DNA of 64,000 bases from Caproicibacterium lactatifermentans (GTDB taxonomy: Bacteria > Bacillota > Clostridia > Oscillospirales > Acutalibacteraceae). The position numbers were made by a program, and so were the translations under genes. Positions 1-64,000 of this stretch are shown piece after piece (position 1 is the first letter of the stretch; each line of letters begins with the position of its first letter). The stretch is from assembly GCF_013315815.1 (NCBI RefSeq), contig NZ_CP046051.1:1178001-1242000 (forward strand), read 5' to 3'. Below the pieces are notes generated by a model. The model ran no database searches, was not told where the DNA came from, and worked only from the letters and a program-made list of their open reading frames with translations.

Positions 1-24
1 CATGACTTTTTTCTTGCTTTTTAT

Positions 25-1176
25 TTATACATAAAGCAAATTCAGGAGGAGCAGATGCAGTACACGCTGAAAAGACAGCGGGCAAACCGTCTGTGTGGCC
101 GTAATGGGACGGACACACACGACTTTCCCACCCAATGTATAGGTCACTTCACCAAGCTTCTGTCCCTTTGCAACCGGTGCCCGCACAGACGGCTGAACTG
201 TTACCTTGCTGGAAACTGCCTTTTCTTGGCCTTTTGGTACCAATAATTTTCCAGAAAAATCCGCTTTCACTGGAACCGTGTCTGACATGCCGTTTTCTAC
301 AGTAACCGCTGCAAGGTTTTCTTTTGGCTGCTTTAAAGGAACCATAGACCAGCCTGCAAAGCCTTTGTTCAACAGCGCCGCGGCTGTGGAAAAGCGGTCC
401 TTTGTGCTGCCCGCACCGAGAACAACTGCAATCAGAGAAAGGCCGTCCCGCTGCGCGGTTGCAGAAATACAGCTGCCGGCTTTGCTGGTCGTCCCTGTTT
501 TCAGCCCGGTAATTCCTTTATAAGATTTTAGCAGTTTGTTGGTATTGGTCAGCTGTGTTTTTCCGCCGCGCAGGTGGTCTATCCAAACGGTTGTATAGTT
601 AAAGATTTGTTTATGCTGAATCAATGCACGACTCATTAGCGCAACGTCATAGGCACTGGTTACATGCCCATCCTCATCCAAACCGTTGCAGTTTTTAAAG
701 GTGGTATCCTGCATACCCAATGTTTTTGCTTTGGCGTTCATTTGTGCAATAAATACGTCATCACTACCGGCAACGTGTTCCGCCAACGCCACAGCGGCAT
801 CGTTTGCACTGGCGATTGCCGTAGCCTTAATCAGGTCATTGACAGACATGGTCTCCCCTTCCTTCAGCCAGATATCCGACCCACCCATAGAGGCAGCGTG
901 CGCACTGGCAGAAACCATATCCGTCAAGTGGATTTTGCCGGTATCCAGTGCTTCCATAACCAGTAGCAGCGTCATTACTTTTGTCACTGACGCACAGGCA
1001 CGCTTTTCATGCGGTGCTTTTTCGTACAGTACCTGCCCAGTAGATGCTTCCATTAAAACGGCGGCCGGCGCTTTAATGTCTGTTTTTGTTTCATCTGCAG
1101 CATACACACGTACTGGTGCTGCCGCTGCAATCATGACCACAGCAAGAACTGCGGCAGTGATTTGTTTAACCTTCAT
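25..1176 (-). CDS. D-alanyl-D-alanine carboxypeptidase (serine type, penicillin-binding protein 5/DacF family)
   Basis: This 383-residue secreted enzyme trims the terminal D-Ala from peptidoglycan stem peptides outside the membrane. A signal peptide (residues 1-26, ending in VYAAD) precedes the catalytic domain, in which the three signature motifs are intact: SVTK at 63-66 (nucleophile Ser63), SAN at 123-125 and KTG at 226-228. A C-terminal beta-rich domain follows, and the last residues are Leu-rich, as expected for membrane association. The start is ATG 1176, which has GGAGGT just upstream. The frame stays open upstream to 1335, but that extension is basic, unlike a signal peptide and has no ribosome site. 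The family is certain; the exact paralogue (DacF or DacA) is not. Confidence 0.93.
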   Translation of the reverse strand: MKVKQITAAVLAVVMIAAAAPVRVYAADETKTDIKAPAAVLMEASTGQVLYEKAPHEKRACASVTKVMTLLLVMEALDTGKIHLTDMVSASAHAASMGGSDIWLKEGETMSVNDLIKATAIASANDAAVALAEHVAGSDDVFIAQMNAKAKTLGMQDTTFKNCNGLDEDGHVTSAYDVALMSRALIQHKQIFNYTTVWIDHLRGGKTQLTNTNKLLKSYKGITGLKTGTTSKAGSCISATAQRDGLSLIAVVLGAGSTKDRFSTAAALLNKGFAGWSMVPLKQPKENLAAVTVENGMSDTVPVKADFSGKLLVPKGQEKAVSSKVTVQPSVRAPVAKGQKLGEVTYTLGGKVVCVRPITATQTVCPLSFQRVLHLLLLNLLYV

Positions 1177-1522
1177 TCCCGACACCTCCAGATTATTCCA
1201 CATGATATGTATGCAGAAAGAAAAGCTTTTACCCGTCCTTTTTATGGGAATTGCGGACTTTATGGTTTTTGTATGAGCTTTTATATATTCGTACCGTTCT
1301 GCATCTGTAAAGTATTTTGCTTTACTTATTTTCACTTTTAGTCTTTCTTGTACTTTACGCGTTCAATTTTGATAAGTATAACGCTTTACGTCTAATATCC
1401 CAGCAATTTCAGCATTTTACATGCTTTTTGTAGAAAATCTGTATGGGTTATTTTAAAATTCAGGAAATACTTACTTGTGAAATAAATCTGTAAAATGATC
1501 CTCTTTACAAATATTATGTAAA

Positions 1523-1550
1523 TTTCCGCCGTATAATACTTTGGCGGAAA
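1523..1550 (-). terminator. Hairpin downstream of enolase; only feature in the 390-base gap 1177-1566
   Basis: TTTCCGCC and GGCGGAAA form a perfect 8-bp stem with a 12-base loop, 17 bases past the enolase stop on the minus strand. The following minus-strand bases (AAATTTACAT) are only weakly U-rich. The rest of the gap is AT-rich and must hold the promoter of the carboxypeptidase gene, but I see no convincing -35/-10 pair. Confidence 0.5.
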
Positions 1551-1566
1551 AGATATAAAACAAATT

Positions 1567-2895
<1,329 letters not shown>

Positions 2896-2930
2896 TTATT
2901 GATTTTGCAAAAAAATTTGCACCAGAAAAG

Positions 2931-2968
2931 AAAAAAGCAGTTCCAGACTAATGAACGCCTGAAACTGC
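2931..2968 (-). terminator. Intrinsic terminator after the tRNA-Gln/tRNA-Pro unit
   Basis: On the minus strand a 10-bp stem (GCAGTTTCAG/CTGGAACTGC, one G-U pair) is followed directly by TTTTTTCTTTT. It lies 85 bases past tRNA-Pro and ahead of eno. Confidence 0.8.
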
Positions 2969-2991
2969 GCAAAACAATCTCCACTACAAAC

Positions 2992-3040
2992 GAAAGGCCG
3001 CACTGAAAAGCGTAAAAGCAGCTTAACAGTGCGGTCTTTC
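2992..3040 (-). terminator. First hairpin after tRNA-Pro
   Basis: The arms GAAAGGCCGCACTG and CAGTGCGGTCTTTC pair over 14 bp with G-U wobble and a 21-base loop. The minus-strand downstream flank is GTTTGTAG, a poor U tract. It may be a processing or back-up termination hairpin before the stronger one at 2931-2968. Confidence 0.5.
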
Positions 3041-3052
3041 AACAATCCTATG

Positions 3053-3129
<77 letters not shown>

Positions 3130-3160
3130 AAAAAGAAAGCCCCAAGCATGGGGCCATGTT

Positions 3161-3234
3161 TGGTTGCGGAAGAAGGATTCGAACCCTCACAAACAGAGTC
3201 AGAGTCTGTCGTGCTACCTTTACACAATTCCGCA
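3161..3234 (-). tRNA. tRNA-Gln (anticodon CTG)
   Basis: The 74-base cloverleaf has an acceptor pair TGCGGAA/TTCCGCA, anticodon loop CTCTGAC (anticodon CTG) between ACAGA and TCTGT, a T-loop segment GGTTCGAATCC and an encoded CCA. It is the first gene of the two-tRNA unit. Confidence 0.95.
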
Positions 3235-3279
3235 ATATCCGCTGCTTCTTTAGAAGCACTAAGTGAAGCAACGTGTATT

Positions 3280-3307
3280 ATTATATCAAAAATTTGATAA
3301 TTGTCAA
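3280..3307 (-). promoter_or_regulatory. Vegetative promoter of the tRNA-Gln/tRNA-Pro unit
   Basis: On the minus strand TTGACA (top 3302-3307) and TATAAT (top 3280-3285) are separated by 16 bases and lie about 45 bases ahead of tRNA-Gln. Both hexamers are exact consensus. Confidence 0.85.
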
Positions 3308-3343
3308 GCGTTTTTTCTAAAAAGTTGAAATTTTTTCGGGATG

Positions 3344-4966
3344 TTACCTTTTCCACCCTGCGTTCTGTGATTCCAGCAGGATTGCTTCCGCACAACGAAT
3401 GCCGTCTACCGCGGCCGACATAATACCGCCAGCATAACCGGCGCCTTCCCCGCAGGGATATAATCCACGTGCGTCCGGTGCAAAAAGGGCACTGCTGCGT
3501 ACAACACGCACTGGTGATGAAGAACGGCTTTCTACGGCAGTCAGCAACGCGTCCGCGTCGTCAAAGCCATGCAGGCGTCCCGCCAGCTTGCGTATGCCTT
3601 GTTCCAGCGGTTCCGTCAAAAAAGGCGGCAGGCATTTGTGCAGGTCCGTATAGGTAACGCCGCGGCTGTAAGTTGGCCGAACGCTCCCACAGCGCTGTGA
3701 TGGCTTTCTGTCCAAAAAATCGCCCAGCCGCTGAACCGGAGCCAAATAAGCGCCGCCGCCCGTCAAATACGCTGCTGACTCTAACTGCCGTTGAAGTGCA
3801 ATACCTGCCAAAGGATGTGGGCCGCCAAAATCTGCCGGTGTCAGCCCCGCCAGCAAAGCGGCGTTGGCATTCCTGCCATCCCGTGCAAAGGAGCTCATGC
3901 CATTGGTTGCAACACGTTTTTCTTCGCTGGCTGCCGGAACGACTGTACCGCCGGGACACATACAAAACGTATAGATACTGCGCCCGTCCGGGAAATGGAC
4001 CGCCAGTTTATAGCTGGCAGCACCTAAAGCCGGGTCGCCGGCTGCCTGTCCGTACAAAGCTTGGTCAATTTTCTCCTGCAGATGCTCAATCCGCACACCA
4101 ACGGCAAAGGGTTTCTGCTGCAGCTGCAAATGACTCTGCAGCAGCATTTCAAAGGTATCTCGGGCACTATGCCCGACCGCTAAAATCAAATGACCGCACG
4201 GCATATCGTACCGCGTCCCGTCCTCCTGACAAACCGTAACGCCTTGCAGAATTCCATTGTGTACCTTTATATGGTCCAACTTAGAATGGAAACGCACTTC
4301 TCCGCCAAGGGAAAGAATCGTCTGCCGAATGGTGCGGACAACACCAGGCAGGCGGTCCGTTCCAATATGCGGCTTTGCCTCCCACAAGATACAATCCGGC
4401 GCGCCGGCCTGTACAAAGGTTTCCAGCACATGGCGAATATGTGGATTTTTAGTACCGGTCGTCAGCTTGCCATCTGAAAAAGTACCGGCACCGCCTTCGC
4501 CAAACTGTACATTGGAATTTGTGTTCAGACTTCCCGTTTTCCAAAAGTGCTCCACGTCTCGGCTGCGCTCTTCCACCGGTGCACCCCGCTCCAAAATAAT
4601 CGGGCGCTGCCCGGCCTGTGCCAGCGTCAGCGCCGCAAACATACCGGCAGGGCCAAAGCCCGCAACAACCGGACGCACCGGTAAAAGATTGCTTTCCGGC
4701 AAATGATACTGGTATACAGAGGCCTGCTGAATTTTATGATCACGCTGCAAAACGTTTTTCTTGACCTGTACACCCGGGCGAAGCGTCACTTCCGCTGTAC
4801 AGATAAAATGAACATCATTTTTCTTTCGGGCGTCCACCGAACGGCGGTAGAGTTTGCAGGACGCAATATCCGAGTCACGAACACGAAGCCGTTTAGCTGC
4901 GCGTGCAGTCAACTCCCCCTCTACGTTGTGCAAGCCCAGCGAAATTTCCGAAACATGGTACATCAT
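3344..4966 (-). CDS. FAD-dependent dehydrogenase of the COG2509 family
   Basis: The 540-residue protein matches the family of uncharacterised FAD-dependent dehydrogenases. A short N-terminal domain (about 1-95, with paired basic strands) precedes a Rossmann segment VVAGFGPAGMFAALTLAQAG with the Gly-x-Gly-x-x-Gly dinucleotide motif near residue 105, and ERG as the ribose-binding acid. The family block NSNVQFGEGGAGTFSDGKL follows, and the C-terminal FAD contact CGEGAGYAGGI lies near the end. The substrate is unknown. It overlaps the upstream flavoprotein gene by 4 bases (ATGA), so the two are translationally coupled and probably work together. Its end lies next to the tRNA promoter. Confidence 0.88.
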   Translation of the reverse strand: MMYHVSEISLGLHNVEGELTARAAKRLRVRDSDIASCKLYRRSVDARKKNDVHFICTAEVTLRPGVQVKKNVLQRDHKIQQASVYQYHLPESNLLPVRPVVAGFGPAGMFAALTLAQAGQRPIILERGAPVEERSRDVEHFWKTGSLNTNSNVQFGEGGAGTFSDGKLTTGTKNPHIRHVLETFVQAGAPDCILWEAKPHIGTDRLPGVVRTIRQTILSLGGEVRFHSKLDHIKVHNGILQGVTVCQEDGTRYDMPCGHLILAVGHSARDTFEMLLQSHLQLQQKPFAVGVRIEHLQEKIDQALYGQAAGDPALGAASYKLAVHFPDGRSIYTFCMCPGGTVVPAASEEKRVATNGMSSFARDGRNANAALLAGLTPADFGGPHPLAGIALQRQLESAAYLTGGGAYLAPVQRLGDFLDRKPSQRCGSVRPTYSRGVTYTDLHKCLPPFLTEPLEQGIRKLAGRLHGFDDADALLTAVESRSSSPVRVVRSSALFAPDARGLYPCGEGAGYAGGIMSAAVDGIRCAEAILLESQNAGWKR

Positions 4967-6084
4967 GACATCTGCGCCTCCTTATAAACCGCCTCTGCCG
5001 CACACAGTGCTGTGCTCCATGCCCAGTGCAGGTTAAAGCCGCCGCAGTCACCATCTACATTCAGCAGTTCTCCCGTCAGCCATGCATGGGGCGAACGCAA
5101 ACTTTGGCAGGAAGCGTCCACTTGAGAAAGCGGCACACCGCCCGCTGTTACCTGTGCCTGCTGAAAATCAGCTGTACGGTCCACAGTAAAGCAGAAATTT
5201 TTGCAGAATTCAAACGGACAATTCTGCACCAATGCTTTATGCAAAACGCCCTCTAAGCGGCCGCCAGTCGCTTTGCGCAGTTCCGAACTTGTATAATCGG
5301 GTACAAGGTCCAGAGAAATGATATCGCCGTGCCGAGCTTCCCGTGCCAACTCAAAGATACAAATGCCGGACAGACCGCGCTCTGTAAACTGTACCTCGCC
5401 CTCTGTCCTGTGCAGCATTTTTCCGCCGCACTTCAGGACCACCGCCGCAGGTGCACGTACGCCCTTCAGGGCGCGCACTTTTTTCGTTTCCTGCACCCAA
5501 ATCGGTGCCAGGGCTGGTTTGAGCGGCGTTATGCTGTGCCCCAGCTGTTTCACCAATGGATAGCCTGTTTCATCTCCGGTGTGAGCCGTGCCGCCGGTAC
5601 ACAGCATAACGAACTGTGCACACACCGGTACCTTCTCCTGGGAATACAGGACATACCCGTTTGGCGTGCGGCGAACAGTACGCACTGCAAAATTGCAGCG
5701 CTCTTCCGCACCGAGGTCCTTTAGCCGTGCCCGCAGAATATTCAATACCGTAGAGGCCTGCAGGCTGTACGGATAAACACGGCCCTGTGTCTGCTCACGG
5801 CAAAGCAGCCCTATATGCTGAAAATAAGCCAGTATTCTTTTGGGCGGAAATGCCTGCAGAATTTGCTCGGCACGTTCGGTATCCCCATGATAACGCGCAA
5901 TATTCACACCCATATTGGTAAGATTACAGCGCCCATTTCCGGTCATCAGCAGTTTTTTTCCCACCCGTGCGGCGGCTTCCAGCACAACCACATTGGCGCC
6001 GCCCAGCAATTCTGCCGCGCGGACCGCTCCCAACAAACCGGATGCACCGCCGCCTACAACGGCCAGCGTATATCTTTTTGGCAA
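4963..6084 (-). CDS. HI0933/YhiN-like flavoprotein (BaiN-type NAD(P)/FAD oxidoreductase)
   Basis: The 373-residue flavoprotein begins with a dinucleotide-binding motif VVGGGASGLLGAVRAAE, followed by the family signature VGKKLLMTGNGRCNLTN. LCTGGTAHTGDETGYPLVKQLGH is split across residues 180-205, and the C-terminal FAD contact GDCGGFNLHWAWSTA ends the fold. The start is TTG 6084, placed 5 bases after a GGGAGGG ribosome site; no ATG fits. It is first in a two-gene unit with the COG2509 protein. Family members have been linked to reduction of unsaturated steroid or related substrates, but nothing here fixes the substrate. The protein is somewhat shorter than the usual roughly 400 residues. Confidence 0.88.
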   Translation of the reverse strand: MPKRYTLAVVGGGASGLLGAVRAAELLGGANVVVLEAAARVGKKLLMTGNGRCNLTNMGVNIARYHGDTERAEQILQAFPPKRILAYFQHIGLLCREQTQGRVYPYSLQASTVLNILRARLKDLGAEERCNFAVRTVRRTPNGYVLYSQEKVPVCAQFVMLCTGGTAHTGDETGYPLVKQLGHSITPLKPALAPIWVQETKKVRALKGVRAPAAVVLKCGGKMLHRTEGEVQFTERGLSGICIFELAREARHGDIISLDLVPDYTSSELRKATGGRLEGVLHKALVQNCPFEFCKNFCFTVDRTADFQQAQVTAGGVPLSQVDASCQSLRSPHAWLTGELLNVDGDCGGFNLHWAWSTALCAAEAVYKEAQMS

Positions 6085-6221
6085 GAAAAGCCCTCCCTTT
6101 TTGTCTTATTGTAAACACTCCACGCGAAAAAAGCAACGCCGGCATGACATTTCCTGTTTCATTTTTATATAGGCAACGCATTGCATGCTTTCCCTTCAAA
6201 TCCCGCGGCAGCAACTTTTCA

Positions 6222-6250
6222 TTGTATTAGCGGCAGCAGAATGCTATAAT
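6222..6250 (+). promoter_or_regulatory. Promoter of the glycosyltransferase/mur gene cluster
   Basis: TTGTAT (6222-6227) and TATAAT (6245-6250) are spaced by 17 bases. The predicted RNA start is near 6257, which argues against the upstream ATG at 6255 and for the TTG start at 6342. Confidence 0.75.
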
Positions 6251-6341
6251 AAAAATGAATGCATTATCCTTTTTCTCGTGCAGACAGCCTGTATTTTTGC
6301 CGGAAGTAAGGTATACAAATAAAATAAAGGAGCCTGCTGAT

Positions 6342-7406
6342 TTGAAACTGTCTATTATTGTTCCCGTGTATAATACCCAGCAGTATTTAAAGAACTGTGT
6401 GGAAAGCATTCTTTCACAGCCTTTCAAAGACTATGAACTGCTGCTGGTCAATGACGCTTCTTCCGACCATTCCCTGGAAGCTGCACACGCTTTGGAACGT
6501 CAGGATTCGCGTATCACGGTGTACGACAAACCTCATGGTGGATTGGGGGACACCCGCAACTTTGGTGCACAGCGTGCACAGGGCGAGTACCTCCTTTTTA
6601 TTGATTCAGACGACTGGATTGGTGAGGATACTCTCTTTAAAGTAATGGAGCCAACGCTGAAAGCGCAGGCAGACCTAACCGTTTTTAACTTTATACGGGA
6701 AAACGAAACAGACAGCATCAGTCGGCTATGCACTCTGCCGATTCATACACCAACCGATGATGCTGCAATCAACGAAATTGTCCTAAAAGAACAAATCGGT
6801 CCGGATGCCGGCAGCACCCCGTGGCGCAGTGTGGATATGCTGGGCTGCGCGTGGCGCCGCCTGTACCGCCGAGAATGGTTCCTGCAGCATCATTTGTCTT
6901 ATCCAGACGAACAAAAAGTCATGCTGGAGGACCGGCCGGTCAGCATTATGGCCCACTTCTACTCGAAGAAAACTCTGTTTTTAGATGTTCCGCTTTACCA
7001 CTACCGCTACAATCCGGATTCATTGAGCACCCGCTACCGGCCGGAAAAAATGCAGAAGCTTTCCTGTTGTTTCCAGCTGGTGGAATCCTTTCTAAAGGAT
7101 AAAAACATCAACGGAAAGCTGCGGGACCGCCACATGGCGTGGTATCTGCGGAATGCAGCGCACAGTGCCCTCGTCAATGTTTTCAGCACCGGAAATAAAC
7201 GGGATAAACGTGGAAAAAAGGCAGAAATTCAGAACATTCTGACAGACCCGCTGCTGAAACGTGCAGCAAAAAGCAGGTATCTGTGCAAAGGAACGGCTGC
7301 TGACCGTGTTATCTATCGCGTGATTAGTTCCGGCTCTGTTGGGCTGGTTTACACATTCTACCGCTGGTATGCAGACAAACTGCGCCAGCATACAGAAAAG
7401 CAATAG
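6342..7406 (+). CDS. Family 2 glycosyltransferase
   Basis: This GT-A enzyme of 354 residues probably transfers a sugar from a nucleotide donor to a cell-surface polymer precursor at the cytoplasmic face. It opens with LSIIVPVYNTQQYLKNCVES, has the nucleotide-binding VNDASSDHS and GLGDTRNFGAQ segments, and the metal-binding DSDDW (D-x-D type) near residue 95. The chosen start is TTG 6342, 9 bases behind AAAGGAG; an in-frame ATG at 6255 would fall at the predicted transcription start. The gene is followed after 8 bases by a family 4 glycosyltransferase, so the two form an operon. The acceptor is unknown. Confidence 0.88.
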   Translation: MKLSIIVPVYNTQQYLKNCVESILSQPFKDYELLLVNDASSDHSLEAAHALERQDSRITVYDKPHGGLGDTRNFGAQRAQGEYLLFIDSDDWIGEDTLFKVMEPTLKAQADLTVFNFIRENETDSISRLCTLPIHTPTDDAAINEIVLKEQIGPDAGSTPWRSVDMLGCAWRRLYRREWFLQHHLSYPDEQKVMLEDRPVSIMAHFYSKKTLFLDVPLYHYRYNPDSLSTRYRPEKMQKLSCCFQLVESFLKDKNINGKLRDRHMAWYLRNAAHSALVNVFSTGNKRDKRGKKAEIQNILTDPLLKRAAKSRYLCKGTAADRVIYRVISSGSVGLVYTFYRWYADKLRQHTEKQ

Positions 7407-7414
7407 GAGAAATT

Positions 7415-8626
7415 ATGCCGAAGAAGAAAATCCTTTTTATCAATTACTCCCTGCACAGTGGCGGGATTGAAAAAAGTCTGGTCACCCTGCTGACGCTGTT
7501 CGACTATAATCAGTATGATGTGGACCTGCAGCTGTTTGCCAATGATGGTCTGTTCCTGCCGCGGGTCCCCAAACAAGTTCATTTGCTACCGCCGCTTTTT
7601 CCAAAAGAATATCGTCTGAATATCCGGCAGGCGCTGCCGGCTCTGCTAAAAAACGGCCATCCGCTGACTGCCCTTTGCCGGGCGGGTGTCACATGTGCCG
7701 GCCTGCACGGCACCATGGGAGAACGGCTGGTGAAAATGTGGCGCTGCGAACGATGCTTTGTCCGTAAAAATCCTGTACAGTATGATGCAGCTGTTGCCTA
7801 TATGGAAGGCCAGCCTATCTATTATTGTATCGATGATGTGCATGCGAGACGCAAAATTGGCTTTGTGCATGGCGATTATACCGCAATGGGCCTGGACCGT
7901 GCATTTGACACCCCCTATTTTGCAAAGCTGGATGCTGTCTGTACCGTTTCGGAGTCATGCAAAACAGCCTTGCAGACGAACTTTCCGCAGGACGCGCAGA
8001 AATGTCATGTGCAGTATAATTTACTTTCCTCTTCCCTGCTACGCCAAATGGCGGAGGAACCGGCAGCTTTTCCGGATAGCGGGTACACTGGCCTGCGTGT
8101 TTTGTCAATTGCGCGCCTTTCCCAACAGAAGGGGCTGGACCTTGCACTTCCGGCGGTTGCGGCCCTGCGCCGGAAAGGACTCGATTTTCGTTGGTATATT
8201 ATTGGGGTTGGCCCGGAAAAAGAGTCTCTTCTCGCGCAGATACAAAAGCTTGGCCTTCAGAAAGACGTCGTCTTTCTGGGGGAACAGGCAAACCCCTACC
8301 CCTTCGTTCGGGCATGCGATATTTATATGCAGCCCTCCCGCTTTGAGGGGAAAAGCATTGCCGTTGATGAGGCCATGGCACTTTCCCGGCCAATTCTGCT
8401 GACGGATTTTTCCACCGCAAAAGACCAAATTGCGGACGGAAAGACTGGATTGATTGTACCTATGTCGCCGGAAGGAATTTCTAATGGGCTGGAACGCCTT
8501 TTGACGAACGCTTCTCTGCGGCAATCCTTTTCCGCGGAACTTGCCGCACATGACTATTCCAATATGGAGGAAATCAGAAAGTTCTATGCCATTCTCAATG
8601 GTTCCCGTACCGCAGAACCAAACTGA
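7415..8626 (+). CDS. Family 4 (GT-B) glycosyltransferase
   Basis: The 403-residue protein has a GT-B fold. The N-terminal half begins ILFINYSLHSGGIEKSL (a GGIE acceptor loop typical of the family). The C-terminal half carries LSIARLSQQKGLDLALPAV, then WYIIGVGPEKESL and the donor-site EX7E region SRFEGKSIAVDEAMALSRP. A GGAGA ribosome site overlaps the end of the preceding gene. Together with its neighbour it probably builds a surface glycan or teichoic-type polymer. The link with murE/murF downstream is positional only. Confidence 0.87.
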   Translation: MPKKKILFINYSLHSGGIEKSLVTLLTLFDYNQYDVDLQLFANDGLFLPRVPKQVHLLPPLFPKEYRLNIRQALPALLKNGHPLTALCRAGVTCAGLHGTMGERLVKMWRCERCFVRKNPVQYDAAVAYMEGQPIYYCIDDVHARRKIGFVHGDYTAMGLDRAFDTPYFAKLDAVCTVSESCKTALQTNFPQDAQKCHVQYNLLSSSLLRQMAEEPAAFPDSGYTGLRVLSIARLSQQKGLDLALPAVAALRRKGLDFRWYIIGVGPEKESLLAQIQKLGLQKDVVFLGEQANPYPFVRACDIYMQPSRFEGKSIAVDEAMALSRPILLTDFSTAKDQIADGKTGLIVPMSPEGISNGLERLLTNASLRQSFSAELAAHDYSNMEEIRKFYAILNGSRTAEPN

Positions 8627-8652
8627 AATGAAACATAATGAGGTGTACAGAA

Positions 8653-10125
8653 ATGACAATCAAAGAACTGCTGGAAGATATGCCATGTAAAGTGACTGGA
8701 CCGGTCGATACACCGGTAACCGGCATTGTTTATGACTCCCGCATGGTGAAGCCGGGCTGTGTGTTTGTCTGTCTGGTGGGCAGTAAGACGGACAGTCACG
8801 TTTATGCTGCACAGGCAGCGGAGGGCGGCGCGGCCGCCGTTGTAACACAGCATGATATTGCACCGGTTTCCTGCACGGAAATTCGTGTGGAAGATACGCG
8901 TAAGGCACTGGCACTGCTTTCGGCAGCATGGTTCGGTCATCCCGCGGAAAAGCTGAAGGTTATTGGTGTCACGGGCACCAAAGGGAAAACAACTTCTACC
9001 TATATGATTCATTCCATTTTGGAAGCCGCAGGCATTACGACCGGCATTATCGGAACGATTGGTACAGTCATCGGCAGCCAGCTGATTAAAACCAATAACA
9101 CAACGCCGGAATCATACGACATACAGAAATTTATGCGCATGATGGTAGACGCTGGCTGCCGTGCCTGTGTGCTGGAAGCCAGTTCGATAGGCTTGCGTGA
9201 CCACCGTGTGGACGGTTTCACCTTTGATATTGGGCTGTTTACCAACTTTAGCGAGGACCATATCGGCGGGCTGGAGCACAAGGACATGGCGGAATATATG
9301 GCCTGCAAAGCAATGCTGTTCCAGAAATGCCGTCTAGGTGTCATCAATATCGATGACGAAAACTGGAAAGGCATTACCGCAGGACATACCTGTGAACTGA
9401 CAAGCTATGGCTTTGGTTCGGAAGCCAAGCTGCATGCTGAAAGTCCGGAACTGGTGTCACAGCCCGGTTACCTCGGCATTGCCTTTGACCTGTGCGGCAG
9501 TATGCAGGGGCGTGTACGCATTGATATTTCCGGTAAATTTAACGTTTATAACGCACTCGGTGCTGTAGCTGTCTGTCAGCAGTTCGGTGTTGCACTGGAC
9601 AACGTGCGCAAAGGGCTGGACACTGTGAAGGTAAAGGGACGCGTGGAGCCGGTGGAAGTTCCCGGCGGCTACACCCTGCTGATTGACTACGCACATAACG
9701 CCGTCAGCATGGAAAACATTCTGACAACACTGCGGGAATATCACCCGAATCGCCTTATCTGTATGTTTGGTGCCGGCGGCAACCGCCCGAAACTCCGCCG
9801 CTACGAAATGGGTGAAGTCAGCGGTAAGTTGGCCGACCTCTCCGTGATTACCGCGGACAATTCCCGGTATGAAGATGTGATGGATATTCTGGCCGATATT
9901 GAAGTGGGCCTGAAAAAGACAACCGGCAAGTATATTGTCGTTCCGGACCGCAAACAGGCTATCAAGTACTGCATAGACAACGCCCAGAAAGGCGACGTTG
10001 TTGTCCTGGCGGGCAAGGGTCACGAAGATTACCAGGAAATCAAGGGAGTTAAATATCCCTTTGATGAACGGGATGTAATTCATGATATTCTGCAGGAGGA
10101 AGGAAAACTTCCGGCAGAATACTAA
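8653..10125 (+). CDS. murE: MurE: UDP-MurNAc-L-Ala-D-Glu:meso-diaminopimelate ligase
   Basis: MurE adds the third amino acid to the UDP-MurNAc peptide in the cytoplasm. The 490-residue protein has an N-terminal UDP-binding domain (YDSRMVKPGCVFVC), the ATP loop GVTGTKGKTTST (105-116), the central motif NFSEDHIGGLEHKDMAEY and the C-terminal ligase domain with IDYAHNAVSMENIL. The amino-acid-selecting motif reads DNSR instead of the usual DNPR; the Asn and Arg that contact diaminopimelate are kept. The start is ATG 8653 behind GAGGTG; an ATG five codons earlier has no ribosome site. It is followed by a weak terminator and murF. Confidence 0.9.
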   Translation: MTIKELLEDMPCKVTGPVDTPVTGIVYDSRMVKPGCVFVCLVGSKTDSHVYAAQAAEGGAAAVVTQHDIAPVSCTEIRVEDTRKALALLSAAWFGHPAEKLKVIGVTGTKGKTTSTYMIHSILEAAGITTGIIGTIGTVIGSQLIKTNNTTPESYDIQKFMRMMVDAGCRACVLEASSIGLRDHRVDGFTFDIGLFTNFSEDHIGGLEHKDMAEYMACKAMLFQKCRLGVINIDDENWKGITAGHTCELTSYGFGSEAKLHAESPELVSQPGYLGIAFDLCGSMQGRVRIDISGKFNVYNALGAVAVCQQFGVALDNVRKGLDTVKVKGRVEPVEVPGGYTLLIDYAHNAVSMENILTTLREYHPNRLICMFGAGGNRPKLRRYEMGEVSGKLADLSVITADNSRYEDVMDILADIEVGLKKTTGKYIVVPDRKQAIKYCIDNAQKGDVVVLAGKGHEDYQEIKGVKYPFDERDVIHDILQEEGKLPAEY

Positions 10126-10137
10126 AAAGCATAAACA

Positions 10138-10166
10138 TGGTGCAGCGTTTTGGGCTGCGCCATTTT
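10138..10166 (+). terminator. Hairpin between murE and murF
   Basis: TGGTGCAGC and GCTGCGCCA pair (one G-U) around a 7-base loop and are followed by TTTTGCTGTT. The T tract is short, so partial read-through into murF is likely. Confidence 0.55.
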
Positions 10167-10225
10167 GCTGTTAAAACATTTTTGAAATTCCTGCTTTTGC
10201 GGGAAAAAGATAAGGATTTTGCAAT

Positions 10226-11593
10226 ATGAAAATAACAGTCAGAGAAGCAGCAGAAATGAGCAGCGGACGGCTGCTCTGCGGAAATGCGGACAGTTGGATT
10301 ACTTCCATTGTAACCGACAGCCGGGAGGCGTGCCCCGGTTCCTTGTTTGTGCCCATTCGGGGCGAAAAAACAGATGCACATATTTATATTCCAGCTGTTT
10401 TTGCCGCGGGTGCAGCGGCGTCCTTTACGCAGGAAGAAACAGCTGTTCCGCCGGACAGCAGCGCACTCATAGCTGTGCCGGATACAACAGCTGCCCTACA
10501 GCGTTTGGCGGCCGCCTACCGCCGCCGGTATACCGGCCCAGTTGTCGGCATAACCGGCAGTGTCGGCAAAACGACGACTAAGGAAATGGTGGCCCTGGCG
10601 CTTTCCGCCCGCTATCACGTAATGAAAACACAGGGAAACCAGAACAGCCAAGTTGGTGTGCCGCTAACCATGTTCCAGCTGAACGCAGACACGGAAACAG
10701 CAGTTGTGGAAATGGGAATGAGTCAGTTCGGTGAAATGGCCCGCCTTGCCAGGATTGCGGCACCGCAGTTTGCGGTTATGACGAACATCGGTATCTCTCA
10801 TATAGAAAATCTGCATACACAGGAAAACATCATGCGGGAAAAGCTGCACATCACGGACGGCTTTACACCGCAGTCCGTACTGGTACTGAACGGTGATGAT
10901 AAAATGCTCGCTACCCTGCGCGGGAAGCTGCCGTTCCATACAGAATTTGTGGGTACATCACCGTGGTGCAGCTATCGGGCCGTGCAGGTAGAAAGCCAGA
11001 ACGGCTGTATGCACTTTTCCATGCAGCACGATGGGAAAAGCCTGCCGGTTACCATTCCAGTACTCGGTATGCATCAGGTGACCAATGCGCTTGCTGCATT
11101 GGCAATAGCCGACATTCTGCACGTTTCTCTGCCGGATGCAGCGGCTGAACTTGCCAAGTATCAGCCGCTGGCCATGCGCCAGCAAATACATGAGGCAGGC
11201 GGCATGACCGTCATTGATGACTCCTACAACGCCAGTCCGGACGCTATGCGCGGTGCTCTGGATGTTCTGTGCAGTTTTCCACACCGGCGTGTCGCTGTAC
11301 TGGCGGATATGCTGGAGCTTGGGGACGCTTCCTGCCGTGCCCATCAGGACTGTGGGAGACACGCGGCACAGGCCGGCGTGGACGTACTGGTTACAATCGG
11401 CAAAGAAGCCGCGGCAATTGCAGAAGGCGCACATGAGGTTAATTCCAGCCTTCCCTGCACTGTTTGCAGCAGCAATCAAGAAGCAGGGGCTTATTTGCGC
11501 AAATTGCTGAAGCCAGGCGATACCATTCTGGTAAAGGGTTCCCGCGGCATGCACGTAGATGAAATCGTTTCAGGCATTCTTGCTTTCGCCTGA
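10226..11593 (+). CDS. murF: MurF: UDP-MurNAc-tripeptide:D-Ala-D-Ala ligase
   Basis: MurF joins D-Ala-D-Ala to the UDP-MurNAc tripeptide, the last cytoplasmic step of precursor synthesis. The 455-residue protein has the N-terminal domain (TDSREACPGSLFVPI), the ATP loop GITGSVGKTTTKEM (109-121), NQNSQVGVPLT, the central VVEMGMSQFGEMARL with TNIGISHIENL, and the C-terminal VIDDSYNASPDAMRGAL and VLADMLELG signatures. All catalytic segments look intact. The start ATG 10226 has AAGGA about 10 bases upstream. It ends ahead of a strong bidirectional terminator. Confidence 0.96.
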   Translation: MKITVREAAEMSSGRLLCGNADSWITSIVTDSREACPGSLFVPIRGEKTDAHIYIPAVFAAGAAASFTQEETAVPPDSSALIAVPDTTAALQRLAAAYRRRYTGPVVGITGSVGKTTTKEMVALALSARYHVMKTQGNQNSQVGVPLTMFQLNADTETAVVEMGMSQFGEMARLARIAAPQFAVMTNIGISHIENLHTQENIMREKLHITDGFTPQSVLVLNGDDKMLATLRGKLPFHTEFVGTSPWCSYRAVQVESQNGCMHFSMQHDGKSLPVTIPVLGMHQVTNALAALAIADILHVSLPDAAAELAKYQPLAMRQQIHEAGGMTVIDDSYNASPDAMRGALDVLCSFPHRRVAVLADMLELGDASCRAHQDCGRHAAQAGVDVLVTIGKEAAAIAEGAHEVNSSLPCTVCSSNQEAGAYLRKLLKPGDTILVKGSRGMHVDEIVSGILAFA

Positions 11594-11611
11594 CTGCGTA
11601 AAAATAAAGAA

Positions 11612-11655
11612 GTGACTGTACGGCCCCTAAAAACAGGGCGTACAGTCACTTTTTT
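11612..11655 (+). terminator. Bidirectional intrinsic terminator between murF and a convergent glycosyltransferase
   Basis: GTGACTGTAC pairs with GTACAGTCAC and the stem continues into CCC/GGG with a one-base bulge; TTTTTT follows on the + strand. The minus-strand side is A-rich before the stem, so it can serve both convergent genes. Confidence 0.88.
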
Positions 11656-11668
11656 ATTCCCGATTTTA

Positions 11669-12922
11669 TTAAAAAGGCAAAATATTTTCCGCAAATGCCG
11701 CAAAATTTTTATCTGCCTGAAAAGATTGTTCCCAAACTGCGCGGCAGGCTTTGCGCTGAGCAGCCATTTTTTCGGCAGACTGAGAAGCCGCATCCCGAAT
11801 TGCCTTTGCCAATGCTTCCGGTGTTAAATCAGCGGGCAGCAGCTGCCCGGTCTCCCCTGTGCGTATCAACTCACTGGTGCCGCCTACATCTGTTGCTATG
11901 GATGGAATGCCAAAAGAGGAAGCCTCCATAATCGAAACCGGCAAGCCTTCACTGCTGCTGGTATTGACAAACAAGCTGACCGGGGTGGACTGATAAAAAG
12001 ACATCAACTGCTGGTTTGGAAGTGCACCGCGCAGGTCCGTTTCCATAAAAGCAAGGTGTTCCTTTGCGAAGTTGCGCAATTCTTTCAGTGTATCGCCGTC
12101 ACCAATATGCGTCCACTTTAGTTTCAGTCCGCTTCCCTGTAGCAAAGAAAGTGCCTGTGCCAACAATTCCACACGTTTTACCGGAGAAATGTGGCAGCAG
12201 CTAACAATGTGGAAACAGTCTTCCCGTGGCACTGGACCTAATCCATAGTCACGTGTACCCAAATATGCGGTGTGCACCTTTCCCTTTCCCGCAGGCCAGT
12301 GCTGTAGAATATAGCGGGTTCCATTTTCGCTGCAGGGATAAACCGCATCCAAATTTTTCAACAGATAAGGACGCAGCGGCAGAAAACCACTGGGCTGCCG
12401 TTCCTGATAAAGGTCATATCCGTGTGCCCGGCACACCGCTTTGCTTGTTTGTGCAGGGCAGTATTTTTTCAGCTGATTGGCAACAACCGCGACATCATAA
12501 AACCAATACGCATAAAATGTGATACCATCATACGCTTTCATGCGGTGCGCCAGCAGAATGCGGCGGCAGATACTAAACAGCACTTCACTCTTTGCAATAA
12601 AGTAATAAAAAAATGCCCACGATTTCAGTTTTGCATGTGCCTGCTTTAGTTCGTCCCGCTCTATAAATCCATGCATACTGGGAGAAAACAGCAGACGGGC
12701 CGCCGCGCCCGGCAGATACCGCTTTACTTGACTGGCCGGGATATGGTAAACCGTTACATTCTGCGGCACCTGCCGCGTCTGTACAGCGTTGTCTGCTGTA
12801 CTGGTTGCAATCAAAAAAACATGCTCAAACTTTTCTGCCAGAACCGGCAGCTCATTTTCTATAAATTCTTCTCCTTTATCAAATGGAAAAGTCTTTGTCA
12901 GCATGACTAAGCAGTCCCTCAT
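11669..12922 (-). CDS. Family 4 (GT-B) glycosyltransferase
   Basis: The 417-residue protein starts MRDCLVMLTKTFPFDKGEEF, a GT-B N-terminal segment with a G-E-x-F acceptor loop. The C-terminal donor half holds IVSCCHISPVKRVELLAQAL, WTHIGDGDTLKEL and the EX7E region NTSSSEGLPVSIMEASSFG, followed by PSIATDVGGTSELI. The start is ATG 12922 behind AGGAGGA. It stands alone on the minus strand, convergent to murF. A role in exopolysaccharide or cell-surface glycan synthesis is likely, but the donor and acceptor cannot be read from sequence. Confidence 0.86.
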   Translation of the reverse strand: MRDCLVMLTKTFPFDKGEEFIENELPVLAEKFEHVFLIATSTADNAVQTRQVPQNVTVYHIPASQVKRYLPGAAARLLFSPSMHGFIERDELKQAHAKLKSWAFFYYFIAKSEVLFSICRRILLAHRMKAYDGITFYAYWFYDVAVVANQLKKYCPAQTSKAVCRAHGYDLYQERQPSGFLPLRPYLLKNLDAVYPCSENGTRYILQHWPAGKGKVHTAYLGTRDYGLGPVPREDCFHIVSCCHISPVKRVELLAQALSLLQGSGLKLKWTHIGDGDTLKELRNFAKEHLAFMETDLRGALPNQQLMSFYQSTPVSLFVNTSSSEGLPVSIMEASSFGIPSIATDVGGTSELIRTGETGQLLPADLTPEALAKAIRDAASQSAEKMAAQRKACRAVWEQSFQADKNFAAFAENILPF

Positions 12923-13068
12923 CTGTTGTCCTCCTGTACGCACAAACGCAGTTCGTCGTGCATTTTTGTTTCAAATTCATACAACAGAATAGCATATTTT
13001 TCATAGATATACAAGCCTGCACGCTTTTAGGCGACGTCAAATTGGTACTTTTGTGGCTGCACACAAAA

Positions 13069-13101
13069 AGCAGCTCCAGCTGTTTTGCGGCTGGAGCTGC
13101 T
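13069..13101 (-). terminator. Intrinsic terminator of reverse rubrerythrin
   Basis: AGCAGCTCCAGC and GCTGGAGCTGCT form a perfect 12-bp stem with a 9-base loop. On the minus strand it is followed by TTTTTGTG, 30 bases past the rubrerythrin stop. Confidence 0.9.
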
Positions 13102-13130
13102 TTTATGAAGATTTACAGAAAGGGCGTTTT

Positions 13131-13676
13131 TTATTCCCCAAAATAACGTTTCAGAAGTCCCTTAAAGCCACAACCGTGACGGGCTTCATCCTTCGCCATT
13201 TCGTGAACGGTGTCATGGATAGCATCGTAGTTCAGTGCCTTTGCTTTCTTGGCAAGCGCCAGCTTTCCGGCGCAGGCACCGGCCTCTGCCTCTACACGCA
13301 TTTCCAGATTCTTCTTGGTGCTCTTTGTGACTACCTCACCAAGTAGCTCCGCAAACTTGGAAGCATGCTCTGCTTCTTCAAAAGCGTAGCGTTTATAGGC
13401 TTCTGCAATTTCCGGATAACCTTCGCGCTCTGCCTGACGGCTCATTGCAAGGTACATGCCAACTTCACTGCACTCGCCGTTAAAGTTGTCCTTGAGGCCC
13501 TGATAGACTTCCGGGTCGCAGCCCTGTGCGACACCCACTTCGTGCTCACAGGCAAAGCCAGCTGCAGCAACCTGCTCTTTAAACTTGCTCTTCGGTGCAC
13601 CACACTGTGGGCACTTCTCCGGCGGCTGGTCACCTTCATAAACATAACCACATACAGAACAAACCCATTTTTTCAT
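13131..13676 (-). CDS. Reverse rubrerythrin (N-terminal rubredoxin domain)
   Basis: This 181-residue cytoplasmic protein reduces hydrogen peroxide (and, in clostridial relatives, oxygen) using NADH-derived electrons. The rubredoxin domain comes first: [10 protein letters not shown] and CPQCGAP give the Cys4 iron site (residues 6-28). The ferritin-like diiron domain follows, with ligand Glu residues in [29 protein letters not shown] and DEARHG. Ordinary rubrerythrins have the rubredoxin domain last, so the order identifies the reverse type known from Clostridium acetobutylicum. The start ATG 13676 has GGAGGT. The gene lies 58 bases behind perR, which probably controls it. Confidence 0.95.
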
Positions 13677-13734
13677 AGCAATACCTCCAATAATAAAAAT
13701 AAATTTAGACTATTTGGTAAGGAATACAGGGCTT

Positions 13735-14148
13735 TTATGCGCCCTGATTGGTCTTGCATTCAGCAGCACAGGCGGCACACAGTCCCCGAAAAACAATTTG
13801 GTGACTTTCCACCTTGGCTCCCAGCATACGGGAAACCTTTGCGCTGTCTTCCGGTCCTAGAAACTCCATATTGATGTCCAAAACAGCGCCGCAGTGTGTA
13901 CATACAAAGTGCGAATGGGGAGAAACATCTGCATCGTACCGTTCCTGTCCATTGACAACGCCAACTGTAATAATGGTTCCGTTCTTTTTAAAACGGCCAA
14001 GATTGCGGTAAATAGTTCCGAGGCTAAGGTCCGGGAAAGACGGTTTCAGTTGTTCATATACCCACTCCGCTGTCGGGTGTGTTTTGGTCGCCTTTAGTGT
14101 TTCTAGAATTGCTTCTCTTTTACGGCTGAAATTCTGCTTTTTTTCCAT
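13735..14148 (-). CDS. perR: PerR-like peroxide-sensing repressor (Fur family)
   Basis: The 137-residue protein has a winged-helix N-terminal domain (TKTHPTAEWVYEQLKPSFPDLSLGTIYRNL, given in parts: the recognition helix is LSLGTIYRNLGRF) and a C-terminal metal domain with two CxxC pairs, CTHCGA and CAACAAEC, that hold structural zinc. HSHFVC supplies the regulatory-site His residues. The LSLGTIYRNL helix and the neighbouring reverse rubrerythrin favour PerR over Fur or Zur. The start is ATG 14148; ATG codons at 14163 and further upstream lack a better ribosome site. A palindromic operator and two promoters lie upstream, suggesting self-regulation. Confidence 0.88.
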   Translation of the reverse strand: MEKKQNFSRKREAILETLKATKTHPTAEWVYEQLKPSFPDLSLGTIYRNLGRFKKNGTIITVGVVNGQERYDADVSPHSHFVCTHCGAVLDINMEFLGPEDSAKVSRMLGAKVESHQIVFRGLCAACAAECKTNQGA

Positions 14149-14186
14149 GTGACAATACTCCATCAAATACATATTTTCTGTTAGAT

Positions 14187-14215
14187 ATTGTATCATGCAG
14201 AACATAGAGTGTAAA
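14187..14215 (-). promoter_or_regulatory. Proximal perR promoter
   Basis: On the minus strand TTTACA (top 14210-14215) and TACAAT (top 14187-14192) are spaced by 17 bases, about 40 bases ahead of the perR start codon. Confidence 0.65.
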
Positions 14216-14230
14216 GGAGCGGCAGATGAA

Positions 14231-14255
14231 AACGATAATAATAATTATTCTCGTT
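14231..14255. promoter_or_regulatory. PerR/Fur-box-like operator upstream of perR
   Basis: AACGATAATAAT and ATTATTCTCGTT form a 25-base palindrome about a central A with a single mismatched pair. Its core resembles the GATAAT/ATTATC pattern of Fur-family boxes. It sits between the two candidate perR promoters, where bound repressor would block the distal one. Confidence 0.7.
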
Positions 14256-14265
14256 CCATGGCTAT

Positions 14266-14294
14266 AGAATAGCACATCCCATGGTATTTGTAAA
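14266..14294 (-). promoter_or_regulatory. Distal perR promoter candidate
   Basis: On the minus strand TTTACA (top 14289-14294) and TATTCT (top 14266-14271) are spaced by 17 bases. The PerR-like operator would lie just downstream of its RNA start. Confidence 0.5.
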
Positions 14295-14442
14295 GCCCTT
14301 TTTTGAAAAAAAATAAAATATTTTTTCAATAAGACCAAACATCAGAAAATGCCCGCTCTATACATTTTTTCATTTTGCTCCTGCATCAGTTTGTGGGAAG
14401 AGCCTTGTATTTATTATGCACTGTTCTTTTTCAAAAAACGGC

Positions 14443-14466
14443 TTTCAAATTTTAAAAAATTTGAAA
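14443..14466. repeat. Perfect AT-rich palindrome upstream of the tRNA locus
   Basis: TTTCAAATTTT and AAAATTTGAAA are exact inverted repeats separated by AA, just ahead of the tRNA-region promoter. It may be a protein site or simply a hairpin; the flanks are A/T-rich. Confidence 0.5.
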
Positions 14467-14473
14467 AAACAGC

Positions 14474-14502
14474 TTGTATTTTCTATATATATGTGTTATT
14501 AT
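14474..14502 (+). promoter_or_regulatory. Promoter of the tRNA-Ala locus
   Basis: TTGTAT (14474-14479) and TATTAT (14497-14502) are spaced by 17 bases and lead into the tRNA-like fragment at 14538 and the intact tRNA-Ala at 14655. Confidence 0.6.
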
Positions 14503-14537
14503 GTATAAGCTGTTTCAAGAAAGTACAGCTATGATAT

Positions 14538-14562
14538 GGGGTATTAGCTCAGCTGGGAGCGC
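14538..14562 (+). pseudogene. 5' fragment of a tRNA-Ala-like gene
   Basis: The 25 bases closely match the first 27 of the intact tRNA-Ala 117 bases downstream, including the D-arm TAGCTCAGCTGGGAG. After GCGC the sequence diverges and cannot form anticodon or T arms. It may be a recombination remnant at an integration hot spot. A GGAAAGCC/GGCTTTCC inverted repeat lies between it and the real tRNA. Confidence 0.6.
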
Positions 14563-14654
14563 AGGGCATCCGGTAAGCAACACCTCAGAGTCAGGAACAA
14601 GCGAAAAATCGAATAGCCCGGAAAGCCGCATCAGTAAAGGGCTTTCCAATATTT

Positions 14655-14730
14655 GGGGGTATAGCTCAGCTGGGAGAGCGCCTGCATGGCATGCAGGAGG
14701 TCAGCGGTTCGATCCCGCTTATCTCCACCA
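14655..14730 (+). tRNA. tRNA-Ala (anticodon GGC)
   Basis: The 76-base cloverleaf has an acceptor pair GGGGGTA/TATCTCC, anticodon stem CCTGC/GCAGG around ATGGCAT (anticodon GGC), the T-arm segment GGTTCGATCC and an encoded CCA. Composition and gene content change to those of the conjugative element directly after it, so its 3' end is a candidate attachment site. No duplicate of that 3' end is visible elsewhere in the window. Confidence 0.95.
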
Positions 14731-14738
14731 AAAACAAT

Positions 14739-14770
14739 AAGCCACAAGGCCAAAACCTTGTGGCTTGCGT
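14739..14770 (+). terminator. Terminator of tRNA-Ala
   Basis: AAGCCACAAGG and CCTTGTGGCTT form a perfect 11-bp stem with a 6-base loop, followed by GCGTTTTA, 8 bases past the tRNA CCA. Confidence 0.8.
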
Positions 14771-14800
14771 TTTATCTTACAGCGACTGGGCACTTGATAA

Positions 14801-14933
14801 ATATCAGGGGAATGCGGAGATCAGTCATCGCATGATGGGTACTCCCTGATATCCTCATTTTCATAGAGCAATCCCATTACCAAAAGCGAGGAAAGAGCTA
14901 TGTTTTCCAATTGGAGGACATAGCTCTTTTTTT
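14801..14933 (+). terminator. Element-edge inverted repeat and strong terminator; main content of the gap 14731-15045
   Basis: ATATCAGGG (14801-14809) and CCCTGATAT (14844-14852) are exact inverted repeats 34 bases apart. At 14895-14926, GAGCTATGT and ACATAGCTC with inner TCC/GGA pair into a long stem followed by seven T residues. The terminator isolates the element from tRNA transcription. No gene is seen between 14731 and 15045. The distance-separated repeat could be a recombinase or accessory site. Confidence 0.75.
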
Positions 14934-15045
14934 ATATCCAAACGCGAAAATCCTAATAATCGCGGGCGTTATAAAAATGGAGTAGCTATTCCGTTCTCTT
15001 CGTGGTATCTTGTGTGCTTGACAAATCAAAAAAAGGAGATGAATA

Positions 15046-15891
15046 TTGGTGAGCGTAAACGCCAGAGAAGAAGAATATGAGCATGTGGAGCTGTTCGGCC
15101 GGCCCGCGCTTTTTACGAATTCCCGCATTGACCGCGGCACCGTGCCGGAAGGCTTTCACTGCTATGACCTGCACGGCTCGGACCGTGACCCCGGAAAACC
15201 GACGACGGTGGAAAATCGGGTGGCCGTCCATCACGCCGGTACGGTGCTGACAGCCGAGCCAATCACCATTCCCAGGGAGGGCTTTCGCCGATTGCGCGGC
15301 GGCCTCAACTTTCTCGGTGAATGTCTGACGCTCCCGGAATTCTGTGAAAAGCAAAATCTCAGGCTCCCACCCGACGACCGGAAGTTTATTCTGCGGCCTG
15401 CCTCTCCCAGTGAGGCGGGCTTTTTTTTCGCCCTGCCGAAAGGACGGGACGCGGAGCTTGGAACCATTGGCCATATGCGGATCGATTTCGGCGGTGAAGG
15501 AAAGGAGTTCTGGCACACATGGTGGCCGAGGGGCGACGAGGAATTGAACAGCCCCGAATTCAAAGCGGAGATGAAAGAGCTGGTGAATGAACTGAAGGAA
15601 ACCGGTCCGCTGAAAAGTCTCAGCACCATGTCCGGCTACTGCGGCGGGCATGGCGGCCAGATCGAGGGCGGCGGGCGGCAGAACTATGGCTACATCGTGG
15701 AAACGGAGCATTACCGCTACTGCCTGCGGTGCAATCCCGGTCCCGGAGATTATCAGGCGTACCTGACAGCTTTCGATCTGCGGGTACAGAGGGTGAATAT
15801 GAAACAGAAAACGCCCGCGCAGGATTGCGGCCTTGAAGATAGAATCGGGGATCAGACGCCCGAACAGGGCATCACGATGGGAGGCTTATGA
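15046..15891 (+). CDS. LPD28-like polyvalent-associated protein, first gene of the element
   Basis: The 281-residue soluble protein carries, at about 15-75, the pattern HVELFGRPALFTNSRIDRG, then TVPEGFHCYDL and TVENRVAVHHAGTVLTAEP, which I recognise as the large polyvalent protein-associated domain LPD28 of conjugative elements. Residues 85-255 are of unknown fold. It ends in the short tail GITMGGL. The start is TTG 15046 (7 bases behind AAAGGAG) or GTG 15049. It begins a run of tightly packed accessory genes. The family is thought to accompany transferred DNA into recipients; the activity is unknown. Confidence 0.65.
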   Translation: MVSVNAREEEYEHVELFGRPALFTNSRIDRGTVPEGFHCYDLHGSDRDPGKPTTVENRVAVHHAGTVLTAEPITIPREGFRRLRGGLNFLGECLTLPEFCEKQNLRLPPDDRKFILRPASPSEAGFFFALPKGRDAELGTIGHMRIDFGGEGKEFWHTWWPRGDEELNSPEFKAEMKELVNELKETGPLKSLSTMSGYCGGHGGQIEGGGRQNYGYIVETEHYRYCLRCNPGPGDYQAYLTAFDLRVQRVNMKQKTPAQDCGLEDRIGDQTPEQGITMGGL

Positions 15892-15892
15892 G

Positions 15893-16624
15893 ATGAGACA
15901 GCATCCGAAATGGCTGGAGTTTTTACGCGAGCAGTACCCGCCGGGCACACGTATCCGGCTCGCACAGATGAACGATCCCTATTCCCCCGTGCCGCCCGGC
16001 ACCGAGGGGACGCTCGAGTACATCGACGACGCGGGCCAGTTCCAGATAAATTGGGACAACGGCCGCACCCTCGCGCTCATCCCCAGTGAAGATCACTTTT
16101 CCGTCATTCCGCGGCCGCTCCAGACTCTCAAGCTCTACATGCCGCTCACCGTCACCACCTATGAGCGCGACGAATACGGCGACATGGACAACGATCCCGT
16201 CGAGCTTGACAGCCGGACGGTCCTTCCCTATGAGGATCATATCCTCGCCGCCATTCTGAAGGAGCGCGCGCCGGAGGAAGCGGAGCGCGGCCTCATGAAA
16301 TACTATGGCGCGGACGACGCTGTAAACGACAAGGTGAGGTCTTATGTTTTCACGGTGGAACGTGTCCAGGGCCAATTGATGGGAGTCGCTGAGTGCCGCA
16401 TCAAGAGCGAACTGACAGCTGAGGAACTGGAACGGCTAAAGGGGAACATCTCCGGCCAGGCGTCCGATGGGTTTGGGGAAGGATTTGAGCAGCGGCCGAT
16501 CAAGACCCCGGACGGTGAGATTTACGTCAGCCTGTGGAGCAGCGAGAAAGGCTGGAACATCATGACGCAGGATGAGCTGGAGCAGAGCCAGCAGATGGGA
16601 GGCATGCGGCTTGATCAACAATAA
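15893..16624 (+). CDS. DUF4314-containing accessory protein
   Basis: The 243-residue protein begins with a DUF4314-type domain (residues 1-72: YPPGTRIRLAQMNDPYSP, PPGTEGTLEYIDDAGQFQ and WDNGRTLALIP), which is SH3-like and common in conjugative elements of Bacillota. A second conserved segment follows (LKLYMPLTVTTYERDEYGD, then LDSRTVLPYEDHILAAI). It ends in QQMGGMRLDQQ. The start ATG 15893 lies one base after the preceding stop; the ribosome site GGGAGG is embedded in the last codons of that gene. It overlaps the next gene by 14 bases. The function is unknown, and antirestriction or early-transfer roles are conjecture. Confidence 0.65.
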   Translation: MRQHPKWLEFLREQYPPGTRIRLAQMNDPYSPVPPGTEGTLEYIDDAGQFQINWDNGRTLALIPSEDHFSVIPRPLQTLKLYMPLTVTTYERDEYGDMDNDPVELDSRTVLPYEDHILAAILKERAPEEAERGLMKYYGADDAVNDKVRSYVFTVERVQGQLMGVAECRIKSELTAEELERLKGNISGQASDGFGEGFEQRPIKTPDGEIYVSLWSSEKGWNIMTQDELEQSQQMGGMRLDQQ

Positions 16625-17840
16625 AAGAATCATGGAGCTGGAGATCAGCCGTCCCGGTACGTTCGGCTCGAATACTTCGTCGACAATTGCGTTGCCCGCC
16701 ACCCCCTATGAGCTGTTGGATGCACTGGACAGGGCGCGCGTGACCGACGAACGGGTTATCTACTCCACGGAAATCCTGCGCTGCGAGCTGGACTACCTGC
16801 CCCAATTTCTCAGCCCCAGCTCCAACCTGTATGAAATGAACCATCTCTCCCAGCGGCTGGCCTCACTCAGCGATTGGGAGCTGGACTGCTTCGAGGGGAT
16901 GGTGATGATGGATGCTATCCAGAACAGCTATGCTTTGATCCCTGTGGAGCGGCTGATCAACATGACCGCCAGTATGGAGCACTGTCAGATCGCCTACGAA
17001 GCACACAACGACGAATCCCTCGGCAAATTTTATGCGGAAAACGGCTTCGTGCCGCAACTGGACAGCCTGCCGGACAATATCTACGCATGGCTGGACTTCG
17101 GCAAGATCGGAAAAGAGATGCGCGAGGGCGAAGGCGGCGTCTTTACCCCGCACGGCTATGTGGTGCAGAACGGTATGATCGCGCGGCTGTATCAGAGCGG
17201 AGAGGCCGTCCCCGCCGAGAAGCCGGACTACACGGTGCTCCTGCGCGTGACCAAAGGGCATTTCAACGATCCCGAATCTGACAACGGTCTCTCCGCACTT
17301 CTGAAGCTGCCCGCCGGCGATCAGGAGCTTTTTCAAGCGGTGAAGGAGGTGGACGCGATATCGCCGGAGGACTGCTCGTTTGTCGCCGTGGACTGCGCCA
17401 TTCCGCAATTGACGGAGAAAATCACAGATGAGCTGGAAGCAACAAATGGCGATTGCTACGGTCTGGTCAATGAGCTGGCAGGACAGCTACGGCATCTTGA
17501 CCGCGAGGGCGGCGTCCCCATTTGCAAGGCGATGCTGATGTCGGCGCCCGAGGACATCTCTCTGGAGGAAGTGCTCGACCTCGCGTATCAGACTGACGAA
17601 TTCAGGCTTCTGCGGGAAACCGCGACCCCTGCGGATTACGCGAAAGCGGAGCTTGCGAAATGTACGATCCCGCTGAAAGAAGAACTGTTTGCCAGCGATG
17701 CTGCCCTTTGTTACTACGGTGAAAAGCTCATGGAGCACGACAAGGCTTCCTCTACCGAATACGGCATTCTCGTCGCACGGGGCGGTCAGACGGTGGAACA
17801 GTGCCTGAACCGACCCGAACCGCAAATGGAAATGAGGTAA
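16611..17840 (+). CDS. ArdA-like antirestriction protein (tentative)
   Basis: The 409-residue acidic protein shows the general layout of ArdA antirestriction proteins, which mimic DNA and block type I restriction when an element enters a new cell: many Asp/Glu residues, an LSDWELDCFEGMVMM helix and a LPDNIYAWLDFGKIGKEM segment followed by a short Gly-Tyr-Val-Val strand. A second part (about 215-385) holds CAIPQLTEKITDELEA and DREGGVPICKAMLMSAPE. It ends in EPQMEMR. The start is probably TTG 16611, 9 bases behind GGGAGG, overlapping the previous gene; ATG 16632 has no ribosome site. The family call is uncertain because there is no single diagnostic motif. Confidence 0.5.
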   Translation: MINNKRIMELEISRPGTFGSNTSSTIALPATPYELLDALDRARVTDERVIYSTEILRCELDYLPQFLSPSSNLYEMNHLSQRLASLSDWELDCFEGMVMMDAIQNSYALIPVERLINMTASMEHCQIAYEAHNDESLGKFYAENGFVPQLDSLPDNIYAWLDFGKIGKEMREGEGGVFTPHGYVVQNGMIARLYQSGEAVPAEKPDYTVLLRVTKGHFNDPESDNGLSALLKLPAGDQELFQAVKEVDAISPEDCSFVAVDCAIPQLTEKITDELEATNGDCYGLVNELAGQLRHLDREGGVPICKAMLMSAPEDISLEEVLDLAYQTDEFRLLRETATPADYAKAELAKCTIPLKEELFASDAALCYYGEKLMEHDKASSTEYGILVARGGQTVEQCLNRPEPQMEMR

Positions 17841-17896
17841 ATGAATCATACTTTTATCCAGAGATGTGCAACCGTAAACAGAATAAACTTTGCGTC

Positions 17897-17934
17897 GCCT
17901 TTTGATTTTAACGAAGATCAAAAGGCACTTTTTT
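17897..17934 (+). terminator. Intrinsic terminator inside the accessory operon
   Basis: GCCTTTTGAT and ATCAAAAGGC form a perfect 10-bp stem, followed by ACTTTTTTG, 56 bases past the ArdA-like gene. No new promoter is evident before the next gene. Confidence 0.85.
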
Positions 17935-17949
17935 GTTTCAGGAGGAAAA

Positions 17950-18024
17950 GTGTTGGCAGGACAATCGAATACGGTTAACAAACGGCGCCGCCTTTGCAAA
18001 AAGGCAGCGCCGTTTCCGTTATAA
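17950..18024 (+). CDS. Possible 24-residue leader peptide overlapping a strong hairpin
   Basis: A GTG codon preceded by AGGAGG opens 24 codons rich in basic residues (NKRRRLCKK) and ends 11 bases before the next gene. Codons 11-22 lie in a hairpin: AACGGCGCCGCCTTT (17981-17995) pairs with AAAGGCAGCGCCGTT (18000-18014), one mismatch, loop GCAA. Ribosome movement would open this hairpin, so an attenuator or translational-coupling leader is possible. It could also be a chance frame over a structural hairpin. Confidence 0.35.
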   Translation: MLAGQSNTVNKRRRLCKKAAPFPL

Positions 18025-18035
18025 GGAGATGAACC

Positions 18036-18242
18036 ATGGATCAGAAAACAAAAGAAAATCCCGGAACAGGATCGGCGGGCCCTCCGAAGCCGGTAACCCT
18101 CCCGCTTCCCAAAGAGCTGTCCCGCTGCAAAGGCTGCCCGTACCCCGGAATCGGCTTCATCTGCTGGAACACGGACGGGACCTGCATACGCACGGATGAG
18201 GAAGAAATGAACCGCCGCGATGGAAGAAGGCGGCGCAAGTGA
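18036..18242 (+). CDS. Small Cys-rich protein upstream of a DNA adenine methylase
   Basis: The 68-residue protein has a Pro/Lys-rich N-terminus, then CKGCPYPGIGFICW and a fourth Cys in GTCIRTDEEE, giving four cysteines (about 30, 33, 43 and 49) that could hold zinc, and a basic tail RRDGRRRRK that could touch nucleic acid. ATAAGGAG lies 7 bases before ATG. It overlaps the methylase start by 4 bases (GTGA), so the two are coupled and may work together. I do not recognise the family. Confidence 0.65.
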   Translation: MDQKTKENPGTGSAGPPKPVTLPLPKELSRCKGCPYPGIGFICWNTDGTCIRTDEEEMNRRDGRRRRK

Positions 18243-19183
18243 ACAGCATCATCAGCTGGATCGGCGGGAAGAAAGCCCTGCGCGACCAGATCTACCAGCG
18301 GATGCCGATTCAGATAGGACGATATGTCGAGGTGTTCGGCGGGGGCGGCTGGGTGTTGTTCGGACGAAGGCCCGACTCCGCTATGGAGGTGTATAACGAC
18401 TTCAATGCCGATCTTGTCAACCTTTTTCGCTGCGTCCGCGACCGCCCGTTCGCGCTTCTGAAGGAACTGAACTTTCTGCCCCTTAACGGGCGGGACGAAT
18501 TCGGCGTCCTCAAAAGGTACCTCGAAAAAGAGGAATTCACCAGCCCTTACCTGAAAGAGGAACTGGAGATTGCCGAGCGTTACCTGGCTCCTCCGGAGTA
18601 TGAGGAAATCAAGCCGATCCTGCTCGAAAACGCAACGATGAATGACGTCAAGCGGGCCGCGGCCTTTTACAAACTCGTCCGCCTGAGCTACGGTAGCGGC
18701 TGCACCAGCTACGGCTGCCAGCCCTTCGATATCCGCAAGACCTTCCATTTGTTGTGGGAAGGCAGCCGGAGGCTCCGCGACACGGTTATAGAGAACAAAG
18801 ACTTTGATGCCCTCATCCGGCAGTACGAGCGGGATGACGCCTTCTATTATTGCGACCCGCCGTATTACCAGACGGAAGGTCATTACGCCGTGGCGTTTGG
18901 CCTCGAGGACCATTACCGTCTGCGGGACACGCTCGCTTCCTGCAAGGGGAAATGGCTGGTGAGCTATAACGACTGCGCATTCATCCGTGAGCTCTACCAT
19001 GACTTTCAGATCGAGGCGGTCAGCCGCCTGAGCAACCTTGCCCAGCGGTATGACGGCGGCTGCGAATACGCCGAAGTCCTTATCGCCAACTATGACACCA
19101 GTGAAAGACTGCGCGAACTGCCGGTGCAGATGAACCTCTTCGGTTCGTCCGACGCCGGCCTTTTTTGCTATGCAAAAGCATAG
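18239..19183 (+). CDS. D12-class DNA N6-adenine methyltransferase (Dam-like)
   Basis: The 314-residue enzyme methylates adenine in DNA using S-adenosylmethionine. It starts IISWIGGKKALRDQIYQRMP (motif X with the Gly-Gly-Lys), then VEVFGGGGWVLF (motif I), VYNDFNADLVNLFRCVRD, and the catalytic DPPY at 206-209 (CDPPYYQTEGHY). The GTG start overlaps the upstream gene. Its last codons are part of the terminator hairpin at 19161-19190. A solitary methylase with no nuclease partner fits host-mimicking modification that protects the element from restriction. Target specificity cannot be read. Confidence 0.9.
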   Translation: MNSIISWIGGKKALRDQIYQRMPIQIGRYVEVFGGGGWVLFGRRPDSAMEVYNDFNADLVNLFRCVRDRPFALLKELNFLPLNGRDEFGVLKRYLEKEEFTSPYLKEELEIAERYLAPPEYEEIKPILLENATMNDVKRAAAFYKLVRLSYGSGCTSYGCQPFDIRKTFHLLWEGSRRLRDTVIENKDFDALIRQYERDDAFYYCDPPYYQTEGHYAVAFGLEDHYRLRDTLASCKGKWLVSYNDCAFIRELYHDFQIEAVSRLSNLAQRYDGGCEYAEVLIANYDTSERLRELPVQMNLFGSSDAGLFCYAKA

Positions 19184-19190
19184 CAAAAAA
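19161..19190. terminator. Palindromic terminator overlapping the methylase stop codon
   Basis: TTTTTTGCTATGC, AAAA and GCATAGCAAAAAA form a perfect 13-bp inverted repeat, A/T-flanked on both sides and so active in either direction. The TAG stop is inside the right arm. Confidence 0.85.
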
Positions 19191-19201
19191 ATAAATTCAA
19201 C

Positions 19202-19283
19202 CGCGCCACATGCGCGAAAACTTCATGCGCTCCCGCCTTGTTTGCATCCATCGTGGCGCGCGATAATCCGCACATGAAGTTTT
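19202..19283 (+). repeat. Two interlocked inverted repeats (A-B-A'-B') upstream of the AbrB-like genes
   Basis: CGCGCCAC (19202-19209) is complementary to GTGGCGCG (19253-19260), and AAAACTTCATG (19217-19227) to CATGAAGTTTT (19273-19283); both are perfect. Because the pairs cross, the RNA would be a pseudoknot or two mutually exclusive hairpins. It lies in the leader of the next operon. Confidence 0.6.
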
Positions 19284-19318
19284 ATGACCAAACGGCCCAA
19301 ATCAAGGAGGAAAATGCA

Positions 19319-19765
19319 ATGAGATTACTTGAAACCAGCGCCGCCGTCGACCGGAAAGGGCGCCTCAGAATTCCCGAGGAAGTCTCCATTCAGCTGGAGC
19401 TTTCCCCCGGCGATGAAATCCGTGCCCTGATCTGCGACGATTCGCACACTCTGCAGGCTCTGTGGCGGGAGTTCGTTTCCCGCCACGGCGTGGAGCATGA
19501 ACAGGATCCGGCTGACAACGAGGCTTTGGAGGAAGTTGTGCTTCCCGGGGAGATGCTGGCGCAGGCGGGGTTCCGCGCCGGCGACGAGCTTGACGCCGTC
19601 TGCGGCGAGCGGAAGATCGTCATTACGGCCTCGGACGAAGCGCCCGGCCGTCTCGACCCTCTCGTCAGTCTGCCGAACGATCTGCGCAGGCTGTGCGGTG
19701 ATCTCGGATTCAACCCCGACACGGTTCGGAATGTGATGCGGGAAGGAGGTTATTTCCGTGAATAA
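19319..19765 (+). CDS. AbrB/SpoVT-like transcription regulator, long form
   Basis: The 148-residue protein has an N-terminal swapped-hairpin DNA-binding segment (AAVDRKGRLRIPEEVSI and LSPGDEIRALI), and a second, weaker copy of the same fold at about 75-110 (VVLPGEMLAQAGFRAGDELDAV). The start is ATG 19319 behind AAGGAGG; the frame is open upstream but lies in the interlocked-repeat leader. It overlaps the next AbrB-like gene by 8 bases. The pair probably regulates element genes and may bind the repeats just upstream. The target is unknown. Confidence 0.75.
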   Translation: MRLLETSAAVDRKGRLRIPEEVSIQLELSPGDEIRALICDDSHTLQALWREFVSRHGVEHEQDPADNEALEEVVLPGEMLAQAGFRAGDELDAVCGERKIVITASDEAPGRLDPLVSLPNDLRRLCGDLGFNPDTVRNVMREGGYFRE

Positions 19766-20048
19766 GCCGATTTACAAGATCCTCGACGCCAAGGGGCGCG
19801 TGCTGATCCCGCGGGAAGCGCGCTCAGCCGCGGGCATGGACTACGGCGACATTGTCCGTCTGGATGTTCAGAACGGCCGGGTGTCGGTCAAAAAGGTCAA
19901 CATCGTCGAGGTTGGGGACAAATCTCCGGAGGCGGTGGAAGCATTCGTGCACGCCGCCATCCGGGAGATGCCGGAGGATAGCCAGATCGCCATCGCCGCC
20001 CGGCTGCTGGAGCTGATCCAGCAGAGAAAGGAAGGCCGCCATGGATGA
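19758..20048 (+). CDS. AbrB/MazE-like small regulator
   Basis: The 96-residue protein begins with a typical AbrB hairpin: ILDAKGRVLIPREARSAAGMDYGDIVRLDV (residues 7-36, in two halves around the PREAR turn), then VSVKKVN. The C-terminal part is helical. GTG 19758 is the start, inside the end of the preceding gene, with GGAGG upstream. MazE-like antitoxins share this fold but no toxin gene is adjacent, so a transcription regulator is more likely. Confidence 0.75.
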   Translation: MNKPIYKILDAKGRVLIPREARSAAGMDYGDIVRLDVQNGRVSVKKVNIVEVGDKSPEAVEAFVHAAIREMPEDSQIAIAARLLELIQQRKEGRHG

Positions 20049-20637
20049 GAAATCGGCCTATGGCGGGGAAGACTGCGTCCAAACCGGAACCGGCATGTTC
20101 ATTGCCGGAACTGTGGTCGTCCTCAAGCCGGAAGCACTGCCACAAGATCAGCGCGGTATCCGTCAGCTCCTCTTCTGCGAAGGCGGATTGGGCAGCGGCC
20201 CGGACGAGCCCGACGGTTCTTCCGTGCGCGCCGTTTCCCTCGCCAACGGGGAATGTGTTCGCCGGAAACGCAGCGAAATCCTTGGGTTGCTGAAAACCGA
20301 GCTGCTTCCCGACCGCGCGCGGCTTCAGCTGTCACAGATCCGGCCCCTGGATTCGGAGGTTCCCAAGGCGCCGCAATTTTTCGGTTACTGCTTCCTGCCG
20401 GACGGGCGCTATGCCGCGGGTGTTCCTCTTTCCGATGAGATGGAGGTGCGGGAGTACATCGACACGCAGCGCGGATACCAGCACCGCGTCATGATCTGCG
20501 ACAGCGAAGACAGCTGTGTGTTCGAGATGACCGCAGGCAAAGTCACTTTCCCCACGCGGGAGGACATCGAGCGTTTTAATAAAGAACAAACGCCGCCGGA
20601 CGCGCCCGAGTCCGGCGGGATGGAAATGAAACCGTGA
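20041..20637 (+). CDS. Element accessory protein of unknown function
   Basis: The 198-residue protein has an N-terminal strand-rich segment (about 15-95), then FFGYCFLPDGRYAAGVPL and YIDTQRGYQHRVMICDSED, which look like one compact alpha/beta domain. It ends after an acidic/Pro linker in the tail GGMEMKP. ATG 20041 overlaps the stop of the AbrB-like gene. I do not recognise the family; neighbours suggest it belongs to the set of soluble proteins carried by such elements. A CGCCGGAC/GTCCGGCG hairpin lies in its last codons. Confidence 0.6.
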   Translation: MDEKSAYGGEDCVQTGTGMFIAGTVVVLKPEALPQDQRGIRQLLFCEGGLGSGPDEPDGSSVRAVSLANGECVRRKRSEILGLLKTELLPDRARLQLSQIRPLDSEVPKAPQFFGYCFLPDGRYAAGVPLSDEMEVREYIDTQRGYQHRVMICDSEDSCVFEMTAGKVTFPTREDIERFNKEQTPPDAPESGGMEMKP

Positions 20638-20665
20638 GTTTCCGAGAAAGTGAGGCGATCCGGCA

Positions 20666-21265
20666 ATGAAGAATATTGAAATCCGAAACGGCCGCGTCCT
20701 GTATTACAGCAATGAAGCGGGCTATGTGGAAAACGGCAGGGCCGTGGTCGACCCCATCTTCCAAAGCGATGAACTCTCGGACTTTCTTGCAAAGGAGAAG
20801 CTCGAGACTCTATGGACCAACGGTGTCTACGACCGACTCACCACCGCGAGAGAAACCTCGGCGGCGGGCGCGGAGGTCCCCGCAGCCGGGCGGGCCCATG
20901 GTTTCCCCGACCGCCCGCCGCTGAAAAGCTGCCGGATATGGCAGCTGAAGCCGGACGTGGATGTCCGCATGAAATTCGTCGGCTACGACGAGCTGCTGAA
21001 GAACTTCGGCGAGCCGGATCCCGGCAATTACCAGATTGCCTACGACGGGCAGGTGGAAACCAACGATCTGGAGGAACTCTACACCAAATTCAACGTCGAT
21101 CATCCGCCCGGTTACGAGGGGCACAGCCTTTCCATGTCGGACGTGGTGGAGCTGTACGACGAAACGGGCAGCTCCTTCCACTATATCGACCATTTCGGCT
21201 TTAAAGAGATCGGATTTGGCCCACCCGGGCAGGAGATGCGCCAGGGACCCGCCCTGAGTCCTTGA
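20666..21265 (+). CDS. YodL-domain protein
   Basis: The 199-residue protein carries a YodL-type domain at about 88-190: CRIWQLKPDVDVRMKFVGYD, then NYQIAYDGQVETNDLEELY, FNVDHPPGYEGHSLSMSDVV and FHYIDHFGFKEI, the order seen in YodL domains of conjugative elements and polyvalent proteins. Residues 1-85 are a variable head with a Pro/Ala-rich stretch. The biochemical role of YodL is unknown. It is the last gene of the accessory block before the secreted-protein block. Confidence 0.8.
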   Translation: MKNIEIRNGRVLYYSNEAGYVENGRAVVDPIFQSDELSDFLAKEKLETLWTNGVYDRLTTARETSAAGAEVPAAGRAHGFPDRPPLKSCRIWQLKPDVDVRMKFVGYDELLKNFGEPDPGNYQIAYDGQVETNDLEELYTKFNVDHPPGYEGHSLSMSDVVELYDETGSSFHYIDHFGFKEIGFGPPGQEMRQGPALSP

Positions 21266-21305
21266 AGAGCGCTACAAAATTTCAAACAAAATACGGAGGT
21301 GTGGA

Positions 21306-21875
21306 ATGAACCACGAAAACAACGACGGAAAGGAAAAAAATAAAAAGCGCAAAAGGGTGCTGCTGATTATCCTGCTCATCCTTTTGCTTGCAATCATCGG
21401 CATCACTTTTTCTTTTTGCCATGCCGGGACACCGAATGGTGGCGGCCCGTCCCCATCCAGCCAATCGGCCCCTTCTTCTTCCCTCGACGATAACGGCAAC
21501 GCCTTACCGGGCGGGTACGTCCCAAAATCCCGGCAGGAGATCCTGTCCGAGCTGCGGAAAAAGGAGGTCGTAGTCACCGACAAGGTGAGCGAGCAGATCG
21601 CTTTTTCAAGCGGCGTCAAGGGAACAGTCGGCACATGGGCGGTGGAGAACCCGGCATCCAACAAGGTGATTGAGCAGTGCGCTGTCATACTGAACGGACA
21701 GACCGTCGCGGAATCGGTGCCGATCTATCCCGGCCAGCATATTGAGCAGATCACCCTCTCCCAGAAAGTAGCCTCCGGTACTTACGACGTCATCGCAAAT
21801 ATCAAATATTACAGCACGGATACCAAGTCACTGCTTGGTCAGGCGGATTACCGCCTCAAGCTCACCGTTTCATAA
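21306..21875 (+). CDS. Membrane-anchored extracellular protein
   Basis: The 189-residue protein has a highly charged cytoplasmic start (KEKNKKRKR), one membrane helix (about 17-38: VLLIILLILLLAIIGITFSF), a Ser/Pro/Gly-rich linker and a beta-rich outer domain (about 75-189) with VGTWAVENPASNKVIEQCAV and SGTYDVIANIKYYS. The positive-inside rule puts the C-terminus outside. It sits directly upstream of two secreted proteins and the pilus locus, so a role in the mating surface is plausible. The family is not recognised. Confidence 0.65.
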   Translation: MNHENNDGKEKNKKRKRVLLIILLILLLAIIGITFSFCHAGTPNGGGPSPSSQSAPSSSLDDNGNALPGGYVPKSRQEILSELRKKEVVVTDKVSEQIAFSSGVKGTVGTWAVENPASNKVIEQCAVILNGQTVAESVPIYPGQHIEQITLSQKVASGTYDVIANIKYYSTDTKSLLGQADYRLKLTVS

Positions 21876-21923
21876 AGCCGGATTTCCGGCTTACAATCAG
21901 ATTTATAAGGAGGATTCCCCATA

Positions 21924-22514
21924 ATGAAAAAGGGTATCAAAAAACTGCTTGCGGGCATCGTCACCCTCGCTATGCTTTCCCTCGCGGCGGTTCCGGCGTT
22001 TGCCGCGACCACCACAACCGACTCGGGAACCGGCAGCGTCACCGGCTCTGTAACCATCAACGGCTCCATTTCGCCGCTGACGATCAGCGTGACGCACCCC
22101 ATCAACGTCGCCTACGCCATCAGCCCCGACACCGGCACATTCACTTCACCGGACATCGGCATCACCAACAACACCAAAACGGCGGTCAACGTCACCGTCC
22201 AGTCCCTCGCCGCAGCATCCGGCGGTACGCTAACCTTCACCGATGTCGACCCCGCGTCCAAGTCGTGGAATACACTGAACAACGCGGATTCCAAAAAATA
22301 CATCGCGCTCGGCGTGAAAGCGAAGGACTCCACCGGCTGGAACTCCGGTTACAGCACCGCCACCCATTGGGCGACCACCCCGTCGCCGCTGCTGGTCGGA
22401 TCGCTGAATCCCGCCACGACCGGGACCCTGACGCTTACGGCGGATTACGGCCTTGCCTTCGACGCAGCCTACACCGCAAACCACAGTCTCGTGTTCCTGT
22501 TCCAGCTCACATAA
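21924..22514 (+). CDS. Secreted beta-rich surface protein sharing a domain with the next large protein
   Basis: The 196-residue protein has a classic signal peptide (MKKGIKKLLAGIVTLAML, cleavage near AFA-ATT at about 27). The mature part is Thr/Ser-rich and beta-strand-like: SVTHPINVAYAISPDTG, FTSPDIGITNNTKTAVNV, SLAAASGGTLTFTDVDP and TADYGLAF. The same domain forms the C-terminus of the 623-residue protein downstream. Its low-complexity Thr-rich character recalls WxL-type and adhesin domains, but no WxL motif is seen. GGAGG lies upstream of ATG. Confidence 0.65.
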   Translation: MKKGIKKLLAGIVTLAMLSLAAVPAFAATTTTDSGTGSVTGSVTINGSISPLTISVTHPINVAYAISPDTGTFTSPDIGITNNTKTAVNVTVQSLAAASGGTLTFTDVDPASKSWNTLNNADSKKYIALGVKAKDSTGWNSGYSTATHWATTPSPLLVGSLNPATTGTLTLTADYGLAFDAAYTANHSLVFLFQLT

Positions 22515-22530
22515 CCGATAACGGACAGAC

Positions 22531-22557
22531 GGTCGGAAGCATACAGCTTCCGGCCGC
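22531..22557 (+). terminator. Hairpin between two secreted-protein genes
   Basis: CGGTCGGAAGC and GCTTCCGGCCG pair over 11 bp with one G-U. The U tract is poor (CTATTTG), so it may be a weak terminator or an RNA-stability element. Confidence 0.4.
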
Positions 22558-22589
22558 TATTTGTCCCCGGAAAGGAGGTCAAACTCTTC

Positions 22590-24461
22590 ATGCGTTGCTT
22601 CAAGCGCCTGTGTTGCGTCCCGCTCCTTGCCTGCTTCCTGCTGTTCTCGTCTGCCTTGCCCGGTGTCACAGCTTCCGCGGCGACCACCCTGACACTTTCC
22701 GCATCGCCGAATCCCGCAGGGAATTATGTTGCTTTGAACTGGACAAACAGTGACAAAAGCCAACCGTACAGCTACATGCTGTACAGTAAATCTTCCCATG
22801 AGACCGCGTTTCAAAGCATTCCATCAAAGGCCAGCGTGAAAGTGCTGAACATCTACCCCGACGTGACGCCGATCGTGACCTTCACAACGTGGCAGGGGCA
22901 GAACTATACCCTTCCGAAATCCGCGTCGCTGAAAATGTGGATGGAAACTCCGAACCAATACGACCCCAAAGGCTTCGGCAAAGGCTTGATTTCGGTCGAC
23001 CCTGTATCCATCACCAGTTATAATGCCAATCCGAACGCATACCTGAAGAATTCAGACGGCTTGTATAAATATGACACCTTATATTTTGGAGCATGGGATG
23101 CCTTTGCCAGCGAGGATCTCTCCGCTGCGGCGGAAACTGTTACCGATGCTTTCATAAAAACCGGCAGAGGGGTTCTTTTCGGACATGATACGATGGTGAA
23201 TAACGACACCATCTCCATGCCGAATTTTTTCAAGCTGGCCCATTACTGCAATGTTCAGACCATCAGCCATTACACGGTACTCGGTAATACGCAGATCAAG
23301 GTTTTCAAAAAAGGCTTGCTGACCAACTACCCCTGGCCGGTTGGGGGCATCGGCACGGTGCTGAACGTGCCGATGTCTCACTCCAACCAGATGGCCTTCG
23401 GCGACATCTGGATGACCTACCAGCAGCCTTTTACCTATCCGAACAGCACCCTTGTTACCTCGGGTCTGGGCACCAACAATTTCTATCTCACCAGCTGGAG
23501 CAATGCCGCAATGATCCAGACAGGTCACTCCAATGGCGACGCTACCCCTGATGAGCAGCGGGTGACGGCGAACACGCTTTTCTATTTAAGCCAGATCACC
23601 ACCGATACGAGTTGGTCTGATCACAAGGGGCAGGATTTGGACGCGCCAAATGCGCCGGCCATTTCAGGCATCACCCATAATTCCGGGCGAACACAATACA
23701 CGGTCAGCTACTCCTCGCAGGACAATGCTACTGGTTATCAGTATTATGTGGAAAGCACCGGTGAAAACGATGGTATGAAATACGATTCGCCTACCATCAG
23801 TACCAGCATCGAAAGCGGGATGAAGGGTTACTCCATTGCCGTTGACAATAACCCATCCGGGGTTCCTGACGGCTCCATCACCACCACAGCAGGAAGTTAC
23901 ACTTTTGCGCGGCCATCCGGCAGCGGTTTTTATGTTCACATTGCCGCTGCCGACAACGTAGGAAATGTTTCAGCAGTCTCGACCTATCATGTGGACGAGC
24001 TCGTTTCCGTCACACATCCGGTCAGCGTCGGCTATGCGATTAACCCCAACAGCGCGGCTCCTTTTACGGCGCCAGATGTCCAAATCGTCAACAATTCCAC
24101 GATTCCCATTCGGGTTTCCGTTCAAAGCCTGTCCGCATCCACCGGAGGCTCGCTCACGCTGAACGACGTATCGCCCTCCAAGTATGCGGACTGGAGCAAG
24201 CTGACAACCGTGCAGACCAGATCGAATATTGCCCTCGGGCTTGGGATCAGGGAAACAGCAGCCGGAAGCGGCACATGGTCGGAGATCGACCGGACAGCCC
24301 CGCTCTATGCCTCAGATATCACAGACAAGACTCCTCTCGGTGTCCTGAACCCCAACGGCGCCGCGGGAACACTGGAGTTAACGGCGAAATACGGTCTTGC
24401 CTGGGATAAAGCCTACACTTCGGTTCACAGCCTTTCGCTGTTTTTCGATCTTACAGATTGA
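22590..24461 (+). CDS. Large secreted adhesin-like protein (DUF5057-like plus shared C-terminal domain)
   Basis: The 623-residue protein has a signal peptide (residues 1-30, ending ASAA). A Fibronectin-III-like strand segment is followed by a DUF5057-like domain (about 75-340: KVLNIYPDVTPIV, FGKGLISVDPVSITSYN, YDTLYFGAWDAFASEDL, GRGVLFGHDTM). A second beta domain (about 350-465) ends AAADNVGNVSAVSTYHV. The last 150 residues repeat the domain of the preceding gene: SVTHPVSVGYAINPNS, APDVQIVNNSTIPIRV and LTAKYGLAWDKAY. No membrane or sortase anchor is seen. It could be a pilus tip or mating-contact protein. The start ATG 22590 has AAAGGAGG. Confidence 0.7.
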   Translation: MRCFKRLCCVPLLACFLLFSSALPGVTASAATTLTLSASPNPAGNYVALNWTNSDKSQPYSYMLYSKSSHETAFQSIPSKASVKVLNIYPDVTPIVTFTTWQGQNYTLPKSASLKMWMETPNQYDPKGFGKGLISVDPVSITSYNANPNAYLKNSDGLYKYDTLYFGAWDAFASEDLSAAAETVTDAFIKTGRGVLFGHDTMVNNDTISMPNFFKLAHYCNVQTISHYTVLGNTQIKVFKKGLLTNYPWPVGGIGTVLNVPMSHSNQMAFGDIWMTYQQPFTYPNSTLVTSGLGTNNFYLTSWSNAAMIQTGHSNGDATPDEQRVTANTLFYLSQITTDTSWSDHKGQDLDAPNAPAISGITHNSGRTQYTVSYSSQDNATGYQYYVESTGENDGMKYDSPTISTSIESGMKGYSIAVDNNPSGVPDGSITTTAGSYTFARPSGSGFYVHIAAADNVGNVSAVSTYHVDELVSVTHPVSVGYAINPNSAAPFTAPDVQIVNNSTIPIRVSVQSLSASTGGSLTLNDVSPSKYADWSKLTTVQTRSNIALGLGIRETAAGSGTWSEIDRTAPLYASDITDKTPLGVLNPNGAAGTLELTAKYGLAWDKAYTSVHSLSLFFDLTD

Positions 24462-24479
24462 AAACGGATTTCTTCCACT

Positions 24480-24501
24480 GACAGCGGAAGGCTGTCTTTT
24501 T
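24480..24501 (+). terminator. Intrinsic terminator after the adhesin-like gene
   Basis: GACAGC and GCTGTC form a 6-bp stem with loop GGAAG followed by TTTTTATA, 18 bases past the stop codon. Confidence 0.7.
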
Positions 24502-24535
24502 ATACCCAAATTTGAAAACACAGGAGGAACAAGTC

Positions 24536-24922
24536 ATGAGTGAACTGCAGAATGTACCGGCCGCCGCCCCCGAAAGTCCGGCGCAGCCCATGCAGGTGGA
24601 TGTGAAAATCGGCTCCATCCGGCCGGAGGGCAATGTCAAAGCCTACGCTTCAGTCAACCTGAACGGCTGCTTTGCTATCCGTAATGTCAAGGTGCTCGAA
24701 AGCAGCAAGGGGCTGTTCGTGAGCATGCCGAGCTACCGGGCCGGGAACGGCGAGTACCGGGACATCTGCTTCCCGGTCACCAAGAAATTCCGGGAGCAGC
24801 TCAACGGCGCGGTGCTGGACGCCTATCACCAGGCGCTGATCCAGGGGCAGAAGGAAGCCCTCAGGCAGCATCTTCCCGAGGCTCCGAAGCAGGAAGCCGG
24901 AATGCAGATGGCGGGCGTGTGA
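24536..24922 (+). CDS. SpoVG-like DNA/RNA-binding protein
   Basis: The 128-residue protein has a SpoVG-type core at about 20-100: VDVKIGSIRPEGNVKAYASV, LNGCFAIRNVKVLES, GLFVSMPSYRAGNGEYRDIC and FPVTKKFREQLNGAVLDAYH. Chromosomal SpoVG is a small nucleic-acid-binding regulator; this copy belongs to the element, directly before the pilin gene, and has an extra Gln/Ala/Pro tail ending GMQMAGV. The start is ATG 24536 behind CAGGAGG. Its stop codon lies in the loop of a strong terminator. Confidence 0.88.
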   Translation: MSELQNVPAAAPESPAQPMQVDVKIGSIRPEGNVKAYASVNLNGCFAIRNVKVLESSKGLFVSMPSYRAGNGEYRDICFPVTKKFREQLNGAVLDAYHQALIQGQKEALRQHLPEAPKQEAGMQMAGV

Positions 24923-24937
24923 CGCCCGCCATCTTTT
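24907..24937 (+). terminator. Strong terminator over the SpoVG-like stop codon
   Basis: GATGGCGGGCGT and ACGCCCGCCATC form a perfect 12-bp stem with a 3-base loop, followed by TTTT. The TGA stop spans the loop. It should cut transcription into the pilus locus unless antitermination occurs or the ribosome masks the hairpin. Confidence 0.8.
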
Positions 24938-24973
24938 CGCCCCAAAGTATAAACAGAATAACGGAGGTATGTC

Positions 24974-25204
24974 ATGAAAAAGAAAATATCCAGCGCGAAA
25001 AAGGAGTTCGCGTGCAAGCTGCTCCGGTTTTATGCCAGAGTATCCTCCCGGAAGGCGGAAGGATTCGTTGACAGCGCCATCAAAATCCTGATTGCCGTCG
25101 TCATCGGTGCGCTGCTCCTCGCCGGCCTGTATGCCCTGTTCGGCAATACGATTCTGCCGACCGTGACCCAGCGGATCAAAGATATGTTCAATTATGCCGG
25201 GTAA
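24974..25204 (+). CDS. Flp-like major pilin (DUF6133 type)
   Basis: The 76-residue prepilin has a long basic leader (about 1-33), then a processing-like site in SSRKAEGFVDSAIK, and a single hydrophobic helix ILIAVVIGALLLAGLYALF followed by a short polar end (QRIKDMFNYAG). This layout, tiny size and position in front of a prepilin peptidase and Tad ATPase genes mark it as the pilus subunit. Cleavage is probably after Gly in AEG-FVD; an acidic residue at +3 replaces the usual Glu at +5. It is a structural protein of the extracellular fibre. Confidence 0.8.
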   Translation: MKKKISSAKKEFACKLLRFYARVSSRKAEGFVDSAIKILIAVVIGALLLAGLYALFGNTILPTVTQRIKDMFNYAG

Positions 25205-25209
25205 AGGCC

Positions 25210-25626
25210 ATGGTCTGGATACGAACCGCCGCTTTTTTTCTTCTGCTGTCGGCGGCTGCTGCCGGCGATCTCAAAAACAGGGAGATCCCGAGGGGCGACA
25301 TTCCCGGCATATTCCTGGCCGGGCTCCTCGTCTTTAACCCGATCAGGCTGCTCGGCGCCCTCGCGGGCGCCCCAATTTTTATCCTCGCCCTGATCTGTAA
25401 GGACAGGCTGGGTTTCGGAGACGTATGGCTGACAATCGCGGCCGGGTCCGTCGTTGGATTTGAGCATGGGCTGTGGGCACAGATCATCGCCTACAGCTCC
25501 ATGCTCTTTTTTTACGTTGGCTGTCGGATCTATCGGAAGTACAGGCCGCATGGAAAGGTGCTGAACCAGCCGTACCCCCTTGCGCCTTTTATCTCATTCG
25601 GCTTTATCGCGGCCTATTTTCTATGA
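25210..25626 (+). CDS. tadV: Prepilin peptidase (A24 family, TadV/CpaA)
   Basis: The 138-residue membrane aspartic protease removes the leader from Flp-type prepilins. Both catalytic Asp residues are visible: AAAGDLKNREIP near residue 20 and LGFGDVWL near 77. Four or five membrane helices span the protein, as usual for the short TadV form without the methylase domain. It starts at ATG 25210, 5 bases after the pilin stop, and overlaps nothing downstream. It is the expected partner of the pilin. Confidence 0.92.
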   Translation: MVWIRTAAFFLLLSAAAAGDLKNREIPRGDIPGIFLAGLLVFNPIRLLGALAGAPIFILALICKDRLGFGDVWLTIAAGSVVGFEHGLWAQIIAYSSMLFFYVGCRIYRKYRPHGKVLNQPYPLAPFISFGFIAAYFL

Positions 25627-25645
25627 ATATTGGAGGGATTATCTC

Positions 25646-26491
25646 GTGAGCTTTTTCAAAAACCGCACCGTTCTCGGGGCGCTCTGCATTTTGCTTTCAC
25701 TCCTCATTTGCTTTGCGGTCACGCCCCTTTTTAACGCCGGGGTTTCGCATAAGACAAGCATTGTGCGCGTCACGAAGGACATCCAGGCCGGGCAGCAGAT
25801 TACCAAAGACATGGTGCAGACGTTGGAAGTCGGCGGTTACAACCTGCCTTCAAATGTACTGAAAAGCCCGGACAGTGTTGTCGGAAAATACGCCGCCGCA
25901 GAGCTCGTTCCCGGCGACTATATCCTCAGCATGAAAGTCACCGGAACTCCTACCGTGTCAAACGCCTATCTGTCGGCCCTGAACGGGAGCAGGCAGGCTA
26001 TTTCCGTGACGCTTAAAACCCTTGCGGAAGGGGTTTCAGGCAAACTGCTGCCGGGAGATATTGTGTCTGTCCTCGCCCCGGACTACCAGAACCAGGGCAG
26101 CACCGTCACTCCGAAGGAACTGCAGTATGTGGAAGTCATCGGCGTGACCACCAGTGAGGGCGCGGATGCCAATGCAAACATCGGCCAGAACGCATCGTCG
26201 GGCGGCACAACGACGAATGATGCGAAGAATCTGCCAAGCACCGTCACCCTGCTGGCGACACCGGAGCAGAGCGCCATCCTCGCGGGGCTGGACGCGGACG
26301 GGAAACTGCACCTTGCCCTTGTCTACCGGGGCAGCAAGGACAACGCTCAGAAATTCCTGGACGCACAGGACAAGGCCCTGAAAGAGCTGTACCCGGACGC
26401 CTCCAGTACGGCGCTGACGGATTCCTCCGGCCCGGCTCAGGAAAGCAGCTCTTCCCAGACCGCCGCTTTCTCCGGCGAGGGGGGACAGTAA
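25646..26491 (+). CDS. cpaB: CpaB/RcpC pilus assembly protein (SAF domain)
   Basis: The 281-residue protein has one N-terminal membrane helix (about 10-32) and an extracellular SAF domain (TSIVRVTKDIQAGQQITKDM, then VVGKYAAAELVPGDYIL), followed by the CpaB pattern AISVTLKTLAEGVSGKLLPGDIVSVL (in two parts). The C-terminal tail is Ser/Gly-rich. In Gram-negative Tad systems CpaB contacts the secretin; here the host is monoderm by gene content, so it may act in the wall. The start is GTG 25646 behind TGGAGGG. It shares one base with the next gene. Confidence 0.9.
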   Translation: MSFFKNRTVLGALCILLSLLICFAVTPLFNAGVSHKTSIVRVTKDIQAGQQITKDMVQTLEVGGYNLPSNVLKSPDSVVGKYAAAELVPGDYILSMKVTGTPTVSNAYLSALNGSRQAISVTLKTLAEGVSGKLLPGDIVSVLAPDYQNQGSTVTPKELQYVEVIGVTTSEGADANANIGQNASSGGTTTNDAKNLPSTVTLLATPEQSAILAGLDADGKLHLALVYRGSKDNAQKFLDAQDKALKELYPDASSTALTDSSGPAQESSSSQTAAFSGEGGQ

Positions 26492-27306
26492 TGTTCCATT
26501 TTCAGACCGGAAGCCTTTTCTCCCGGAGCTCCGGCGCGTCCAAGGCGGATCCCGAGCCGGAGCCTTCCGCACAAATTCTGGCCGTATGGGGAAGCCCTTC
26601 CTCCGGAAAGACCACGGTCAGCGTCAAGCTGGCCCAATACCTGACGGATCAGCGCCGCAACGTGCTGCTTCTGCTCTGTGACAGCACGGTTCCCATGCTG
26701 CCCTGCATCTGCCCGCCCGCGGACCTTGAGTGCGAGTGCTCCCTTGGGAGTGTCCTTGCCGCTTCGCATATCACCGCAAGCCTGATCCGGCACAACTGCA
26801 TCACCCATAAGCGCATCAGCCACTTGAGTATTCTCGGGATGCGCAAAGGAGAAAACGTCTTTACCTACCCGCCATATACCTCCGAGCTTGCGGCGGAACT
26901 GATCGCCGGTCTGCGGGAGGTCGCGCCCTATGTAATCATCGACTGCGGCAGCGCCATCGCCCATGACATCCTGTCAGCGGTGGCGCTCATGGAGTCCGAC
27001 GCCGTTCTGCGGCTGGTTGGTTGCGATCTGAAATCCGTCAGCTACCTGTCCTCCCAGCTTCCGCTCCTCAAAGATAACAAATGGGATGCGGAGAAGCAGT
27101 ATAAGGCGGCAAGCAACATTAAGCCCAATCAGGCCAGCGAAAACATGGAACAGGTTCTCGGAAACGTTGCGTTCAAAATTCCACATTCCGACGAGCTGGA
27201 AAGCCAGATGCTCGCCGGAGATCTGTTCCGGGAGTTGTCGCTCAAGGAGAGCCGGGGCTTTCGCAGGGAAATTCAGAAAATCAGCAAGGAGGTGTTCGAC
27301 GTTTGA
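26491..27306 (+). CDS. tadZ: TadZ/CpaE-like ParA-family ATPase
   Basis: The 271-residue protein is a P-loop ATPase of the ParA/MinD type that positions Tad pilus machinery at the membrane. The Walker A is GSPSSGKTT (34-42), with the deviant-type Lys less clear than in MinD. The region YVIIDCGSAIAHDIL holds the Walker B acid. It lacks the receiver domain of full CpaE. ATG overlaps the stop of cpaB (TAATG) and its end overlaps tadA by 4 bases, so all three are coupled. Confidence 0.85.
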   Translation: MFHFQTGSLFSRSSGASKADPEPEPSAQILAVWGSPSSGKTTVSVKLAQYLTDQRRNVLLLLCDSTVPMLPCICPPADLECECSLGSVLAASHITASLIRHNCITHKRISHLSILGMRKGENVFTYPPYTSELAAELIAGLREVAPYVIIDCGSAIAHDILSAVALMESDAVLRLVGCDLKSVSYLSSQLPLLKDNKWDAEKQYKAASNIKPNQASENMEQVLGNVAFKIPHSDELESQMLAGDLFRELSLKESRGFRREIQKISKEVFDV

Positions 27307-28676
27307 AGCCCATTCATATGACAGACAGCCAGAACCTGTTTTTTACACCCGCGGACGAATCCAGAGACTTCGGAGGGGTTCTGCGGGAAGTTCAGGGGTA
27401 TATCTCCACCCACTACGCCCCTCTGCTTTCGGCGGGGGCGGGCCTTGAATCCAAGGCGCAGCTCAAGCGGTACATCGCGCAGTATGTGCGGGAAAACCGG
27501 ATCGCCGTCGCCGGCATGGATCAGCCCCGGCTCGTAGAGGCGCTGCACACTGAAATGGCGGAGTTCGGTTTCCTGACCCATTACATTTTCGGCTCCGGCG
27601 TTGAAGAAATCGACGTCAACGCCTGGGACGACGTGGAGGTGCAGTACAGCGACGGCAGCATAAAAAAACTCGATGAACGCTTCGATTCCCCGGCGCACGC
27701 CGTCAGCGTCATCCGCCGCATGCTCCACATATCGGGCATGGTGCTCGACAATGCCAGCCCGGCCGTGCTGGGGCATTTGAGCAAAAACATCCGCATCGCA
27801 ACGCTCAAGGATCCTCTGGTGGATGAGGACGTGGCGGTGGCCGCGTCCATCCGGATTGTCAACCCGCAGAACATGGGGCGTGATGATTTTATCCGTCTCG
27901 GCACGGCGACGGAGGACATGCTGGATTTTCTCTCCGAGTGCCTGCGTTACGGCGTTTCCATCTGCGTCGCGGGGCCAACCGGATCCGGCAAGACCACACT
28001 TGCGGGCTGGCTCTTGACCACTATACCGGACAATAAGCGCATTTTCACCATTGAATCCGGGAGCCGCGAGCTTTCACTGGTGAGAAGGGATGCAAACGGG
28101 AAAATCCGCAACAGCGTCATCCACACGCTGACGCGCGACAGCGAGAACGGCCGGCAGCGCATCGACCAGACCGACCTGCTGGATATCGCCCTGCGTTTCA
28201 ACCCAGACTATGTCGTGGTTGGCGAAATGCGCGGGCCCGAAGCGGACGCGGCGCAGGAGGCCGCCCGCACCGGCATCGCGGTCGTCACCACAATCCACGC
28301 CAACTCCTGCCAGGCAACCTATTCCCGTATGGTATCCCTGTGCAAGCGCGCCGTCGATACGCCCGACGCGACCCTCATGGGCTATGTCACGGAGGCGTTC
28401 CCGCTGATTGTATTCTGTAAACAGCTCGAAAACCGGCAGCGCCGTGTGATGGAAGTGATGGAGTGCGAAATCCTGCCGGACGGCGCGAGGAATTTCCGCC
28501 CCATCTTCCAGTTCGCCATCAATGAAAACCGTATCGAAGACGGCCGGTTCATCATCAGCGGCAGCCACAGCGTGGTACAGGGTATCTCTCCGAGCCTGCA
28601 GAGGCAGCTCATTGAAAACGGCATGCCGCAGGACATCCTCAAACGGATCCTGCAGATTGGAGGCGAGGCCGCATGA
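27303..28676 (+). CDS. tadA: TadA/CpaF secretion ATPase
   Basis: The 457-residue hexameric ATPase powers pilus extension. An N-terminal helical domain (about 1-95) precedes FGSGVEEIDVNAWDDVEVQY and the CpaF signature block. Walker A is GPTGSGKTTLAG (224-235), the Asp box VRRDANGK lies in between, and Walker B with the downstream Glu reads PDYVVVGEMRGPEA. HANS in TTIHANSCQATYSRM is the His box. The start is TTG 27303, overlapping tadZ. The cytoplasmic motor identity is secure. Confidence 0.95.
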   Translation: MKPIHMTDSQNLFFTPADESRDFGGVLREVQGYISTHYAPLLSAGAGLESKAQLKRYIAQYVRENRIAVAGMDQPRLVEALHTEMAEFGFLTHYIFGSGVEEIDVNAWDDVEVQYSDGSIKKLDERFDSPAHAVSVIRRMLHISGMVLDNASPAVLGHLSKNIRIATLKDPLVDEDVAVAASIRIVNPQNMGRDDFIRLGTATEDMLDFLSECLRYGVSICVAGPTGSGKTTLAGWLLTTIPDNKRIFTIESGSRELSLVRRDANGKIRNSVIHTLTRDSENGRQRIDQTDLLDIALRFNPDYVVVGEMRGPEADAAQEAARTGIAVVTTIHANSCQATYSRMVSLCKRAVDTPDATLMGYVTEAFPLIVFCKQLENRQRRVMEVMECEILPDGARNFRPIFQFAINENRIEDGRFIISGSHSVVQGISPSLQRQLIENGMPQDILKRILQIGGEAA

Positions 28677-29602
28677 CCGCAATAGAATTGTTTGCCTGCG
28701 CCGGCCTGATCGCCGGCGCTTTTATGATCCTGAAGCTCTCGCCGCTGGAATTCGCGGACGGGCTGTTCGGCTTTCTGCTGAAACGGCCCCGGAGCATCCG
28801 GGATGAGATCAATGAAACCACCAGGCGAAAAAAGCCGTCATTCCTGCACCGTGAAATCAGCGAGGCGCAGGAAATCCTCCGTATGACCGGACGGAGCGAA
28901 CGCTTCTCCATGGTCTGTGCGGCGTCGCTCCTGTTCTTCGCTTTCGGAGCGTGCGTTGCCATTCTGATGCAGAATGTGTTTCTTGTGCCGGTTCTGGCGG
29001 TGGGGCTTGCGTTTCTGCCGTTTCTCTATGTCAGGACAACGGCGGAGCACTTCAAAAAGAACGTCGCTACCGAACTGGAAACGGCGCTCTCCATTGTCAC
29101 ATCGGCCTATTTGCGCAATGAGGATCTGATGACCTCGATAGAGGAAAACCTGCCCTATCTGAACCCGCCGGTGAAGAATGTTTTTGCGGAATTTACCGCG
29201 CGGGTCAAGCTCATCGACCCCGACGTGGAGGCGGCAATCCGGGAGATGAAGCCCAAAATTCAAAACGAAGTGTTTCAGGAATGGTGCGATGCCGTCGCCG
29301 TGTGTCAATACGATCGGAGCCTGAAAAGCACGCTGACGCCGATTGTTACCAAGCTCTCCGACGTCCGCGTGGTCAACGCCGAGCTGGACTACCTGGTGTT
29401 TGAACCGCGAAAGGAATTCGTCATCATGGCGCTGTTGGTTGTCGGCAACATCCCGCTCATGTATTTCCTCAACCGGAGCTGGTACGCGGCGCTGATGCAC
29501 AGCCTCGCGGGCCAGATCGTCCTTGCGGCCTGTGCCGCGGCAATTTTCATCAGCAGTGCCTTCGTGATCAAACTGACAAAGCCCATCCGCTACAGGAGGT
29601 GA
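28673..29602 (+). CDS. tadB: TadB inner-membrane platform protein
   Basis: The 309-residue membrane protein has an N-terminal helix (about 4-20), two helices near 85-125 and two near 250-305, around a cytoplasmic domain with VATELETALSIVTSAYLRNE and MKPKIQNEVFQEWCDAV. This is the type II secretion F-domain arrangement of TadB. ATGA overlaps tadA, and its end overlaps tadC by 4 bases. It forms the platform on which TadA acts. Confidence 0.88.
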   Translation: MTAIELFACAGLIAGAFMILKLSPLEFADGLFGFLLKRPRSIRDEINETTRRKKPSFLHREISEAQEILRMTGRSERFSMVCAASLLFFAFGACVAILMQNVFLVPVLAVGLAFLPFLYVRTTAEHFKKNVATELETALSIVTSAYLRNEDLMTSIEENLPYLNPPVKNVFAEFTARVKLIDPDVEAAIREMKPKIQNEVFQEWCDAVAVCQYDRSLKSTLTPIVTKLSDVRVVNAELDYLVFEPRKEFVIMALLVVGNIPLMYFLNRSWYAALMHSLAGQIVLAACAAAIFISSAFVIKLTKPIRYRR

Positions 29603-30480
29603 CGTGGATGACGGGTCTGCTGTTTCTTTTTGCAGCCCTGCTTGCGGCGGGGCTGTTTTTCCTTCTATCCGATTTGCTGAAGCTTCCGACGCTGGCCGCG
29701 GCCAAGGCTCTGCTGAGCGCCGGGAAGCCCCGGAAAAAAGCCGCCAAAAGCGTGGAGGCTTACCTCATGACGTGTGCCGGCAAGCTGGCAAGGCTTATCC
29801 GCATGGACGAATATAAACGCAGCCGGTTGGAGAACACCCTCAAAGCGGCGGGGATTCCCATGACGCCGGAGGTCTACACCGCGTATGCCATTGTGAAAGG
29901 CGGAGTGATCGTTGTCCTTGTGATCCCCTGTCTGTTCTTATTTCCGCTGCTGGCTCCGGTGCTGATGCTGCTTGCCGCCCTTGTATATTTCAAAGAAATC
30001 CGAAAGGCGGACGAGCAGCTCAAGGCGAAACGCGAGCAGATTGAAAGCGAGCTGCCCCGCTTTGTGGCGACCATTGAGCAATCCCTCAAATCCAGCCGCG
30101 ACGTGCTGGCGATGCTGGAGCATTACAAGCAGAATGCGGGCGAAGCCTTTGCAAATGAGCTGGGAATCCTGACCGCCGACATGCGCTCCTCCTCCTATGA
30201 GGCGGCGCTGACCCGCTTTGAGGCCAGGTTCAATTCGCCTCGTATATCCGATGTGACGCGCGGCCTGATCGGGGTGCTGCGGGGCGACGACGGGGCGGTA
30301 TACTTCCAGATGCTCGATCACGACTTCAAGGCGCTGGAGCTCCAGCGGCTGCGCGGCGAGGCGCTTAAAATTCCGCCGAAGATCCGCGTCTATTCCTTTG
30401 TGATGCTGATGTGTTTCCTGTTCACATGGCTCTCCGTCATGGCGATCTCAATCATGAAATCCCTCGGCACCATGTTTTAG
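29599..30480 (+). CDS. tadC: TadC inner-membrane platform protein
   Basis: The 293-residue membrane protein has helices near 1-20, 100-145 and at the C-terminus (VYSFVMLMCFLFTWLSVMAI), with a cytoplasmic F-domain: LPRFVATIEQSLKSSRDVLAMLEHY (in two halves) and SPRISDVTRGLIGVLRGDD. It pairs with TadB. The GTG start overlaps the tadB stop; ATG 29608 is the alternative. A small AGCGGCG/CGCCGCT hairpin follows the stop. Confidence 0.85.
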   Translation: MTWMTGLLFLFAALLAAGLFFLLSDLLKLPTLAAAKALLSAGKPRKKAAKSVEAYLMTCAGKLARLIRMDEYKRSRLENTLKAAGIPMTPEVYTAYAIVKGGVIVVLVIPCLFLFPLLAPVLMLLAALVYFKEIRKADEQLKAKREQIESELPRFVATIEQSLKSSRDVLAMLEHYKQNAGEAFANELGILTADMRSSSYEAALTRFEARFNSPRISDVTRGLIGVLRGDDGAVYFQMLDHDFKALELQRLRGEALKIPPKIRVYSFVMLMCFLFTWLSVMAISIMKSLGTMF

Positions 30481-30586
30481 CGGCGAACCGCCGCTGATAT
30501 GACGCGGGTGCAGACAGCATCCAGCGGAAAACAAGGCGCCCGGGATCCTGAATATATCCATGTATGTGAGGAAGGGAGGTTTATAG

Positions 30587-30952
30587 ATGGACCATCAGAA
30601 AACGCTGCAGGAGCTTCAGGAAAAACTCGATGAAAATTACAATGCCTTTGTGCAGGGATGGTTAAATCTCGACACACCGACCCTGATCGAAAAAGCGGAG
30701 GAAATCGCCGCAACCAAAACGGTATACAAGGCGCTCCGGGCCAGCCATTTCAGGGACATGGAATATCTGCTCCGATTCCGGAACCCTCTGGAGGTTGTGC
30801 GGGATCAGTGGATGGAGGAAGAATCCTATGCGCCCGATGAGGATATGGAGCATGTTCTCTGGTCGGTCGCGGACCGCAGCGACGCAGAGCAGAGTTATGA
30901 ACTTGACGAGGATTTTCACCCTCCGGAACAGCAGGGGGTGAAACTGTGCTGA
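30587..30952 (+). CDS. Small acidic DUF3848-like protein
   Basis: The 121-residue soluble protein shows the pattern ENYNAFVQGWLNLDTPTLIEKAEEIAATK (in two halves), MEYLLRFRNPLEVVRDQWMEE and an acidic C-terminal half, similar to DUF3848 proteins of conjugative elements. AAGGGAGG lies before ATG. It stands between tadC and the pseudopilin genes, overlapping the first by 7 bases. The role is unknown; a cytoplasmic adaptor is a guess. Confidence 0.6.
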   Translation: MDHQKTLQELQEKLDENYNAFVQGWLNLDTPTLIEKAEEIAATKTVYKALRASHFRDMEYLLRFRNPLEVVRDQWMEEESYAPDEDMEHVLWSVADRSDAEQSYELDEDFHPPEQQGVKLC

Positions 30953-31341
30953 AACGGCTCCGCTCCCGCCGCGGGGAAGGTTATATCGACATCGCGGTGC
31001 TGGTGCTCTGCGCCATGCTGGTCATCGCTTTCGCGGTCAAACTGTTTCCCGTGTATATAGAGAAAAACCAGCTGGACTCCTTTGCCACGGAGCTGTGCCG
31101 GGAAGCGGAGATCTCAGGCCGCGTCGGTACGGAAACGGACGCACGGGCGCGGGAACTGGAGGAACAGACCGGGCTGCACCCGTCTGTCGACTGGTCAAGG
31201 ACAGGTAAAATCCCGCTCGATCAGGAATTCACAGTGACGGTGTCCGCACAGGCAAATATCGGGCTGTTCGGCGGATTCGGCAGTTTTCCAATCAATCTGG
31301 AAGGAAAGGCCAACGGGAAAAGCGAAATTTACTGGAAATGA
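30946..31341 (+). CDS. TadE-like pseudopilin 1 (DUF4320 type)
   Basis: The 131-residue protein begins with a basic leader and RRGEGYIDIAVLVLCAMLVI, a class III prepilin-type signal in which the peptidase would cut near GEG-YID and leave a hydrophobic stem (about 14-34). The outside part is mixed alpha/beta with a TVSAQANIGLFGGFGSFPIN strand pair. GTG 30946 overlaps the previous gene. It is probably a minor pilin priming the pilus. Confidence 0.75.
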   Translation: MLKRLRSRRGEGYIDIAVLVLCAMLVIAFAVKLFPVYIEKNQLDSFATELCREAEISGRVGTETDARARELEEQTGLHPSVDWSRTGKIPLDQEFTVTVSAQANIGLFGGFGSFPINLEGKANGKSEIYWK

Positions 31342-31354
31342 GGTGAAGGAAAAC

Positions 31355-31903
31355 GTGCGCAAAAAACTGAAGCATATCCTGAAAGACCGACGCGGGTTTT
31401 CCTTCCCGCTGGTTGTCGCGGTCGCCCTCGCGCTGGTACTCATTCTGTGCGGGATCTCCGAATACCTGCGTCTATGCATCATCGCGTCGGGCGTCCGGGA
31501 TGCGGTGCAGTCTGCCGTCGTCGCTACCGTAACCGACAATTACAGCAACGTTTATCACGGAGTCCGTGAGGGATATTCCGGTGGATATCGACCCAGCGGC
31601 TCTTCCTGGGTCGGAAGCGTCAGTACCGGCGATATTTATGGTCGGCTTGACCGGAACCTCGGCCTGAAAAATGAGAACGGAGCCCATGTAAAGGAAGCAG
31701 ACGGTGCGGAGGAATTCAAGATATCCGGCCTGTCGGTAACCATACAAAACGCGCCTCTGGCGCCCTCCAATCCGGCGAATAATCCGGGGTTTGTAGCAAA
31801 CGCAACCGTCCAGCTGGAAGTACCGGTGAGCTTTGGCGGTAAGACGCTTCCTCCAATGCACGCCACATTGAAAGTTCGGGCAAAATATATGCCTGTTTTC
31901 TAA
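31355..31903 (+). CDS. TadE/TadG-like pseudopilin 2
   Basis: The 182-residue protein starts with KKLKHILKDRRGFSFPLVV, a prepilin-type leader cut after RRG, followed by one hydrophobic helix (about 18-38) and an outer domain with Gly/Ser-rich GYSGGYRPSGSSW and beta strands. GTG 31355 is chosen because GAGGTGAAGGA precedes it; GTG 31343 has none. Together with the preceding gene it completes the minor-pilin pair of the Tad locus. Confidence 0.72.
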   Translation: MRKKLKHILKDRRGFSFPLVVAVALALVLILCGISEYLRLCIIASGVRDAVQSAVVATVTDNYSNVYHGVREGYSGGYRPSGSSWVGSVSTGDIYGRLDRNLGLKNENGAHVKEADGAEEFKISGLSVTIQNAPLAPSNPANNPGFVANATVQLEVPVSFGGKTLPPMHATLKVRAKYMPVF

Positions 31904-31998
31904 AAAATCGCAGTAGCAATAGACTTTTTACCCTTTCTGTGATAGTGTGTGAAACAAGAGGAAACAAACGGAAAAGAGAAAAAAGGAGGTCAAACTCC

Positions 31999-32526
31999 AT
32001 GAAGAAATTATCGGATAAAACCAAAAGATCATTGACCATCGCCGGCATCGGCGTGGTGTGCGCAGTCTTTGTGATCGGAATTTCCTATCAGCTTAAGGCG
32101 GAGGGAGTCAACGACGCTGATGTCGCGACATCCTCATCTTCTACTTCCAGTGAAGTGATCGTCCCGGCTGTCGGGACAAACGATAATACAACGAAAAGCG
32201 CGGCGCTCGCTTCGTCGGCATCCTCCCAGGCACCGGAAGCCTCAAGCAAGGCGGATCAGGCGATCCAGCCCGATGTATCGAAACCCGCGGCACCTTCCTC
32301 CAAGCCTGCCGCACAGGGCAGCACCACCAATCCTTCCAAGGCACCGACGTATAGCTCGAAGGATACTTCTCCAGGCAAGGGATCCGGAGATCAAAACTTT
32401 CAGAAAAAAGACGGGAAAATCTATGTCCCCGGATTTGGATGGGTAACGAACAACGGCGGCGGTGGCTCGGGAAGTACAGCGAGCGATATGTATGAAAACG
32501 GAAACAAGGTCGGACAGATGGACTGA
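31999..32526 (+). CDS. Membrane-anchored Ser/Ala-rich protein (DUF6550-like)
   Basis: The 175-residue protein has a basic start and one membrane helix (about 12-32: LTIAGIGVVCAVFVIGISY), followed by an outside Ser/Ala/Pro-rich linker (about 45-130) and a short conserved end (KIYVPGFGWVTNNGGGG then MYENGNKVGQMD). The linker looks wall-spanning. Its leader shares AAGGAGGTCAAACTC with the gene at 22590. It ends before a strong terminator. The family call is from the overall pattern and is tentative. Confidence 0.6.
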   Translation: MKKLSDKTKRSLTIAGIGVVCAVFVIGISYQLKAEGVNDADVATSSSSTSSEVIVPAVGTNDNTTKSAALASSASSQAPEASSKADQAIQPDVSKPAAPSSKPAAQGSTTNPSKAPTYSSKDTSPGKGSGDQNFQKKDGKIYVPGFGWVTNNGGGGSGSTASDMYENGNKVGQMD

Positions 32527-32555
32527 GTCAAATTTCAAAATTTAAAACAGTATTT

Positions 32556-32592
32556 AAGACGCACGGCATAGTTAGGCTGTGCGTCTTTTCTA
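32556..32592 (+). terminator. Intrinsic terminator after the Ser/Ala-rich anchor gene
   Basis: AAGACGCACGGC and GCTGTGCGTCTT pair over 12 bp (one G-U) around an 8-base loop, followed by TTCTATTTT, only 15 bases before the next start codon. Confidence 0.8.
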
Positions 32593-32606
32593 TTTTGGAG
32601 GCAATT

Positions 32607-34340
32607 ATGAAGCGGCTGTTCAGCATCTTTCTTTCTCTGGTATTGCTACTGACGCTTTGCACTCCGCTCAGCGCCTATGCCGATGGGGACGGTGACGGAA
32701 ACATCGATCATGGAGGCGGCGGGCTCGGAAACGGAAGCGACGAGAATTTCTGGAACTCCGGTGACGAAGGTGTCCGAGTAACCGTCATCCGGGCCAGCGA
32801 CCACACGGTGGCGTCAGCTTCCGTGGATTTCACCAACAGGCATCCGGATAATATTATTATCAACTTTGGAAAAGTAAGCAAGATCGCCTACAACAACGGC
32901 CATGCGCTGGCACTGAATACCGGCCGGTATTCTTATGTCAATCCAGCGCAGCCGCTTCCCAAGATCATCAACTCCGATCAGGGGCAGTCCAGTATCGAAG
33001 TAATAAAAAGTTATTTCACTGACGAACAGGTGCTCCGAAGTATTGCAAACCTGACTGGCTTTAGCTACTCGATTCTTACCAATGGCAATTACAAAATTCT
33101 GTTGGAACCTATCGCATATTTCACTTTTTATGGCGCACGGGTGGCGATGACCGCTACGGAAGCCGCATTGTACGATCAGAGACTCGGAGGCGACCTTCGT
33201 TCCAAGATGGCGTCCCTGACGCACAAGAATTTGCCGCTTTCTATGTTTCTCGATACCTCGGATCTTGGTTACCCCGCCTGGACGGGTTCCAGAGATGATC
33301 GCGTGTCCGACTCCACGATTATTTCCTCTCTCGGTCTCGGCATCGTCCGCTTTTCCGCAGCCGAACCGCCAACGCAGGTCAGCACTCAGAATTACACTTA
33401 CCATGTCAACACCGAAGTTATCACACCGGTGACTGTCAGCGGCGGGCAGTCGGATCCCGACCACCCGGTAACGGTAAGATTCAATATCGGCGGCAGAAAC
33501 TATGCGGTTGGCAACGTATATTATCCTGACGGCGACAGTCAGCTGGCTTGGGTGCGCTGGACAACGCCTTCCACGCCGCAGTCCATGGCCATTCATGTGT
33601 CTGCAACGGGCGGAGGAAGCACCAGTGAAGGCACAATCAACGCGAGCATTGTGGATCTTTCCGGTCATGACCCGCCTGATCCCAACGCCGATGACCGAAA
33701 CAGCGGCTATTCCCCGGCGAGTATGCCAAGCAATCCACAAAAAGCTTCGGCCTCATGGAACGTATGGCGGCCCGTATGGCATGCCGATTGGGTGTGGGTT
33801 TCGGACTGGATTTGGCACGGCGACGACACCAGCGGTTCTTGGGAGGACAACGGCAGTTGGGTTGACCACGGCTGGTGGGACTTTGCCTGCGACACCTATT
33901 CCGCAAGCCTTTCCGCGTCCATGAGCATCACGCCGGACGGCAAAGACCCGACTGCATCCGACGAAACAATCAAAAGCGGATATGGAATCCATCAGACCGC
34001 TGCGGCGTCAGTCAGCACCAATCATTCCTCGGCGGTAACTGGCGCTCAAACCGCCGTCACCTACTTCCCCGAATTTGGGTATAAGACGTATTGGCGCCTG
34101 CTGGACCCAACAGCCGGCGGGTACAACGCACGGTTTGAATTTGCCCCCAACCGCTATTCCACCTACAACCGGCGCACTCATTTCACACCGCTTTGGATGC
34201 CGGACGGAAGCTATACTCCATACACCTTTTTGGAAGATTGTTGGACCCCGACCGGCATGCTCAGCATGAATCTGACCGACTCAGTGACAATTAGGGGAAA
34301 CCTGTGGTCGGACTGGCGCGCCATCCCGGCATTACCCTGA
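32607..34340 (+). CDS. Large secreted protein with a tryptophan cluster
   Basis: The 577-residue protein has a signal peptide (about 1-25, ending SAYADG). A conserved-looking N-terminal domain (about 45-245) is followed by a beta region (about 250-350: TVRFNIGGRNYAVGNVYYP). Residues 384-426 contain 11 Trp, as in WNVWRPVWHADWVWVSDW. The last 140 residues are Thr/Ser/Tyr-rich and end MLSMNLTDSVTIRGNLWS. There is no anchor. Similar exported proteins occur beside transfer genes in Clostridia elements, but I know no assigned function. The start is ATG 32607 behind TTGGAGG. Confidence 0.65.
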   Translation: MKRLFSIFLSLVLLLTLCTPLSAYADGDGDGNIDHGGGGLGNGSDENFWNSGDEGVRVTVIRASDHTVASASVDFTNRHPDNIIINFGKVSKIAYNNGHALALNTGRYSYVNPAQPLPKIINSDQGQSSIEVIKSYFTDEQVLRSIANLTGFSYSILTNGNYKILLEPIAYFTFYGARVAMTATEAALYDQRLGGDLRSKMASLTHKNLPLSMFLDTSDLGYPAWTGSRDDRVSDSTIISSLGLGIVRFSAAEPPTQVSTQNYTYHVNTEVITPVTVSGGQSDPDHPVTVRFNIGGRNYAVGNVYYPDGDSQLAWVRWTTPSTPQSMAIHVSATGGGSTSEGTINASIVDLSGHDPPDPNADDRNSGYSPASMPSNPQKASASWNVWRPVWHADWVWVSDWIWHGDDTSGSWEDNGSWVDHGWWDFACDTYSASLSASMSITPDGKDPTASDETIKSGYGIHQTAAASVSTNHSSAVTGAQTAVTYFPEFGYKTYWRLLDPTAGGYNARFEFAPNRYSTYNRRTHFTPLWMPDGSYTPYTFLEDCWTPTGMLSMNLTDSVTIRGNLWSDWRAIPALP

Positions 34341-34360
34341 ACCATCCGCAGATAAAGAAG

Positions 34361-34390
34361 AAGGCCGCAGACATCATGCTCTGCGGCCTT
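34361..34390 (+). terminator. Hairpin between the Trp-rich protein and the VirB2-like gene
   Basis: AAGGCCGCAGA and TCTGCGGCCTT form a perfect 11-bp stem with an 8-base loop. The flank GAATTTTATC is a modest U tract. Confidence 0.6.
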
Positions 34391-34426
34391 GAATTTTATC
34401 CTACAATGAAAGGTGTGAAAGCATAT

Positions 34427-34768
34427 ATGAAAAAGCGGAAGAAGTTTGTGATTCTCATTTGCATGGCTTTAGTGATGCTCTCCGTGTTTTGTATCACGGC
34501 GTCCGCAGCCGGCAGCGGCGACGTGGCGGGGGCGGTACAGAGTACCTGGTCGACTGCTTCCCAGCAGATCAAGACGGTTGTCAACAAAGTGGTTTTCCCC
34601 GCTATTGATCTGATTCTCGCTGTTTTCTTCTTTGCAAAACTTGGCACGGCTTATTTCGACTACAGAAAACAGGGCCAATTTGAGTGGGCCGCGCCAGCCA
34701 TTTTGTTTGCGTGCTTAGTTTTCACCTTGACGGCCCCCCTTTATATCTGGGGTGTCATCGGGATGTAG
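34427..34768 (+). CDS. VirB2-like small transfer protein (DUF3852 type)
   Basis: The 113-residue protein has a signal or membrane segment (KKFVILICMALVMLSVFC, ending near ASAAG at 25), then SGDVAGAVQSTWSTASQQIK, VVFPAIDLILAVFFFAKLG and a second hydrophobic segment (AAPAILFACLVFTLTAPLYI). Two-helix small proteins of this type occupy the VirB2 position in Bacillota type IV secretion loci. ATG 34427 has AAAGGTG about 10 bases upstream. It probably helps build the conjugation channel or surface structure. Confidence 0.75.
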   Translation: MKKRKKFVILICMALVMLSVFCITASAAGSGDVAGAVQSTWSTASQQIKTVVNKVVFPAIDLILAVFFFAKLGTAYFDYRKQGQFEWAAPAILFACLVFTLTAPLYIWGVIGM

Positions 34769-34854
34769 CCAATTGACCGGTCAGCCTAATCCCGGTGTTA
34801 TAAGGTCTAACCAGCAGACCGCTTGGCGTTTCCGATATTTTGTTTGTTATTTTC

Positions 34855-34883
34855 TTGCTTTGTAAAGGGCAATTCGGTATACT
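34855..34883 (+). promoter_or_regulatory. Promoter within the transfer region
   Basis: TTGCTT (34855-34860) and TATACT (34878-34883) are spaced by 17 bases, about 30 bases ahead of the next start codon. It is one of the few recognisable promoters inside the element. Confidence 0.65.
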
Positions 34884-34915
34884 ATAGTAAAATTTACATA
34901 CAAGGGATGATGAAA

Positions 34916-35122
34916 ATGCCTCGCGGCAGCCGTAAGACCATTGAAGAACAGATTTCTGAGGTTGACTCGAAACTCAAGGAACTGAACGAGCAGAAAAAGC
35001 AGCTTCTTGAAAAAAAGGAACAGGAGGATATCCAGACACTTCTCGAAGCGGCAAAAAAGGCCGGAGTATCTCCCGCGGAGCTTGTAAAAAAGCTCAAGGA
35101 AAAGGCTCCGACAGAGGAATGA
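34916..35122 (+). CDS. Small coiled-coil protein
   Basis: The 68-residue protein begins MPRGSRKTIEEQISEV and is almost wholly a charged coiled coil (LKELNEQKKQLLEKKEQED), ending in a short GVSPAELVKKLKEK helix like those of H-NS-type or nucleoid-associated proteins. AAGGG lies 8 bases before ATG 34916; ATG 34907 and 34910 are also possible. It has its own promoter and terminator, so it is a single-gene unit. A DNA-binding or regulatory role is a guess. Confidence 0.65.
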   Translation: MPRGSRKTIEEQISEVDSKLKELNEQKKQLLEKKEQEDIQTLLEAAKKAGVSPAELVKKLKEKAPTEE

Positions 35123-35164
35123 TTGCTATAAAAACCAAGTGACCTATCCCAAAACATAAAAACG

Positions 35165-35209
35165 AGAGGCTGGCATCCTGTCGAAAAGCGCAGGATACCG
35201 GCCTCTTTT
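35165..35209 (+). terminator. Terminator of the coiled-coil gene
   Basis: AGAGGC-TGGCATCCTG pairs with CAGGATACCG-GCCTCT (two imperfect pairs), followed by TTTGCTTTT, 43 bases past the stop codon. Confidence 0.75.
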
Positions 35210-35221
35210 GCTTTTCTGAAA

Positions 35222-35372
35222 GGGGCTGTTGCAAAACGAATTTGCAATAGCAAATTGCACAACAAAAGCAGCCCAACAAATAGAAAAATGCGCTTTGAAA
35301 TGGTTTTTGAGGGCCAAATCAAGGCGCATTTTTGTGCATTATTTTCCAGTGGGGTAGTTTTGCAACAGCCCC
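35222..35372. mobile_element. MITE-like element with perfect terminal inverted repeats
   Basis: GGGGCTGTTGCAAAAC at the left and GTTTTGCAACAGCCCC at the right are exact inverted repeats bounding about 151 bases with no gene; three more flanking bases (AAA/TTT) extend the match. The termini resemble those of IS1182- or IS6-type insertion sequences, so it is probably a non-autonomous derivative. I see no clear target-site duplication. It separates the coiled-coil gene from the TrbL-like gene. Confidence 0.6.
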
Positions 35373-35402
35373 TTTTTATTTTGCGCAAAGGAAGTGAATG
35401 CT

Positions 35403-36305
35403 GTGTTCATCTGGAATTTCGTAGCTGGAACCGTGCTCAATCAGATTATCGACTGGATCTATAGTCAGATCGTCGGTTTCCTTGGAAACTTTTTCGCGCA
35501 GATGGGTGACATGGGTGCCGAGCTGTTCGACATGGACTGGGTGAAGTCCATCGTTCTCTTTTTCGTTTACCTGGCCTGGGCACTATACGGTACGGGTCTT
35601 GTAGTGGCGGTTTTCGAGTGCGCCATTGAGTATCAGTCCGGTCGCGGCAGCATCAAAGACACAGCCCTCAACGCGATCAAAGGGTTTATGGCAGTCGGGC
35701 TTTTTTCGACCGTACCGGTGGAGTTGTATAAGCTGTCCGTATCCCTGCAGAGCAGCCTGACGGCGGGCATCACCGGTTATGGTTCGGGAATCAGCGACCT
35801 TGCAAGCTCAATCATCACCGGGCTTAACTCGGCAGGCACACTGGAACAGGCGGCAAGCACCAATGTATTCGGCGGGCTCGGCGCCATTACCAGCCCCATT
35901 CTGATCTTGTTTATCCTCATTCTCATGGGGTACGCCGTGATTAAAGTATTTTTCAGCAACCTCAAACGCGGCGGAATCCTGCTGATCCAGATCGCAGTGG
36001 GAAGTCTGTATATGTTCAGCGTCCCGCGCGGCTACATTGACGGATTTGTATCATGGTGCAAACAGATCGTCGGGTTGTGCCTGACGACGTTTCTGCAGGC
36101 GACCATCCTCTGCGCCGGTCTGCTGGTGGTCAAAGACCATGCCCTGCTGGGGCTTGGGCTGATGCTGTCGGCCGGCGAGATTCCCCGCATTGCCGGGGCT
36201 TTCGGACTTGATACGTCAACCAAGGCCAACCTCATGAGCGCGGCGTATGCCGCACAAACCGCAGTGTCTATCACCCGCACCATTGCGAAGGCGGTGGCGA
36301 AGTAA
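35403..36305 (+). CDS. TrbL/VirB6-like polytopic transfer protein
   Basis: The 300-residue protein has six or seven membrane helices, among them SIVLFFVYLAWALYGTGLVVA, ITSPILILFILILMGYAVI, LLIQIAVGSLYMFSV and CLTTFLQATILCAGLLVV. Length, topology and position before the PrgI-like and VirB4 genes fit the VirB6/TrbL inner-membrane channel component of type IV secretion. The start is GTG 35403 behind AAAGGAAG; GTG 35394 is too close to that site. The cytoplasmic end is short and basic. Confidence 0.82.
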   Translation: MFIWNFVAGTVLNQIIDWIYSQIVGFLGNFFAQMGDMGAELFDMDWVKSIVLFFVYLAWALYGTGLVVAVFECAIEYQSGRGSIKDTALNAIKGFMAVGLFSTVPVELYKLSVSLQSSLTAGITGYGSGISDLASSIITGLNSAGTLEQAASTNVFGGLGAITSPILILFILILMGYAVIKVFFSNLKRGGILLIQIAVGSLYMFSVPRGYIDGFVSWCKQIVGLCLTTFLQATILCAGLLVVKDHALLGLGLMLSAGEIPRIAGAFGLDTSTKANLMSAAYAAQTAVSITRTIAKAVAK

Positions 36306-36325
36306 ACGAAAAGAAGGGATGAAGT

Positions 36326-36892
36326 TTGAAACTGGTCTATATCTGTTCCCCATACGCGGGGAGCATTGAGGAAAATGTCCGCTTTGCCAAAGCCGCGTGC
36401 CGGTACGCTATGAAGCAGGGCTGCGCACCCATTGCCCCGCACCTTCTGTACCCGCAGTTTTTGAACGATGCCGTTCCCATGGAAAGAGAAGCCGGTATCC
36501 GAATGGGGCTGCGGGTTTTAGCCTCCTGCGAAGAACTGTGGGTGTGTGGAAATCATACCAGCGAGGGCATGGAAAAAGAAATTGCTGAAGCAAAGCGGCT
36601 CGGCATTCCGGTCCGCAGGATATCGGCTGAACAAATTCAGAAAAAACAAGCCATCAGGCAGTACGGCATTCTGGCGCGCCGCAGCGCCTTGTCGGTCTGC
36701 GGTTCCGCCGAGGCGTGGGTGAAACAGGATGGAGAGCCGGTAACGTTTGACACCTACGAGGAAGCGGCCACCGAAGCAGGGCGGCTTAATGAAGGAATAG
36801 GGCCCGTCAACCGGACGGTGGAATATTTTCCGCAGAAAAGAAGTCCCCTGCCGGAAGAAACGCTTGTCTTCGGCATGAGCATGCGGCTATGA
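36326..36892 (+). CDS. DUF4406/DUF7768-type protein (nucleoside 2-deoxyribosyltransferase-like fold)
   Basis: The 188-residue protein starts KLVYICSPYAGSIEENVRFA and continues GCAPIAPHLLYPQFLND, EELWVCGNHTSEGMEKEI and RLGIPVRRIS, the pattern of the deoxyribosyltransferase-like fold found in phage and conjugative-element proteins. Residues 110-188 form an extra segment and the protein ends VFGMSMRL. The start is TTG 36326 behind AAGGGATG. It overlaps the C5 methylase by 4 bases. A nucleotide- or signalling-related activity is likely but unproven. Confidence 0.7.
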   Translation: MKLVYICSPYAGSIEENVRFAKAACRYAMKQGCAPIAPHLLYPQFLNDAVPMEREAGIRMGLRVLASCEELWVCGNHTSEGMEKEIAEAKRLGIPVRRISAEQIQKKQAIRQYGILARRSALSVCGSAEAWVKQDGEPVTFDTYEEAATEAGRLNEGIGPVNRTVEYFPQKRSPLPEETLVFGMSMRL

Positions 36893-38913
36893 GCACTTCA
36901 CTGACCATGGGCAGTCTATTCGACGGGATAGGCGGCTTTCCCCTCGCTGGCAGCCGGCAGGGCTTCACCCCTCTGTGGGCCAGCGAGATCGAGCCGTTTC
37001 CCATCCGGGTGACCAAACTTCATTTTTCAAATATGATTCACGTAGGCGACATTACTCAGCTCAACGGGGCAAATTTGCCCCCTGTGGATATGGTCTGCGG
37101 GGGCAGCCCGTGCCAGGATCTGAGCACTGCGGGAAAGCGGGCGGGGCTCCAGGGCGCGCGTTCCGGGCTGTTTATGGAACAGATCCGGGTGATCAAGGAG
37201 ATGAGAACACATGACGCAGGAACCGGACGGACAGCTGACGCTGTTCGCCCCCGATACATGGTCTGGGAGAACGTACCCGGCGCCTTCTCCAGCGCCGATG
37301 GAGAGGATTTCCGTATCGTGCTGGAGGAAACCTGCCGAATTGTCGACAGCGCCATATCTGTTCCTCGACCTCCGGGCGGGGTGTGGTACGCTGCTGGGTG
37401 CATTATGGGAGATCAATTCTCCCTCGCTTGGAGAATATACAACGCTCAATACTGGGGTCTCGCCCAGCGCCGCAAAAGGGTGTACCTTGTCGCGGATTTT
37501 GGAGACTGTACCGCACCCGAAATATTATTTGAGCAAGACCGCCTGTTTGGGGATCCTGCGCCGGGCGAGGAAACGCGGGAAAGACCTCCCGCCGGTGCTG
37601 CAAATGGCTCTGGAGATTCAGGCAGGGATCCGGTCAACATAGGCGCGGATGGCAGTTTCGTTGCCTTTGCCTGCAACCAGCGGGACGAGGTGCGGAATCT
37701 CCATAATGTGTCCGGCACCATTCAAGCCCAGCCGGGGATGAAGCAGCAGACTTTTATCGCACATCCGTCCAAGGAAACGCAGACTTCCAACTGCCTGACT
37801 TCATGGGACACCCAGCAGAAGCGGATCTTTACGGAAAAAAGTGTCGCTCCGACGCTTGCCGGTGCGGATGGAAACGGCGGCAGAAACCCCGGTGGCCTCC
37901 TGCTGTCTGCGGGCGTAGTCAGCAAAGGAAACGGCGAGTGTTTTCTCACACCGGAACAGCATACAGCCCTTTCATTGGGCGGCGGGCAGGCAGGCCAGGG
38001 ATATCCATGTGTACTGACCGCCGCCTTTTCCACGGGAGCCGGTGCTGCGGCGGGCGGAATCGGATATCATGAGGAATGCGCGCCGACCCTTAAAGCGACC
38101 GAAGGCGGCAACATGGTGCCAGGCGTTCTGTGTCTGAACGATCAGGGCGGGAGCCGCATCGATCTGAGCGGCAACCTCTCCGGTACGCTCCGGGCGCAAG
38201 AGCATGGGCACACGCCTCTCGTGATGGGCGAACCGGAGTTATATAAAAACCACGGGATCGATTCCCGCTACACCGGGCCGCACGGCGTGGCGCCCACAAT
38301 ATCCGCGCGGTACGGAACGGGCGGCAACAACGTGCCGCTGATCAGCCAGCCGAGCGAAGGGGTCGGCTCCGACCTTCCTACCGGTCAGAGTTACTGCATC
38401 GCCGGCAACATTATCGACCGGCAGGATCATAACGGCGGCAACGGGATCGGCGTTCAACCAAACATCAGCTACACGCTGAACACCGCGGACCGGCATTGTG
38501 TCTTTTCTCAGCAACGAAGCGACGAGTACACGCCGAACGGCGTGGTCAGCACCCAAAGTGCCCGCCAGTATAAAGACGCGACCGATCTCGTGTGCGACAC
38601 CGACATCGCGGGAATCAACTGCCGTGCCGGATCGGAAAACGGCGACCTGTGCGGTACGCCGCAGTCTCATCCAGGCGGCGGTTATTCGTTCAACACTCTG
38701 TATCCAGTGCGAACCGGAAAGCTCATCCGACGGCTGACACCGCTCGAATGCGAACGGCTCCAGGGCTTTCCCGATCACTGGACGGATATCCCCGGCGCAT
38801 GTGACAGCGCGCGGTACAAAGCCCTCGGAAACAGCGTGGCGATCCCCTGTGTGGAGCATGTGCTCCGGGGGATCGCTTATTTTTTGCTCAAAATCAGAAA
38901 TAAAAAGGACTGA
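36889..38913 (+). CDS. DNA cytosine-5 methyltransferase with a large repeat-bearing insertion
   Basis: The 674-residue enzyme transfers methyl groups to cytosine C5. Motif I is GSLFDGIGGFPLAG (8-21), the catalytic GGSPCQDLS has Cys75, ENV is at 127-129, and QRRKRVYLVADF is motif VIII. Motifs IX/X return only at about 615 (RRLTPLECERLQGFPDHW) and ALGNSVAIPCVEHVL. The roughly 380-residue stretch between them replaces a normal recognition domain and contains repeated modules of the type SGTIQA, APTLAG, APTLKA, SGTLRA and APTISA. ATGA overlaps the upstream gene. It probably protects transferred DNA; no nuclease partner is present. Confidence 0.92.
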   Translation: MSTSLTMGSLFDGIGGFPLAGSRQGFTPLWASEIEPFPIRVTKLHFSNMIHVGDITQLNGANLPPVDMVCGGSPCQDLSTAGKRAGLQGARSGLFMEQIRVIKEMRTHDAGTGRTADAVRPRYMVWENVPGAFSSADGEDFRIVLEETCRIVDSAISVPRPPGGVWYAAGCIMGDQFSLAWRIYNAQYWGLAQRRKRVYLVADFGDCTAPEILFEQDRLFGDPAPGEETRERPPAGAANGSGDSGRDPVNIGADGSFVAFACNQRDEVRNLHNVSGTIQAQPGMKQQTFIAHPSKETQTSNCLTSWDTQQKRIFTEKSVAPTLAGADGNGGRNPGGLLLSAGVVSKGNGECFLTPEQHTALSLGGGQAGQGYPCVLTAAFSTGAGAAAGGIGYHEECAPTLKATEGGNMVPGVLCLNDQGGSRIDLSGNLSGTLRAQEHGHTPLVMGEPELYKNHGIDSRYTGPHGVAPTISARYGTGGNNVPLISQPSEGVGSDLPTGQSYCIAGNIIDRQDHNGGNGIGVQPNISYTLNTADRHCVFSQQRSDEYTPNGVVSTQSARQYKDATDLVCDTDIAGINCRAGSENGDLCGTPQSHPGGGYSFNTLYPVRTGKLIRRLTPLECERLQGFPDHWTDIPGACDSARYKALGNSVAIPCVEHVLRGIAYFLLKIRNKKD

Positions 38914-38917
38914 TTGC

Positions 38918-39229
38918 ATGTATATCTATCCGGATAATCTCCGGGCGAAGCCCACCCTCTGGCTGTGGGAGTTGCGGGATCTCGGCGTGATCGGCATCGG
39001 CCTTCTCCTCGCGGTGCTTGCGTTGGCTCAGCTGCGATTTCTGCCGCCTATTGTCCTCGTCGCGCTTTACGCCTTTTTGAGTATCCGCTTCGACGACACC
39101 AGCATTTTGAATTTCATCAAGAATGCAGCGGCTTTCTTCCTCACGAAACAGCAGTATTTTGAATGGGGGCTGTCGGACGCTGCGAATCCGCCTGATATGG
39201 GACCGCGTGGAAGGAGCAAAAACTTATGA
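38918..39229 (+). CDS. PrgI/TcpE-like transfer protein (VirB3 position)
   Basis: The 103-residue protein starts MYIYPDNLRAKPTLWLWELR and has two adjacent membrane helices (LGVIGIGLLLAVLALAQL and PIVLVALYAFLSIRF). Short proteins of this topology directly upstream of VirB4 are the PrgI/VirB3-type components that anchor the ATPase. AAAAGGAC precedes ATG. It overlaps the next gene by 4 bases. Confidence 0.8.
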   Translation: MYIYPDNLRAKPTLWLWELRDLGVIGIGLLLAVLALAQLRFLPPIVLVALYAFLSIRFDDTSILNFIKNAAAFFLTKQQYFEWGLSDAANPPDMGPRGRSKNL

Positions 39230-39816
39230 GCAGGCAAACAAAAAAACAGGCAAGGCAGTGGCAGACCACCCGCCAGCTGATCAACACAAAAGCCATCACC
39301 GATTACAGCCTGCAAACCTATCGGAACGACGAACTGGTCTATTTTATCGTGCAGCCCACAAATATCTCCGTGCTGTCTGAAGAAAGCCTGTCCGCCCGGA
39401 TCTATGCGCTGATGACCGTCCTCAAGGGGATTGCGGAATTGGAGTTTATATGCTTAAACAGCCGCGAAAATTTCGAGGGCAACAAGCAATTTCTGCGCAC
39501 GCGGCTTGAAAAGGAACAGAATCCGGCTATCCGTGCTCTGTTGGAGGCCGACCTGAACCATCTGGATCGTATCCAGATGCAGATGGCGACGGCGCGGGAA
39601 TTTCTGGTCGTGCTGCGCCTGCGGAATGAGAAGCAAGGCGAAATTTATTCCTATCTTAACCGCATTGAGAAGACCCTGCGGGAACAGGGCTTCTCCGCCA
39701 AACGCGCAGATTCAGAGGACATCAAATGCCTTTTGGCCGTTTACTTCGAACAGAATGTCACCTCTGAAAAGTTTGAGGATTTCGACGGGGAGCGTTGGTT
39801 GATTCCAGACGAATAG
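39226..39816 (+). CDS. Detached VirB4 N-terminal-like protein
   Basis: The 196-residue soluble protein reads like the N-terminal domain of VirB4/TraC ATPases: DYSLQTYRNDELVYFIVQPT, LSARIYALMTVLKGIAELEF and a helical hairpin near EADLNHLDRIQMQMATARE, then VVLRLRNEK. No P-loop is present. The 617-residue VirB4 lies 2.7 kb downstream, after a reversed polymerase cassette. It could be an independent adaptor that cooperates with VirB4. The assignment is by pattern and position. Confidence 0.55.
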   Translation: MSRQTKKQARQWQTTRQLINTKAITDYSLQTYRNDELVYFIVQPTNISVLSEESLSARIYALMTVLKGIAELEFICLNSRENFEGNKQFLRTRLEKEQNPAIRALLEADLNHLDRIQMQMATAREFLVVLRLRNEKQGEIYSYLNRIEKTLREQGFSAKRADSEDIKCLLAVYFEQNVTSEKFEDFDGERWLIPDE

Positions 39817-39928
39817 CGGTGCCAGTTCTTGTTGGGTTTGGTAATAGACTTGACACAGAATTTCGGATATTGTGTATCCAAAGGGGTCCCCTTGGATTAC
39901 ATATTTACGGTTAAGGACGTGTAAAACG

Positions 39929-40111
39929 ATGAAGGATGTTGACGAGGCGCTGAGCGACTATCTGGAAACCTATGAGGCCGATGAGATCTTCAACGACCAT
40001 TTTTCCGGCATCCGCAGAGCGTTTATTGCGGGTTTTAAGGCGGCGGGAGGCGAAGTTCCCCCGATACAGCCCGTATTCAGGATCATACGGCAAGACCATC
40101 CCCCAAAATGA
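39929..40111 (+). CDS. Small helical protein of unknown function
   Basis: The 60-residue protein has an acidic, helical N-terminal half (VDEALSDYLETYEADEIF) and a GIRRAFIAGFKAAGGE segment. AAGGAC lies about 10 bases before ATG. A weak promoter (TTGACA, 17 bases, TGTATC at 39850-39878) precedes it. It is the last + strand gene before the reversed yolD/umuC cassette. Confidence 0.5.
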   Translation: MKDVDEALSDYLETYEADEIFNDHFSGIRRAFIAGFKAAGGEVPPIQPVFRIIRQDHPPK

Positions 40112-40138
40112 TTCAGGAGGGATCGCAAAGAATCTATT

Positions 40139-40258
40139 ATGAATGTTTTTGAATCGGCATTTACCCAGCTGTGCGAATCCATGGCGTTCGATGCCGTGCG
40201 CATTTGTGGATCCGGACACCATACCGCTCTTTTGTTGCTAAGGCCACAAAAGGAGTAA
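40139..40258 (+). CDS. Possible 39-residue protein
   Basis: A short frame (MNVFESAFTQLCESMAF...) runs between the small helical gene and yolD. An AGGAGGG sequence lies about 18 bases upstream, too far for normal initiation. It may be a fragment left by insertion of the polymerase cassette. Confidence 0.2.
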   Translation: MNVFESAFTQLCESMAFDAVRICGSGHHTALLLLRPQKE

Positions 40259-40280
40259 CCGTAAAGCCGATTTATACTGT

Positions 40281-40721
40281 TCACTCATCACAAGCATGAA
40301 ACGCCATCAATTCAAATATCTGCCCATCTATGCTGATTGTTTCGTCAATAGGGATCACTGTGCCGTCGGTCATAACGACAACCTGTTCATATTCGTCTAT
40401 CTTTTTAGCTGAGCCGACAGCAGTAACATAGGCACCGCCTTTTTTCTTCGCATCCGGCTGGAAATAGGTGATCGTGATTTCGGGATGCTCTTTAATCCGA
40501 TCTGTTATGATTTGCAGCTTTTCTCGCAGAGCGTCCTTCGCATATTCGTCCAACTCTACTCTCTCGTCAGTCAGTCTTGCGGTTTCTTTGATTGCGGCTT
40601 CATAACCGGTCAGTGCGGCAAACGGGGAAAACTGAGCTGCCCGGTCAATAGCGGTCATATGGGAACGTGTCGCGGAGATATGGTGAGGGAGATTGATGAT
40701 GTCGTCATATGTCCTTTTCAT
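40281..40721 (-). CDS. YolD-like protein
   Basis: The 146-residue protein is a YolD-type partner of Y-family polymerases: DDIINLPHHISATRSHMTAID, RAAQFSPFAALTGYEAAIKE and LTDERVELDEYAKDALREKL are the diagnostic blocks, followed by a small beta domain with VMTDGTVIPIDETISIDG. It is coupled to the polymerase gene by a 4-base ATGA overlap. The precise role is unproven; a regulatory or accessory role in mutagenic repair is generally assumed. Confidence 0.88.
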   Translation of the reverse strand: MKRTYDDIINLPHHISATRSHMTAIDRAAQFSPFAALTGYEAAIKETARLTDERVELDEYAKDALREKLQIITDRIKEHPEITITYFQPDAKKKGGAYVTAVGSAKKIDEYEQVVVMTDGTVIPIDETISIDGQIFELMAFHACDE

Positions 40722-42241
40722 GCCTTGTGCCCTCCAATCTGCCTGTTCCGATCTATTGTGGTAGCGCCTTCCTCCAGATTCATACCCCTTAGAATGGCGT
40801 TCTTGCCGTGTTTCTTTTTTATCTCCAGCATTGTTTTCTGCACCTTTTTTTCTCGTGCAAGTTCGGATTTTTCATCCTCTTTTTTCGCCTGCGCAGCCGC
40901 GTAATCCGTAAAGAGATCAAGCTGTTCAAAGTTGTCCGCCTTTTGAACAGTTCCCTCATCAACAACATGATTTGCTGTAATGTTGACTCTTCTGATCAGG
41001 AGATTTTTGTCAATGATGCGGTCAAACAGCTTTGCGACGGCATCCAATATTAGCTTTGTAGACGAGGTCGGTCTGCCAAGATTTATTGAACCATGCGCGG
41101 ATTTCGGAACGGCGCGTCCATAGTGATCCATGGTAATTGCTCCGTGATATGATTTTTTTATCGTCGGATTTGTCAGATTTTCGATATCATATCCGACCGT
41201 CAAGACAAGCTGGTCGGTCACAAGCCGTTTATCCACCAGATCGAGTACCAGCAGATCGGTCATTTCCCGCACGATCAGCTTCGCTTTGTCAAAAGTATAG
41301 GCGGATTGCAGCACCTGCCCCGATCCAACACTGTTTGAGCCTGGCTTATATGCTTTAATATCGGCAATCGTGCATGGTTCCCACCCCCAGGCGTGGTCGA
41401 TCAGCAGCTCGGCGTTGACGCCGAACAGCCTGTACAGTAAATCCTCGTTATAGTAATCGGTAGGTTTACCGAGAGAGCATCTCGCAATATCCCCCATCGT
41501 AAAGAGGCCGTGTTCCTCCAGCTTCTTGGCATATCCTTTTCCGACGCGCCAAAAGTCCGTTAGGGGCCGATGTGACCATAGGGAGCGTCGGTAGTTCATT
41601 TCGTCCAACTCGGCAATCCGCATACCGTTGTTATCAGCCGGTATGTGCTTTGCCTGGATATCCATAGCGATCTTGCTGAGGTACAGGTTTGCGCCAATTC
41701 CCGCCGTTGCTGTAATGCCAGTTGTTTTGAGTACATCCAGAATCATTTCCTTGGCAAGCTCACGGGCTGAGAGATTGTAGGTGTTCAGATATGCGGTGGC
41801 ATCAATAAATACCTCGTCAATGGAGTAGACATGAATATCCTCGGGCGCGATGTACTTCAGGTAGATATTGTAAATTTGTGTGCTGTACTCTATATAATAG
41901 GCCATCCTCGGCGTTGCGACAATATAATCCAACGAAAGACCCGGTGAGGATTTCAGTTCGGTATCGTTACAGGAGGCACCGGAAAAGGCTCGTCCCGGTG
42001 CTTTGCGCAGCCGTCCTGCATTTACTTCCTTGACCTTCTGTACGACCTCAAACAGCCTCGCCCTGCCGGGGATGCCGTATGCTTTGAGGGAAGGAGAGAC
42101 GGCGAGGCAGATGGTTTTTTCGGTGCGGCTTGCATCAGCGACAACGAGGTTGGTGGTCAGCGGATCAAGCCCTCGTTCCACGCACTCGACCGAAGCGTAG
42201 AAGGATTTTAGATCGATTGCGATATAGGTCCTGTTCTCCAT
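40718..42241 (-). CDS. Y-family DNA polymerase (UmuC/ImpB/MucB group)
   Basis: The 507-residue translesion polymerase has the Y-family catalytic core: YIAIDLKSFYASVECVERG (metal-binding Asp), VSPSLKAYGIPGRARLFEV, and VYSIDEVFIDATAYL with the SIDE catalytic acids. Helix-hairpin-helix and little-finger segments follow (GIGANLYLSKIAMDIQAKH, FWRVGKGYAKKLEEHGL). The C-terminal 100 residues are basic. ATG 42241 has GGAG 7 bases upstream. With yolD it forms a two-gene cassette opposite to the transfer operon. It would help repair or copy damaged or single-stranded DNA. No LexA box is visible upstream. Confidence 0.93.
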   Translation of the reverse strand: MENRTYIAIDLKSFYASVECVERGLDPLTTNLVVADASRTEKTICLAVSPSLKAYGIPGRARLFEVVQKVKEVNAGRLRKAPGRAFSGASCNDTELKSSPGLSLDYIVATPRMAYYIEYSTQIYNIYLKYIAPEDIHVYSIDEVFIDATAYLNTYNLSARELAKEMILDVLKTTGITATAGIGANLYLSKIAMDIQAKHIPADNNGMRIAELDEMNYRRSLWSHRPLTDFWRVGKGYAKKLEEHGLFTMGDIARCSLGKPTDYYNEDLLYRLFGVNAELLIDHAWGWEPCTIADIKAYKPGSNSVGSGQVLQSAYTFDKAKLIVREMTDLLVLDLVDKRLVTDQLVLTVGYDIENLTNPTIKKSYHGAITMDHYGRAVPKSAHGSINLGRPTSSTKLILDAVAKLFDRIIDKNLLIRRVNITANHVVDEGTVQKADNFEQLDLFTDYAAAQAKKEDEKSELAREKKVQKTMLEIKKKHGKNAILRGMNLEEGATTIDRNRQIGGHKA

Positions 42242-42360
42242 GCTTATTCTCCGGCCTCCTCCTTTAAAAGTCATCTGTTTGCAGATTGAAATTACAGAGT
42301 TCCCATTTTACGTTTCCCCACTATGCTTCATGAAAAACCACGTTTCAGGGGTACCATTCG

Positions 42361-42389
42361 TTGAAATATATAGTACATTACCCTAAAAT
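42361..42389 (+). promoter_or_regulatory. Promoter candidate for the virB4 segment
   Basis: TTGAAA (42361-42366) and TAAAAT (42384-42389) are spaced by 17 bases. Its transcript would cross the terminator at 42484 before reaching virB4. It lies in the 302-base gap 42242-42543, which also holds the umuC-type promoter and that terminator. Confidence 0.5.
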
Positions 42390-42451
42390 TAGAAACCAAG
42401 TTGTTTCAGCGTTTTCACAATGTCTGATAAAGTGCATTTAACATCGCACTT

Positions 42452-42460
42452 ATTATACCA
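42452..42460 (-). promoter_or_regulatory. Extended -10 promoter of the polymerase/yolD cassette
   Basis: On the minus strand TGGTATAAT is an exact extended -10 element about 210 bases ahead of the polymerase start codon. There is no clear -35. Confidence 0.5.
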
Positions 42461-42483
42461 TGCTTAACCGCAAGAGGGTCCGT

Positions 42484-42511
42484 GCCGTCACAGAGATGTG
42501 ACGGCTTTTTT
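42484..42511 (+). terminator. Strong terminator 32 bases before virB4
   Basis: GCCGTCACA and TGTGACGGC form a perfect 9-bp stem with loop GAGA, followed by TTTTTT. No promoter fits between it and the virB4 start codon, so virB4 expression needs read-through or antitermination. Confidence 0.88.
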
Positions 42512-42543
42512 ATCCAAAATCCAATTGGGAAGGAAGATGCCAA

Positions 42544-44397
42544 ATGGCAAAGCAGCAGAAGACGAAAACGCCGCCGCAGGAGGATGTCCGCATGCAGGAA
42601 TTTCTGGACATGATTGCACCCTCGGTGATCAAGTTTTTCACGGATTATTTTATCTGCGGCAACACATTTCGGTGCGTTTGGGCTTTGCGTGAATACCCGA
42701 CGACGACCGATGAGCAGGCCATCTTACGCTATCTCGGAGAAAAAGACGGCGTAACCCTGCACCTCTACACCAGGCACGTCACACCCATGGAGGAAAAGAA
42801 AATCATCTCAAATGCTGCGAACAAAAACCGTATGCAGCGGAGCAGCACACAGGATCTTCAACAAACCGTCACAGCTGAGTCGAATTTACAAGACGTCACC
42901 ACCCTTGTCACACAAATGCACCGGAGTAAGGAGCCGCTTCTGCATACGGCGGTTTACATCGAGCTCTCCGCCCACAGTCTGGAACAGCTCGGTCTGCTTC
43001 AAACCGAAGTGCTGACAGAACTCATTCGTTCCAAGCTCAATGTGGATAAACTCCTGCTCCGCCAGCAGCAGGGATTCCAGAGCGTCATCCCCTCAGGCTG
43101 GAATGCGTTTTCCAGCCAATTTGAGCGGGTCCTGCCCGCAAGCTCCGCCGCCAACCTGTACCCCTTTAATTATTCGGGCAAAACAGATCCCCATGGCTTT
43201 TACCTGGGCCGCGATAAGTTCGGCTCGAATATAATCGTGGACTTCGACAAGCGGGACGATGATAAAACCAACAGCAATATTTTGATCCTTGGCAATAGCG
43301 GCCAGGGCAAAAGCCACCTTTTGAAGCTGATCCTCTGCAATATCCTTGAATCCGGAAAAAGCGTGATCTGCCTCGATCCGGAACATGAATACGTTGATCT
43401 GGCCGAAAACCTCGGGGGGTGTTTTGCCGACCTCATGAGCGGTCAATATATGATAAACCCTTTGGAGCCCAAGACCTGGGACGAAGGCGGCAGCCCCGAG
43501 GATAAGGAAGCGCCCCAGGCATTCCGGCAGCGGACAAAGCTCAGCCAGCATGTTTCTTTCCTGAAGGACTTTTTCCGCTGTTACAAGAATTTTTCCGACC
43601 GCCACATCGATGTTATCGAAATCATGCTGGGTAAGCTCTATGAAAAATGGGGGCTCAGCGACCGCACCGATTTCAGCAAGCTGGAGGCCGCTGATTACCC
43701 CATCCTTTCCGACCTGTACGCGCTGATTGAGGATGAGTACAAAAGCTACGACCAGGCAAAATATCAGCTCTACACCGCCGAGCTCCTGCAGGAAATCCTG
43801 CTGGGGCTCCACTCCATGTGCCAGGGCGCCGAGAGCAAATTCTTCAACGGCCATACCAATGTGACTTCCAACCGCTTTATTGTGTTTGGCGTCAAGGGAT
43901 TACTGCAGGCCAGCCGGAATGTCAAGAGCACTCTCCTGTTCAACGTCCTTTCCTTTATGTCCGACAAACTGCTGACCGAAGGCAATACGGCCGCCAGCAT
44001 CGACGAGCTGTATCTGTTCCTGACCAACAATGGCGGCGGGAACGGTAACAATTATGTGGTCATTGAGTATATTCGAAGCTGCATGAAGCGGGTACGGAAA
44101 AAGGACTCCGCCATGATTCTGGCCTCGCAGAATCTCGAAGATTTCAACATCGAGGGCATCAGGGAGCTGACGAAGCCGCTGTTTTCCATCCCCACGCACG
44201 CGTTCCTCTTCAACGCTGGCAACATCGACAAGCATTTTTACATCGACTCCCTGCAGCTCGAGGAATCCGAGTACATCCTGATCCGTTACCCTCAGCGGGG
44301 CGTCTGCTTGTATAAATGCGGCAACGAGCGGTATAACCTGATGGTCACCGCACCGGAGTACAAATCAAAACTCTTCGGTACGGCCGGAGGCCGCTGA
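42544..44397 (+). CDS. virB4: VirB4 conjugation ATPase
   Basis: The 617-residue ATPase energises substrate transfer and assembly of the conjugation channel at the inner membrane. Walker A is GNSGQGKS (250-257), LDPEHEYVDLAENLGG follows the P-loop domain as in VirB4/TraC proteins, ASIDELYLFL is the Walker B region and MILASQNLEDF the arginine/sensor segment. The N-terminal domain is short (about 1-200), consistent with part of it being a separate protein upstream. GGAAGGAAG lies before ATG. Confidence 0.95.
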   Translation: MAKQQKTKTPPQEDVRMQEFLDMIAPSVIKFFTDYFICGNTFRCVWALREYPTTTDEQAILRYLGEKDGVTLHLYTRHVTPMEEKKIISNAANKNRMQRSSTQDLQQTVTAESNLQDVTTLVTQMHRSKEPLLHTAVYIELSAHSLEQLGLLQTEVLTELIRSKLNVDKLLLRQQQGFQSVIPSGWNAFSSQFERVLPASSAANLYPFNYSGKTDPHGFYLGRDKFGSNIIVDFDKRDDDKTNSNILILGNSGQGKSHLLKLILCNILESGKSVICLDPEHEYVDLAENLGGCFADLMSGQYMINPLEPKTWDEGGSPEDKEAPQAFRQRTKLSQHVSFLKDFFRCYKNFSDRHIDVIEIMLGKLYEKWGLSDRTDFSKLEAADYPILSDLYALIEDEYKSYDQAKYQLYTAELLQEILLGLHSMCQGAESKFFNGHTNVTSNRFIVFGVKGLLQASRNVKSTLLFNVLSFMSDKLLTEGNTAASIDELYLFLTNNGGGNGNNYVVIEYIRSCMKRVRKKDSAMILASQNLEDFNIEGIRELTKPLFSIPTHAFLFNAGNIDKHFYIDSLQLEESEYILIRYPQRGVCLYKCGNERYNLMVTAPEYKSKLFGTAGGR

Positions 44398-44421
44398 TCA
44401 TCGGAAAAGAGATGAAAAATT

Positions 44422-45471
44422 TTGGACATGAAAGAACAGCGGTTCGGGATTGAAATCGAGATGACAGGCTTGACCCGTGAGGCTGCCGCACGTGTGCTGT
44501 CCGAACATTTAGGGAATCCCGTCAGCCGCGACGGGGGGTATTACGGCGAATATTCTGTTTTGGACAGTGAGAGCCGCCGCTGGAAGGTCATGAGCGACGG
44601 CAGTATCACCTGTCAGAAAAAAGAAGGAGGCAGGCTTGTTCCCGCGGACCATGATTACAGTGTGGAGCTGGTCAGCCCCATCTGCCATTGGGGTGACATC
44701 GAAATCATCCAGGAAATCGTGCGGAAACTGCGCGGCGCCGGAATGATCGCCGATAAAAGCTGTGGGATCCATGTGCATGTGGACGCCTCTCCGCACAACG
44801 CGAACACTCTGCGCAACATCACCAATATCATGGCTGCGAAAGAGGATCTGATCTATAAGGCCATGCAGGTGGAGGTTGCCCGCGAGCACCAATATTGCAG
44901 AAAGGTCGATCAGCGTTTTCTTGAAGAACTCAATCGCAAAAAACCCAGAACGCTCAATGAGGTCAGCCGCATCTGGTACGGAGGTGCAGACCGGAGCTAC
45001 CACCATTACGACGATTCCCGTTACCACTGCCTGAACTTACATAGCGTGTTCCAAAAGGGCACAATTGAGTTCAGGCTTTTTAATTCCACCACTCATGCCG
45101 GAAAGATCAAGGCATATATCCAGTTCTGCCTCGCCGTTTCCGCGCAGGCCCTCAACCAGCGCTGCGCCAGCAGGCAGAAAACCCACAGCACCAATGAAAA
45201 ATACACTTTCCGCACCTGGCTTTTACGGCTTGGGCTGATTGGGGATGAATTCAAAACCGCCCGGCTGCATCTGCTGGAGCATCTGGACGGCTGTATCGCG
45301 TGGAAAAACCCCGAGCAGGCTATACAGCAAAAGCAAAGGTTACGGCAGAAAAAAGAAAAAGAACTGGAATCGGCCGCAGAAAGCCAAGCCCAACAGGAGA
45401 CTGCAACGGCCACTCCACAGCAGGAACCGGCCGGGGAGGACGAGTCCCCGGCCCTTGTCATGCGTATGTAA
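44422..45471 (+). CDS. Amidoligase-family enzyme
   Basis: The 349-residue protein matches putative amidoligases (COOH-NH2 ligase fold): RFGIEIEMTGLTREAAARVL, WKVMSDGSITC, YSVELVSPICHWGDIEII, CGIHVHVDASPH and LHSVFQKGTIEFRLFNSTTH. These enzymes are predicted to form peptide or isopeptide bonds using ATP. The C-terminal 50 residues are a Gln/Glu/Ala-rich linker ending PALVMRM. TTG 44422 has a weak AAGAG site; ATG 44428 is the alternative. It is followed by a gamma-glutamylcyclotransferase-like gene, a pairing described in comparative surveys of amidoligases. The substrate is unknown. Confidence 0.85.
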   Translation: MDMKEQRFGIEIEMTGLTREAAARVLSEHLGNPVSRDGGYYGEYSVLDSESRRWKVMSDGSITCQKKEGGRLVPADHDYSVELVSPICHWGDIEIIQEIVRKLRGAGMIADKSCGIHVHVDASPHNANTLRNITNIMAAKEDLIYKAMQVEVAREHQYCRKVDQRFLEELNRKKPRTLNEVSRIWYGGADRSYHHYDDSRYHCLNLHSVFQKGTIEFRLFNSTTHAGKIKAYIQFCLAVSAQALNQRCASRQKTHSTNEKYTFRTWLLRLGLIGDEFKTARLHLLEHLDGCIAWKNPEQAIQQKQRLRQKKEKELESAAESQAQQETATATPQQEPAGEDESPALVMRM

Positions 45472-45494
45472 ACATATAAAGGAGATGTGTTTTT

Positions 45495-46013
45495 GTGAGC
45501 AAATCTATGCTGTATATCGCTTACGGCAGCAACCTTAACCTTCCGCAGATGGCTTACCGCTGCCCGACCGCCAAAGTGGTTGGAACAAGCGAGATCAGGG
45601 ATTATGAACTGCTGTTCCGTGGCGGACGCCGTGGGGCGGTTGCCACCGTGGAGCCGCTCAAGGGGGCGAATGTTCCCATTCTGTTATGGAAGATCCGGCC
45701 TGCCGACGAGCAGGCACTCGACCGGTATGAAGGATACCCCCATTTTTATCACAAAGAGATCCTGCCGGTGCAACTTGGGGGAAAGACACAACCGGCCATG
45801 GTCTACATCATGAACGACAGGCATCCCTTCGGGACCCCTTCGGATTACTACCTGGGAGTCATCATGGAGGGTTATAAAACGGCGAACTTTGATACGGATT
45901 TTCTGGAAAGGTCCGTGGAAAAGTCCATCCGGCTGGCCGAAGAACAAGAGCAGTCCGAACAGGAATCACCGGATCTGGAACAAGGCAGTCTGTTCAATAT
46001 GAAATGGAAATAA
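45495..46013 (+). CDS. Gamma-glutamylcyclotransferase/AIG2-like enzyme
   Basis: The 172-residue protein begins LYIAYGSNLNLPQMAYRCP, whose YGSNL loop binds substrate, and continues LLFRGGRRGAVATVEPLKG, then LDRYEGYPHFYHKEILPV with the catalytic Glu region, and PSDYYLGVIMEGY. Family members release 5-oxoproline from gamma-glutamyl compounds. The C-terminal 30 residues are an acidic/Gln linker ending LFNMKWK. It is likely the partner of the amidoligase upstream: one makes, the other cuts, a gamma-glutamyl-type bond. Confidence 0.87.
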   Translation: MSKSMLYIAYGSNLNLPQMAYRCPTAKVVGTSEIRDYELLFRGGRRGAVATVEPLKGANVPILLWKIRPADEQALDRYEGYPHFYHKEILPVQLGGKTQPAMVYIMNDRHPFGTPSDYYLGVIMEGYKTANFDTDFLERSVEKSIRLAEEQEQSEQESPDLEQGSLFNMKWK

Positions 46014-46105
46014 CGCTCAATCGATTATTGCAATAGGAGCGTAAAGCGGACGCCCTACTACCCGCCGGGGTGTCTGTTCTTTTCTGCCCAAAGGAGGAAT
46101 GCTTC

Positions 46106-47149
46106 ATGGCCGCACCCGCTGTGGCCCTTGCAGTTAAGGCGGCGGTTGCCGCCGCCACAGACAAACGGACGTGGAAGGTGATCGCAGTAACCATCACCGC
46201 TGTCCTGATGCCCTTTATTCTTGCCGTACTTTTACTCATGAGTTTTCTCTCCGGGGGCGCGGCACACAACAACGACGCTGTGAATCTCGCCTTCCACGGA
46301 GGGACGATCTCCTCGGATGTTCCCTCTGAATATCGGCAGCATATTGAAGAAATGCAAGATGCGTTCAGCCAGCTGGACGATGCGATCGCTCAGCTGCATA
46401 TTGAATCCGGGGACGGAAGCCTCGACTCCACTCGGGTCAAGGCTGTTTTTTATTCTCTGTATTTCGGCGCCGACTCCCTGCAGGGGGTGGACTACGATTC
46501 GTTTGCCGGCTGCTTTGCAAAAACGGAAACCCGCACCCGCACTGTTCAGAATCCGGATGGAACCCATACTGAACAGAGCTATGACGCAGCTGTTCCGCTG
46601 ACTGATCTCAATCAGGTCTTTAAGAATCTTGACAGACTCCTCGGCCGGACCGTCACGGACGATGAAAAGTCCAATGCCGATGAAATCCATCAAAGAGCTT
46701 TGGGCGAAACCGGCACAGGGCTTACCGTTTCATCGCAAGTCCCCTCCACTGCCGGCCTGATTTCCCCTGTCGGAAGTAACTGGCGGGCACTGGTCACCTC
46801 GGAATTCGGGCCCCGCATTGACCCGATCAACGGAAAAGCCACTGTCCATACAGGCATCGATCTGGGCGTACCGACCGGCACACAGGTCCATGCGGCGAAG
46901 GATGGAACTGTTTCCAAGATTGCCTGGGATCCTGACGGCTATGGGAATTATCTTATAATCGGCCATGGCGGCGGGCTGGTCACTCTGTACGGACACTGCT
47001 CCCAAATTATCGCCCATGCAGGGCAAGCTGTCAAAGCCGGCGACGTCGTCGCACTTTCTGGAAACACCGGCCACAGCACAGGCAGCCACCTGCACTTTGA
47101 AGTGCGCATCGGCGGCAAGGCAGTCAACCCCAGAGGGTATCTGCCGTAA
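46106..47149 (+). CDS. Membrane-anchored M23 metallopeptidase (VirB1-like wall hydrolase)
   Basis: The 347-residue protein has one membrane helix (about 29-52: KVIAVTITAVLMPFILAVLL), an extracellular helical domain (about 60-215) and a C-terminal LytM/M23 zinc peptidase: HTGIDLGVPTGTQVHAAKDG (His248, Asp252), YGNYLIIGHGGGLVTLYGH and GNTGHSTGSHLHFEVRIGG (the HxH ligands). It opens peptidoglycan for the conjugation machinery. AAAGGAGGA precedes ATG 46106. No lysozyme or NlpC domain is fused, unlike many Bacillota VirB1-like proteins. Confidence 0.92.
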   Translation: MAAPAVALAVKAAVAAATDKRTWKVIAVTITAVLMPFILAVLLLMSFLSGGAAHNNDAVNLAFHGGTISSDVPSEYRQHIEEMQDAFSQLDDAIAQLHIESGDGSLDSTRVKAVFYSLYFGADSLQGVDYDSFAGCFAKTETRTRTVQNPDGTHTEQSYDAAVPLTDLNQVFKNLDRLLGRTVTDDEKSNADEIHQRALGETGTGLTVSSQVPSTAGLISPVGSNWRALVTSEFGPRIDPINGKATVHTGIDLGVPTGTQVHAAKDGTVSKIAWDPDGYGNYLIIGHGGGLVTLYGHCSQIIAHAGQAVKAGDVVALSGNTGHSTGSHLHFEVRIGGKAVNPRGYLP

Positions 47150-47194
47150 AGCAAGCCCCGTACATACAGGAGACCTTTTAATATAAACCGATCG

Positions 47195-47221
47195 AAGCCG
47201 TCTCTTGGGAGGCGGCTTTTT
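47195..47221 (+). terminator. Terminator after the M23 peptidase gene
   Basis: AAGCCGTCTC and GAGGCGGCTT pair over 10 bp (one G-U) with loop TTGG, followed by TTTG. Confidence 0.75.
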
Positions 47222-47242
47222 GTGCTTCGAAGGAGGTAAAGC

Positions 47243-47266
47243 ATGCTGAACCTCAGTGGCATGTAA
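47243..47266 (+). CDS. Possible 7-residue leader peptide before parM
   Basis: ATG followed by six codons and TAA (MLNLSGM) sits 6 bases behind a perfect AAGGAGG ribosome site, 70 bases ahead of parM. An isolated strong ribosome site with a minimal frame suggests a leader peptide or a decayed start. It could also be chance. Confidence 0.3.
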   Translation: MLNLSGM

Positions 47267-47335
47267 TCCGAGAAGCAATCATATGGAGGCAGGCCATGCG
47301 ACTTGTCTATATTTTTCAAAAGAGGTGTGATTCAG

Positions 47336-48220
47336 ATGGTGATCAAACTCGGTGTGGATAACGGAAACTACAACACCAAATCCTCAGAGGGGATGCTGTA
47401 CGCCTCCGGGTACGCGGCAAGCGATAAGGAATTCATCACGGATGAGATGCAGCTCTGCTATGGCGGCAGATATTACGCCATCGGTGAAAAGCGAGTGCGG
47501 TTTCAGCAGGATAAGACGAAAGCTCCTGATACCTTTCTTCTGACGTTGCCGGCCATTGCGTCCGCCATGAAAAAGGCGGGTGTTCGGGAAGCCGATGTCA
47601 TTCTGGGCGTAGGGTTGCCCATCGAAGCATACGGAATGCAGAAAGACGCCTTCCGCCAATATTTTCTGCGCGGAAATCTGACTTTCCGGTTTGAAGGAAC
47701 GGATTACCACTGCCACATTGCGGACTGCAAGGTGTTCGCCCAGGGGCATGCGGCGCTGTGCCGGTATTACCCTCAGCTCCGGGCATACCGCAGCATCACT
47801 CTGGCGGACATCGGGGGGTATACGGTAGATGTTCTAACCATGCATGGCTCCAAGCTGGACCGATCAAACTGCACAAGCCTCCGGATGGGCACCATTACGC
47901 TCTATACCCGCATTCAGGACATCCTGCGGCGGCGGGACATCCTGCTGACCGACGAGCTTGTCACCGACGCCATCCGCGGTAAAATTCAGCACGCGGATCA
48001 GGATTTCATCCGGCAGACCGTGGAGCAGGAGATGCAGAAGTATATCAGGGAATTGTTCAACACGCTGCGGGAACGGGGCCTCGACCTGAAGCTCCCCACC
48101 GTGTTCGCGGGTGGCGGCGCGGAACTGCTCGGCGGCATGCTGCGTGACAGCAGCGTCAATACAGTGGCCGTTCTGAACCGCTTCGCCAATGCGGACGGTT
48201 ATCGTCTGCTGTTGGGGTGA
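47336..48220 (+). CDS. parM: ParM/StbA-like actin-fold protein
   Basis: The 294-residue protein has actin-fold nucleotide motifs: LGVDNGNYNTKSSEG (phosphate 1), ITLADIGGYTVDVLTM (phosphate 2) and LPTVFAGGGAELLGG (adenosine). ParM-type proteins polymerise and push plasmid copies apart; on integrative elements they are thought to stabilise the excised circle. ATG 47336 has GAGGTG. It overlaps the ParR-like gene by 4 bases, and three repeats follow that gene. Confidence 0.85.
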   Translation: MVIKLGVDNGNYNTKSSEGMLYASGYAASDKEFITDEMQLCYGGRYYAIGEKRVRFQQDKTKAPDTFLLTLPAIASAMKKAGVREADVILGVGLPIEAYGMQKDAFRQYFLRGNLTFRFEGTDYHCHIADCKVFAQGHAALCRYYPQLRAYRSITLADIGGYTVDVLTMHGSKLDRSNCTSLRMGTITLYTRIQDILRRRDILLTDELVTDAIRGKIQHADQDFIRQTVEQEMQKYIRELFNTLRERGLDLKLPTVFAGGGAELLGGMLRDSSVNTVAVLNRFANADGYRLLLG

Positions 48221-48528
48221 GCAGGATGAGAAAACGCTTCAATGTCTCCTTCGATTTGCAAGCCGCGCGGCACAGAGAAGCGGCCCGCCTGCTCGATGAG
48301 CAGCCCGTCGGGCAGCGCACGGAATTTATTGTGGATTGTATCCTGCGATATGACCAGGCGGTGAAACTGGAAAAGATCGTCCGCATGACCATTCAGGAGG
48401 GACTGCGGTATTTCACCGATTACCAAGCGCCGTCCGACCCGCCTGCCTTCTCTGCTGTTCTGCAACTGGATGAGGCAAATCTTTCGGATGTGCCGGACAG
48501 CCTGCTCCACGCGATGGATGACCCATAA
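48217..48528 (+). CDS. ParR/StbB-like centromere-binding protein
   Basis: The 103-residue protein begins RKRFNVSFDLQAARHREAARL, a ribbon-helix-helix-like start, then LLDEQPVGQRTEFIVDCILRY. The acidic C-terminal part could bind the ParM filament. Size, overlap with parM (GTGA) and position are as expected for the adaptor of a type II partition system. Similarity is by layout; the sequence itself is poorly conserved. Confidence 0.65.
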   Translation: MSRMRKRFNVSFDLQAARHREAARLLDEQPVGQRTEFIVDCILRYDQAVKLEKIVRMTIQEGLRYFTDYQAPSDPPAFSAVLQLDEANLSDVPDSLLHAMDDP

Positions 48529-48535
48529 CTCCGCT

Positions 48536-48668
48536 CATACGCCTTGTTGGACGTCAGCACTCTCACGAGAAGGCATCGCATATCGGTATCATGCGCCCTG
48601 TTGGGTGTTTGGAGCAACAATTCGCGCCTGCTCAACTTTCTGTATGCACCCTGTCAGGTGTCTGGCCT
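48536..48668 (+). repeat. Three 26-base iterated repeats downstream of parR (centromere candidate)
   Basis: Copies start at 48536, 48590 and 48643 with the consensus yATrCrCCyTGTyrGryGT. They are 54 and 53 bases apart, close to five helical turns, so they lie on one face of DNA. Each contains an imperfect inverted repeat such as CACCCTGTCAGGTG. They start 8 bases after the ParR-like stop codon. Confidence 0.55.
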
Positions 48669-49237
48669 TGTACCCTTCAAGCTCTGTCAGTTGCAGGACC
48701 AATACGGAAATCCCGGTCACTTGGGAGGAATTGAGGGGCCAGACTGTCGAAAGTTGCCCTTACCATCCGGCTGACCGAAGCTGGAACCTGCTGACAGATA
48801 ATCCCTCCCTGAGCCAGCCGACCCAGGCGCCCGAGATACGAATGTAAAGTGTCGACATAGGATCAAAGGCCGTAGACGTTGGTTTGAAAACAGAAAAGCC
48901 TGCTCCTCGCCCATGTCGCCGCCCGTGTGGCCCCGTGTCGCACTTTCTCCGCAGAGGTCACACAGCTGCACCGTGAGACGGTAAGGCCCGGTGCTGGGGC
49001 TTTGTGCGGAAATCTGCACAGCCAAACGCTCCGCTTTCGGGGAGTGAACCATGGGGTCGAAAACGATGCGGGTTAAAGCAGCGGGGTCGCGGTGCGCCCC
49101 CGCTGCGGCTCACACCGCCCCGCAATGCGGGTCGGGGAACGATTTGCTCCGGGGTCGGATTTCGGCCCCTGGGGTCGGTTCCGGGGTCGGCGGCTGAAAA
49201 AACAACCGTAAACCCGCATCTTTACGCCTTTACAGAG

Positions 49238-49266
49238 GGGTCATGACAGGAGTCATGGCCCTTTTT
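49238..49266 (+). terminator. Terminator immediately upstream of the mobilisation genes
   Basis: GGGTCATGAC and GTCATGGCCC pair over 10 bp (one G-U) with loop AGGA, followed by TTTTT, 26 bases before the MobC-like start codon. The hairpin could alternatively be part of the transfer origin. Confidence 0.7.
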
Positions 49267-49291
49267 GTATAAAACAGAATGGAGGAAAACA

Positions 49292-49705
49292 ATGCCGGAA
49301 GAAAGAGTAAACAAGAAGAAATTCCCGCTGTGGATGTACCCGGAAACACGCACTCTGATTGAGAAATGGTACAAACAGGACAACTGCCAGAGCCAGAGCG
49401 AGTTCATCGAAAAGGCCGTCCGTTTCTACTGCGGCTACATTTCGGCGGAGGACGGCGTGCGCTATCTGCCCGCCGCCATCACGTCCGCCATGACCGGAAT
49501 GGTGGACAGTCTGGAAAGCCGGATGGCTCGCCTTATTTTCAAACTGGCTGTCGAGATGAGCATGATGATGAACATCCTCGCGGCAAACGTAGATGTGGAC
49601 GAAGCCATGTTGCGCAGGCTGCGTGGCAAGTGCGTGAACGACGTTAAAAGGTCTGTCGGTTCCGTCACCTTCGAGGATGTGGTGAAATTCCAGAAGGGTG
49701 AGTAA
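49292..49705 (+). CDS. MobC-like relaxosome accessory protein
   Basis: The 137-residue protein has a ribbon-helix-helix-like start (KKKFPLWMYPETRTLIEKWYKQ with SQSEFIEKAVRFYCGY), then a long helical part (LAVEMSMMMNILAANVDVDE). The type, size and 5-base gap to the relaxase gene identify it as the accessory DNA-binding protein of the relaxosome. ATGGAGGA precedes ATG 49292, which lies just past a terminator. Confidence 0.75.
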   Translation: MPEERVNKKKFPLWMYPETRTLIEKWYKQDNCQSQSEFIEKAVRFYCGYISAEDGVRYLPAAITSAMTGMVDSLESRMARLIFKLAVEMSMMMNILAANVDVDEAMLRRLRGKCVNDVKRSVGSVTFEDVVKFQKGE

Positions 49706-49710
49706 CGGCC

Positions 49711-52611
49711 ATGCCGAAAATCATCTTTAAGTGCCGGTATCTCAAGGACGGAACCCATGCCGCCAACCTCGTGGAATACATGGCGACGCGCGAGGGCGTG
49801 GAGAAGCTTCCGGCGAATATCCGCGCCCTGCCCTCCACGGCAAAACAGCAACGGCTCATCGGTGATCTGTTGGCTCAGTTTCCCGATACCGCGGACCTGT
49901 TCGAATATGAGGACTTCCAGAAGCGGTCTACCATTGAGAACGCCTCGGAATTCATCACGGCGGCGTTGGAACAAAATCTGGATCAGCTCGGGCACAAGGA
50001 CGTGTACGTGCAATATATCGCCACCCGCCCTCATGTGGAGAAATCCGGCACGCACGGCCTGTTTTCAGATGCCGGGGCGCCACCAGTATTGTCCGAAGTG
50101 GCGGAGGAAGTCTCCCATCACACGGGAAACGTCTGGGCGCCGATTATCAGCCTGCGGCGGGAGGACGCCGCCCGGCTCGGGTATGACCATGCCGCGGCGT
50201 GGATGGCGCTTCTGCGCAAACAGCGCAACCTGTTCTCCGAGCAGATGAAGATCTCCCCGGAAAACCTGCGCTGGTACGCGGCTTTTCACGATGAGGGCCA
50301 TCATCCACACTGCCACATGATCGTCTATTCCATCGATCCCCGTGAGGGTTACGTTACCAAACCCGCCATCAACAAAATGCGGAGTACGCTGGCGCATGAA
50401 ATCTTCCAGCAGGACCTGATGCAGATCTATCCGGAGCAGACCGCACGCCGCAACGAGCTCGCCGAACAGAGCCGTGCCGCGCTTTCCGAAATCATCGGGC
50501 AGATGGAATCCGGTGTCTACGAAAACAAGGTTATTGAAGATCTGATCTCCCGGCTTGTCGAACGCCTGAAATACACCTCGGGCAGAAAACAGTACGGTTA
50601 CCTCAAGGCCGAGCTCAAGACCATCGTCGATCAGATCGTGGATGAGCTGTCAAAGGACGCGCGGGTGGCGGAAGCCTACCAGGCATGGTACGAACTACAA
50701 AACGAGGTTCTGCACACTTACGCCGACAAGCTGCCCGGCCCGCTTCCGCTTTCCCAACAGAAGGAATTCAAGCACATCAAGAACATCGTGATCGAGGAAG
50801 CCCTGCGCATCAATGAACGGCAGATCACGTTTGAGGGCGACGAGGGCATTGAGGCTCAGGCGGATACGGCAGCTGATCAGGCCGATCGGGTGTATGAGCC
50901 GGAGGATGAGCCAGACGATGAATCCCCAGAAGACGGGAATTTTCCGGACAGCACATCAGAAGGCCCGGAACCCATTGAAAGTCCGCCCGCGACACCCCAC
51001 CCATATATCGAATGGAGCGACCGCTACAAACAGGCCCGTGAATTTTTGTACGGGAAAGACGATATGGAGCCGGATTTAGCTCAGACGCTCCGGCTGTTTC
51101 AAGAAGAAGCCGATGCTGGAAACGCACTCGCCATGCATGATCTCGGACGCATGTACGCAGACGGACTGGGGATAGAAGCCGATGCGGGGATTTCTTTCAC
51201 CTGGTACGAAAAGGCCCTCACAGCCTTTTATGAGATTGAAACGGGGAAAAGCCACCGCTATGTGGAATACCGCATCGGCAAGATGCATGCGGCTGGCAAC
51301 GGCACCGATCAGGATTATGAAGAAGCGGCGGGCTGGTTTGAGAAATCTGCCTCGGAGAATTACAAGTACGCGCAGTATTCCCTCGCCGGCCTGTATTACC
51401 GTGGCCAGGGCTTGGAACAGAACTACAATACGGCGTTTGTTCTCTATGACAAAGCGGCGCGGCAGCACTTCCCATATGCGTCCTACGAACTGGCGAAGAT
51501 GTACCGCGACGGTATCGGCACGGCAAAAAATCATGATGCGGCCGCCGCCTGCTTCCGGGAAGCCTTTCTCGGCTTTCAGCAACTGGAGGCTCAGAGCCGC
51601 GACGATAAGCTCCAGTACCGCCTCGGACAAATGCTTTATACGGGCACCGGAACGGAACAGAATATCGGCGCGGCGGTGCAATACCTCGAGAAATCGGCCA
51701 AGCTCGGGAATGCCTATGCCCAATGTCTGCTTGGAAAAATTTATCTGGCTGTTGAAAGTCCGTTGAATCCGGTTGAAAACTCCTATGCGAACCCCGAAAG
51801 TGGCATCTTCTGGCTCACCAAAGCTGCGGATGCCGGAAATGACTCCGCAGAGTATCTATTAGGAAAGCTCTACCGGGACGGCCTGTATGTGGAGCGGAAC
51901 TCGGAAAAAGCCGTCGCACTGTTCACCGCGGCGGCCAAACAGAAGAACCCCTACGCCGCCTACGCCCTGGGAAAGTTGTACCTCGAAGGAACGGCTGTCG
52001 TAAAGGATACGGGTGCCGCAGCCAGATGGCTGACATTCTCGGCCGGCCTCGGCAATGCGTATGCGCAGTACGCGCTGGCAAAGCTGTATCTGGCCGACGA
52101 AGATGTGCCAAAGGATGTTCCGCGAGCGGTGGATTTACTCACAAAGGCGGCCCTGCAGAACAATTCCTTTGCCCAATACCGGATCGGCAAGCTGTACCTT
52201 CTGGGAGAGGAAGTTTCCAAAGATATGGATGCCGCCTTCCGGTGGCTCACAGACGCAGCGGAACAGAACAACCAATATGCCCAGTACATGCTCGGCAAGC
52301 TCTATCTGATGGGGCAGGATGTTCCCCGCGACCGCGAGGCCGCCGCCCGATGGCTGACGGCTTCCGCCGGGCAGGGCAATCCATACGCCCAAATTTTTCT
52401 CAATCATCTGGACTCGTTCCGTGATCCGTCCCCGATGCTGGCGGTTACCCGGCTCCTGCACCATCTGAGCCGGATCTTCCGGCAGCAGCAAGGCAGACTG
52501 TACGGAGGCCCCTCCATGGAGACGGACAGCAAGCTCCGCCGCCGGCTTCGACAGAAGAAGATGGCAATGGGCCATGCGCCCGACGAGCGGGCGCCCGAAC
52601 AAACCTATTAA
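49711..52611 (+). CDS. MobP-type relaxase fused to Sel1-like repeats
   Basis: The 966-residue relaxase nicks the transfer origin and pilots DNA into the recipient. The N-terminal relaxase domain (about 1-230) starts PKIIFKCRYLKDGTHAANLV (Tyr candidates near residue 10 and 23) and has the three-His metal motif HDEGHHPHCH at 193-202. A helical linker (230-430, acidic at 390-430) leads to about a dozen Sel1-like repeats (about 435-915) such as AQYSLAGLYYRGQGLEQNY and AQYALAKLYLADEDVPKDV. The end is basic (KLRRRLRQKKMAMGH). The repeats likely bind partners, perhaps VirD4. Confidence 0.92.
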   Translation: MPKIIFKCRYLKDGTHAANLVEYMATREGVEKLPANIRALPSTAKQQRLIGDLLAQFPDTADLFEYEDFQKRSTIENASEFITAALEQNLDQLGHKDVYVQYIATRPHVEKSGTHGLFSDAGAPPVLSEVAEEVSHHTGNVWAPIISLRREDAARLGYDHAAAWMALLRKQRNLFSEQMKISPENLRWYAAFHDEGHHPHCHMIVYSIDPREGYVTKPAINKMRSTLAHEIFQQDLMQIYPEQTARRNELAEQSRAALSEIIGQMESGVYENKVIEDLISRLVERLKYTSGRKQYGYLKAELKTIVDQIVDELSKDARVAEAYQAWYELQNEVLHTYADKLPGPLPLSQQKEFKHIKNIVIEEALRINERQITFEGDEGIEAQADTAADQADRVYEPEDEPDDESPEDGNFPDSTSEGPEPIESPPATPHPYIEWSDRYKQAREFLYGKDDMEPDLAQTLRLFQEEADAGNALAMHDLGRMYADGLGIEADAGISFTWYEKALTAFYEIETGKSHRYVEYRIGKMHAAGNGTDQDYEEAAGWFEKSASENYKYAQYSLAGLYYRGQGLEQNYNTAFVLYDKAARQHFPYASYELAKMYRDGIGTAKNHDAAAACFREAFLGFQQLEAQSRDDKLQYRLGQMLYTGTGTEQNIGAAVQYLEKSAKLGNAYAQCLLGKIYLAVESPLNPVENSYANPESGIFWLTKAADAGNDSAEYLLGKLYRDGLYVERNSEKAVALFTAAAKQKNPYAAYALGKLYLEGTAVVKDTGAAARWLTFSAGLGNAYAQYALAKLYLADEDVPKDVPRAVDLLTKAALQNNSFAQYRIGKLYLLGEEVSKDMDAAFRWLTDAAEQNNQYAQYMLGKLYLMGQDVPRDREAAARWLTASAGQGNPYAQIFLNHLDSFRDPSPMLAVTRLLHHLSRIFRQQQGRLYGGPSMETDSKLRRRLRQKKMAMGHAPDERAPEQTY

Positions 52612-52628
52612 AAGGAGATGCACACCTG

Positions 52629-52751
52629 ATGCAAAAGCATTATCCACAGGCAAAAGAGATCCCGCCCGCCAAAATCAATATGGTGCCGGAAAAGCCGTCC
52701 GTACATCAGCGGACGGCCTTTTTTCGCCGGTGCGGGAAACGCAAACGCTGA
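52629..52751 (+). CDS. Possible 40-residue basic protein containing a terminator
   Basis: A short frame (MQKHYPQAKEIPPAKINMV...) starts 11 bases behind AAAGGAG and ends in the basic tail FFRRCGKRKR. The terminator at 52694 lies inside it, which suggests a leader-type regulatory frame, or that the frame is accidental. Confidence 0.3.
   Translation: MQKHYPQAKEIPPAKINMVPEKPSVHQRTAFFRRCGKRKR
52694..52724 (+). terminator. Terminator between relaxase and primase genes
   Basis: GCCGTCCG and CGGACGGC form an 8-bp stem with an 8-base loop, followed by CTTTTTT. Confidence 0.85.
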
Positions 52752-52766
52752 AAGGAAGGATCCTTC

Positions 52767-54218
52767 ATGTCCTATATCCCGTTCACAGAGGAAGAAAAGC
52801 AAAGGGCCAACTCGGTTGACCTGGTGGATTTTTTGCAGAGGCAGGGCGAGCAGCTCGTCCGCTCCGGGCATGAGTGGCGTTGGAAACGGCACGACAGCGT
52901 GACGATCCGCGGCAGCGAGTGGTTTCGGCATTCCCGCAAGGAAGGAGGCCACGCGATTGACTTCGTCCAACGGTTTTACGACATGGATTTCCCCGGAGCG
53001 GTCACCTTTCTGCTTGGAGGCGAAGGCGGCCTGGAATGGAACCAGACCGCGAAAAGCGCGCCGCCGCCCAAAAAGAACTTCGCGCTTCCGGAGGCCAATC
53101 CGGACATGCGCCGGGTGTTTGCCTATCTTCTCAAACAGCGGTTCATCGACCCGAGCGTGCTGTCGTATTTCGCGCGCGAACACCTGATCTACGAGGACAA
53201 AGAATACCATAACGCCGTATTCGTTGGTCTGGATGAGGATGGTGCCGCCCGGCATGCGCACAAGCGCGGCACCTATACCAAGGGCGAGCCTTACAAGGGT
53301 AATGTCGAGGGAAGCGATCCGAAATACAGCTTTCACTACATTGGCGAGGACGACACCCTTTATGTGTTCGAAGCGCCGATCGATATGCTCTCTTTTATTT
53401 CCCTTCACCTGAAGGACTGGCAAAAACACAGCTATGTCACGCTGGACGGTGTGTCTGAGCACGCGATGCTGCAACAGCTGAAAAGCCATTCGAACCTGAA
53501 AAAGATTGTGCTGTGCCTTGATCACGACGAGGCCGGGATTGAGGCCACCGGCAGACTGAAGGACATCCTTGCGGAACACGATTATTACGCCCCCGCTTAT
53601 ATGGACATTCCTGTTTTGCAATCCCGGTACAAGGACTGGAACGAGGATATCAAGGCAAAACACGGCATTACCCCCATCCCTGCCGGGGAGCATCCGAAGC
53701 TCGTCCTGCTGCCGGAGATCTGCGAGAATCTGTTCTCCGCATGTGAAACCCTATCGGCCGTTCCGGATCCGAACGCTGTCATTCGGGAATATCACCGGAG
53801 GCTGACGCCGCTGGTCGATTCCGAAAAGCTCGCTGCCGCGAATCCGGAAATCGTGGGAGCCTGTCTGCAGAAGATGGCGGCGGGCGCGTTGCTGGCCGCT
53901 CAGCGGGAGCTTCGGCAAATGGAACGACCGGAAACGCTCGGGCAGCTGGTCGGAAACCTGCGGGACAGCTACAGGCCCCACCTGGACCGGGGCTGGATGC
54001 GAACCAAAGCGGAAGATATTCGCGAGGATGCGGTGAATATAGACCGGCAGTTATTCGCACCCGGCATCCGCACGCTGCAGGAGCGGCTGGCATTGGTTTC
54101 GGATTACAGGCGCCTCGCGCTTGACTGCGTGAAGGCGCAGCTTTTTGTCCGGCTGGAACTGTCCCAGCCGCTCCAGGCGCCGGAGGAAGCGGCGCCAAAT
54201 TTTAGAATGAGCATGTAA
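52767..54218 (+). CDS. Conjugation primase-like protein (zinc-finger-like head, DUF3991, TOPRIM)
   Basis: The 483-residue protein has a DnaG/CHC2-related head (VDLVDFLQRQGEQLVRSG, WFRHSRKEGGHAIDFVQ) that lacks the usual zinc cysteines, a DUF3991-type middle (FAREHLIYEDKEYHNAVFVG) and a TOPRIM domain with the acid motifs LYVFEAPIDMLSF and KKIVLCLDHDEAGIEA. The C-terminal third is helical and ends APNFRMSM. Such proteins are presumed to prime replacement-strand synthesis, possibly in the recipient. AAGGAAGG precedes ATG. Confidence 0.85.
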   Translation: MSYIPFTEEEKQRANSVDLVDFLQRQGEQLVRSGHEWRWKRHDSVTIRGSEWFRHSRKEGGHAIDFVQRFYDMDFPGAVTFLLGGEGGLEWNQTAKSAPPPKKNFALPEANPDMRRVFAYLLKQRFIDPSVLSYFAREHLIYEDKEYHNAVFVGLDEDGAARHAHKRGTYTKGEPYKGNVEGSDPKYSFHYIGEDDTLYVFEAPIDMLSFISLHLKDWQKHSYVTLDGVSEHAMLQQLKSHSNLKKIVLCLDHDEAGIEATGRLKDILAEHDYYAPAYMDIPVLQSRYKDWNEDIKAKHGITPIPAGEHPKLVLLPEICENLFSACETLSAVPDPNAVIREYHRRLTPLVDSEKLAAANPEIVGACLQKMAAGALLAAQRELRQMERPETLGQLVGNLRDSYRPHLDRGWMRTKAEDIREDAVNIDRQLFAPGIRTLQERLALVSDYRRLALDCVKAQLFVRLELSQPLQAPEEAAPNFRMSM

Positions 54219-54231
54219 GGGAGGTCTTTCT

Positions 54232-56049
54232 ATGCAAATATCTCCGGTTGTCACACTGCTGATCGCCGGATTTCTGATGTTCGCCGTCATCGGGCTTCTG
54301 TCCCTGCTGGCGCATTATTATACCCTCAACGGAATCAAATCCCGGACGGTGGGCGACGGCCAGCACGGTACGGCCCGTTGGGCGACCAAATCCGAAATCA
54401 AGCACACCTATTCGGAAGTCCCTTTTGAGCCGGAACTCTGGCGGCAGGGCAAAAACCTTCCCTCCGCACAGGGCCTGATTATTGGCTGGCATAAAGCGCC
54501 GCTGTTTGACCGGACGGCTCCCCACGGCTACGCGCTGATTGATGACGACGATATCCACTGCCTCATGATCGGTGCGGCCGGCGTCGGGAAAACCGCAAAT
54601 TTTTTATATCCCAACCTCGAATACGCATGTGCGGCCGGCATGAGCTTTCTTACGACCGATACCAAGGGAGATCTGTATCGCAATTATGGGGGGATCGCAA
54701 AAGAGTGTTACGGTTACGACGTGGCCGTAATTGATCTGCGCAACCCGACCCGGAGCGACGGGTTCAACCTGAATCATCTGGTCAACCGGTACATGGACGC
54801 CTATCTGCGGGACTATGCAAATCTGGCATATAAGGCAAAGGCCGAAAAGTATGCTAAGATTACGGCGAAGACCATCATCGGGTCGGGAGGTTTCGATATC
54901 GCTACGGCCGGCCAGAACGCCTTCTTTTACGACGCGGCGGAAGGTCTGCTGACCTCGGTCATCCTTCTGCTCGCGGAATTCTGCCCTCCGGAGAAGCGTC
55001 ATATCGTCTCCGTCTTCAAACTGATTCAGGACCTGCTCGCACCGAGCGGCGTGAAGGGCAGGACTCTGTTCCAGTTGCTGATGGCGCATCTTCCGGACGA
55101 CCACAAGACAAAATGGTTCGCGGGCGCGGCGCTCAACAGCGCGGATATGGCGATGCAGAGCGTCCTTTCCACGGCGCTTTCCAGGCTCAACGCATTCCTG
55201 GATTCCGAACTGGAGCAGGTTCTGTGTTTTGACACTGCGATCGACGCGGAGAAGTTCTGTAATACCAAGTCCGCGATATTTTTGGTGATGCCTGAAGAGG
55301 ATTCCACCAAATACTTCATTATCAGCCTGATTGTCCAGCAGCTCTACCGGGAAATTCTTGCCGTAGCTGATGAGCACGGCGGCAAGCTGCCCAACCGTGT
55401 CATGATGTACCTTGATGAGATAGGGACCATTCCAAAAATAGAGTCAGCCGAGATGATGTTCTCATCCAGTCGCTCCCGGCGGGTGTCTATAACAGCCATC
55501 ATCCAGAGCCTTGCTCAGTTGGAGAAAAATTACGGAAAAGAAGGCGCCGCCATCATCGTGGATAACTGCCAGGACACGATTTTCGGAGGTTTCGCGCCCA
55601 ACAGCGAGTCGGCGGAAACCCTGTCCAAATCGCTGGGAACCCGAACGGTGATGAGCGGGACCGTTAATCGAGGCAAAAGCGACGGCTCGCAGAACCTCGA
55701 AATGATCGAGCGTCCGCTCCTTTCGCCGGACGAACTCAAATCCATGCCCAAGGGCAGATTCGTTGTGACGAAAACCGGCGCTTATCCAATGCGCACCCGG
55801 CTCAAGCTGTTTAAGGATTGGGGTATCACCTTCGGCAAACCTTATGAGGTTGAGGAAAAGTCGGCCCGGAAGGTGGAGTACGCCGACCGGTTCGAGCTGG
55901 AGGAAGAACTCATCCGCAGGAATGCGGCTTATACGGTTGACCCGGACATAGCTGAAGGTGAACCCAGTGCACACGGTGGGATCGAGCATGCGCCTGCGCA
56001 GGAGATACGCAATTTTCCGCGAAGAAAAGATCCCGTTCGCATTGAATAG
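54232..56049 (+). CDS. virD4: VirD4-type coupling protein
   Basis: The 605-residue coupling ATPase recruits the relaxase-DNA complex to the secretion channel. Two N-terminal membrane segments (about 5-28; VVTLLIAGFLMFAVIGLL) precede the DGQHGTARWATKSEI block, Walker A GAAGVGKT (114-121), TTDTKGDLYRNYGGIAKE and the Walker B/YLDEIGTIP region (MMYLDEIGTIPKIESAEM), then GGFAPNSESAETLSKSLGTR. The C-terminal part is acidic. The start ATG 54232 has GGGAGG. It is the last large transfer gene. Confidence 0.95.
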   Translation: MQISPVVTLLIAGFLMFAVIGLLSLLAHYYTLNGIKSRTVGDGQHGTARWATKSEIKHTYSEVPFEPELWRQGKNLPSAQGLIIGWHKAPLFDRTAPHGYALIDDDDIHCLMIGAAGVGKTANFLYPNLEYACAAGMSFLTTDTKGDLYRNYGGIAKECYGYDVAVIDLRNPTRSDGFNLNHLVNRYMDAYLRDYANLAYKAKAEKYAKITAKTIIGSGGFDIATAGQNAFFYDAAEGLLTSVILLLAEFCPPEKRHIVSVFKLIQDLLAPSGVKGRTLFQLLMAHLPDDHKTKWFAGAALNSADMAMQSVLSTALSRLNAFLDSELEQVLCFDTAIDAEKFCNTKSAIFLVMPEEDSTKYFIISLIVQQLYREILAVADEHGGKLPNRVMMYLDEIGTIPKIESAEMMFSSSRSRRVSITAIIQSLAQLEKNYGKEGAAIIVDNCQDTIFGGFAPNSESAETLSKSLGTRTVMSGTVNRGKSDGSQNLEMIERPLLSPDELKSMPKGRFVVTKTGAYPMRTRLKLFKDWGITFGKPYEVEEKSARKVEYADRFELEEELIRRNAAYTVDPDIAEGEPSAHGGIEHAPAQEIRNFPRRKDPVRIE

Positions 56050-56061
56050 GAGTGATATATC

Positions 56062-56316
56062 ATGGGGTATTTTACATCCCTTTACGCTTCTGAGCTTCCT
56101 CACCGCGCGGTTGCCGTGTATATGTACCTGCGCGACCGAGCCGATAAGGACGGCAAATGCTACCCGGCGATCGGTACCATCGCACGGGAACTGAAGCTGT
56201 CCAAAAGCACGGTCAAGCGGGCAATTTCCGACCTTGAAAAAAGCGGCCATCTCTGCAAAGAGCCGAGGTGGCGCGAAAACGGCGGAAAATCCTCCAACCT
56301 GTATCACATCAAATAA
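56062..56316 (+). CDS. Small helix-turn-helix protein
   Basis: The 84-residue protein is mostly a winged-helix domain of the replication-initiator/GntR-like type: LPHRAVAVYMYLRDRADKDG, YPAIGTIARELKLSKSTVKR and AISDLEKSGHL. It follows virD4 by 12 bases with AGGAGTG. It may be a regulator of the element or a remnant of a replication protein. Beyond it the transfer operon ends. Confidence 0.8.
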   Translation: MGYFTSLYASELPHRAVAVYMYLRDRADKDGKCYPAIGTIARELKLSKSTVKRAISDLEKSGHLCKEPRWRENGGKSSNLYHIK

Positions 56317-57028
56317 CGCTGAAAAAGGCATCACTTCCGCCAGGGAGAAAGTCTGTCTACAGGTGAACCGTGGAACGGTTCATGTTGAACCATGAAAGCG
56401 AACCTCCTACTCTAAGCAGATCTAAATCAGAGAAAAGACAAGCGGAAAGGTTTTTTTTCTTTCTTCCTTTCTTTCACCGGTATGGGAGTAACCTCCGCTG
56501 TATCCGGGTCAATCAGAATAATTTCCTTGTTCTTTTCTCTGGCATATGTAATGAGATGAGCGGCAGATTCCACAAAAACGAGCATCTGTTCTTTGTAAAC
56601 CGCCAGAACGGAGCCGGAGCGGTTCACCAGTATTCATTGCAGCGGGGATAACAACTGTTTTTAAGTAAGTGTCAAAACGCCGTCACCTTGACAGAATCAA
56701 TTGGTGTCGCGCTAAGTTTTCATTGCCCCTGAATGTCCGGCAAATCCGGTGGAAGATATTTGCTTTTGAGCGCGCGCAGAACATCGCTGATGGTGGAAAC
56801 CGATGCCATATTCTGTATTTCCACCCCCGCTTCCCGAAGCGGGTTGTTACGACGGCTCCCGTGGTTGGTGCCTCTTTTGGGGGATCCAGTTCAGCAAATA
56901 CCACTCGCGGGTCGGCGATGATTTCTCCATCCGGTTGGCTGCAGGCCAGCAGTGCTTCGAGCCGTACTCTCCGGGAAAAGGTACACAAGCCGCGCAATAA
57001 AGTCATCAGATCCGCGCCGGGAAAACGA
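56317..57028. other. Mosaic stretch without an intact gene at the right flank of the transfer region
   Basis: No complete gene is supported. A minus-strand frame at 56427-56627 (MNRSGSVLAVYKEQMLVFVE..., then YAREKNKEIILIDPDTAEV) looks protein-like and may be the broken end of a gene, but I do not recognise it. All other frames are interrupted. The stretch leads into a relaxase remnant, so it is probably a deletion or rearrangement scar. Confidence 0.5.
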
Positions 57029-57150
57029 GTCAATCTGCTGGTGTACATTCGGGCCAAACTCCGCGCCGGAAAAGGCATCTGCTACGAACGGTGGGCCAGG
57101 ATTTTCAACCTCAAACATGGCATCCAACAGATCCGGAATATTTTTTATTT
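57029..57150 (+). pseudogene. C-terminal remnant of a second relaxase
   Basis: The frame contains VNLLVYIRAKLRAGKGICYE followed by RWARIFNLKH, which matches the conserved C-terminal block of mobilisation relaxases from Tn4451-type and related elements (pattern LLIDIQAKLQAGKG, YERWAKVFNLKQ). The rest of that gene is absent upstream. It indicates that another mobile element was once inserted here. Confidence 0.6.
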
Positions 57151-57155
57151 TTCTA

Positions 57156-57184
57156 TTGACAATAATCTATGTCAATGATAATAT
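57156..57184 (+). promoter_or_regulatory. Promoter of cadA
   Basis: TTGACA (57156-57161) and TAATAT (57179-57184) are spaced by 17 bases. The -10 element overlaps the left end of the operator. Confidence 0.85.
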
Positions 57185-57215
57185 AACGATTAAGCAATCG
57201 TTTAATCGTTATATT
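57180..57215. promoter_or_regulatory. CadC-type operator
   Basis: AATATAACGATTAA (57180-57193) and TTAATCGTTATATT (57202-57215) are perfect 14-bp inverted repeats around GCAATCGT; an inner ACGATT/AATCGT pair is nested in it. The position over the -10 element fits repression by the ArsR-family regulator encoded downstream. Confidence 0.85.
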
Positions 57216-57229
57216 AAGGGGGCTCATCC

Positions 57230-59362
57230 ATGTCGACGAAGGTATTTATGCTTAATGGGTTGGACTGCGCCAACTGTGCCGCAAAAATAGAAACAGAAAT
57301 TAAAAATATTGAAGGGATTAAGTTCGCTTCAGTAGATTTTGTTTCTAAGAGACTTACTTGGGAAGCTGAGTCGAATACCAATGTTCCTATGTTAGTGGAG
57401 AAGATAGAAAGCATCGTAAAAAAAATAGAACCGGATGTGAAAATTGCTTTAGTGGAGAACACTTCTAAGCCTAAAATAGAAGAAAAAGATGACGACGATG
57501 ACGACGATGAAGAAGATCATAAGAAAGAGATAGTCGAACTGGTGATTGGAGGAACTTTATTTGTTGTTGGATTGATTTTTAAGTTCCAGAACTGGCTTGA
57601 ACTTACCATATTCTTAATAAGCTATATCATTGTTGGCAGAAAAGTTGTTTTAAGCGCAATAAAGGGGATCGTACGAGGTCAGGTATTCAGTGAGCACTTC
57701 CTTATGAGTGTTGCTACAATCGGTGCCTTCTTTGTTGGAGAGTATCCGGAAGGTGTCGCCGTTATGTTGTTCTATCTGGTTGGGGAATTATTCGAGGATA
57801 TGGCCGTGGATAATTCCAGAAAGTCAATCAGTGAATTAATGGATATAAGACCTGATTATGCAAATTTACGGGTTGGCGAAGAACTCAAAAAAGTATCTCC
57901 TGATGAAGTAAATATCGGTAATAAGATTGTAGTAAAACCGGGAGAAAAAATTCCTCTTGACGGCAAGGTCATAGAAGACACTTCAATGGTTGATACAGCG
58001 GCATTGACCGGTGAATCCGTTCCACGTGAGTTAAAACCCGGAAGTGATGCTTTGAGCGGGTTTGTAAATAAAAATGGCGTTTTGACTATTGAAGTTACAA
58101 AAGAATTCGGAGAATCTACAGTTTCAAAAATCTTGGATTTAGTACAGAATGCCAGCAACAAAAAAGCGCCAACTGAAAAATTTATAACAAAATTTGCGCG
58201 TTACTATACTCCGGTTGTTGTATTTGGAGCATTGGCATTAGCAATTATTCCGCCTTTGGTTATTCCAGGAGCATCCTTCTCTGACTGGATTTACCGAGGG
58301 TTAGTATTCTTGGTGGTTTCCTGCCCCTGCGCGTTAGTGCTTTCAATACCATTGGGATTCCTTGGGGGAATTGGAGGAGCTTCAAAAAAGGGAATATTAG
58401 TAAAAGGCGGCAACTACCTTGAAGCGTTGAACAATGTTGAAGTAGTTGTTTTTGATAAGACCGGGACTTTAACCAAAGGTGTATTCAAGGTTACAAAAGC
58501 GATTTCTGAAAACGGTTATACAGAGGATGAACTGATCAAATATGCGGCATATGCTGAAAGCTATTCAAATCATCCGATTGCACTTTCAATTATAGCTGCT
58601 TATCATGCTGAAATTGATAAAGATAAAATTGAGAATTATCAGGAAATAGCGGGAAATGGCATTAAGGTCAATGTCAATGGAAAGGAAATACTTGCTGGAA
58701 ATACTAAATTAATGATCAGTGAAAACATCCAATACACTGATGTGGATACGTTAGGCACAGTAGTACATGTGGCCATAGACAAAAAGTATGCGGGCAGTAT
58801 CATAATTTCAGATGAGGTGAAAGAAGACTCTGCAAAAACAATTAAAGAGTTGAAAGCGCTTGGCGTTAGAAAAACAGTTATGCTTACTGGCGACTTGAAG
58901 AAGGTGGCAGACAATATCGGCAAGGAATTAGGTTTAGACAAGGTTTATTCTGAACTGTTACCCGCCGATAAAGTTGAAAAAGTTGAATCCCTGGAAGCCC
59001 AAAAATCTCACAAGGGAAAGATTGTATTTGTTGGTGATGGAATTAACGATGCGCCGGTACTTGCAAGAGCCGACATCGGTATCGCTATGGGAGGCTTGGG
59101 CTCGGACGCTGCGATTGAGGCCGCAGATGTAGTGATTATGACTGATGAACCTCACAAAGTAGCATCAGCGATAAAAATTGCGAAAAGAACGAGAAACATT
59201 GTATCTCAGAATATCGTGTTTGCATTAGGAGTTAAAGCCATATTCCTCGTATTAGGAGCATTGGGGTTAGCTTCCATGTGGGCGGCCGTGTTTGCAGATA
59301 TGGGGGTTGCTCTGATTGCAGTTGTTAACGCAATGAGAGCTCTGAATACGAAAAAAATATGA
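57230..59362 (+). CDS. cadA: CadA-type cadmium/zinc/lead-exporting P1B ATPase
   Basis: The 710-residue membrane pump exports soft divalent metals. An N-terminal heavy-metal domain carries GLDCANCA (Cys13, Cys16). An acidic stretch of seven Asp plus Glu and His (about 87-100) follows before the first membrane helix. TGES (actuator), the membrane metal site CPC (365-367) and DKTGT with phosphorylated Asp409 are intact, as are the HP motif (SNHPIA) and GDGINDAPVLARADIG. CPC places it in the Zn/Cd/Pb group rather than the Cu group only together with the cadC partner. AAGGGGG precedes ATG. The gene is AT-rich compared with both flanks, pointing to separate transfer. Confidence 0.93.
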   Translation: MSTKVFMLNGLDCANCAAKIETEIKNIEGIKFASVDFVSKRLTWEAESNTNVPMLVEKIESIVKKIEPDVKIALVENTSKPKIEEKDDDDDDDEEDHKKEIVELVIGGTLFVVGLIFKFQNWLELTIFLISYIIVGRKVVLSAIKGIVRGQVFSEHFLMSVATIGAFFVGEYPEGVAVMLFYLVGELFEDMAVDNSRKSISELMDIRPDYANLRVGEELKKVSPDEVNIGNKIVVKPGEKIPLDGKVIEDTSMVDTAALTGESVPRELKPGSDALSGFVNKNGVLTIEVTKEFGESTVSKILDLVQNASNKKAPTEKFITKFARYYTPVVVFGALALAIIPPLVIPGASFSDWIYRGLVFLVVSCPCALVLSIPLGFLGGIGGASKKGILVKGGNYLEALNNVEVVVFDKTGTLTKGVFKVTKAISENGYTEDELIKYAAYAESYSNHPIALSIIAAYHAEIDKDKIENYQEIAGNGIKVNVNGKEILAGNTKLMISENIQYTDVDTLGTVVHVAIDKKYAGSIIISDEVKEDSAKTIKELKALGVRKTVMLTGDLKKVADNIGKELGLDKVYSELLPADKVEKVESLEAQKSHKGKIVFVGDGINDAPVLARADIGIAMGGLGSDAAIEAADVVIMTDEPHKVASAIKIAKRTRNIVSQNIVFALGVKAIFLVLGALGLASMWAAVFADMGVALIAVVNAMRALNTKKI

Positions 59363-59411
59363 ATCTTTTTATGGTTATATCTTATATTGTTTATATGAAA
59401 GGGTGGCTATA

Positions 59412-59792
59412 ATGTCTGAAAACCAGGAAAACATGACAGATCAAGAAAATGCAATGTGTGATATCACTATTGTTCATCAGGATATATTAGATAAAGTGAA
59501 AAAAGAAATAACTGACGATGATACTTTGTATAATATGGCTGGTATATTTAAAGTACTCAGCGATCCTACACGCCTAAAAATTATAAATGCGCTTATGCTT
59601 TCTGAAATGTGCGTGTGTGATATTTCAGCTTTGCTGAATATGTCGAAACCTGCTATTTCGCATCATCTAAAATCGTTACGGCAAACCCACTTAATTAAAT
59701 ACAGGCGTGACGGGAAAATCGCTTATTATTCACTGAATGATGCACACATTAAAATGATGTTTGATCTATGCATAACGCATATCAAAAAATAA
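59412..59792 (+). CDS. cadC: CadC-like ArsR-family metal-sensing repressor
   Basis: The 126-residue winged-helix repressor has the ArsR core LSDPTRLKIINALMLSEMCV, the metal motif CVCDIS, the recognition helix MSKPAISHHLKSL and RRDGKIAYYSLND in the wing. An N-terminal Cys (NAMCDITIVH) completes the metal site as in CadC. ATG 59412 has GAAAGGG; GTG 59403 is rejected. It lies 49 bases after cadA and has the reverse order compared with the classic cadC-cadA pair. It probably binds the operator at 57180. Confidence 0.9.
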   Translation: MSENQENMTDQENAMCDITIVHQDILDKVKKEITDDDTLYNMAGIFKVLSDPTRLKIINALMLSEMCVCDISALLNMSKPAISHHLKSLRQTHLIKYRRDGKIAYYSLNDAHIKMMFDLCITHIKK

Positions 59793-59820
59793 TGATACAG
59801 GTAAGTTTAGCTGAAATGAG

Positions 59821-60045
59821 GCGGGGGTGCGCCGGCTGATCTACACCACCAACGTTATTGAAGGCTTCAACCGGCAGCTCTGAAAGGTGACGAAGGCGAA
59901 ATCGGTCTTTCCGACGGATGACAGCCTGCTCAAGATGCTATATCTGGCCATGATGGACATCACGAAAAAATTGACCGGCAGGCGGCAGGACTGGAGCGTG
60001 ATCCACGCCCAACTGGCCGTATATTTTGCCGGCCGGATGCTGTGC
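59821..60045 (+). pseudogene. IS256-family transposase, C-terminal remnant
   Basis: The frame RRLIYTTNVIEGFNRQL, stop, KVTKAKSVFPTDDSLLKMLY, then LAMMDITKKLTGRRQDWSVI is the conserved C-terminus of IS256 transposases. A TGA replaces what is usually an Arg codon, and everything upstream is missing. No terminal inverted repeat is visible. Confidence 0.85.
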
Positions 60046-60076
60046 TTTCTTTTATGTCCATACACTTTCCGCTCAG

Positions 60077-60214
60077 TTGTCGGGGCGGTATAAGGACGGT
60101 ACTTATCATGGACTTGGCGCCGGATTTCGGGGAGGCACAACGACGGTGACGGTCGAAGTTTCGGGCGGGAAAGTTACTGCAATCCAAGTGGATTCCAGCA
60201 TTGAAGCGAACTGA
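60077..60214 (+). pseudogene. FMN-binding domain fragment fused out of context
   Basis: LSGRYKDGTYHGLGAGFRGG followed by TTTVTVEVSGGKVTAIQVDS matches the first half of small FMN-binding (RnfG/NosR-type) domains; the protein then stops, without the flavin-threonine region. It directly abuts the IS256 remnant, so it is a truncated gene. Confidence 0.7.
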
Positions 60215-60331
60215 GCCAATCGCGCGGCAATAACATGGAACAACGCTCGAAACCCATATCGTTTTGAAAAGCACTTTTCCGGCAGACCATTCATATAATG
60301 GGTTAAAATCAACGGGAGAGGATTGGAAGAT

Positions 60332-60478
60332 ATGCCTGATGAAGAATTAAGAGACTATGGCCCCATACCAATCGTAGTGAATATTGAAGCGGTTACGGAG
60401 CAAAACGATACCTTCCGTACCGCTTTATGGACAGGGAATCATCTGCAGCTTACGCTGATGAGCATTCGTGTGAACTAA
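60332..60478 (+). pseudogene. Truncated cupin-domain protein
   Basis: The 48-residue frame MPDEELRDYGPIPIVVNIEA...TFRTALWTGNHLQLTLMSI corresponds to the N-terminal third of small cupin proteins. It stops before the metal-binding His/Glu cupin motifs. GGAAG precedes ATG and a TATAAT box lies at 60294-60299, so it may still be expressed, but not as an active cupin. Confidence 0.7.
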
Positions 60479-60511
60479 GGCAGGAACAGCCTACTGTACG
60501 CTATTCCTGCC
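60479..60511 (+). terminator. Hairpin after the truncated cupin gene
   Basis: GGCAGGAACAGC and GCTATTCCTGCC pair (one mismatch) with a 9-base loop; TGTCCAATTTT follows. Confidence 0.55.
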
Positions 60512-60586
60512 TGTCCAATTTTGAAGCGAAAAGGGAGGGCCTCTCAGCGGCTGAAGGCAGATTTATATGAAAGGCGGAGGATTATC

Positions 60587-61099
60587 ATGAGCTATACGCA
60601 TCCGAACGGACAGCCGCAGGGCGCGGCACAGAAGTTTACGGATAAACTCAGGGAAATCCTGATCAGTGAAATCATCGCGATTAACGGTTACCAAACCCAC
60701 ATTGCCAACTCGGACATTCCTGAAATAAACGATGCCTGGCACAGTATTATGCTCGACGAAAAGCAGCATTACGGCTGGGTGCTGAAGCTGCTCCGCAAAT
60801 ATGATTCGGAGCAGTATAAACAGTTTTTAGCTCATAAGGGCGACAACCCCGGGCCCCAAACACCGGTGTCGCTCTCCCATTCCCAGTCCGGCGGTGCGGC
60901 CATTCTGAACGATATCCGGGACGATATCAAGGGAGAACTCGAGGCCGTGATTCTGTATGAAGCGCAGCTTCCAAAATATCCATATCGGGATATCCGCACC
61001 ACCTTGCAGGCCGTGATTGACGACGAAAAAGGCCACGCGGAGCATCTTACCAGACTGTTGCTGAAATATGACGTCGATCCGTATGATGAATTGGTCTGA
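60587..61099 (+). CDS. Ferritin-like/rubrerythrin-type diiron protein
   Basis: The 170-residue protein is a four-helix ferritin-like bundle with paired Glu/His ligands: LISEIIAINGYQTHI, MLDEKQHYGWVL, KGELEAVILYEAQLP and IDDEKGHAEHLTRLL. There is no rubredoxin domain. A Pro/Ser-rich linker (about 90-110) joins the two halves. CGGAGG precedes ATG 60587. It is convergent with the P-type ATPase across a shared terminator; a role in iron or peroxide handling is likely. Confidence 0.85.
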   Translation: MSYTHPNGQPQGAAQKFTDKLREILISEIIAINGYQTHIANSDIPEINDAWHSIMLDEKQHYGWVLKLLRKYDSEQYKQFLAHKGDNPGPQTPVSLSHSQSGGAAILNDIRDDIKGELEAVILYEAQLPKYPYRDIRTTLQAVIDDEKGHAEHLTRLLLKYDVDPYDELV

Positions 61100-61129
61100 T
61101 TCCGGGCATTTCAGGGAACCGGCAAACTT

Positions 61130-61168
61130 GAACGGCCGTGAAATCCATCGGAGATGTCACGGCCGTTC
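61130..61168. terminator. Bidirectional terminator between the ferritin-like and ATPase genes
   Basis: GAACGGCCGTGA and TCACGGCCGTTC form a perfect 12-bp stem with a 15-base loop; TGATTTTCC follows on the + strand. It serves both convergent genes. Confidence 0.8.
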
Positions 61169-61179
61169 TGATTTTCCTG

Positions 61180-63708
61180 TTACTTCTTTCTCAGATGTTT
61201 TACAAGTTTTACGATTTCGACCCAAAGTACCGACGCCGCCGACATTACGATTACGGCGATCGCTTCCGGTCCGGTCAGCGGAGCCAGCTTCACAAAGGCT
61301 GAAAGCGGAGTGTATAAGAGCAGGACAAGCATGAAAATGGTTCCCGCAAAGGCCGCCCACATCACCTTGTCTTTGATCAGACGGTGGAATGACTGGAATG
61401 CAAAATTCGTTTGGGAACTGTTGACCAGAACCAAAAGTATATTGCTTAGAAAAATAATGGAAAGGCCCATCGCACGGGCAACCGGAGCGTTTACGGCCGG
61501 ATCCGCCATAAGAACCGTATAATAGGTTCCAAAAGAAGAGGCAAAAACCGTCAGCCCCTGCAGAATGCTTCTGAAGAGACCTTTCGCTCTCATCAGTTTT
61601 TCTTTCGGATCACGGGGATCGCGTTCCATCACATTCTGTTCCGCGGGCTGTCGTTCAAAAATGATGGAGCAGGTCGGGTCGATAATCAGTTCCAAAAGGA
61701 CGACATGGACGGGCAGTAACATAAGGTTCGCCGGATTTACTTTCAGAAGAGGGGCCAGCAGACAGGAAAACGCGATTGGAATGTGAATCGTGAACACATA
61801 TCCGACCGCTTTTTTGATGTTGTCGTAAATCCGCCTGCCGTCCCTGATGGTATCCACAATCGTCGAAAAATTATCGTCAAGCAGGATGAGATCGGCGGCT
61901 TCGCGGGACACCTCCGAACCGCGCTTTCCCATCGCGATGCCGATATCGGCATATTTGAGCGCGGGGGCGTCGTTGACCCCGTCGCCCGTCATTGCCACGA
62001 TCTCGCCGTTTGCCTTGAAAGCCTTCACGATGCGCATCTTATGCTCCGGGACGACGCGGGAAAAAATGCTGACGGAACGGACACGTTTCTGAAGTTTCTC
62101 ATCCGTCATCCGGTCGATCTCGTCGCCAGTGACGGATTCCCCGCATGGCATGCCAATCTGCTTCGCAATCGCGCCTGCCGTGATGCCGTTGTCGCCGGTA
62201 ATCATCACAACGCGGACGCCTGCCTTCCTGCAGCGGAGGATATCCGCTTTTACGGATTCCCTCGGAGGATCCGCAAGGCCAACCAATCCGCAGAACTGAA
62301 GGCGGCACTGAGCCAAAGAAGCGGGAACTTCGCCCGCTGTTCCAACTTCCATTCTGCCAACCGCGATCACGCGGAGCCCGCGTGCCGCCATACCGGCGGC
62401 TTTTTCCTGCGCTTTGTCCCGTTCGTCCGAATTGAGATTACATGAAGCGAGGATCTTTTCCGGCGAGCCTTTCGCGGCGATCAGGATTTCATTGCCGCGC
62501 CGCCAGACATGGCCCATCATTTTTGCCTCATGAGTGAAGGAATATTCCCGAATCAGCCTGCCGCCGAACAGGAAATCCCTGGACAGGCCCCTGCCTTCAC
62601 AATACGAAATCATGGCCTTTTCCATAGGGTCATATGCGTCCGGTTCACAGGCCATCCCCATAACCGCGCAGAGGTCCCGCTCTTTGCCTTCGTTCGCCCA
62701 CGTTTCGCATACGGTCATCCGGTTCGTCGTAATGGTGCCGGTCTTATCCACGCAAAGAACCGACACGGCGCCGAGCGTTTCCACAGAAGCCAGCCTGCGC
62801 ATAAGCGAATGCCTTTTTGCAAGCCGCCATGCGCCCATGGAAAGGAAGACTGTTAAAATAACCGGGAACTCTTCCGGGATCATGGCCATGGCGAGCGTGA
62901 CGCCGGAAAGGATGCTTTCAATCAGTCTGTCGGTAAATTGGTGGTCCGGGATATTCAGCCAGGTGAAACAGCCTACCAATACGAACAGGACCGCCGCGAT
63001 GGCCGCGCAGAGCTTCACGAGCCCGCGGGTCTGCCTCTGAAGCGGCGACGGGGCTTCCGGCGCGCCGGCGACATTCACGCCGATTTTTCCGAACTCGGTG
63101 GCTTTTCCGATTCGCTTCACGCGGACCAGCGCGCTCCCCTGCGTCACAAGCGTCCCCGCGTAGCAGAAATCGCGCCGCCAGTGCCCGCCGTCTGTATCGG
63201 CGGTCCCGAGCGCGACCTTCCAAACGCCTTCCGCTTCGCCCGTCATGGACGACTCGTCGACGCACAGATCATTCGCCTGAAGGATCTCCCCGTCCGCCGG
63301 GATCTTGTCGCCTTCGGCAATCAGCATGATATCTCCCGGGACAAGATTGGCGCTGTCGATTCGCCGCTCCGCTCCGTCCCGCAGCACCGTAATGCGCGGC
63401 GCCGCGAGATCTTTTAAGGCGTTCAGGGTCTTGTCGGTTTTCCAGCCCTGAACCACATCGATGCTGATCATGCCCAACACAAAAATCAGCATAACCGCTC
63501 CGTCGCGCGGCTCACCCAGCAGAAAATAGATGACCGCCGTCACGATAAGCAGCAGAAACATGGGTTCCGACAAGGCTTTTAAAATCTCCCGAAAAAGATT
63601 CTTCTTCTTTTTAGGAATCAATTCGTTTCTGCCGAACTGTTTTTGACGCTCCTCGGCTTCTGCCGTCGTCAGGCCGGTTGGATTTGCGGTGTTCTTTTGT
63701 TCTGTCAT
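61180..63708 (-). CDS. Cation-transporting P-type ATPase under riboswitch control
   Basis: The 842-residue ten-helix pump resembles PMR1/SERCA-type (P2A) ATPases. The N-terminal cation-ATPase domain (GLTTAEAEERQKQFGRNEL) is followed by the TGEA actuator motif, MIPEEFPVILTVFLSMGAWR (helix 4 with PEEFP instead of PEGLP), DKTGTITTN with Asp321 phosphorylated, GMACEPDAYDPMEKAM and MTGDGVNDAPALKYADIG. The usual annotation would be calcium ATPase, but the leader carries a NiCo/czcD-type riboswitch, so the exported ion is more likely a transition metal such as Fe(II), Co(II), Ni(II) or Mn(II). ATG 63708 has GGAGGT. Confidence 0.9.
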   Translation of the reverse strand: MTEQKNTANPTGLTTAEAEERQKQFGRNELIPKKKKNLFREILKALSEPMFLLLIVTAVIYFLLGEPRDGAVMLIFVLGMISIDVVQGWKTDKTLNALKDLAAPRITVLRDGAERRIDSANLVPGDIMLIAEGDKIPADGEILQANDLCVDESSMTGEAEGVWKVALGTADTDGGHWRRDFCYAGTLVTQGSALVRVKRIGKATEFGKIGVNVAGAPEAPSPLQRQTRGLVKLCAAIAAVLFVLVGCFTWLNIPDHQFTDRLIESILSGVTLAMAMIPEEFPVILTVFLSMGAWRLAKRHSLMRRLASVETLGAVSVLCVDKTGTITTNRMTVCETWANEGKERDLCAVMGMACEPDAYDPMEKAMISYCEGRGLSRDFLFGGRLIREYSFTHEAKMMGHVWRRGNEILIAAKGSPEKILASCNLNSDERDKAQEKAAGMAARGLRVIAVGRMEVGTAGEVPASLAQCRLQFCGLVGLADPPRESVKADILRCRKAGVRVVMITGDNGITAGAIAKQIGMPCGESVTGDEIDRMTDEKLQKRVRSVSIFSRVVPEHKMRIVKAFKANGEIVAMTGDGVNDAPALKYADIGIAMGKRGSEVSREAADLILLDDNFSTIVDTIRDGRRIYDNIKKAVGYVFTIHIPIAFSCLLAPLLKVNPANLMLLPVHVVLLELIIDPTCSIIFERQPAEQNVMERDPRDPKEKLMRAKGLFRSILQGLTVFASSFGTYYTVLMADPAVNAPVARAMGLSIIFLSNILLVLVNSSQTNFAFQSFHRLIKDKVMWAAFAGTIFMLVLLLYTPLSAFVKLAPLTGPEAIAVIVMSAASVLWVEIVKLVKHLRKK

Positions 63709-63787
63709 AAAAGTTACCTCCATCATGCATTTCAGCATTTATGCGACAGCTCTATGGCATTGCAAAGACCCAGCTGCAGTCCCAAAA

Positions 63788-63893
63788 GGGTATAAAAATA
63801 CCCGTGGGACAACATACTGTCCCACAGGTTCCGATTCCCTGTTGCCGTAAGGCCCAGCCCCATAAACCCATTTCGGGTTTATCGCCTGCTCAG
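63788..63893 (-). ncRNA. NiCo (czcD-type) metal riboswitch
   Basis: On the minus strand the leader reads CTGAGCAGGC, a stem ATAAACCC/GGGTTTAT, GGGGCTGGGCC, a third stem, then GTGGGAC/GTCCCAC and GGGTA. The repeated G-rich junction segments AGCAGGC and GCTGGGC and the GGGACAGU...GUCCCACGGG block match the four-stem NiCo riboswitch consensus that senses Co(II), Ni(II) and, in later work, Fe(II). The final GGGTAT/ATACCC hairpin followed by TTTT is a plausible expression platform. The leader ends about 80 bases before the ATPase start codon. Confidence 0.85.
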
Positions 63894-63934
63894 TTTGTAC
63901 TGTAGATCAAATGCAGCGCAAAGAGATGAAAGAC

Positions 63935-63963
63935 ATTCTATCATATTCGTTTACAAGCGTCAA
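63935..63963 (-). promoter_or_regulatory. Promoter of the riboswitch/ATPase transcript
   Basis: On the minus strand TTGACG (top 63958-63963) and TAGAAT (top 63935-63940) are spaced by 17 bases, about 42 bases ahead of the conserved riboswitch core. Confidence 0.85.
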
Positions 63964-64000
63964 GTGATTAAAAACAAAAATATAAGATTCACACCATGAA

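Follow-up and report, generated by a model that had tools for sequence, protein, structure and literature searches.

VirE2 and VirF, which are substrates of VirB/VirD4-type systems, carry a positively charged C-terminal signal motif. Excerpts of PMC11288057 state in general terms that substrates of this type have positively charged C-terminal signals, and excerpts of PMC5802825 describe acidic, Glu-rich C-terminal signals in the Dot/Icm system that bind basic patches of the type IV secretion system (T4SS) coupling complex. Conjugative delivery of plasmid proteins has been established for an F plasmid (excerpts of PMC11288057 and PMC8406263), and delivery with the DNA has been predicted for the polyvalent proteins of conjugative elements and phages, Tn1549-like elements included (excerpts of PMC5512222). 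Conjugative elements of Firmicutes have been proposed to send antirestriction and polyvalent proteins along with their DNA.

The window, by which we mean the whole stretch of 64,000 nucleotides that was analysed, contains an element with transfer genes of the VirB4/VirD4/MobL type (Table 1). Unrelated proteins of this element share a C-terminal tail, an acidic E/Q/P-rich linker followed by a Met-x-Met (MxM) tip. We propose that this tail is probably a type IV secretion signal, which would be read by the element's coupling complex and result in the co-delivery of establishment proteins. A preliminary description had noticed one type of end on proteins of different folds; all of the ends it named are present, and carriers of the MxM tail fall into 24-28 protein clusters. 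Its family labels stand for ArdA (Pfam ArdA, E=3.8e-7, which passes the cut-off), SpoVG, amidoligase, cyclotransferase, and primase but not for DUF4406, which lies just below its cut-off in a product that has a DUF7768 domain instead. The window cargo proteins have one Pfam domain each, and the primase has two. The real start of the DUF4314 gene is probably 3′ of the listed TTG, and the end of the DUF3848-like protein is a possible variant tail. A PADLOC scan of ten cargo proteins gave no match, and a search for a solved structural relative of the amidoligase found none. Likewise, for the integration boundary, neither tRNA-Ala pieces of at least 16 bases beyond 50 kb nor a matching end-repeat pair within 14200-57400 were found.

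Table 1. Features of the window element. Positions are those of the window; the protein ends given run up to the stop codon.
Feature	Positions	Strand	C-terminal end or remark
LPD28-domain protein	15046..15891	+	end ..TMGGL at 15874-15888
DUF4314 protein	15833..16624	+	end ..QQMGGMRLDQQ, tail 16595-16621
ArdA-family antirestriction protein	16572..17840	+	tail ..PEPQMEMR at 17823-17837
20041 gene, without known family	20041..20637	+	tail ..ESGGMEMKP at 20617-20634
YodL protein	20666..21265	+	end ..GQEMRQGPALSP at 21230-21262
Element-borne SpoVG	24512..24922	+	tail ..EAGMQMAGV at 24899-24919
DUF3848-like protein (match under cut-off)	30587..30952	+	end ..QQGVKLC at 30932-30949
DUF7768 protein	36326..36892	+	tail ..VFGMSMRL at 36872-36889
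VirB4 N-terminal part, separate gene	39226..39816	+	without tail; aligns to NF045975 94-288, below cut-off
VirB4 ATPase, C-terminal part	42544..44397	+	without tail
Amidoligase (amidoligase_2)	44422..45471	+	tail ..SPALVMRM at 45454-45468
Gamma-glutamyl cyclotransferase (GGACT)	45495..46013	+	variant tail ..GSLFNMKWK at 45993-46010
MobL/MobP3 relaxase with Sel1 repeats	49711..52611	+	without MxM
DUF3991/Toprim_2 primase	52767..54218	+	tail ..APNFRMSM at 54201-54215
VirD4 coupling protein, proposed tail reader	54232..56049	+	

Six of the 45 proteins of the window element have M.M within their last 8 residues. Shuffling of the last 30 residues gave a mean of 0.32 and never reached six in 20,000 rounds, and the binomial probability at the control rate of 3/656 is 6e-8. 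The enrichment over shuffled C-termini, which had been suggested earlier as a check, is strong in related elements: with duplicates removed, the 112 fetched loci of the window VirD4 lineage have MxM in 148 of 1908 proteins (160/2043 with duplicates kept), against 14.4 after shuffling and against 3/652 in the control loci. From the VirD4 matches, 31 related elements in 29 genomes were hand-chosen by identity and contig room, while the named loci are the best 80 of the matches listed; seven of these have over half of their proteins in common with the elements fetched before. For the 20 control loci, contig room decided the choice within the matches of ~30% identity; they are not all of the CD1115 type, L110, L115, and L117 being without such cargo. 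Genes were called with a simple codon-based caller. In 32 elements (948 proteins), Met pairs near the end are in excess at spacings of 2 (68 observed vs 3.7 expected) and 3 (26 vs 4.0), with no excess at spacing 1 (3 vs 5.5). M closes 100 of the 948 proteins, whereas its mean count at positions 31-60, numbered from the end, is 22. At the level of families, the excess is weaker (24/635 vs 3/450, p=0.001), and the 24 may include chance matches. The MxM tails are not due to chance. A general host feature is ruled out as well, as only 2 of 333 sampled host chromosomal proteins have such an end.

We call the tip degenerate because 9 of the 32 elements and many primases are without MxM; it is also absent altogether at 24 of the 80 named loci. 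Among cargo families, MxM is found in 35/79 primases, 1/7 DUF4314 proteins, 1/9 YodL proteins, and 0/33 cyclotransferases. At 14 of the named loci, the primase ends in CSQ, CSQS, or CSQP in place of MxM, and many cyclotransferase homologues end in KWW. Several YodL homologues end in TMRL, AMQL, or similar, and 7/9 have M within the last five residues, as do 8/8 homologues of the 20041 gene, five of which have MxM.

Could the tips be by-products of the next gene's ribosome site or start codon (ATGGGAGG, ATGNNNATG), or of a single 3′ end that was copied among genes? The preliminary description held that overlap with the next gene explains the MGG cases and not MEMKP or MRM. TMGGL with its stop coincides with a ribosome site and with the start of the gene that follows, and is compatible with such a stop-start overlap (ATGGGAGGCTTATGA), yet MGGM and MGGL ends are found again in relatives. 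As for MxM, it is unexplained by overlap: ATGNNNATG close to the stop occurs 75 times in frame and 6 times out of frame, with 30 different middle codons. Because of this frame bias and this codon variety, the tail signal acts at the protein level, where it has been selected, and not as a ribosome site, so that a purely ribosome-site origin of the MxM tips is ruled out. Since, in addition, phage homologues stop before the tail, we regard the explanation by ribosome sites or copied ends as a whole as extremely improbable.

The acidic Pro- or Gln-rich linker reported to precede the tip is confirmed by composition (Glu 0.197 vs 0.086; net charge -3.3 vs -0.2), from which clusters 19, 20, and 28, chance chromosomal matches, were left out. 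In the amidoligase, the catalytic domain is followed by a variable acidic linker and then the tail. We measured C-anchored identity in a set of 48 amidoligases that had been filtered so as to differ in their last 60 residues. The two Met positions reach 0.84 and 0.66, as against 0.35 at -2, 0.26 at -4, 0.35-0.60 at -5 to -10, and 0.13-0.28 at -11 to -25, with 0.75 in the core; these aligned ends indicate that the tip is conserved while the linker drifts. The last 25 residues of the amidoligase and residues 567-605 of the window VirD4 are disordered in predicted models. Both structure models reach a moderate confidence only, with a mean pLDDT of 68.6 and 70.2, and served solely to assess disorder.

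Transfer proteins had been described as lacking the tail. MxM is indeed absent from all the T4SS, pilus-operon, and relaxase families tested, among them VirB4 (28), VirD4 (97), M23 (39), and relaxase (68), together with the VirB6-like (18) and MobC-like (61) families, both labelled by place only. For the relaxase, the description holds less well: the window-type relaxases end in a mostly acidic C-terminus with a hydrophobic last residue in 50/68 cases (vs 82/333 chromosomal proteins). That the relaxase bears the same tag is a weak candidate given this end, for MxM is found in 0/68. Its absence from the one substrate that has to be transferred speaks against the tail as a secretion signal. Methylase, ParM, and ParR-like proteins are of neither the Met nor the R tail type.

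Homologues outside the elements lack the tail. The preliminary description had proposed a comparison with chromosomal homologues; among SpoVG copies that lie away from the elements fetched, MxM is found in 0/6 (leaving out L148, L151, L159, and L160, with the SpoVG of L148 and L151 read separately), L145 having a single Met beside the last residue. The SpoVG copy at L158 is without a Met end though it adjoins a tailed copy. As regards phages, nine records were fetched of 94 matched; the 9/9 amidoligases fetched stop before the tail, 5/5 cyclotransferases are without it, and proteins of nine gut-phage stretches have MxM in 0/335 and satisfy a looser tail rule in 3/335. This rules out the tail as a general feature of those phages that share the cargo. 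In class genomes, where context was fetched for 20 of 43 places and ends were read for 28, all eight Met-tailed amidoligases (six MxM) sit with window-type VirB4 and 10 of 11 tailless ones with phage structural genes, L292 being with neither phage genes nor VirB4. The amidoligase L291 ends in GGAR and lies beside a distant terminase match (29% identity).

In CD1115-type ICEs, the cargo homologues have a basic tail ending in ER or AR. The window T4SS does not have both VirD4 and VirB4 over the cut-offs that define the CD1115/CD1110 (Tn1549-like) type: its VirD4 is barely over that of NF045973 (251.7 vs 250) and its VirB4 is below that of NF045971 (157 vs 325), a score lowered because VirB4 is split in two pieces. 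L128 passes both (526.9 and 1058.4). Comparing window with CD1115 type, proteins ending in R number 0/27 vs 7/7 for amidoligase, 2/34 vs 7/7 for cyclotransferase, 1/80 vs 13/15 for primase, 0/10 vs 5/5 for YodL, and 0/8 vs 3/4 for DUF4314, a test that rests on about six families, with counts inside a family not independent. Taken by itself, DUF7768 does not reach significance (p=0.52). An R-tailed query had served to find the seven CD-type amidoligases, which are informative on their context; near the R-tailed L136 copy, 102/104 amidoligases end in R (the 104 of 120 proteins with a length of 300-330). The controls do not swap, with 0/6 vs 0/6 for the C5-methylase, 0/15 vs 0/6 for ParM, and 0/15 vs 0/4 for ParR-like proteins. 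An R ending by itself is unspecific, as window-type VirB4 ends in R in 29/29. A third tail type was sought in DUF3991 primases of Enterococcus and Priestia plasmids, where two loci showed no clear pattern.

Both element types occur together in genomes G085 and G214, each with its own tail type; host effects therefore do not explain the tail type. It follows the transfer machine rather than the fold or the host, and the tail as a property of a protein family wherever found is ruled out by the phage, SpoVG, and CD1115-type homologues. One might argue that the ends were inherited separately within each family and that the match with the T4SS reflects a few old whole-module transfers, and tail states within a family may be clade-bound. 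However, unrelated families share one kind of tip per machine and switch together between machine types, and this concerted change needs a common selective cause, which makes the lineage effect very unlikely. Short hydrophobic C-terminal tips can serve as protease tags, so the tail might also be a C-degron or regulatory handle through which a protease of the host, or an adaptor encoded on the element, would set the life-time of ICE proteins. Against this, all but 2 of the 333 sampled host proteins are without the tail, homologous families take opposite tails according to element type, and two genomes carry both element types with opposite tails; we consider a degron improbable.

The preferred reading, then, is that of a secretion signal. 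The cargo would comprise ArdA, the LPD28, DUF4314, and YodL proteins, SpoVG, primase, amidoligase, cyclotransferase, and DUF7768. In the donor, a flexible acidic E/Q/P-rich linker and the hydrophobic tip in which it ends, typically Met-x-Met, would dock on VirD4 or a partner; the cargo would be pumped across to the recipient, together with the DNA or alongside it, and would there protect and establish the element before the element's own genes are expressed. Elements with a CD1115/CD1110 T4SS would follow the same scheme via the basic tail ending in ER or AR. The delivery tag suggested in the preliminary description withstood both checks set out with it, on homologues outside the elements and on enrichment in related elements, and gains support, to which the CD1115-type homologues with their different shared tail add most, and we infer that tailed proteins bind VirD4, the candidate reader, and are translocated into the recipient. 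Alternatively, the tail could dock proteins on the transfer complex or relaxosome in the donor (for scaffolding, local anti-defence, or local replication) with no transfer. Such docking would give the same machine-specific distribution, and a primase would be of use in the donor too. However, ArdA, SpoVG, amidoligase, and cyclotransferase have, in our judgement, no obvious role at the pore, and CD1115-type relaxases, which are necessarily transferred, have an R-rich end (9/13 end in R). We find donor docking unlikely.

It is tempting to conjecture that tail charge matches the charge of the VirD4 end. Over its last 30 residues, VirD4 has a mean net charge of +0.87 in the MobL/split-VirB4 lineage vs -6.55 in the CD1115 lineage, the window VirD4 end itself being near-neutral (+2, 0, and -4 over the last 15, 30, and 50 residues). 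Tentatively, there might be an address code of Firmicutes ICEs, acidic MxM in the MobL/split-VirB4 lineage and basic ER/AR in the CD1115 lineage, read by charge-matched disordered VirD4 ends, with tail gain and loss setting which proteins are shipped. If so, enzymes and defence inhibitors would join or leave the shipped set in this way. That the same cargo families carry opposite tails, according to the machine, offers a direct test and a sequence rule for predicting what two ICE lineages deliver, and the injected proteome of very many gut elements would, if the reading is true, be readable from sequence.

How does this compare with the described systems? The polyvalent proteins share LPD, primase, and SNF2 domains with the present elements (excerpts of PMC5512222); the window cargo is not multi-domain as they are, and the domain types LPD28, ArdA, and YodL are common to the class. 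The excerpts of PMC5512222 report no C-terminal tag, and SpoVG, amidoligase, 'C-terminal tail', and 'transfer signal' have no match in them. In F-type conjugation, establishment proteins (PsiB, SSB, ParA, and others) are delivered too, by C-terminal or internal signals (excerpts of PMC11288057 and PMC8406263); those signals are diverse, and almost every substrate tested also passed through two other conjugation systems (excerpts of PMC11288057), whereas here there is one shared tail kind per lineage. The E-block signals of Legionella Dot/Icm, read by DotM, are likewise acidic, Glu-rich C-termini on different proteins, and the window tail has the same net acidic, Glu-rich C-terminal segment; however, Dot/Icm is a type IVB system of a Gram-negative, effector-secreting pathogen, whereas the window concerns establishment proteins of DNA-transferring Gram-positive ICEs, and the excerpts of PMC5802825 do not mention a Met-x-Met tip.

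The positive signals of the VirE2/VirF type resemble the basic ER/AR tail of CD1115-type cargo and are opposite in charge to the window tail. Among the literature matches listed, no C-terminal signal is described for the cargo of a Gram-positive ICE or T4SS. As is general for T4SS signals, the window tail lies at the C-terminus of unrelated families, which would be the substrates, is absent from the machine components tested, and co-occurs with one T4SS lineage, being lost outside it. The best explanation is a machine-specific C-terminal T4SS signal, which would serve to co-deliver establishment proteins.

The preliminary description had reported that soluble proteins of different folds in this element share a Met-x-Met (MxM) C-terminal tip behind an acidic linker, and every protein end that it listed was found in the sequence. 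In the window, M.M lies within the last eight residues of 6 of 45 proteins, a number never reached in 20,000 shuffles of the last 30 residues of these proteins (mean 0.32; binomial p = 6e-8). The enrichment held in related elements, 31 of which were taken via their VirD4; the named loci are the best 80 of the matches listed and include Desulfosporosinus, Pelotomaculum, Lacrimispora, Roseburia, and Oscillibacter. With duplicates removed, the tip was found in 148 of 1908 proteins (160 of 2043 with duplicates included) against 14.4 expected from shuffling. Proteins from chromosomal regions, taken from some of the sampled genomes, have it in 2 of 332 cases, and those of 20 control loci whose VirD4 is distant in 1 of 320 (Fisher p = 7e-16). 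Members of one family are not independent in such counts; counted per family, the excess is smaller but is kept (24/635 versus 3/450, p = 0.001). The tip is degenerate: no MxM occurs in 9 of the 32 elements or in 24 of the 80 named loci.

In the last ten residues of proteins from the 32 elements, the second Met of MxM pairs stands at −1 to −5 in 74 cases and at −6 to −10 in two. Met pairs are enriched at a spacing of 2 (68 versus 3.7 proteins expected) and of 3 (26 versus 4.0); a spacing of 1 is not enriched. Over the 16 residues preceding the tip, Glu is more frequent than in other C-termini (0.197 versus 0.086), Gln and Pro are also abundant, and Lys, Arg, Val, and aromatics are scarce; the mean net charge is −3.3 versus −0.2. 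Among 48 amidoligases that differ from one another in their last 60 residues, identity is 84% at −1 and 66% at −3, with 35% at −2 and 26% at −4; it is 35–60% at −5 to −10 and 13–28% at −11 to −25. Such i/i+2 conservation would fit a peptide bound in extended form within a groove. AlphaFold models the window amidoligase with a mean pLDDT of 68.6, and residues 325–349 fall below 50. The signal acts as protein, since ATGNNNATG occurs 75 times in frame versus 6 times out of frame, with 30 different middle codons.

The conjugative element is placed provisionally at approximately 15.0–56.6 kb of the window. Its transfer genes encode a MobL/MobP3 relaxase, VirD4, a two-protein VirB4, and an M23 peptidase, and it includes a Tad/Flp-like operon; interspersed are soluble accessory genes for LPD28, DUF4314, ArdA, YodL, SpoVG, DUF7768, an amidoligase, a gamma-glutamyl cyclotransferase, and a DUF3991/Toprim primase. 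VirB4 is likewise two proteins in 20 of 31 other fetched loci showing the ATPase part, and in the window the two parts flank a minus-strand pair of genes judged by eye to be Y-polymerase-like and YolD-like. TadB/C-like homologues occur in 7 of 31 other elements, and Met tails are also present in elements without them. No copy of the tRNA-Ala of at least 16 bases was found beyond 50 kb in the window, and no integrase was noticed.

Features of the element and its surroundings (window positions)
Feature	Position	Remarks
tRNA-Ala	14655–14730	directly left of the element
20041-family gene	20041–20637	no known family
Tad/Flp-like operon	25580–32526	inside the element; RcpC/CpaB and T2SSE (CpaF-type) ATPase by Pfam, other members by place
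VirB4, N-terminal part	39226–39816	~196 aa
VirB4, ATPase part	42544–44397	~617 aa
Frame overlapping the ParR-like gene	48470–48847	tail-like end ..QAPEIRM at the stop; apparently non-coding in its N-terminal part; possibly a disrupted gene
MobL relaxase	49711–52611	Sel1 repeats, nine matched stretches in the C-terminal half

Among unique homologues outside the window, MxM is carried by the amidoligase (23/26), primase (35/79), 20041 family (5/8), DUF7768 (3/4), LPD28 (2/3), and DUF4314 (1/7). SpoVG (4/10), ArdA (4/14), and YodL (1/9) have a Met in the last five residues in 9/10, 11/14, and 7/9, respectively; the cyclotransferase has MxM in 0/33 and such a Met in 12/33, a KWW end being common. 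MxM-bearing clusters number 31, or 28 once three chance ones are removed, two of the 28 both being DUF4314; 14 of 20 further cluster representatives had no Pfam match at E 0.01. The transfer machine lacks MxM, as had been noted from the window: VirB4 0/28, VirD4 0/97, relaxase 0/68, MobC-like 0/61, M23 0/39, VirB6-like 0/18, and none in every pilus-operon family. Relaxases of the window lineage end in a hydrophobic residue in 50/68, versus 82/333 chromosomal proteins. One SpoVG copy, at locus L158, has no Met end, though it adjoins a tailed copy. At 14 named loci, mostly Lachnospiraceae (L189, L191, L193, L196–L198, L202, L206, L208, L209, L211–L214), primases end in ..CSQ, CSQS, or CSQP, possibly a third tail variant or a family trait.

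The same amidoligase also occurs, at ~44–55% identity, in tailed gut phages (records of Ca. Heliusvirales). All nine phage amidoligases fetched, of 94 records matched, stop directly after the domain, and phage cyclotransferases have no tail (5/5). Among the 120 closest relatives listed for the window amidoligase, 108 have the MxM end and all 120 hydrophobic-x-hydrophobic in the last six residues. In genomes of the class, Met-tailed copies lie beside a window-type VirB4 in 8/8 loci (6 with MxM), and tailless copies lie beside phage structural genes in 10/11, some of these loci being near-identical; the copy at L292 is beside neither. One copy with a GGAR end (L291) lies next to a gene with a distant terminase match. 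Three "Bacteriophage sp." scaffolds carry ICE-type cargo genes: L132 (MT839541), L134 (MT839085), and L136 (MT836328). The Met-tailed amidoligases of L132 and L134 are on ICE fragments with VirB4, and these two scaffolds look, from their gene content, like misfiled conjugative elements.

A second, basic tail was found in ICEs of another T4SS lineage, the CD1115/CD1110 type. The distant-VirD4 control loci (L110–L129) and L304–L315 share K/R-rich ..ER, AR, or DR ends on the SNF2-helicase protein, primase, YodL-DUF3846, DUF3801, DUF6674, and ArdC-N; CD1115-type relaxases, identified mainly by place and size, end in R in 9/13. Ends in [DEA]R number 51/323 in CD-type loci versus 5/948 and 3/1095 in window-type sets and 6/333 chromosomal. 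Of 104 amidoligases close to the L136 copy, 102 have a C-terminal R. Homologues of the same family end differently in window-type and CD-type loci, the C-terminal R being found in 0/27 versus 7/7 amidoligases (the CD copies having been found with an R-tailed query protein), 2/34 versus 7/7 cyclotransferases, 1/80 versus 13/15 primases, 0/10 versus 5/5 YodL, 0/8 versus 3/4 DUF4314, and 1/5 versus 3/5 DUF7768 (not significant). At five of the seven CD-type amidoligase loci, VirD4 is 51–53% identical to the CD1115-type VirD4 of control locus L128; the other two pieces end before it. The C5-methylase, ParM, and the ParR-like protein have no C-terminal R in loci of either type. The host cytoplasm as the cause of the tail is rejected because single genomes carry both element types, G085 and G214 with each tail present; G343 and G295 also have both types, and their window-type elements are without MxM.

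Since unrelated proteins share a tip per machine and homologues switch tip with the machine, recognition by the machine is the simplest cause, and the tail would be a C-terminal translocation signal recognised by the element's own transfer machine. The carriers may be seen as proteins needed at once in the recipient, for antirestriction, priming, and small enzymes acting on host targets, and the untailed partition proteins and methylases as serving functions of a settled cell. The cargo tail may dock on the end of VirD4, as is suggested by sequence and by the window VirD4 model (mean pLDDT 70.2), in which residues 567–605 are disordered. Taken over its last 30 residues, VirD4 in both lineages bears a charge opposite to that of its own cargo tails (mean +0.87 in the window lineage, n = 98, versus −6.55 in the control set, n = 20; p = 5e-9). 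It is tempting to propose that each VirD4 end reads a machine-specific address code by charge; we hold this somewhat doubtful, because the sign varies with the length taken, the last 40 and 50 residues giving −1.5 and −2.5 in the window lineage and the more negative −7.0 and −7.9 in the control set. The window's own VirD4 end is near-neutral.

The shared tail is confirmed and extended. Its reading as a delivery tag, proposed from the window alone, is upheld as the best explanation by the sharing within one machine and the switch of tail with the machine, and we consider it probable. On this reading, the tail would be a kind of C-terminal T4SS signal; within the literature searched, the Met-x-Met form, the Gram-positive context, and the pair of machine-specific tails are apparently new.
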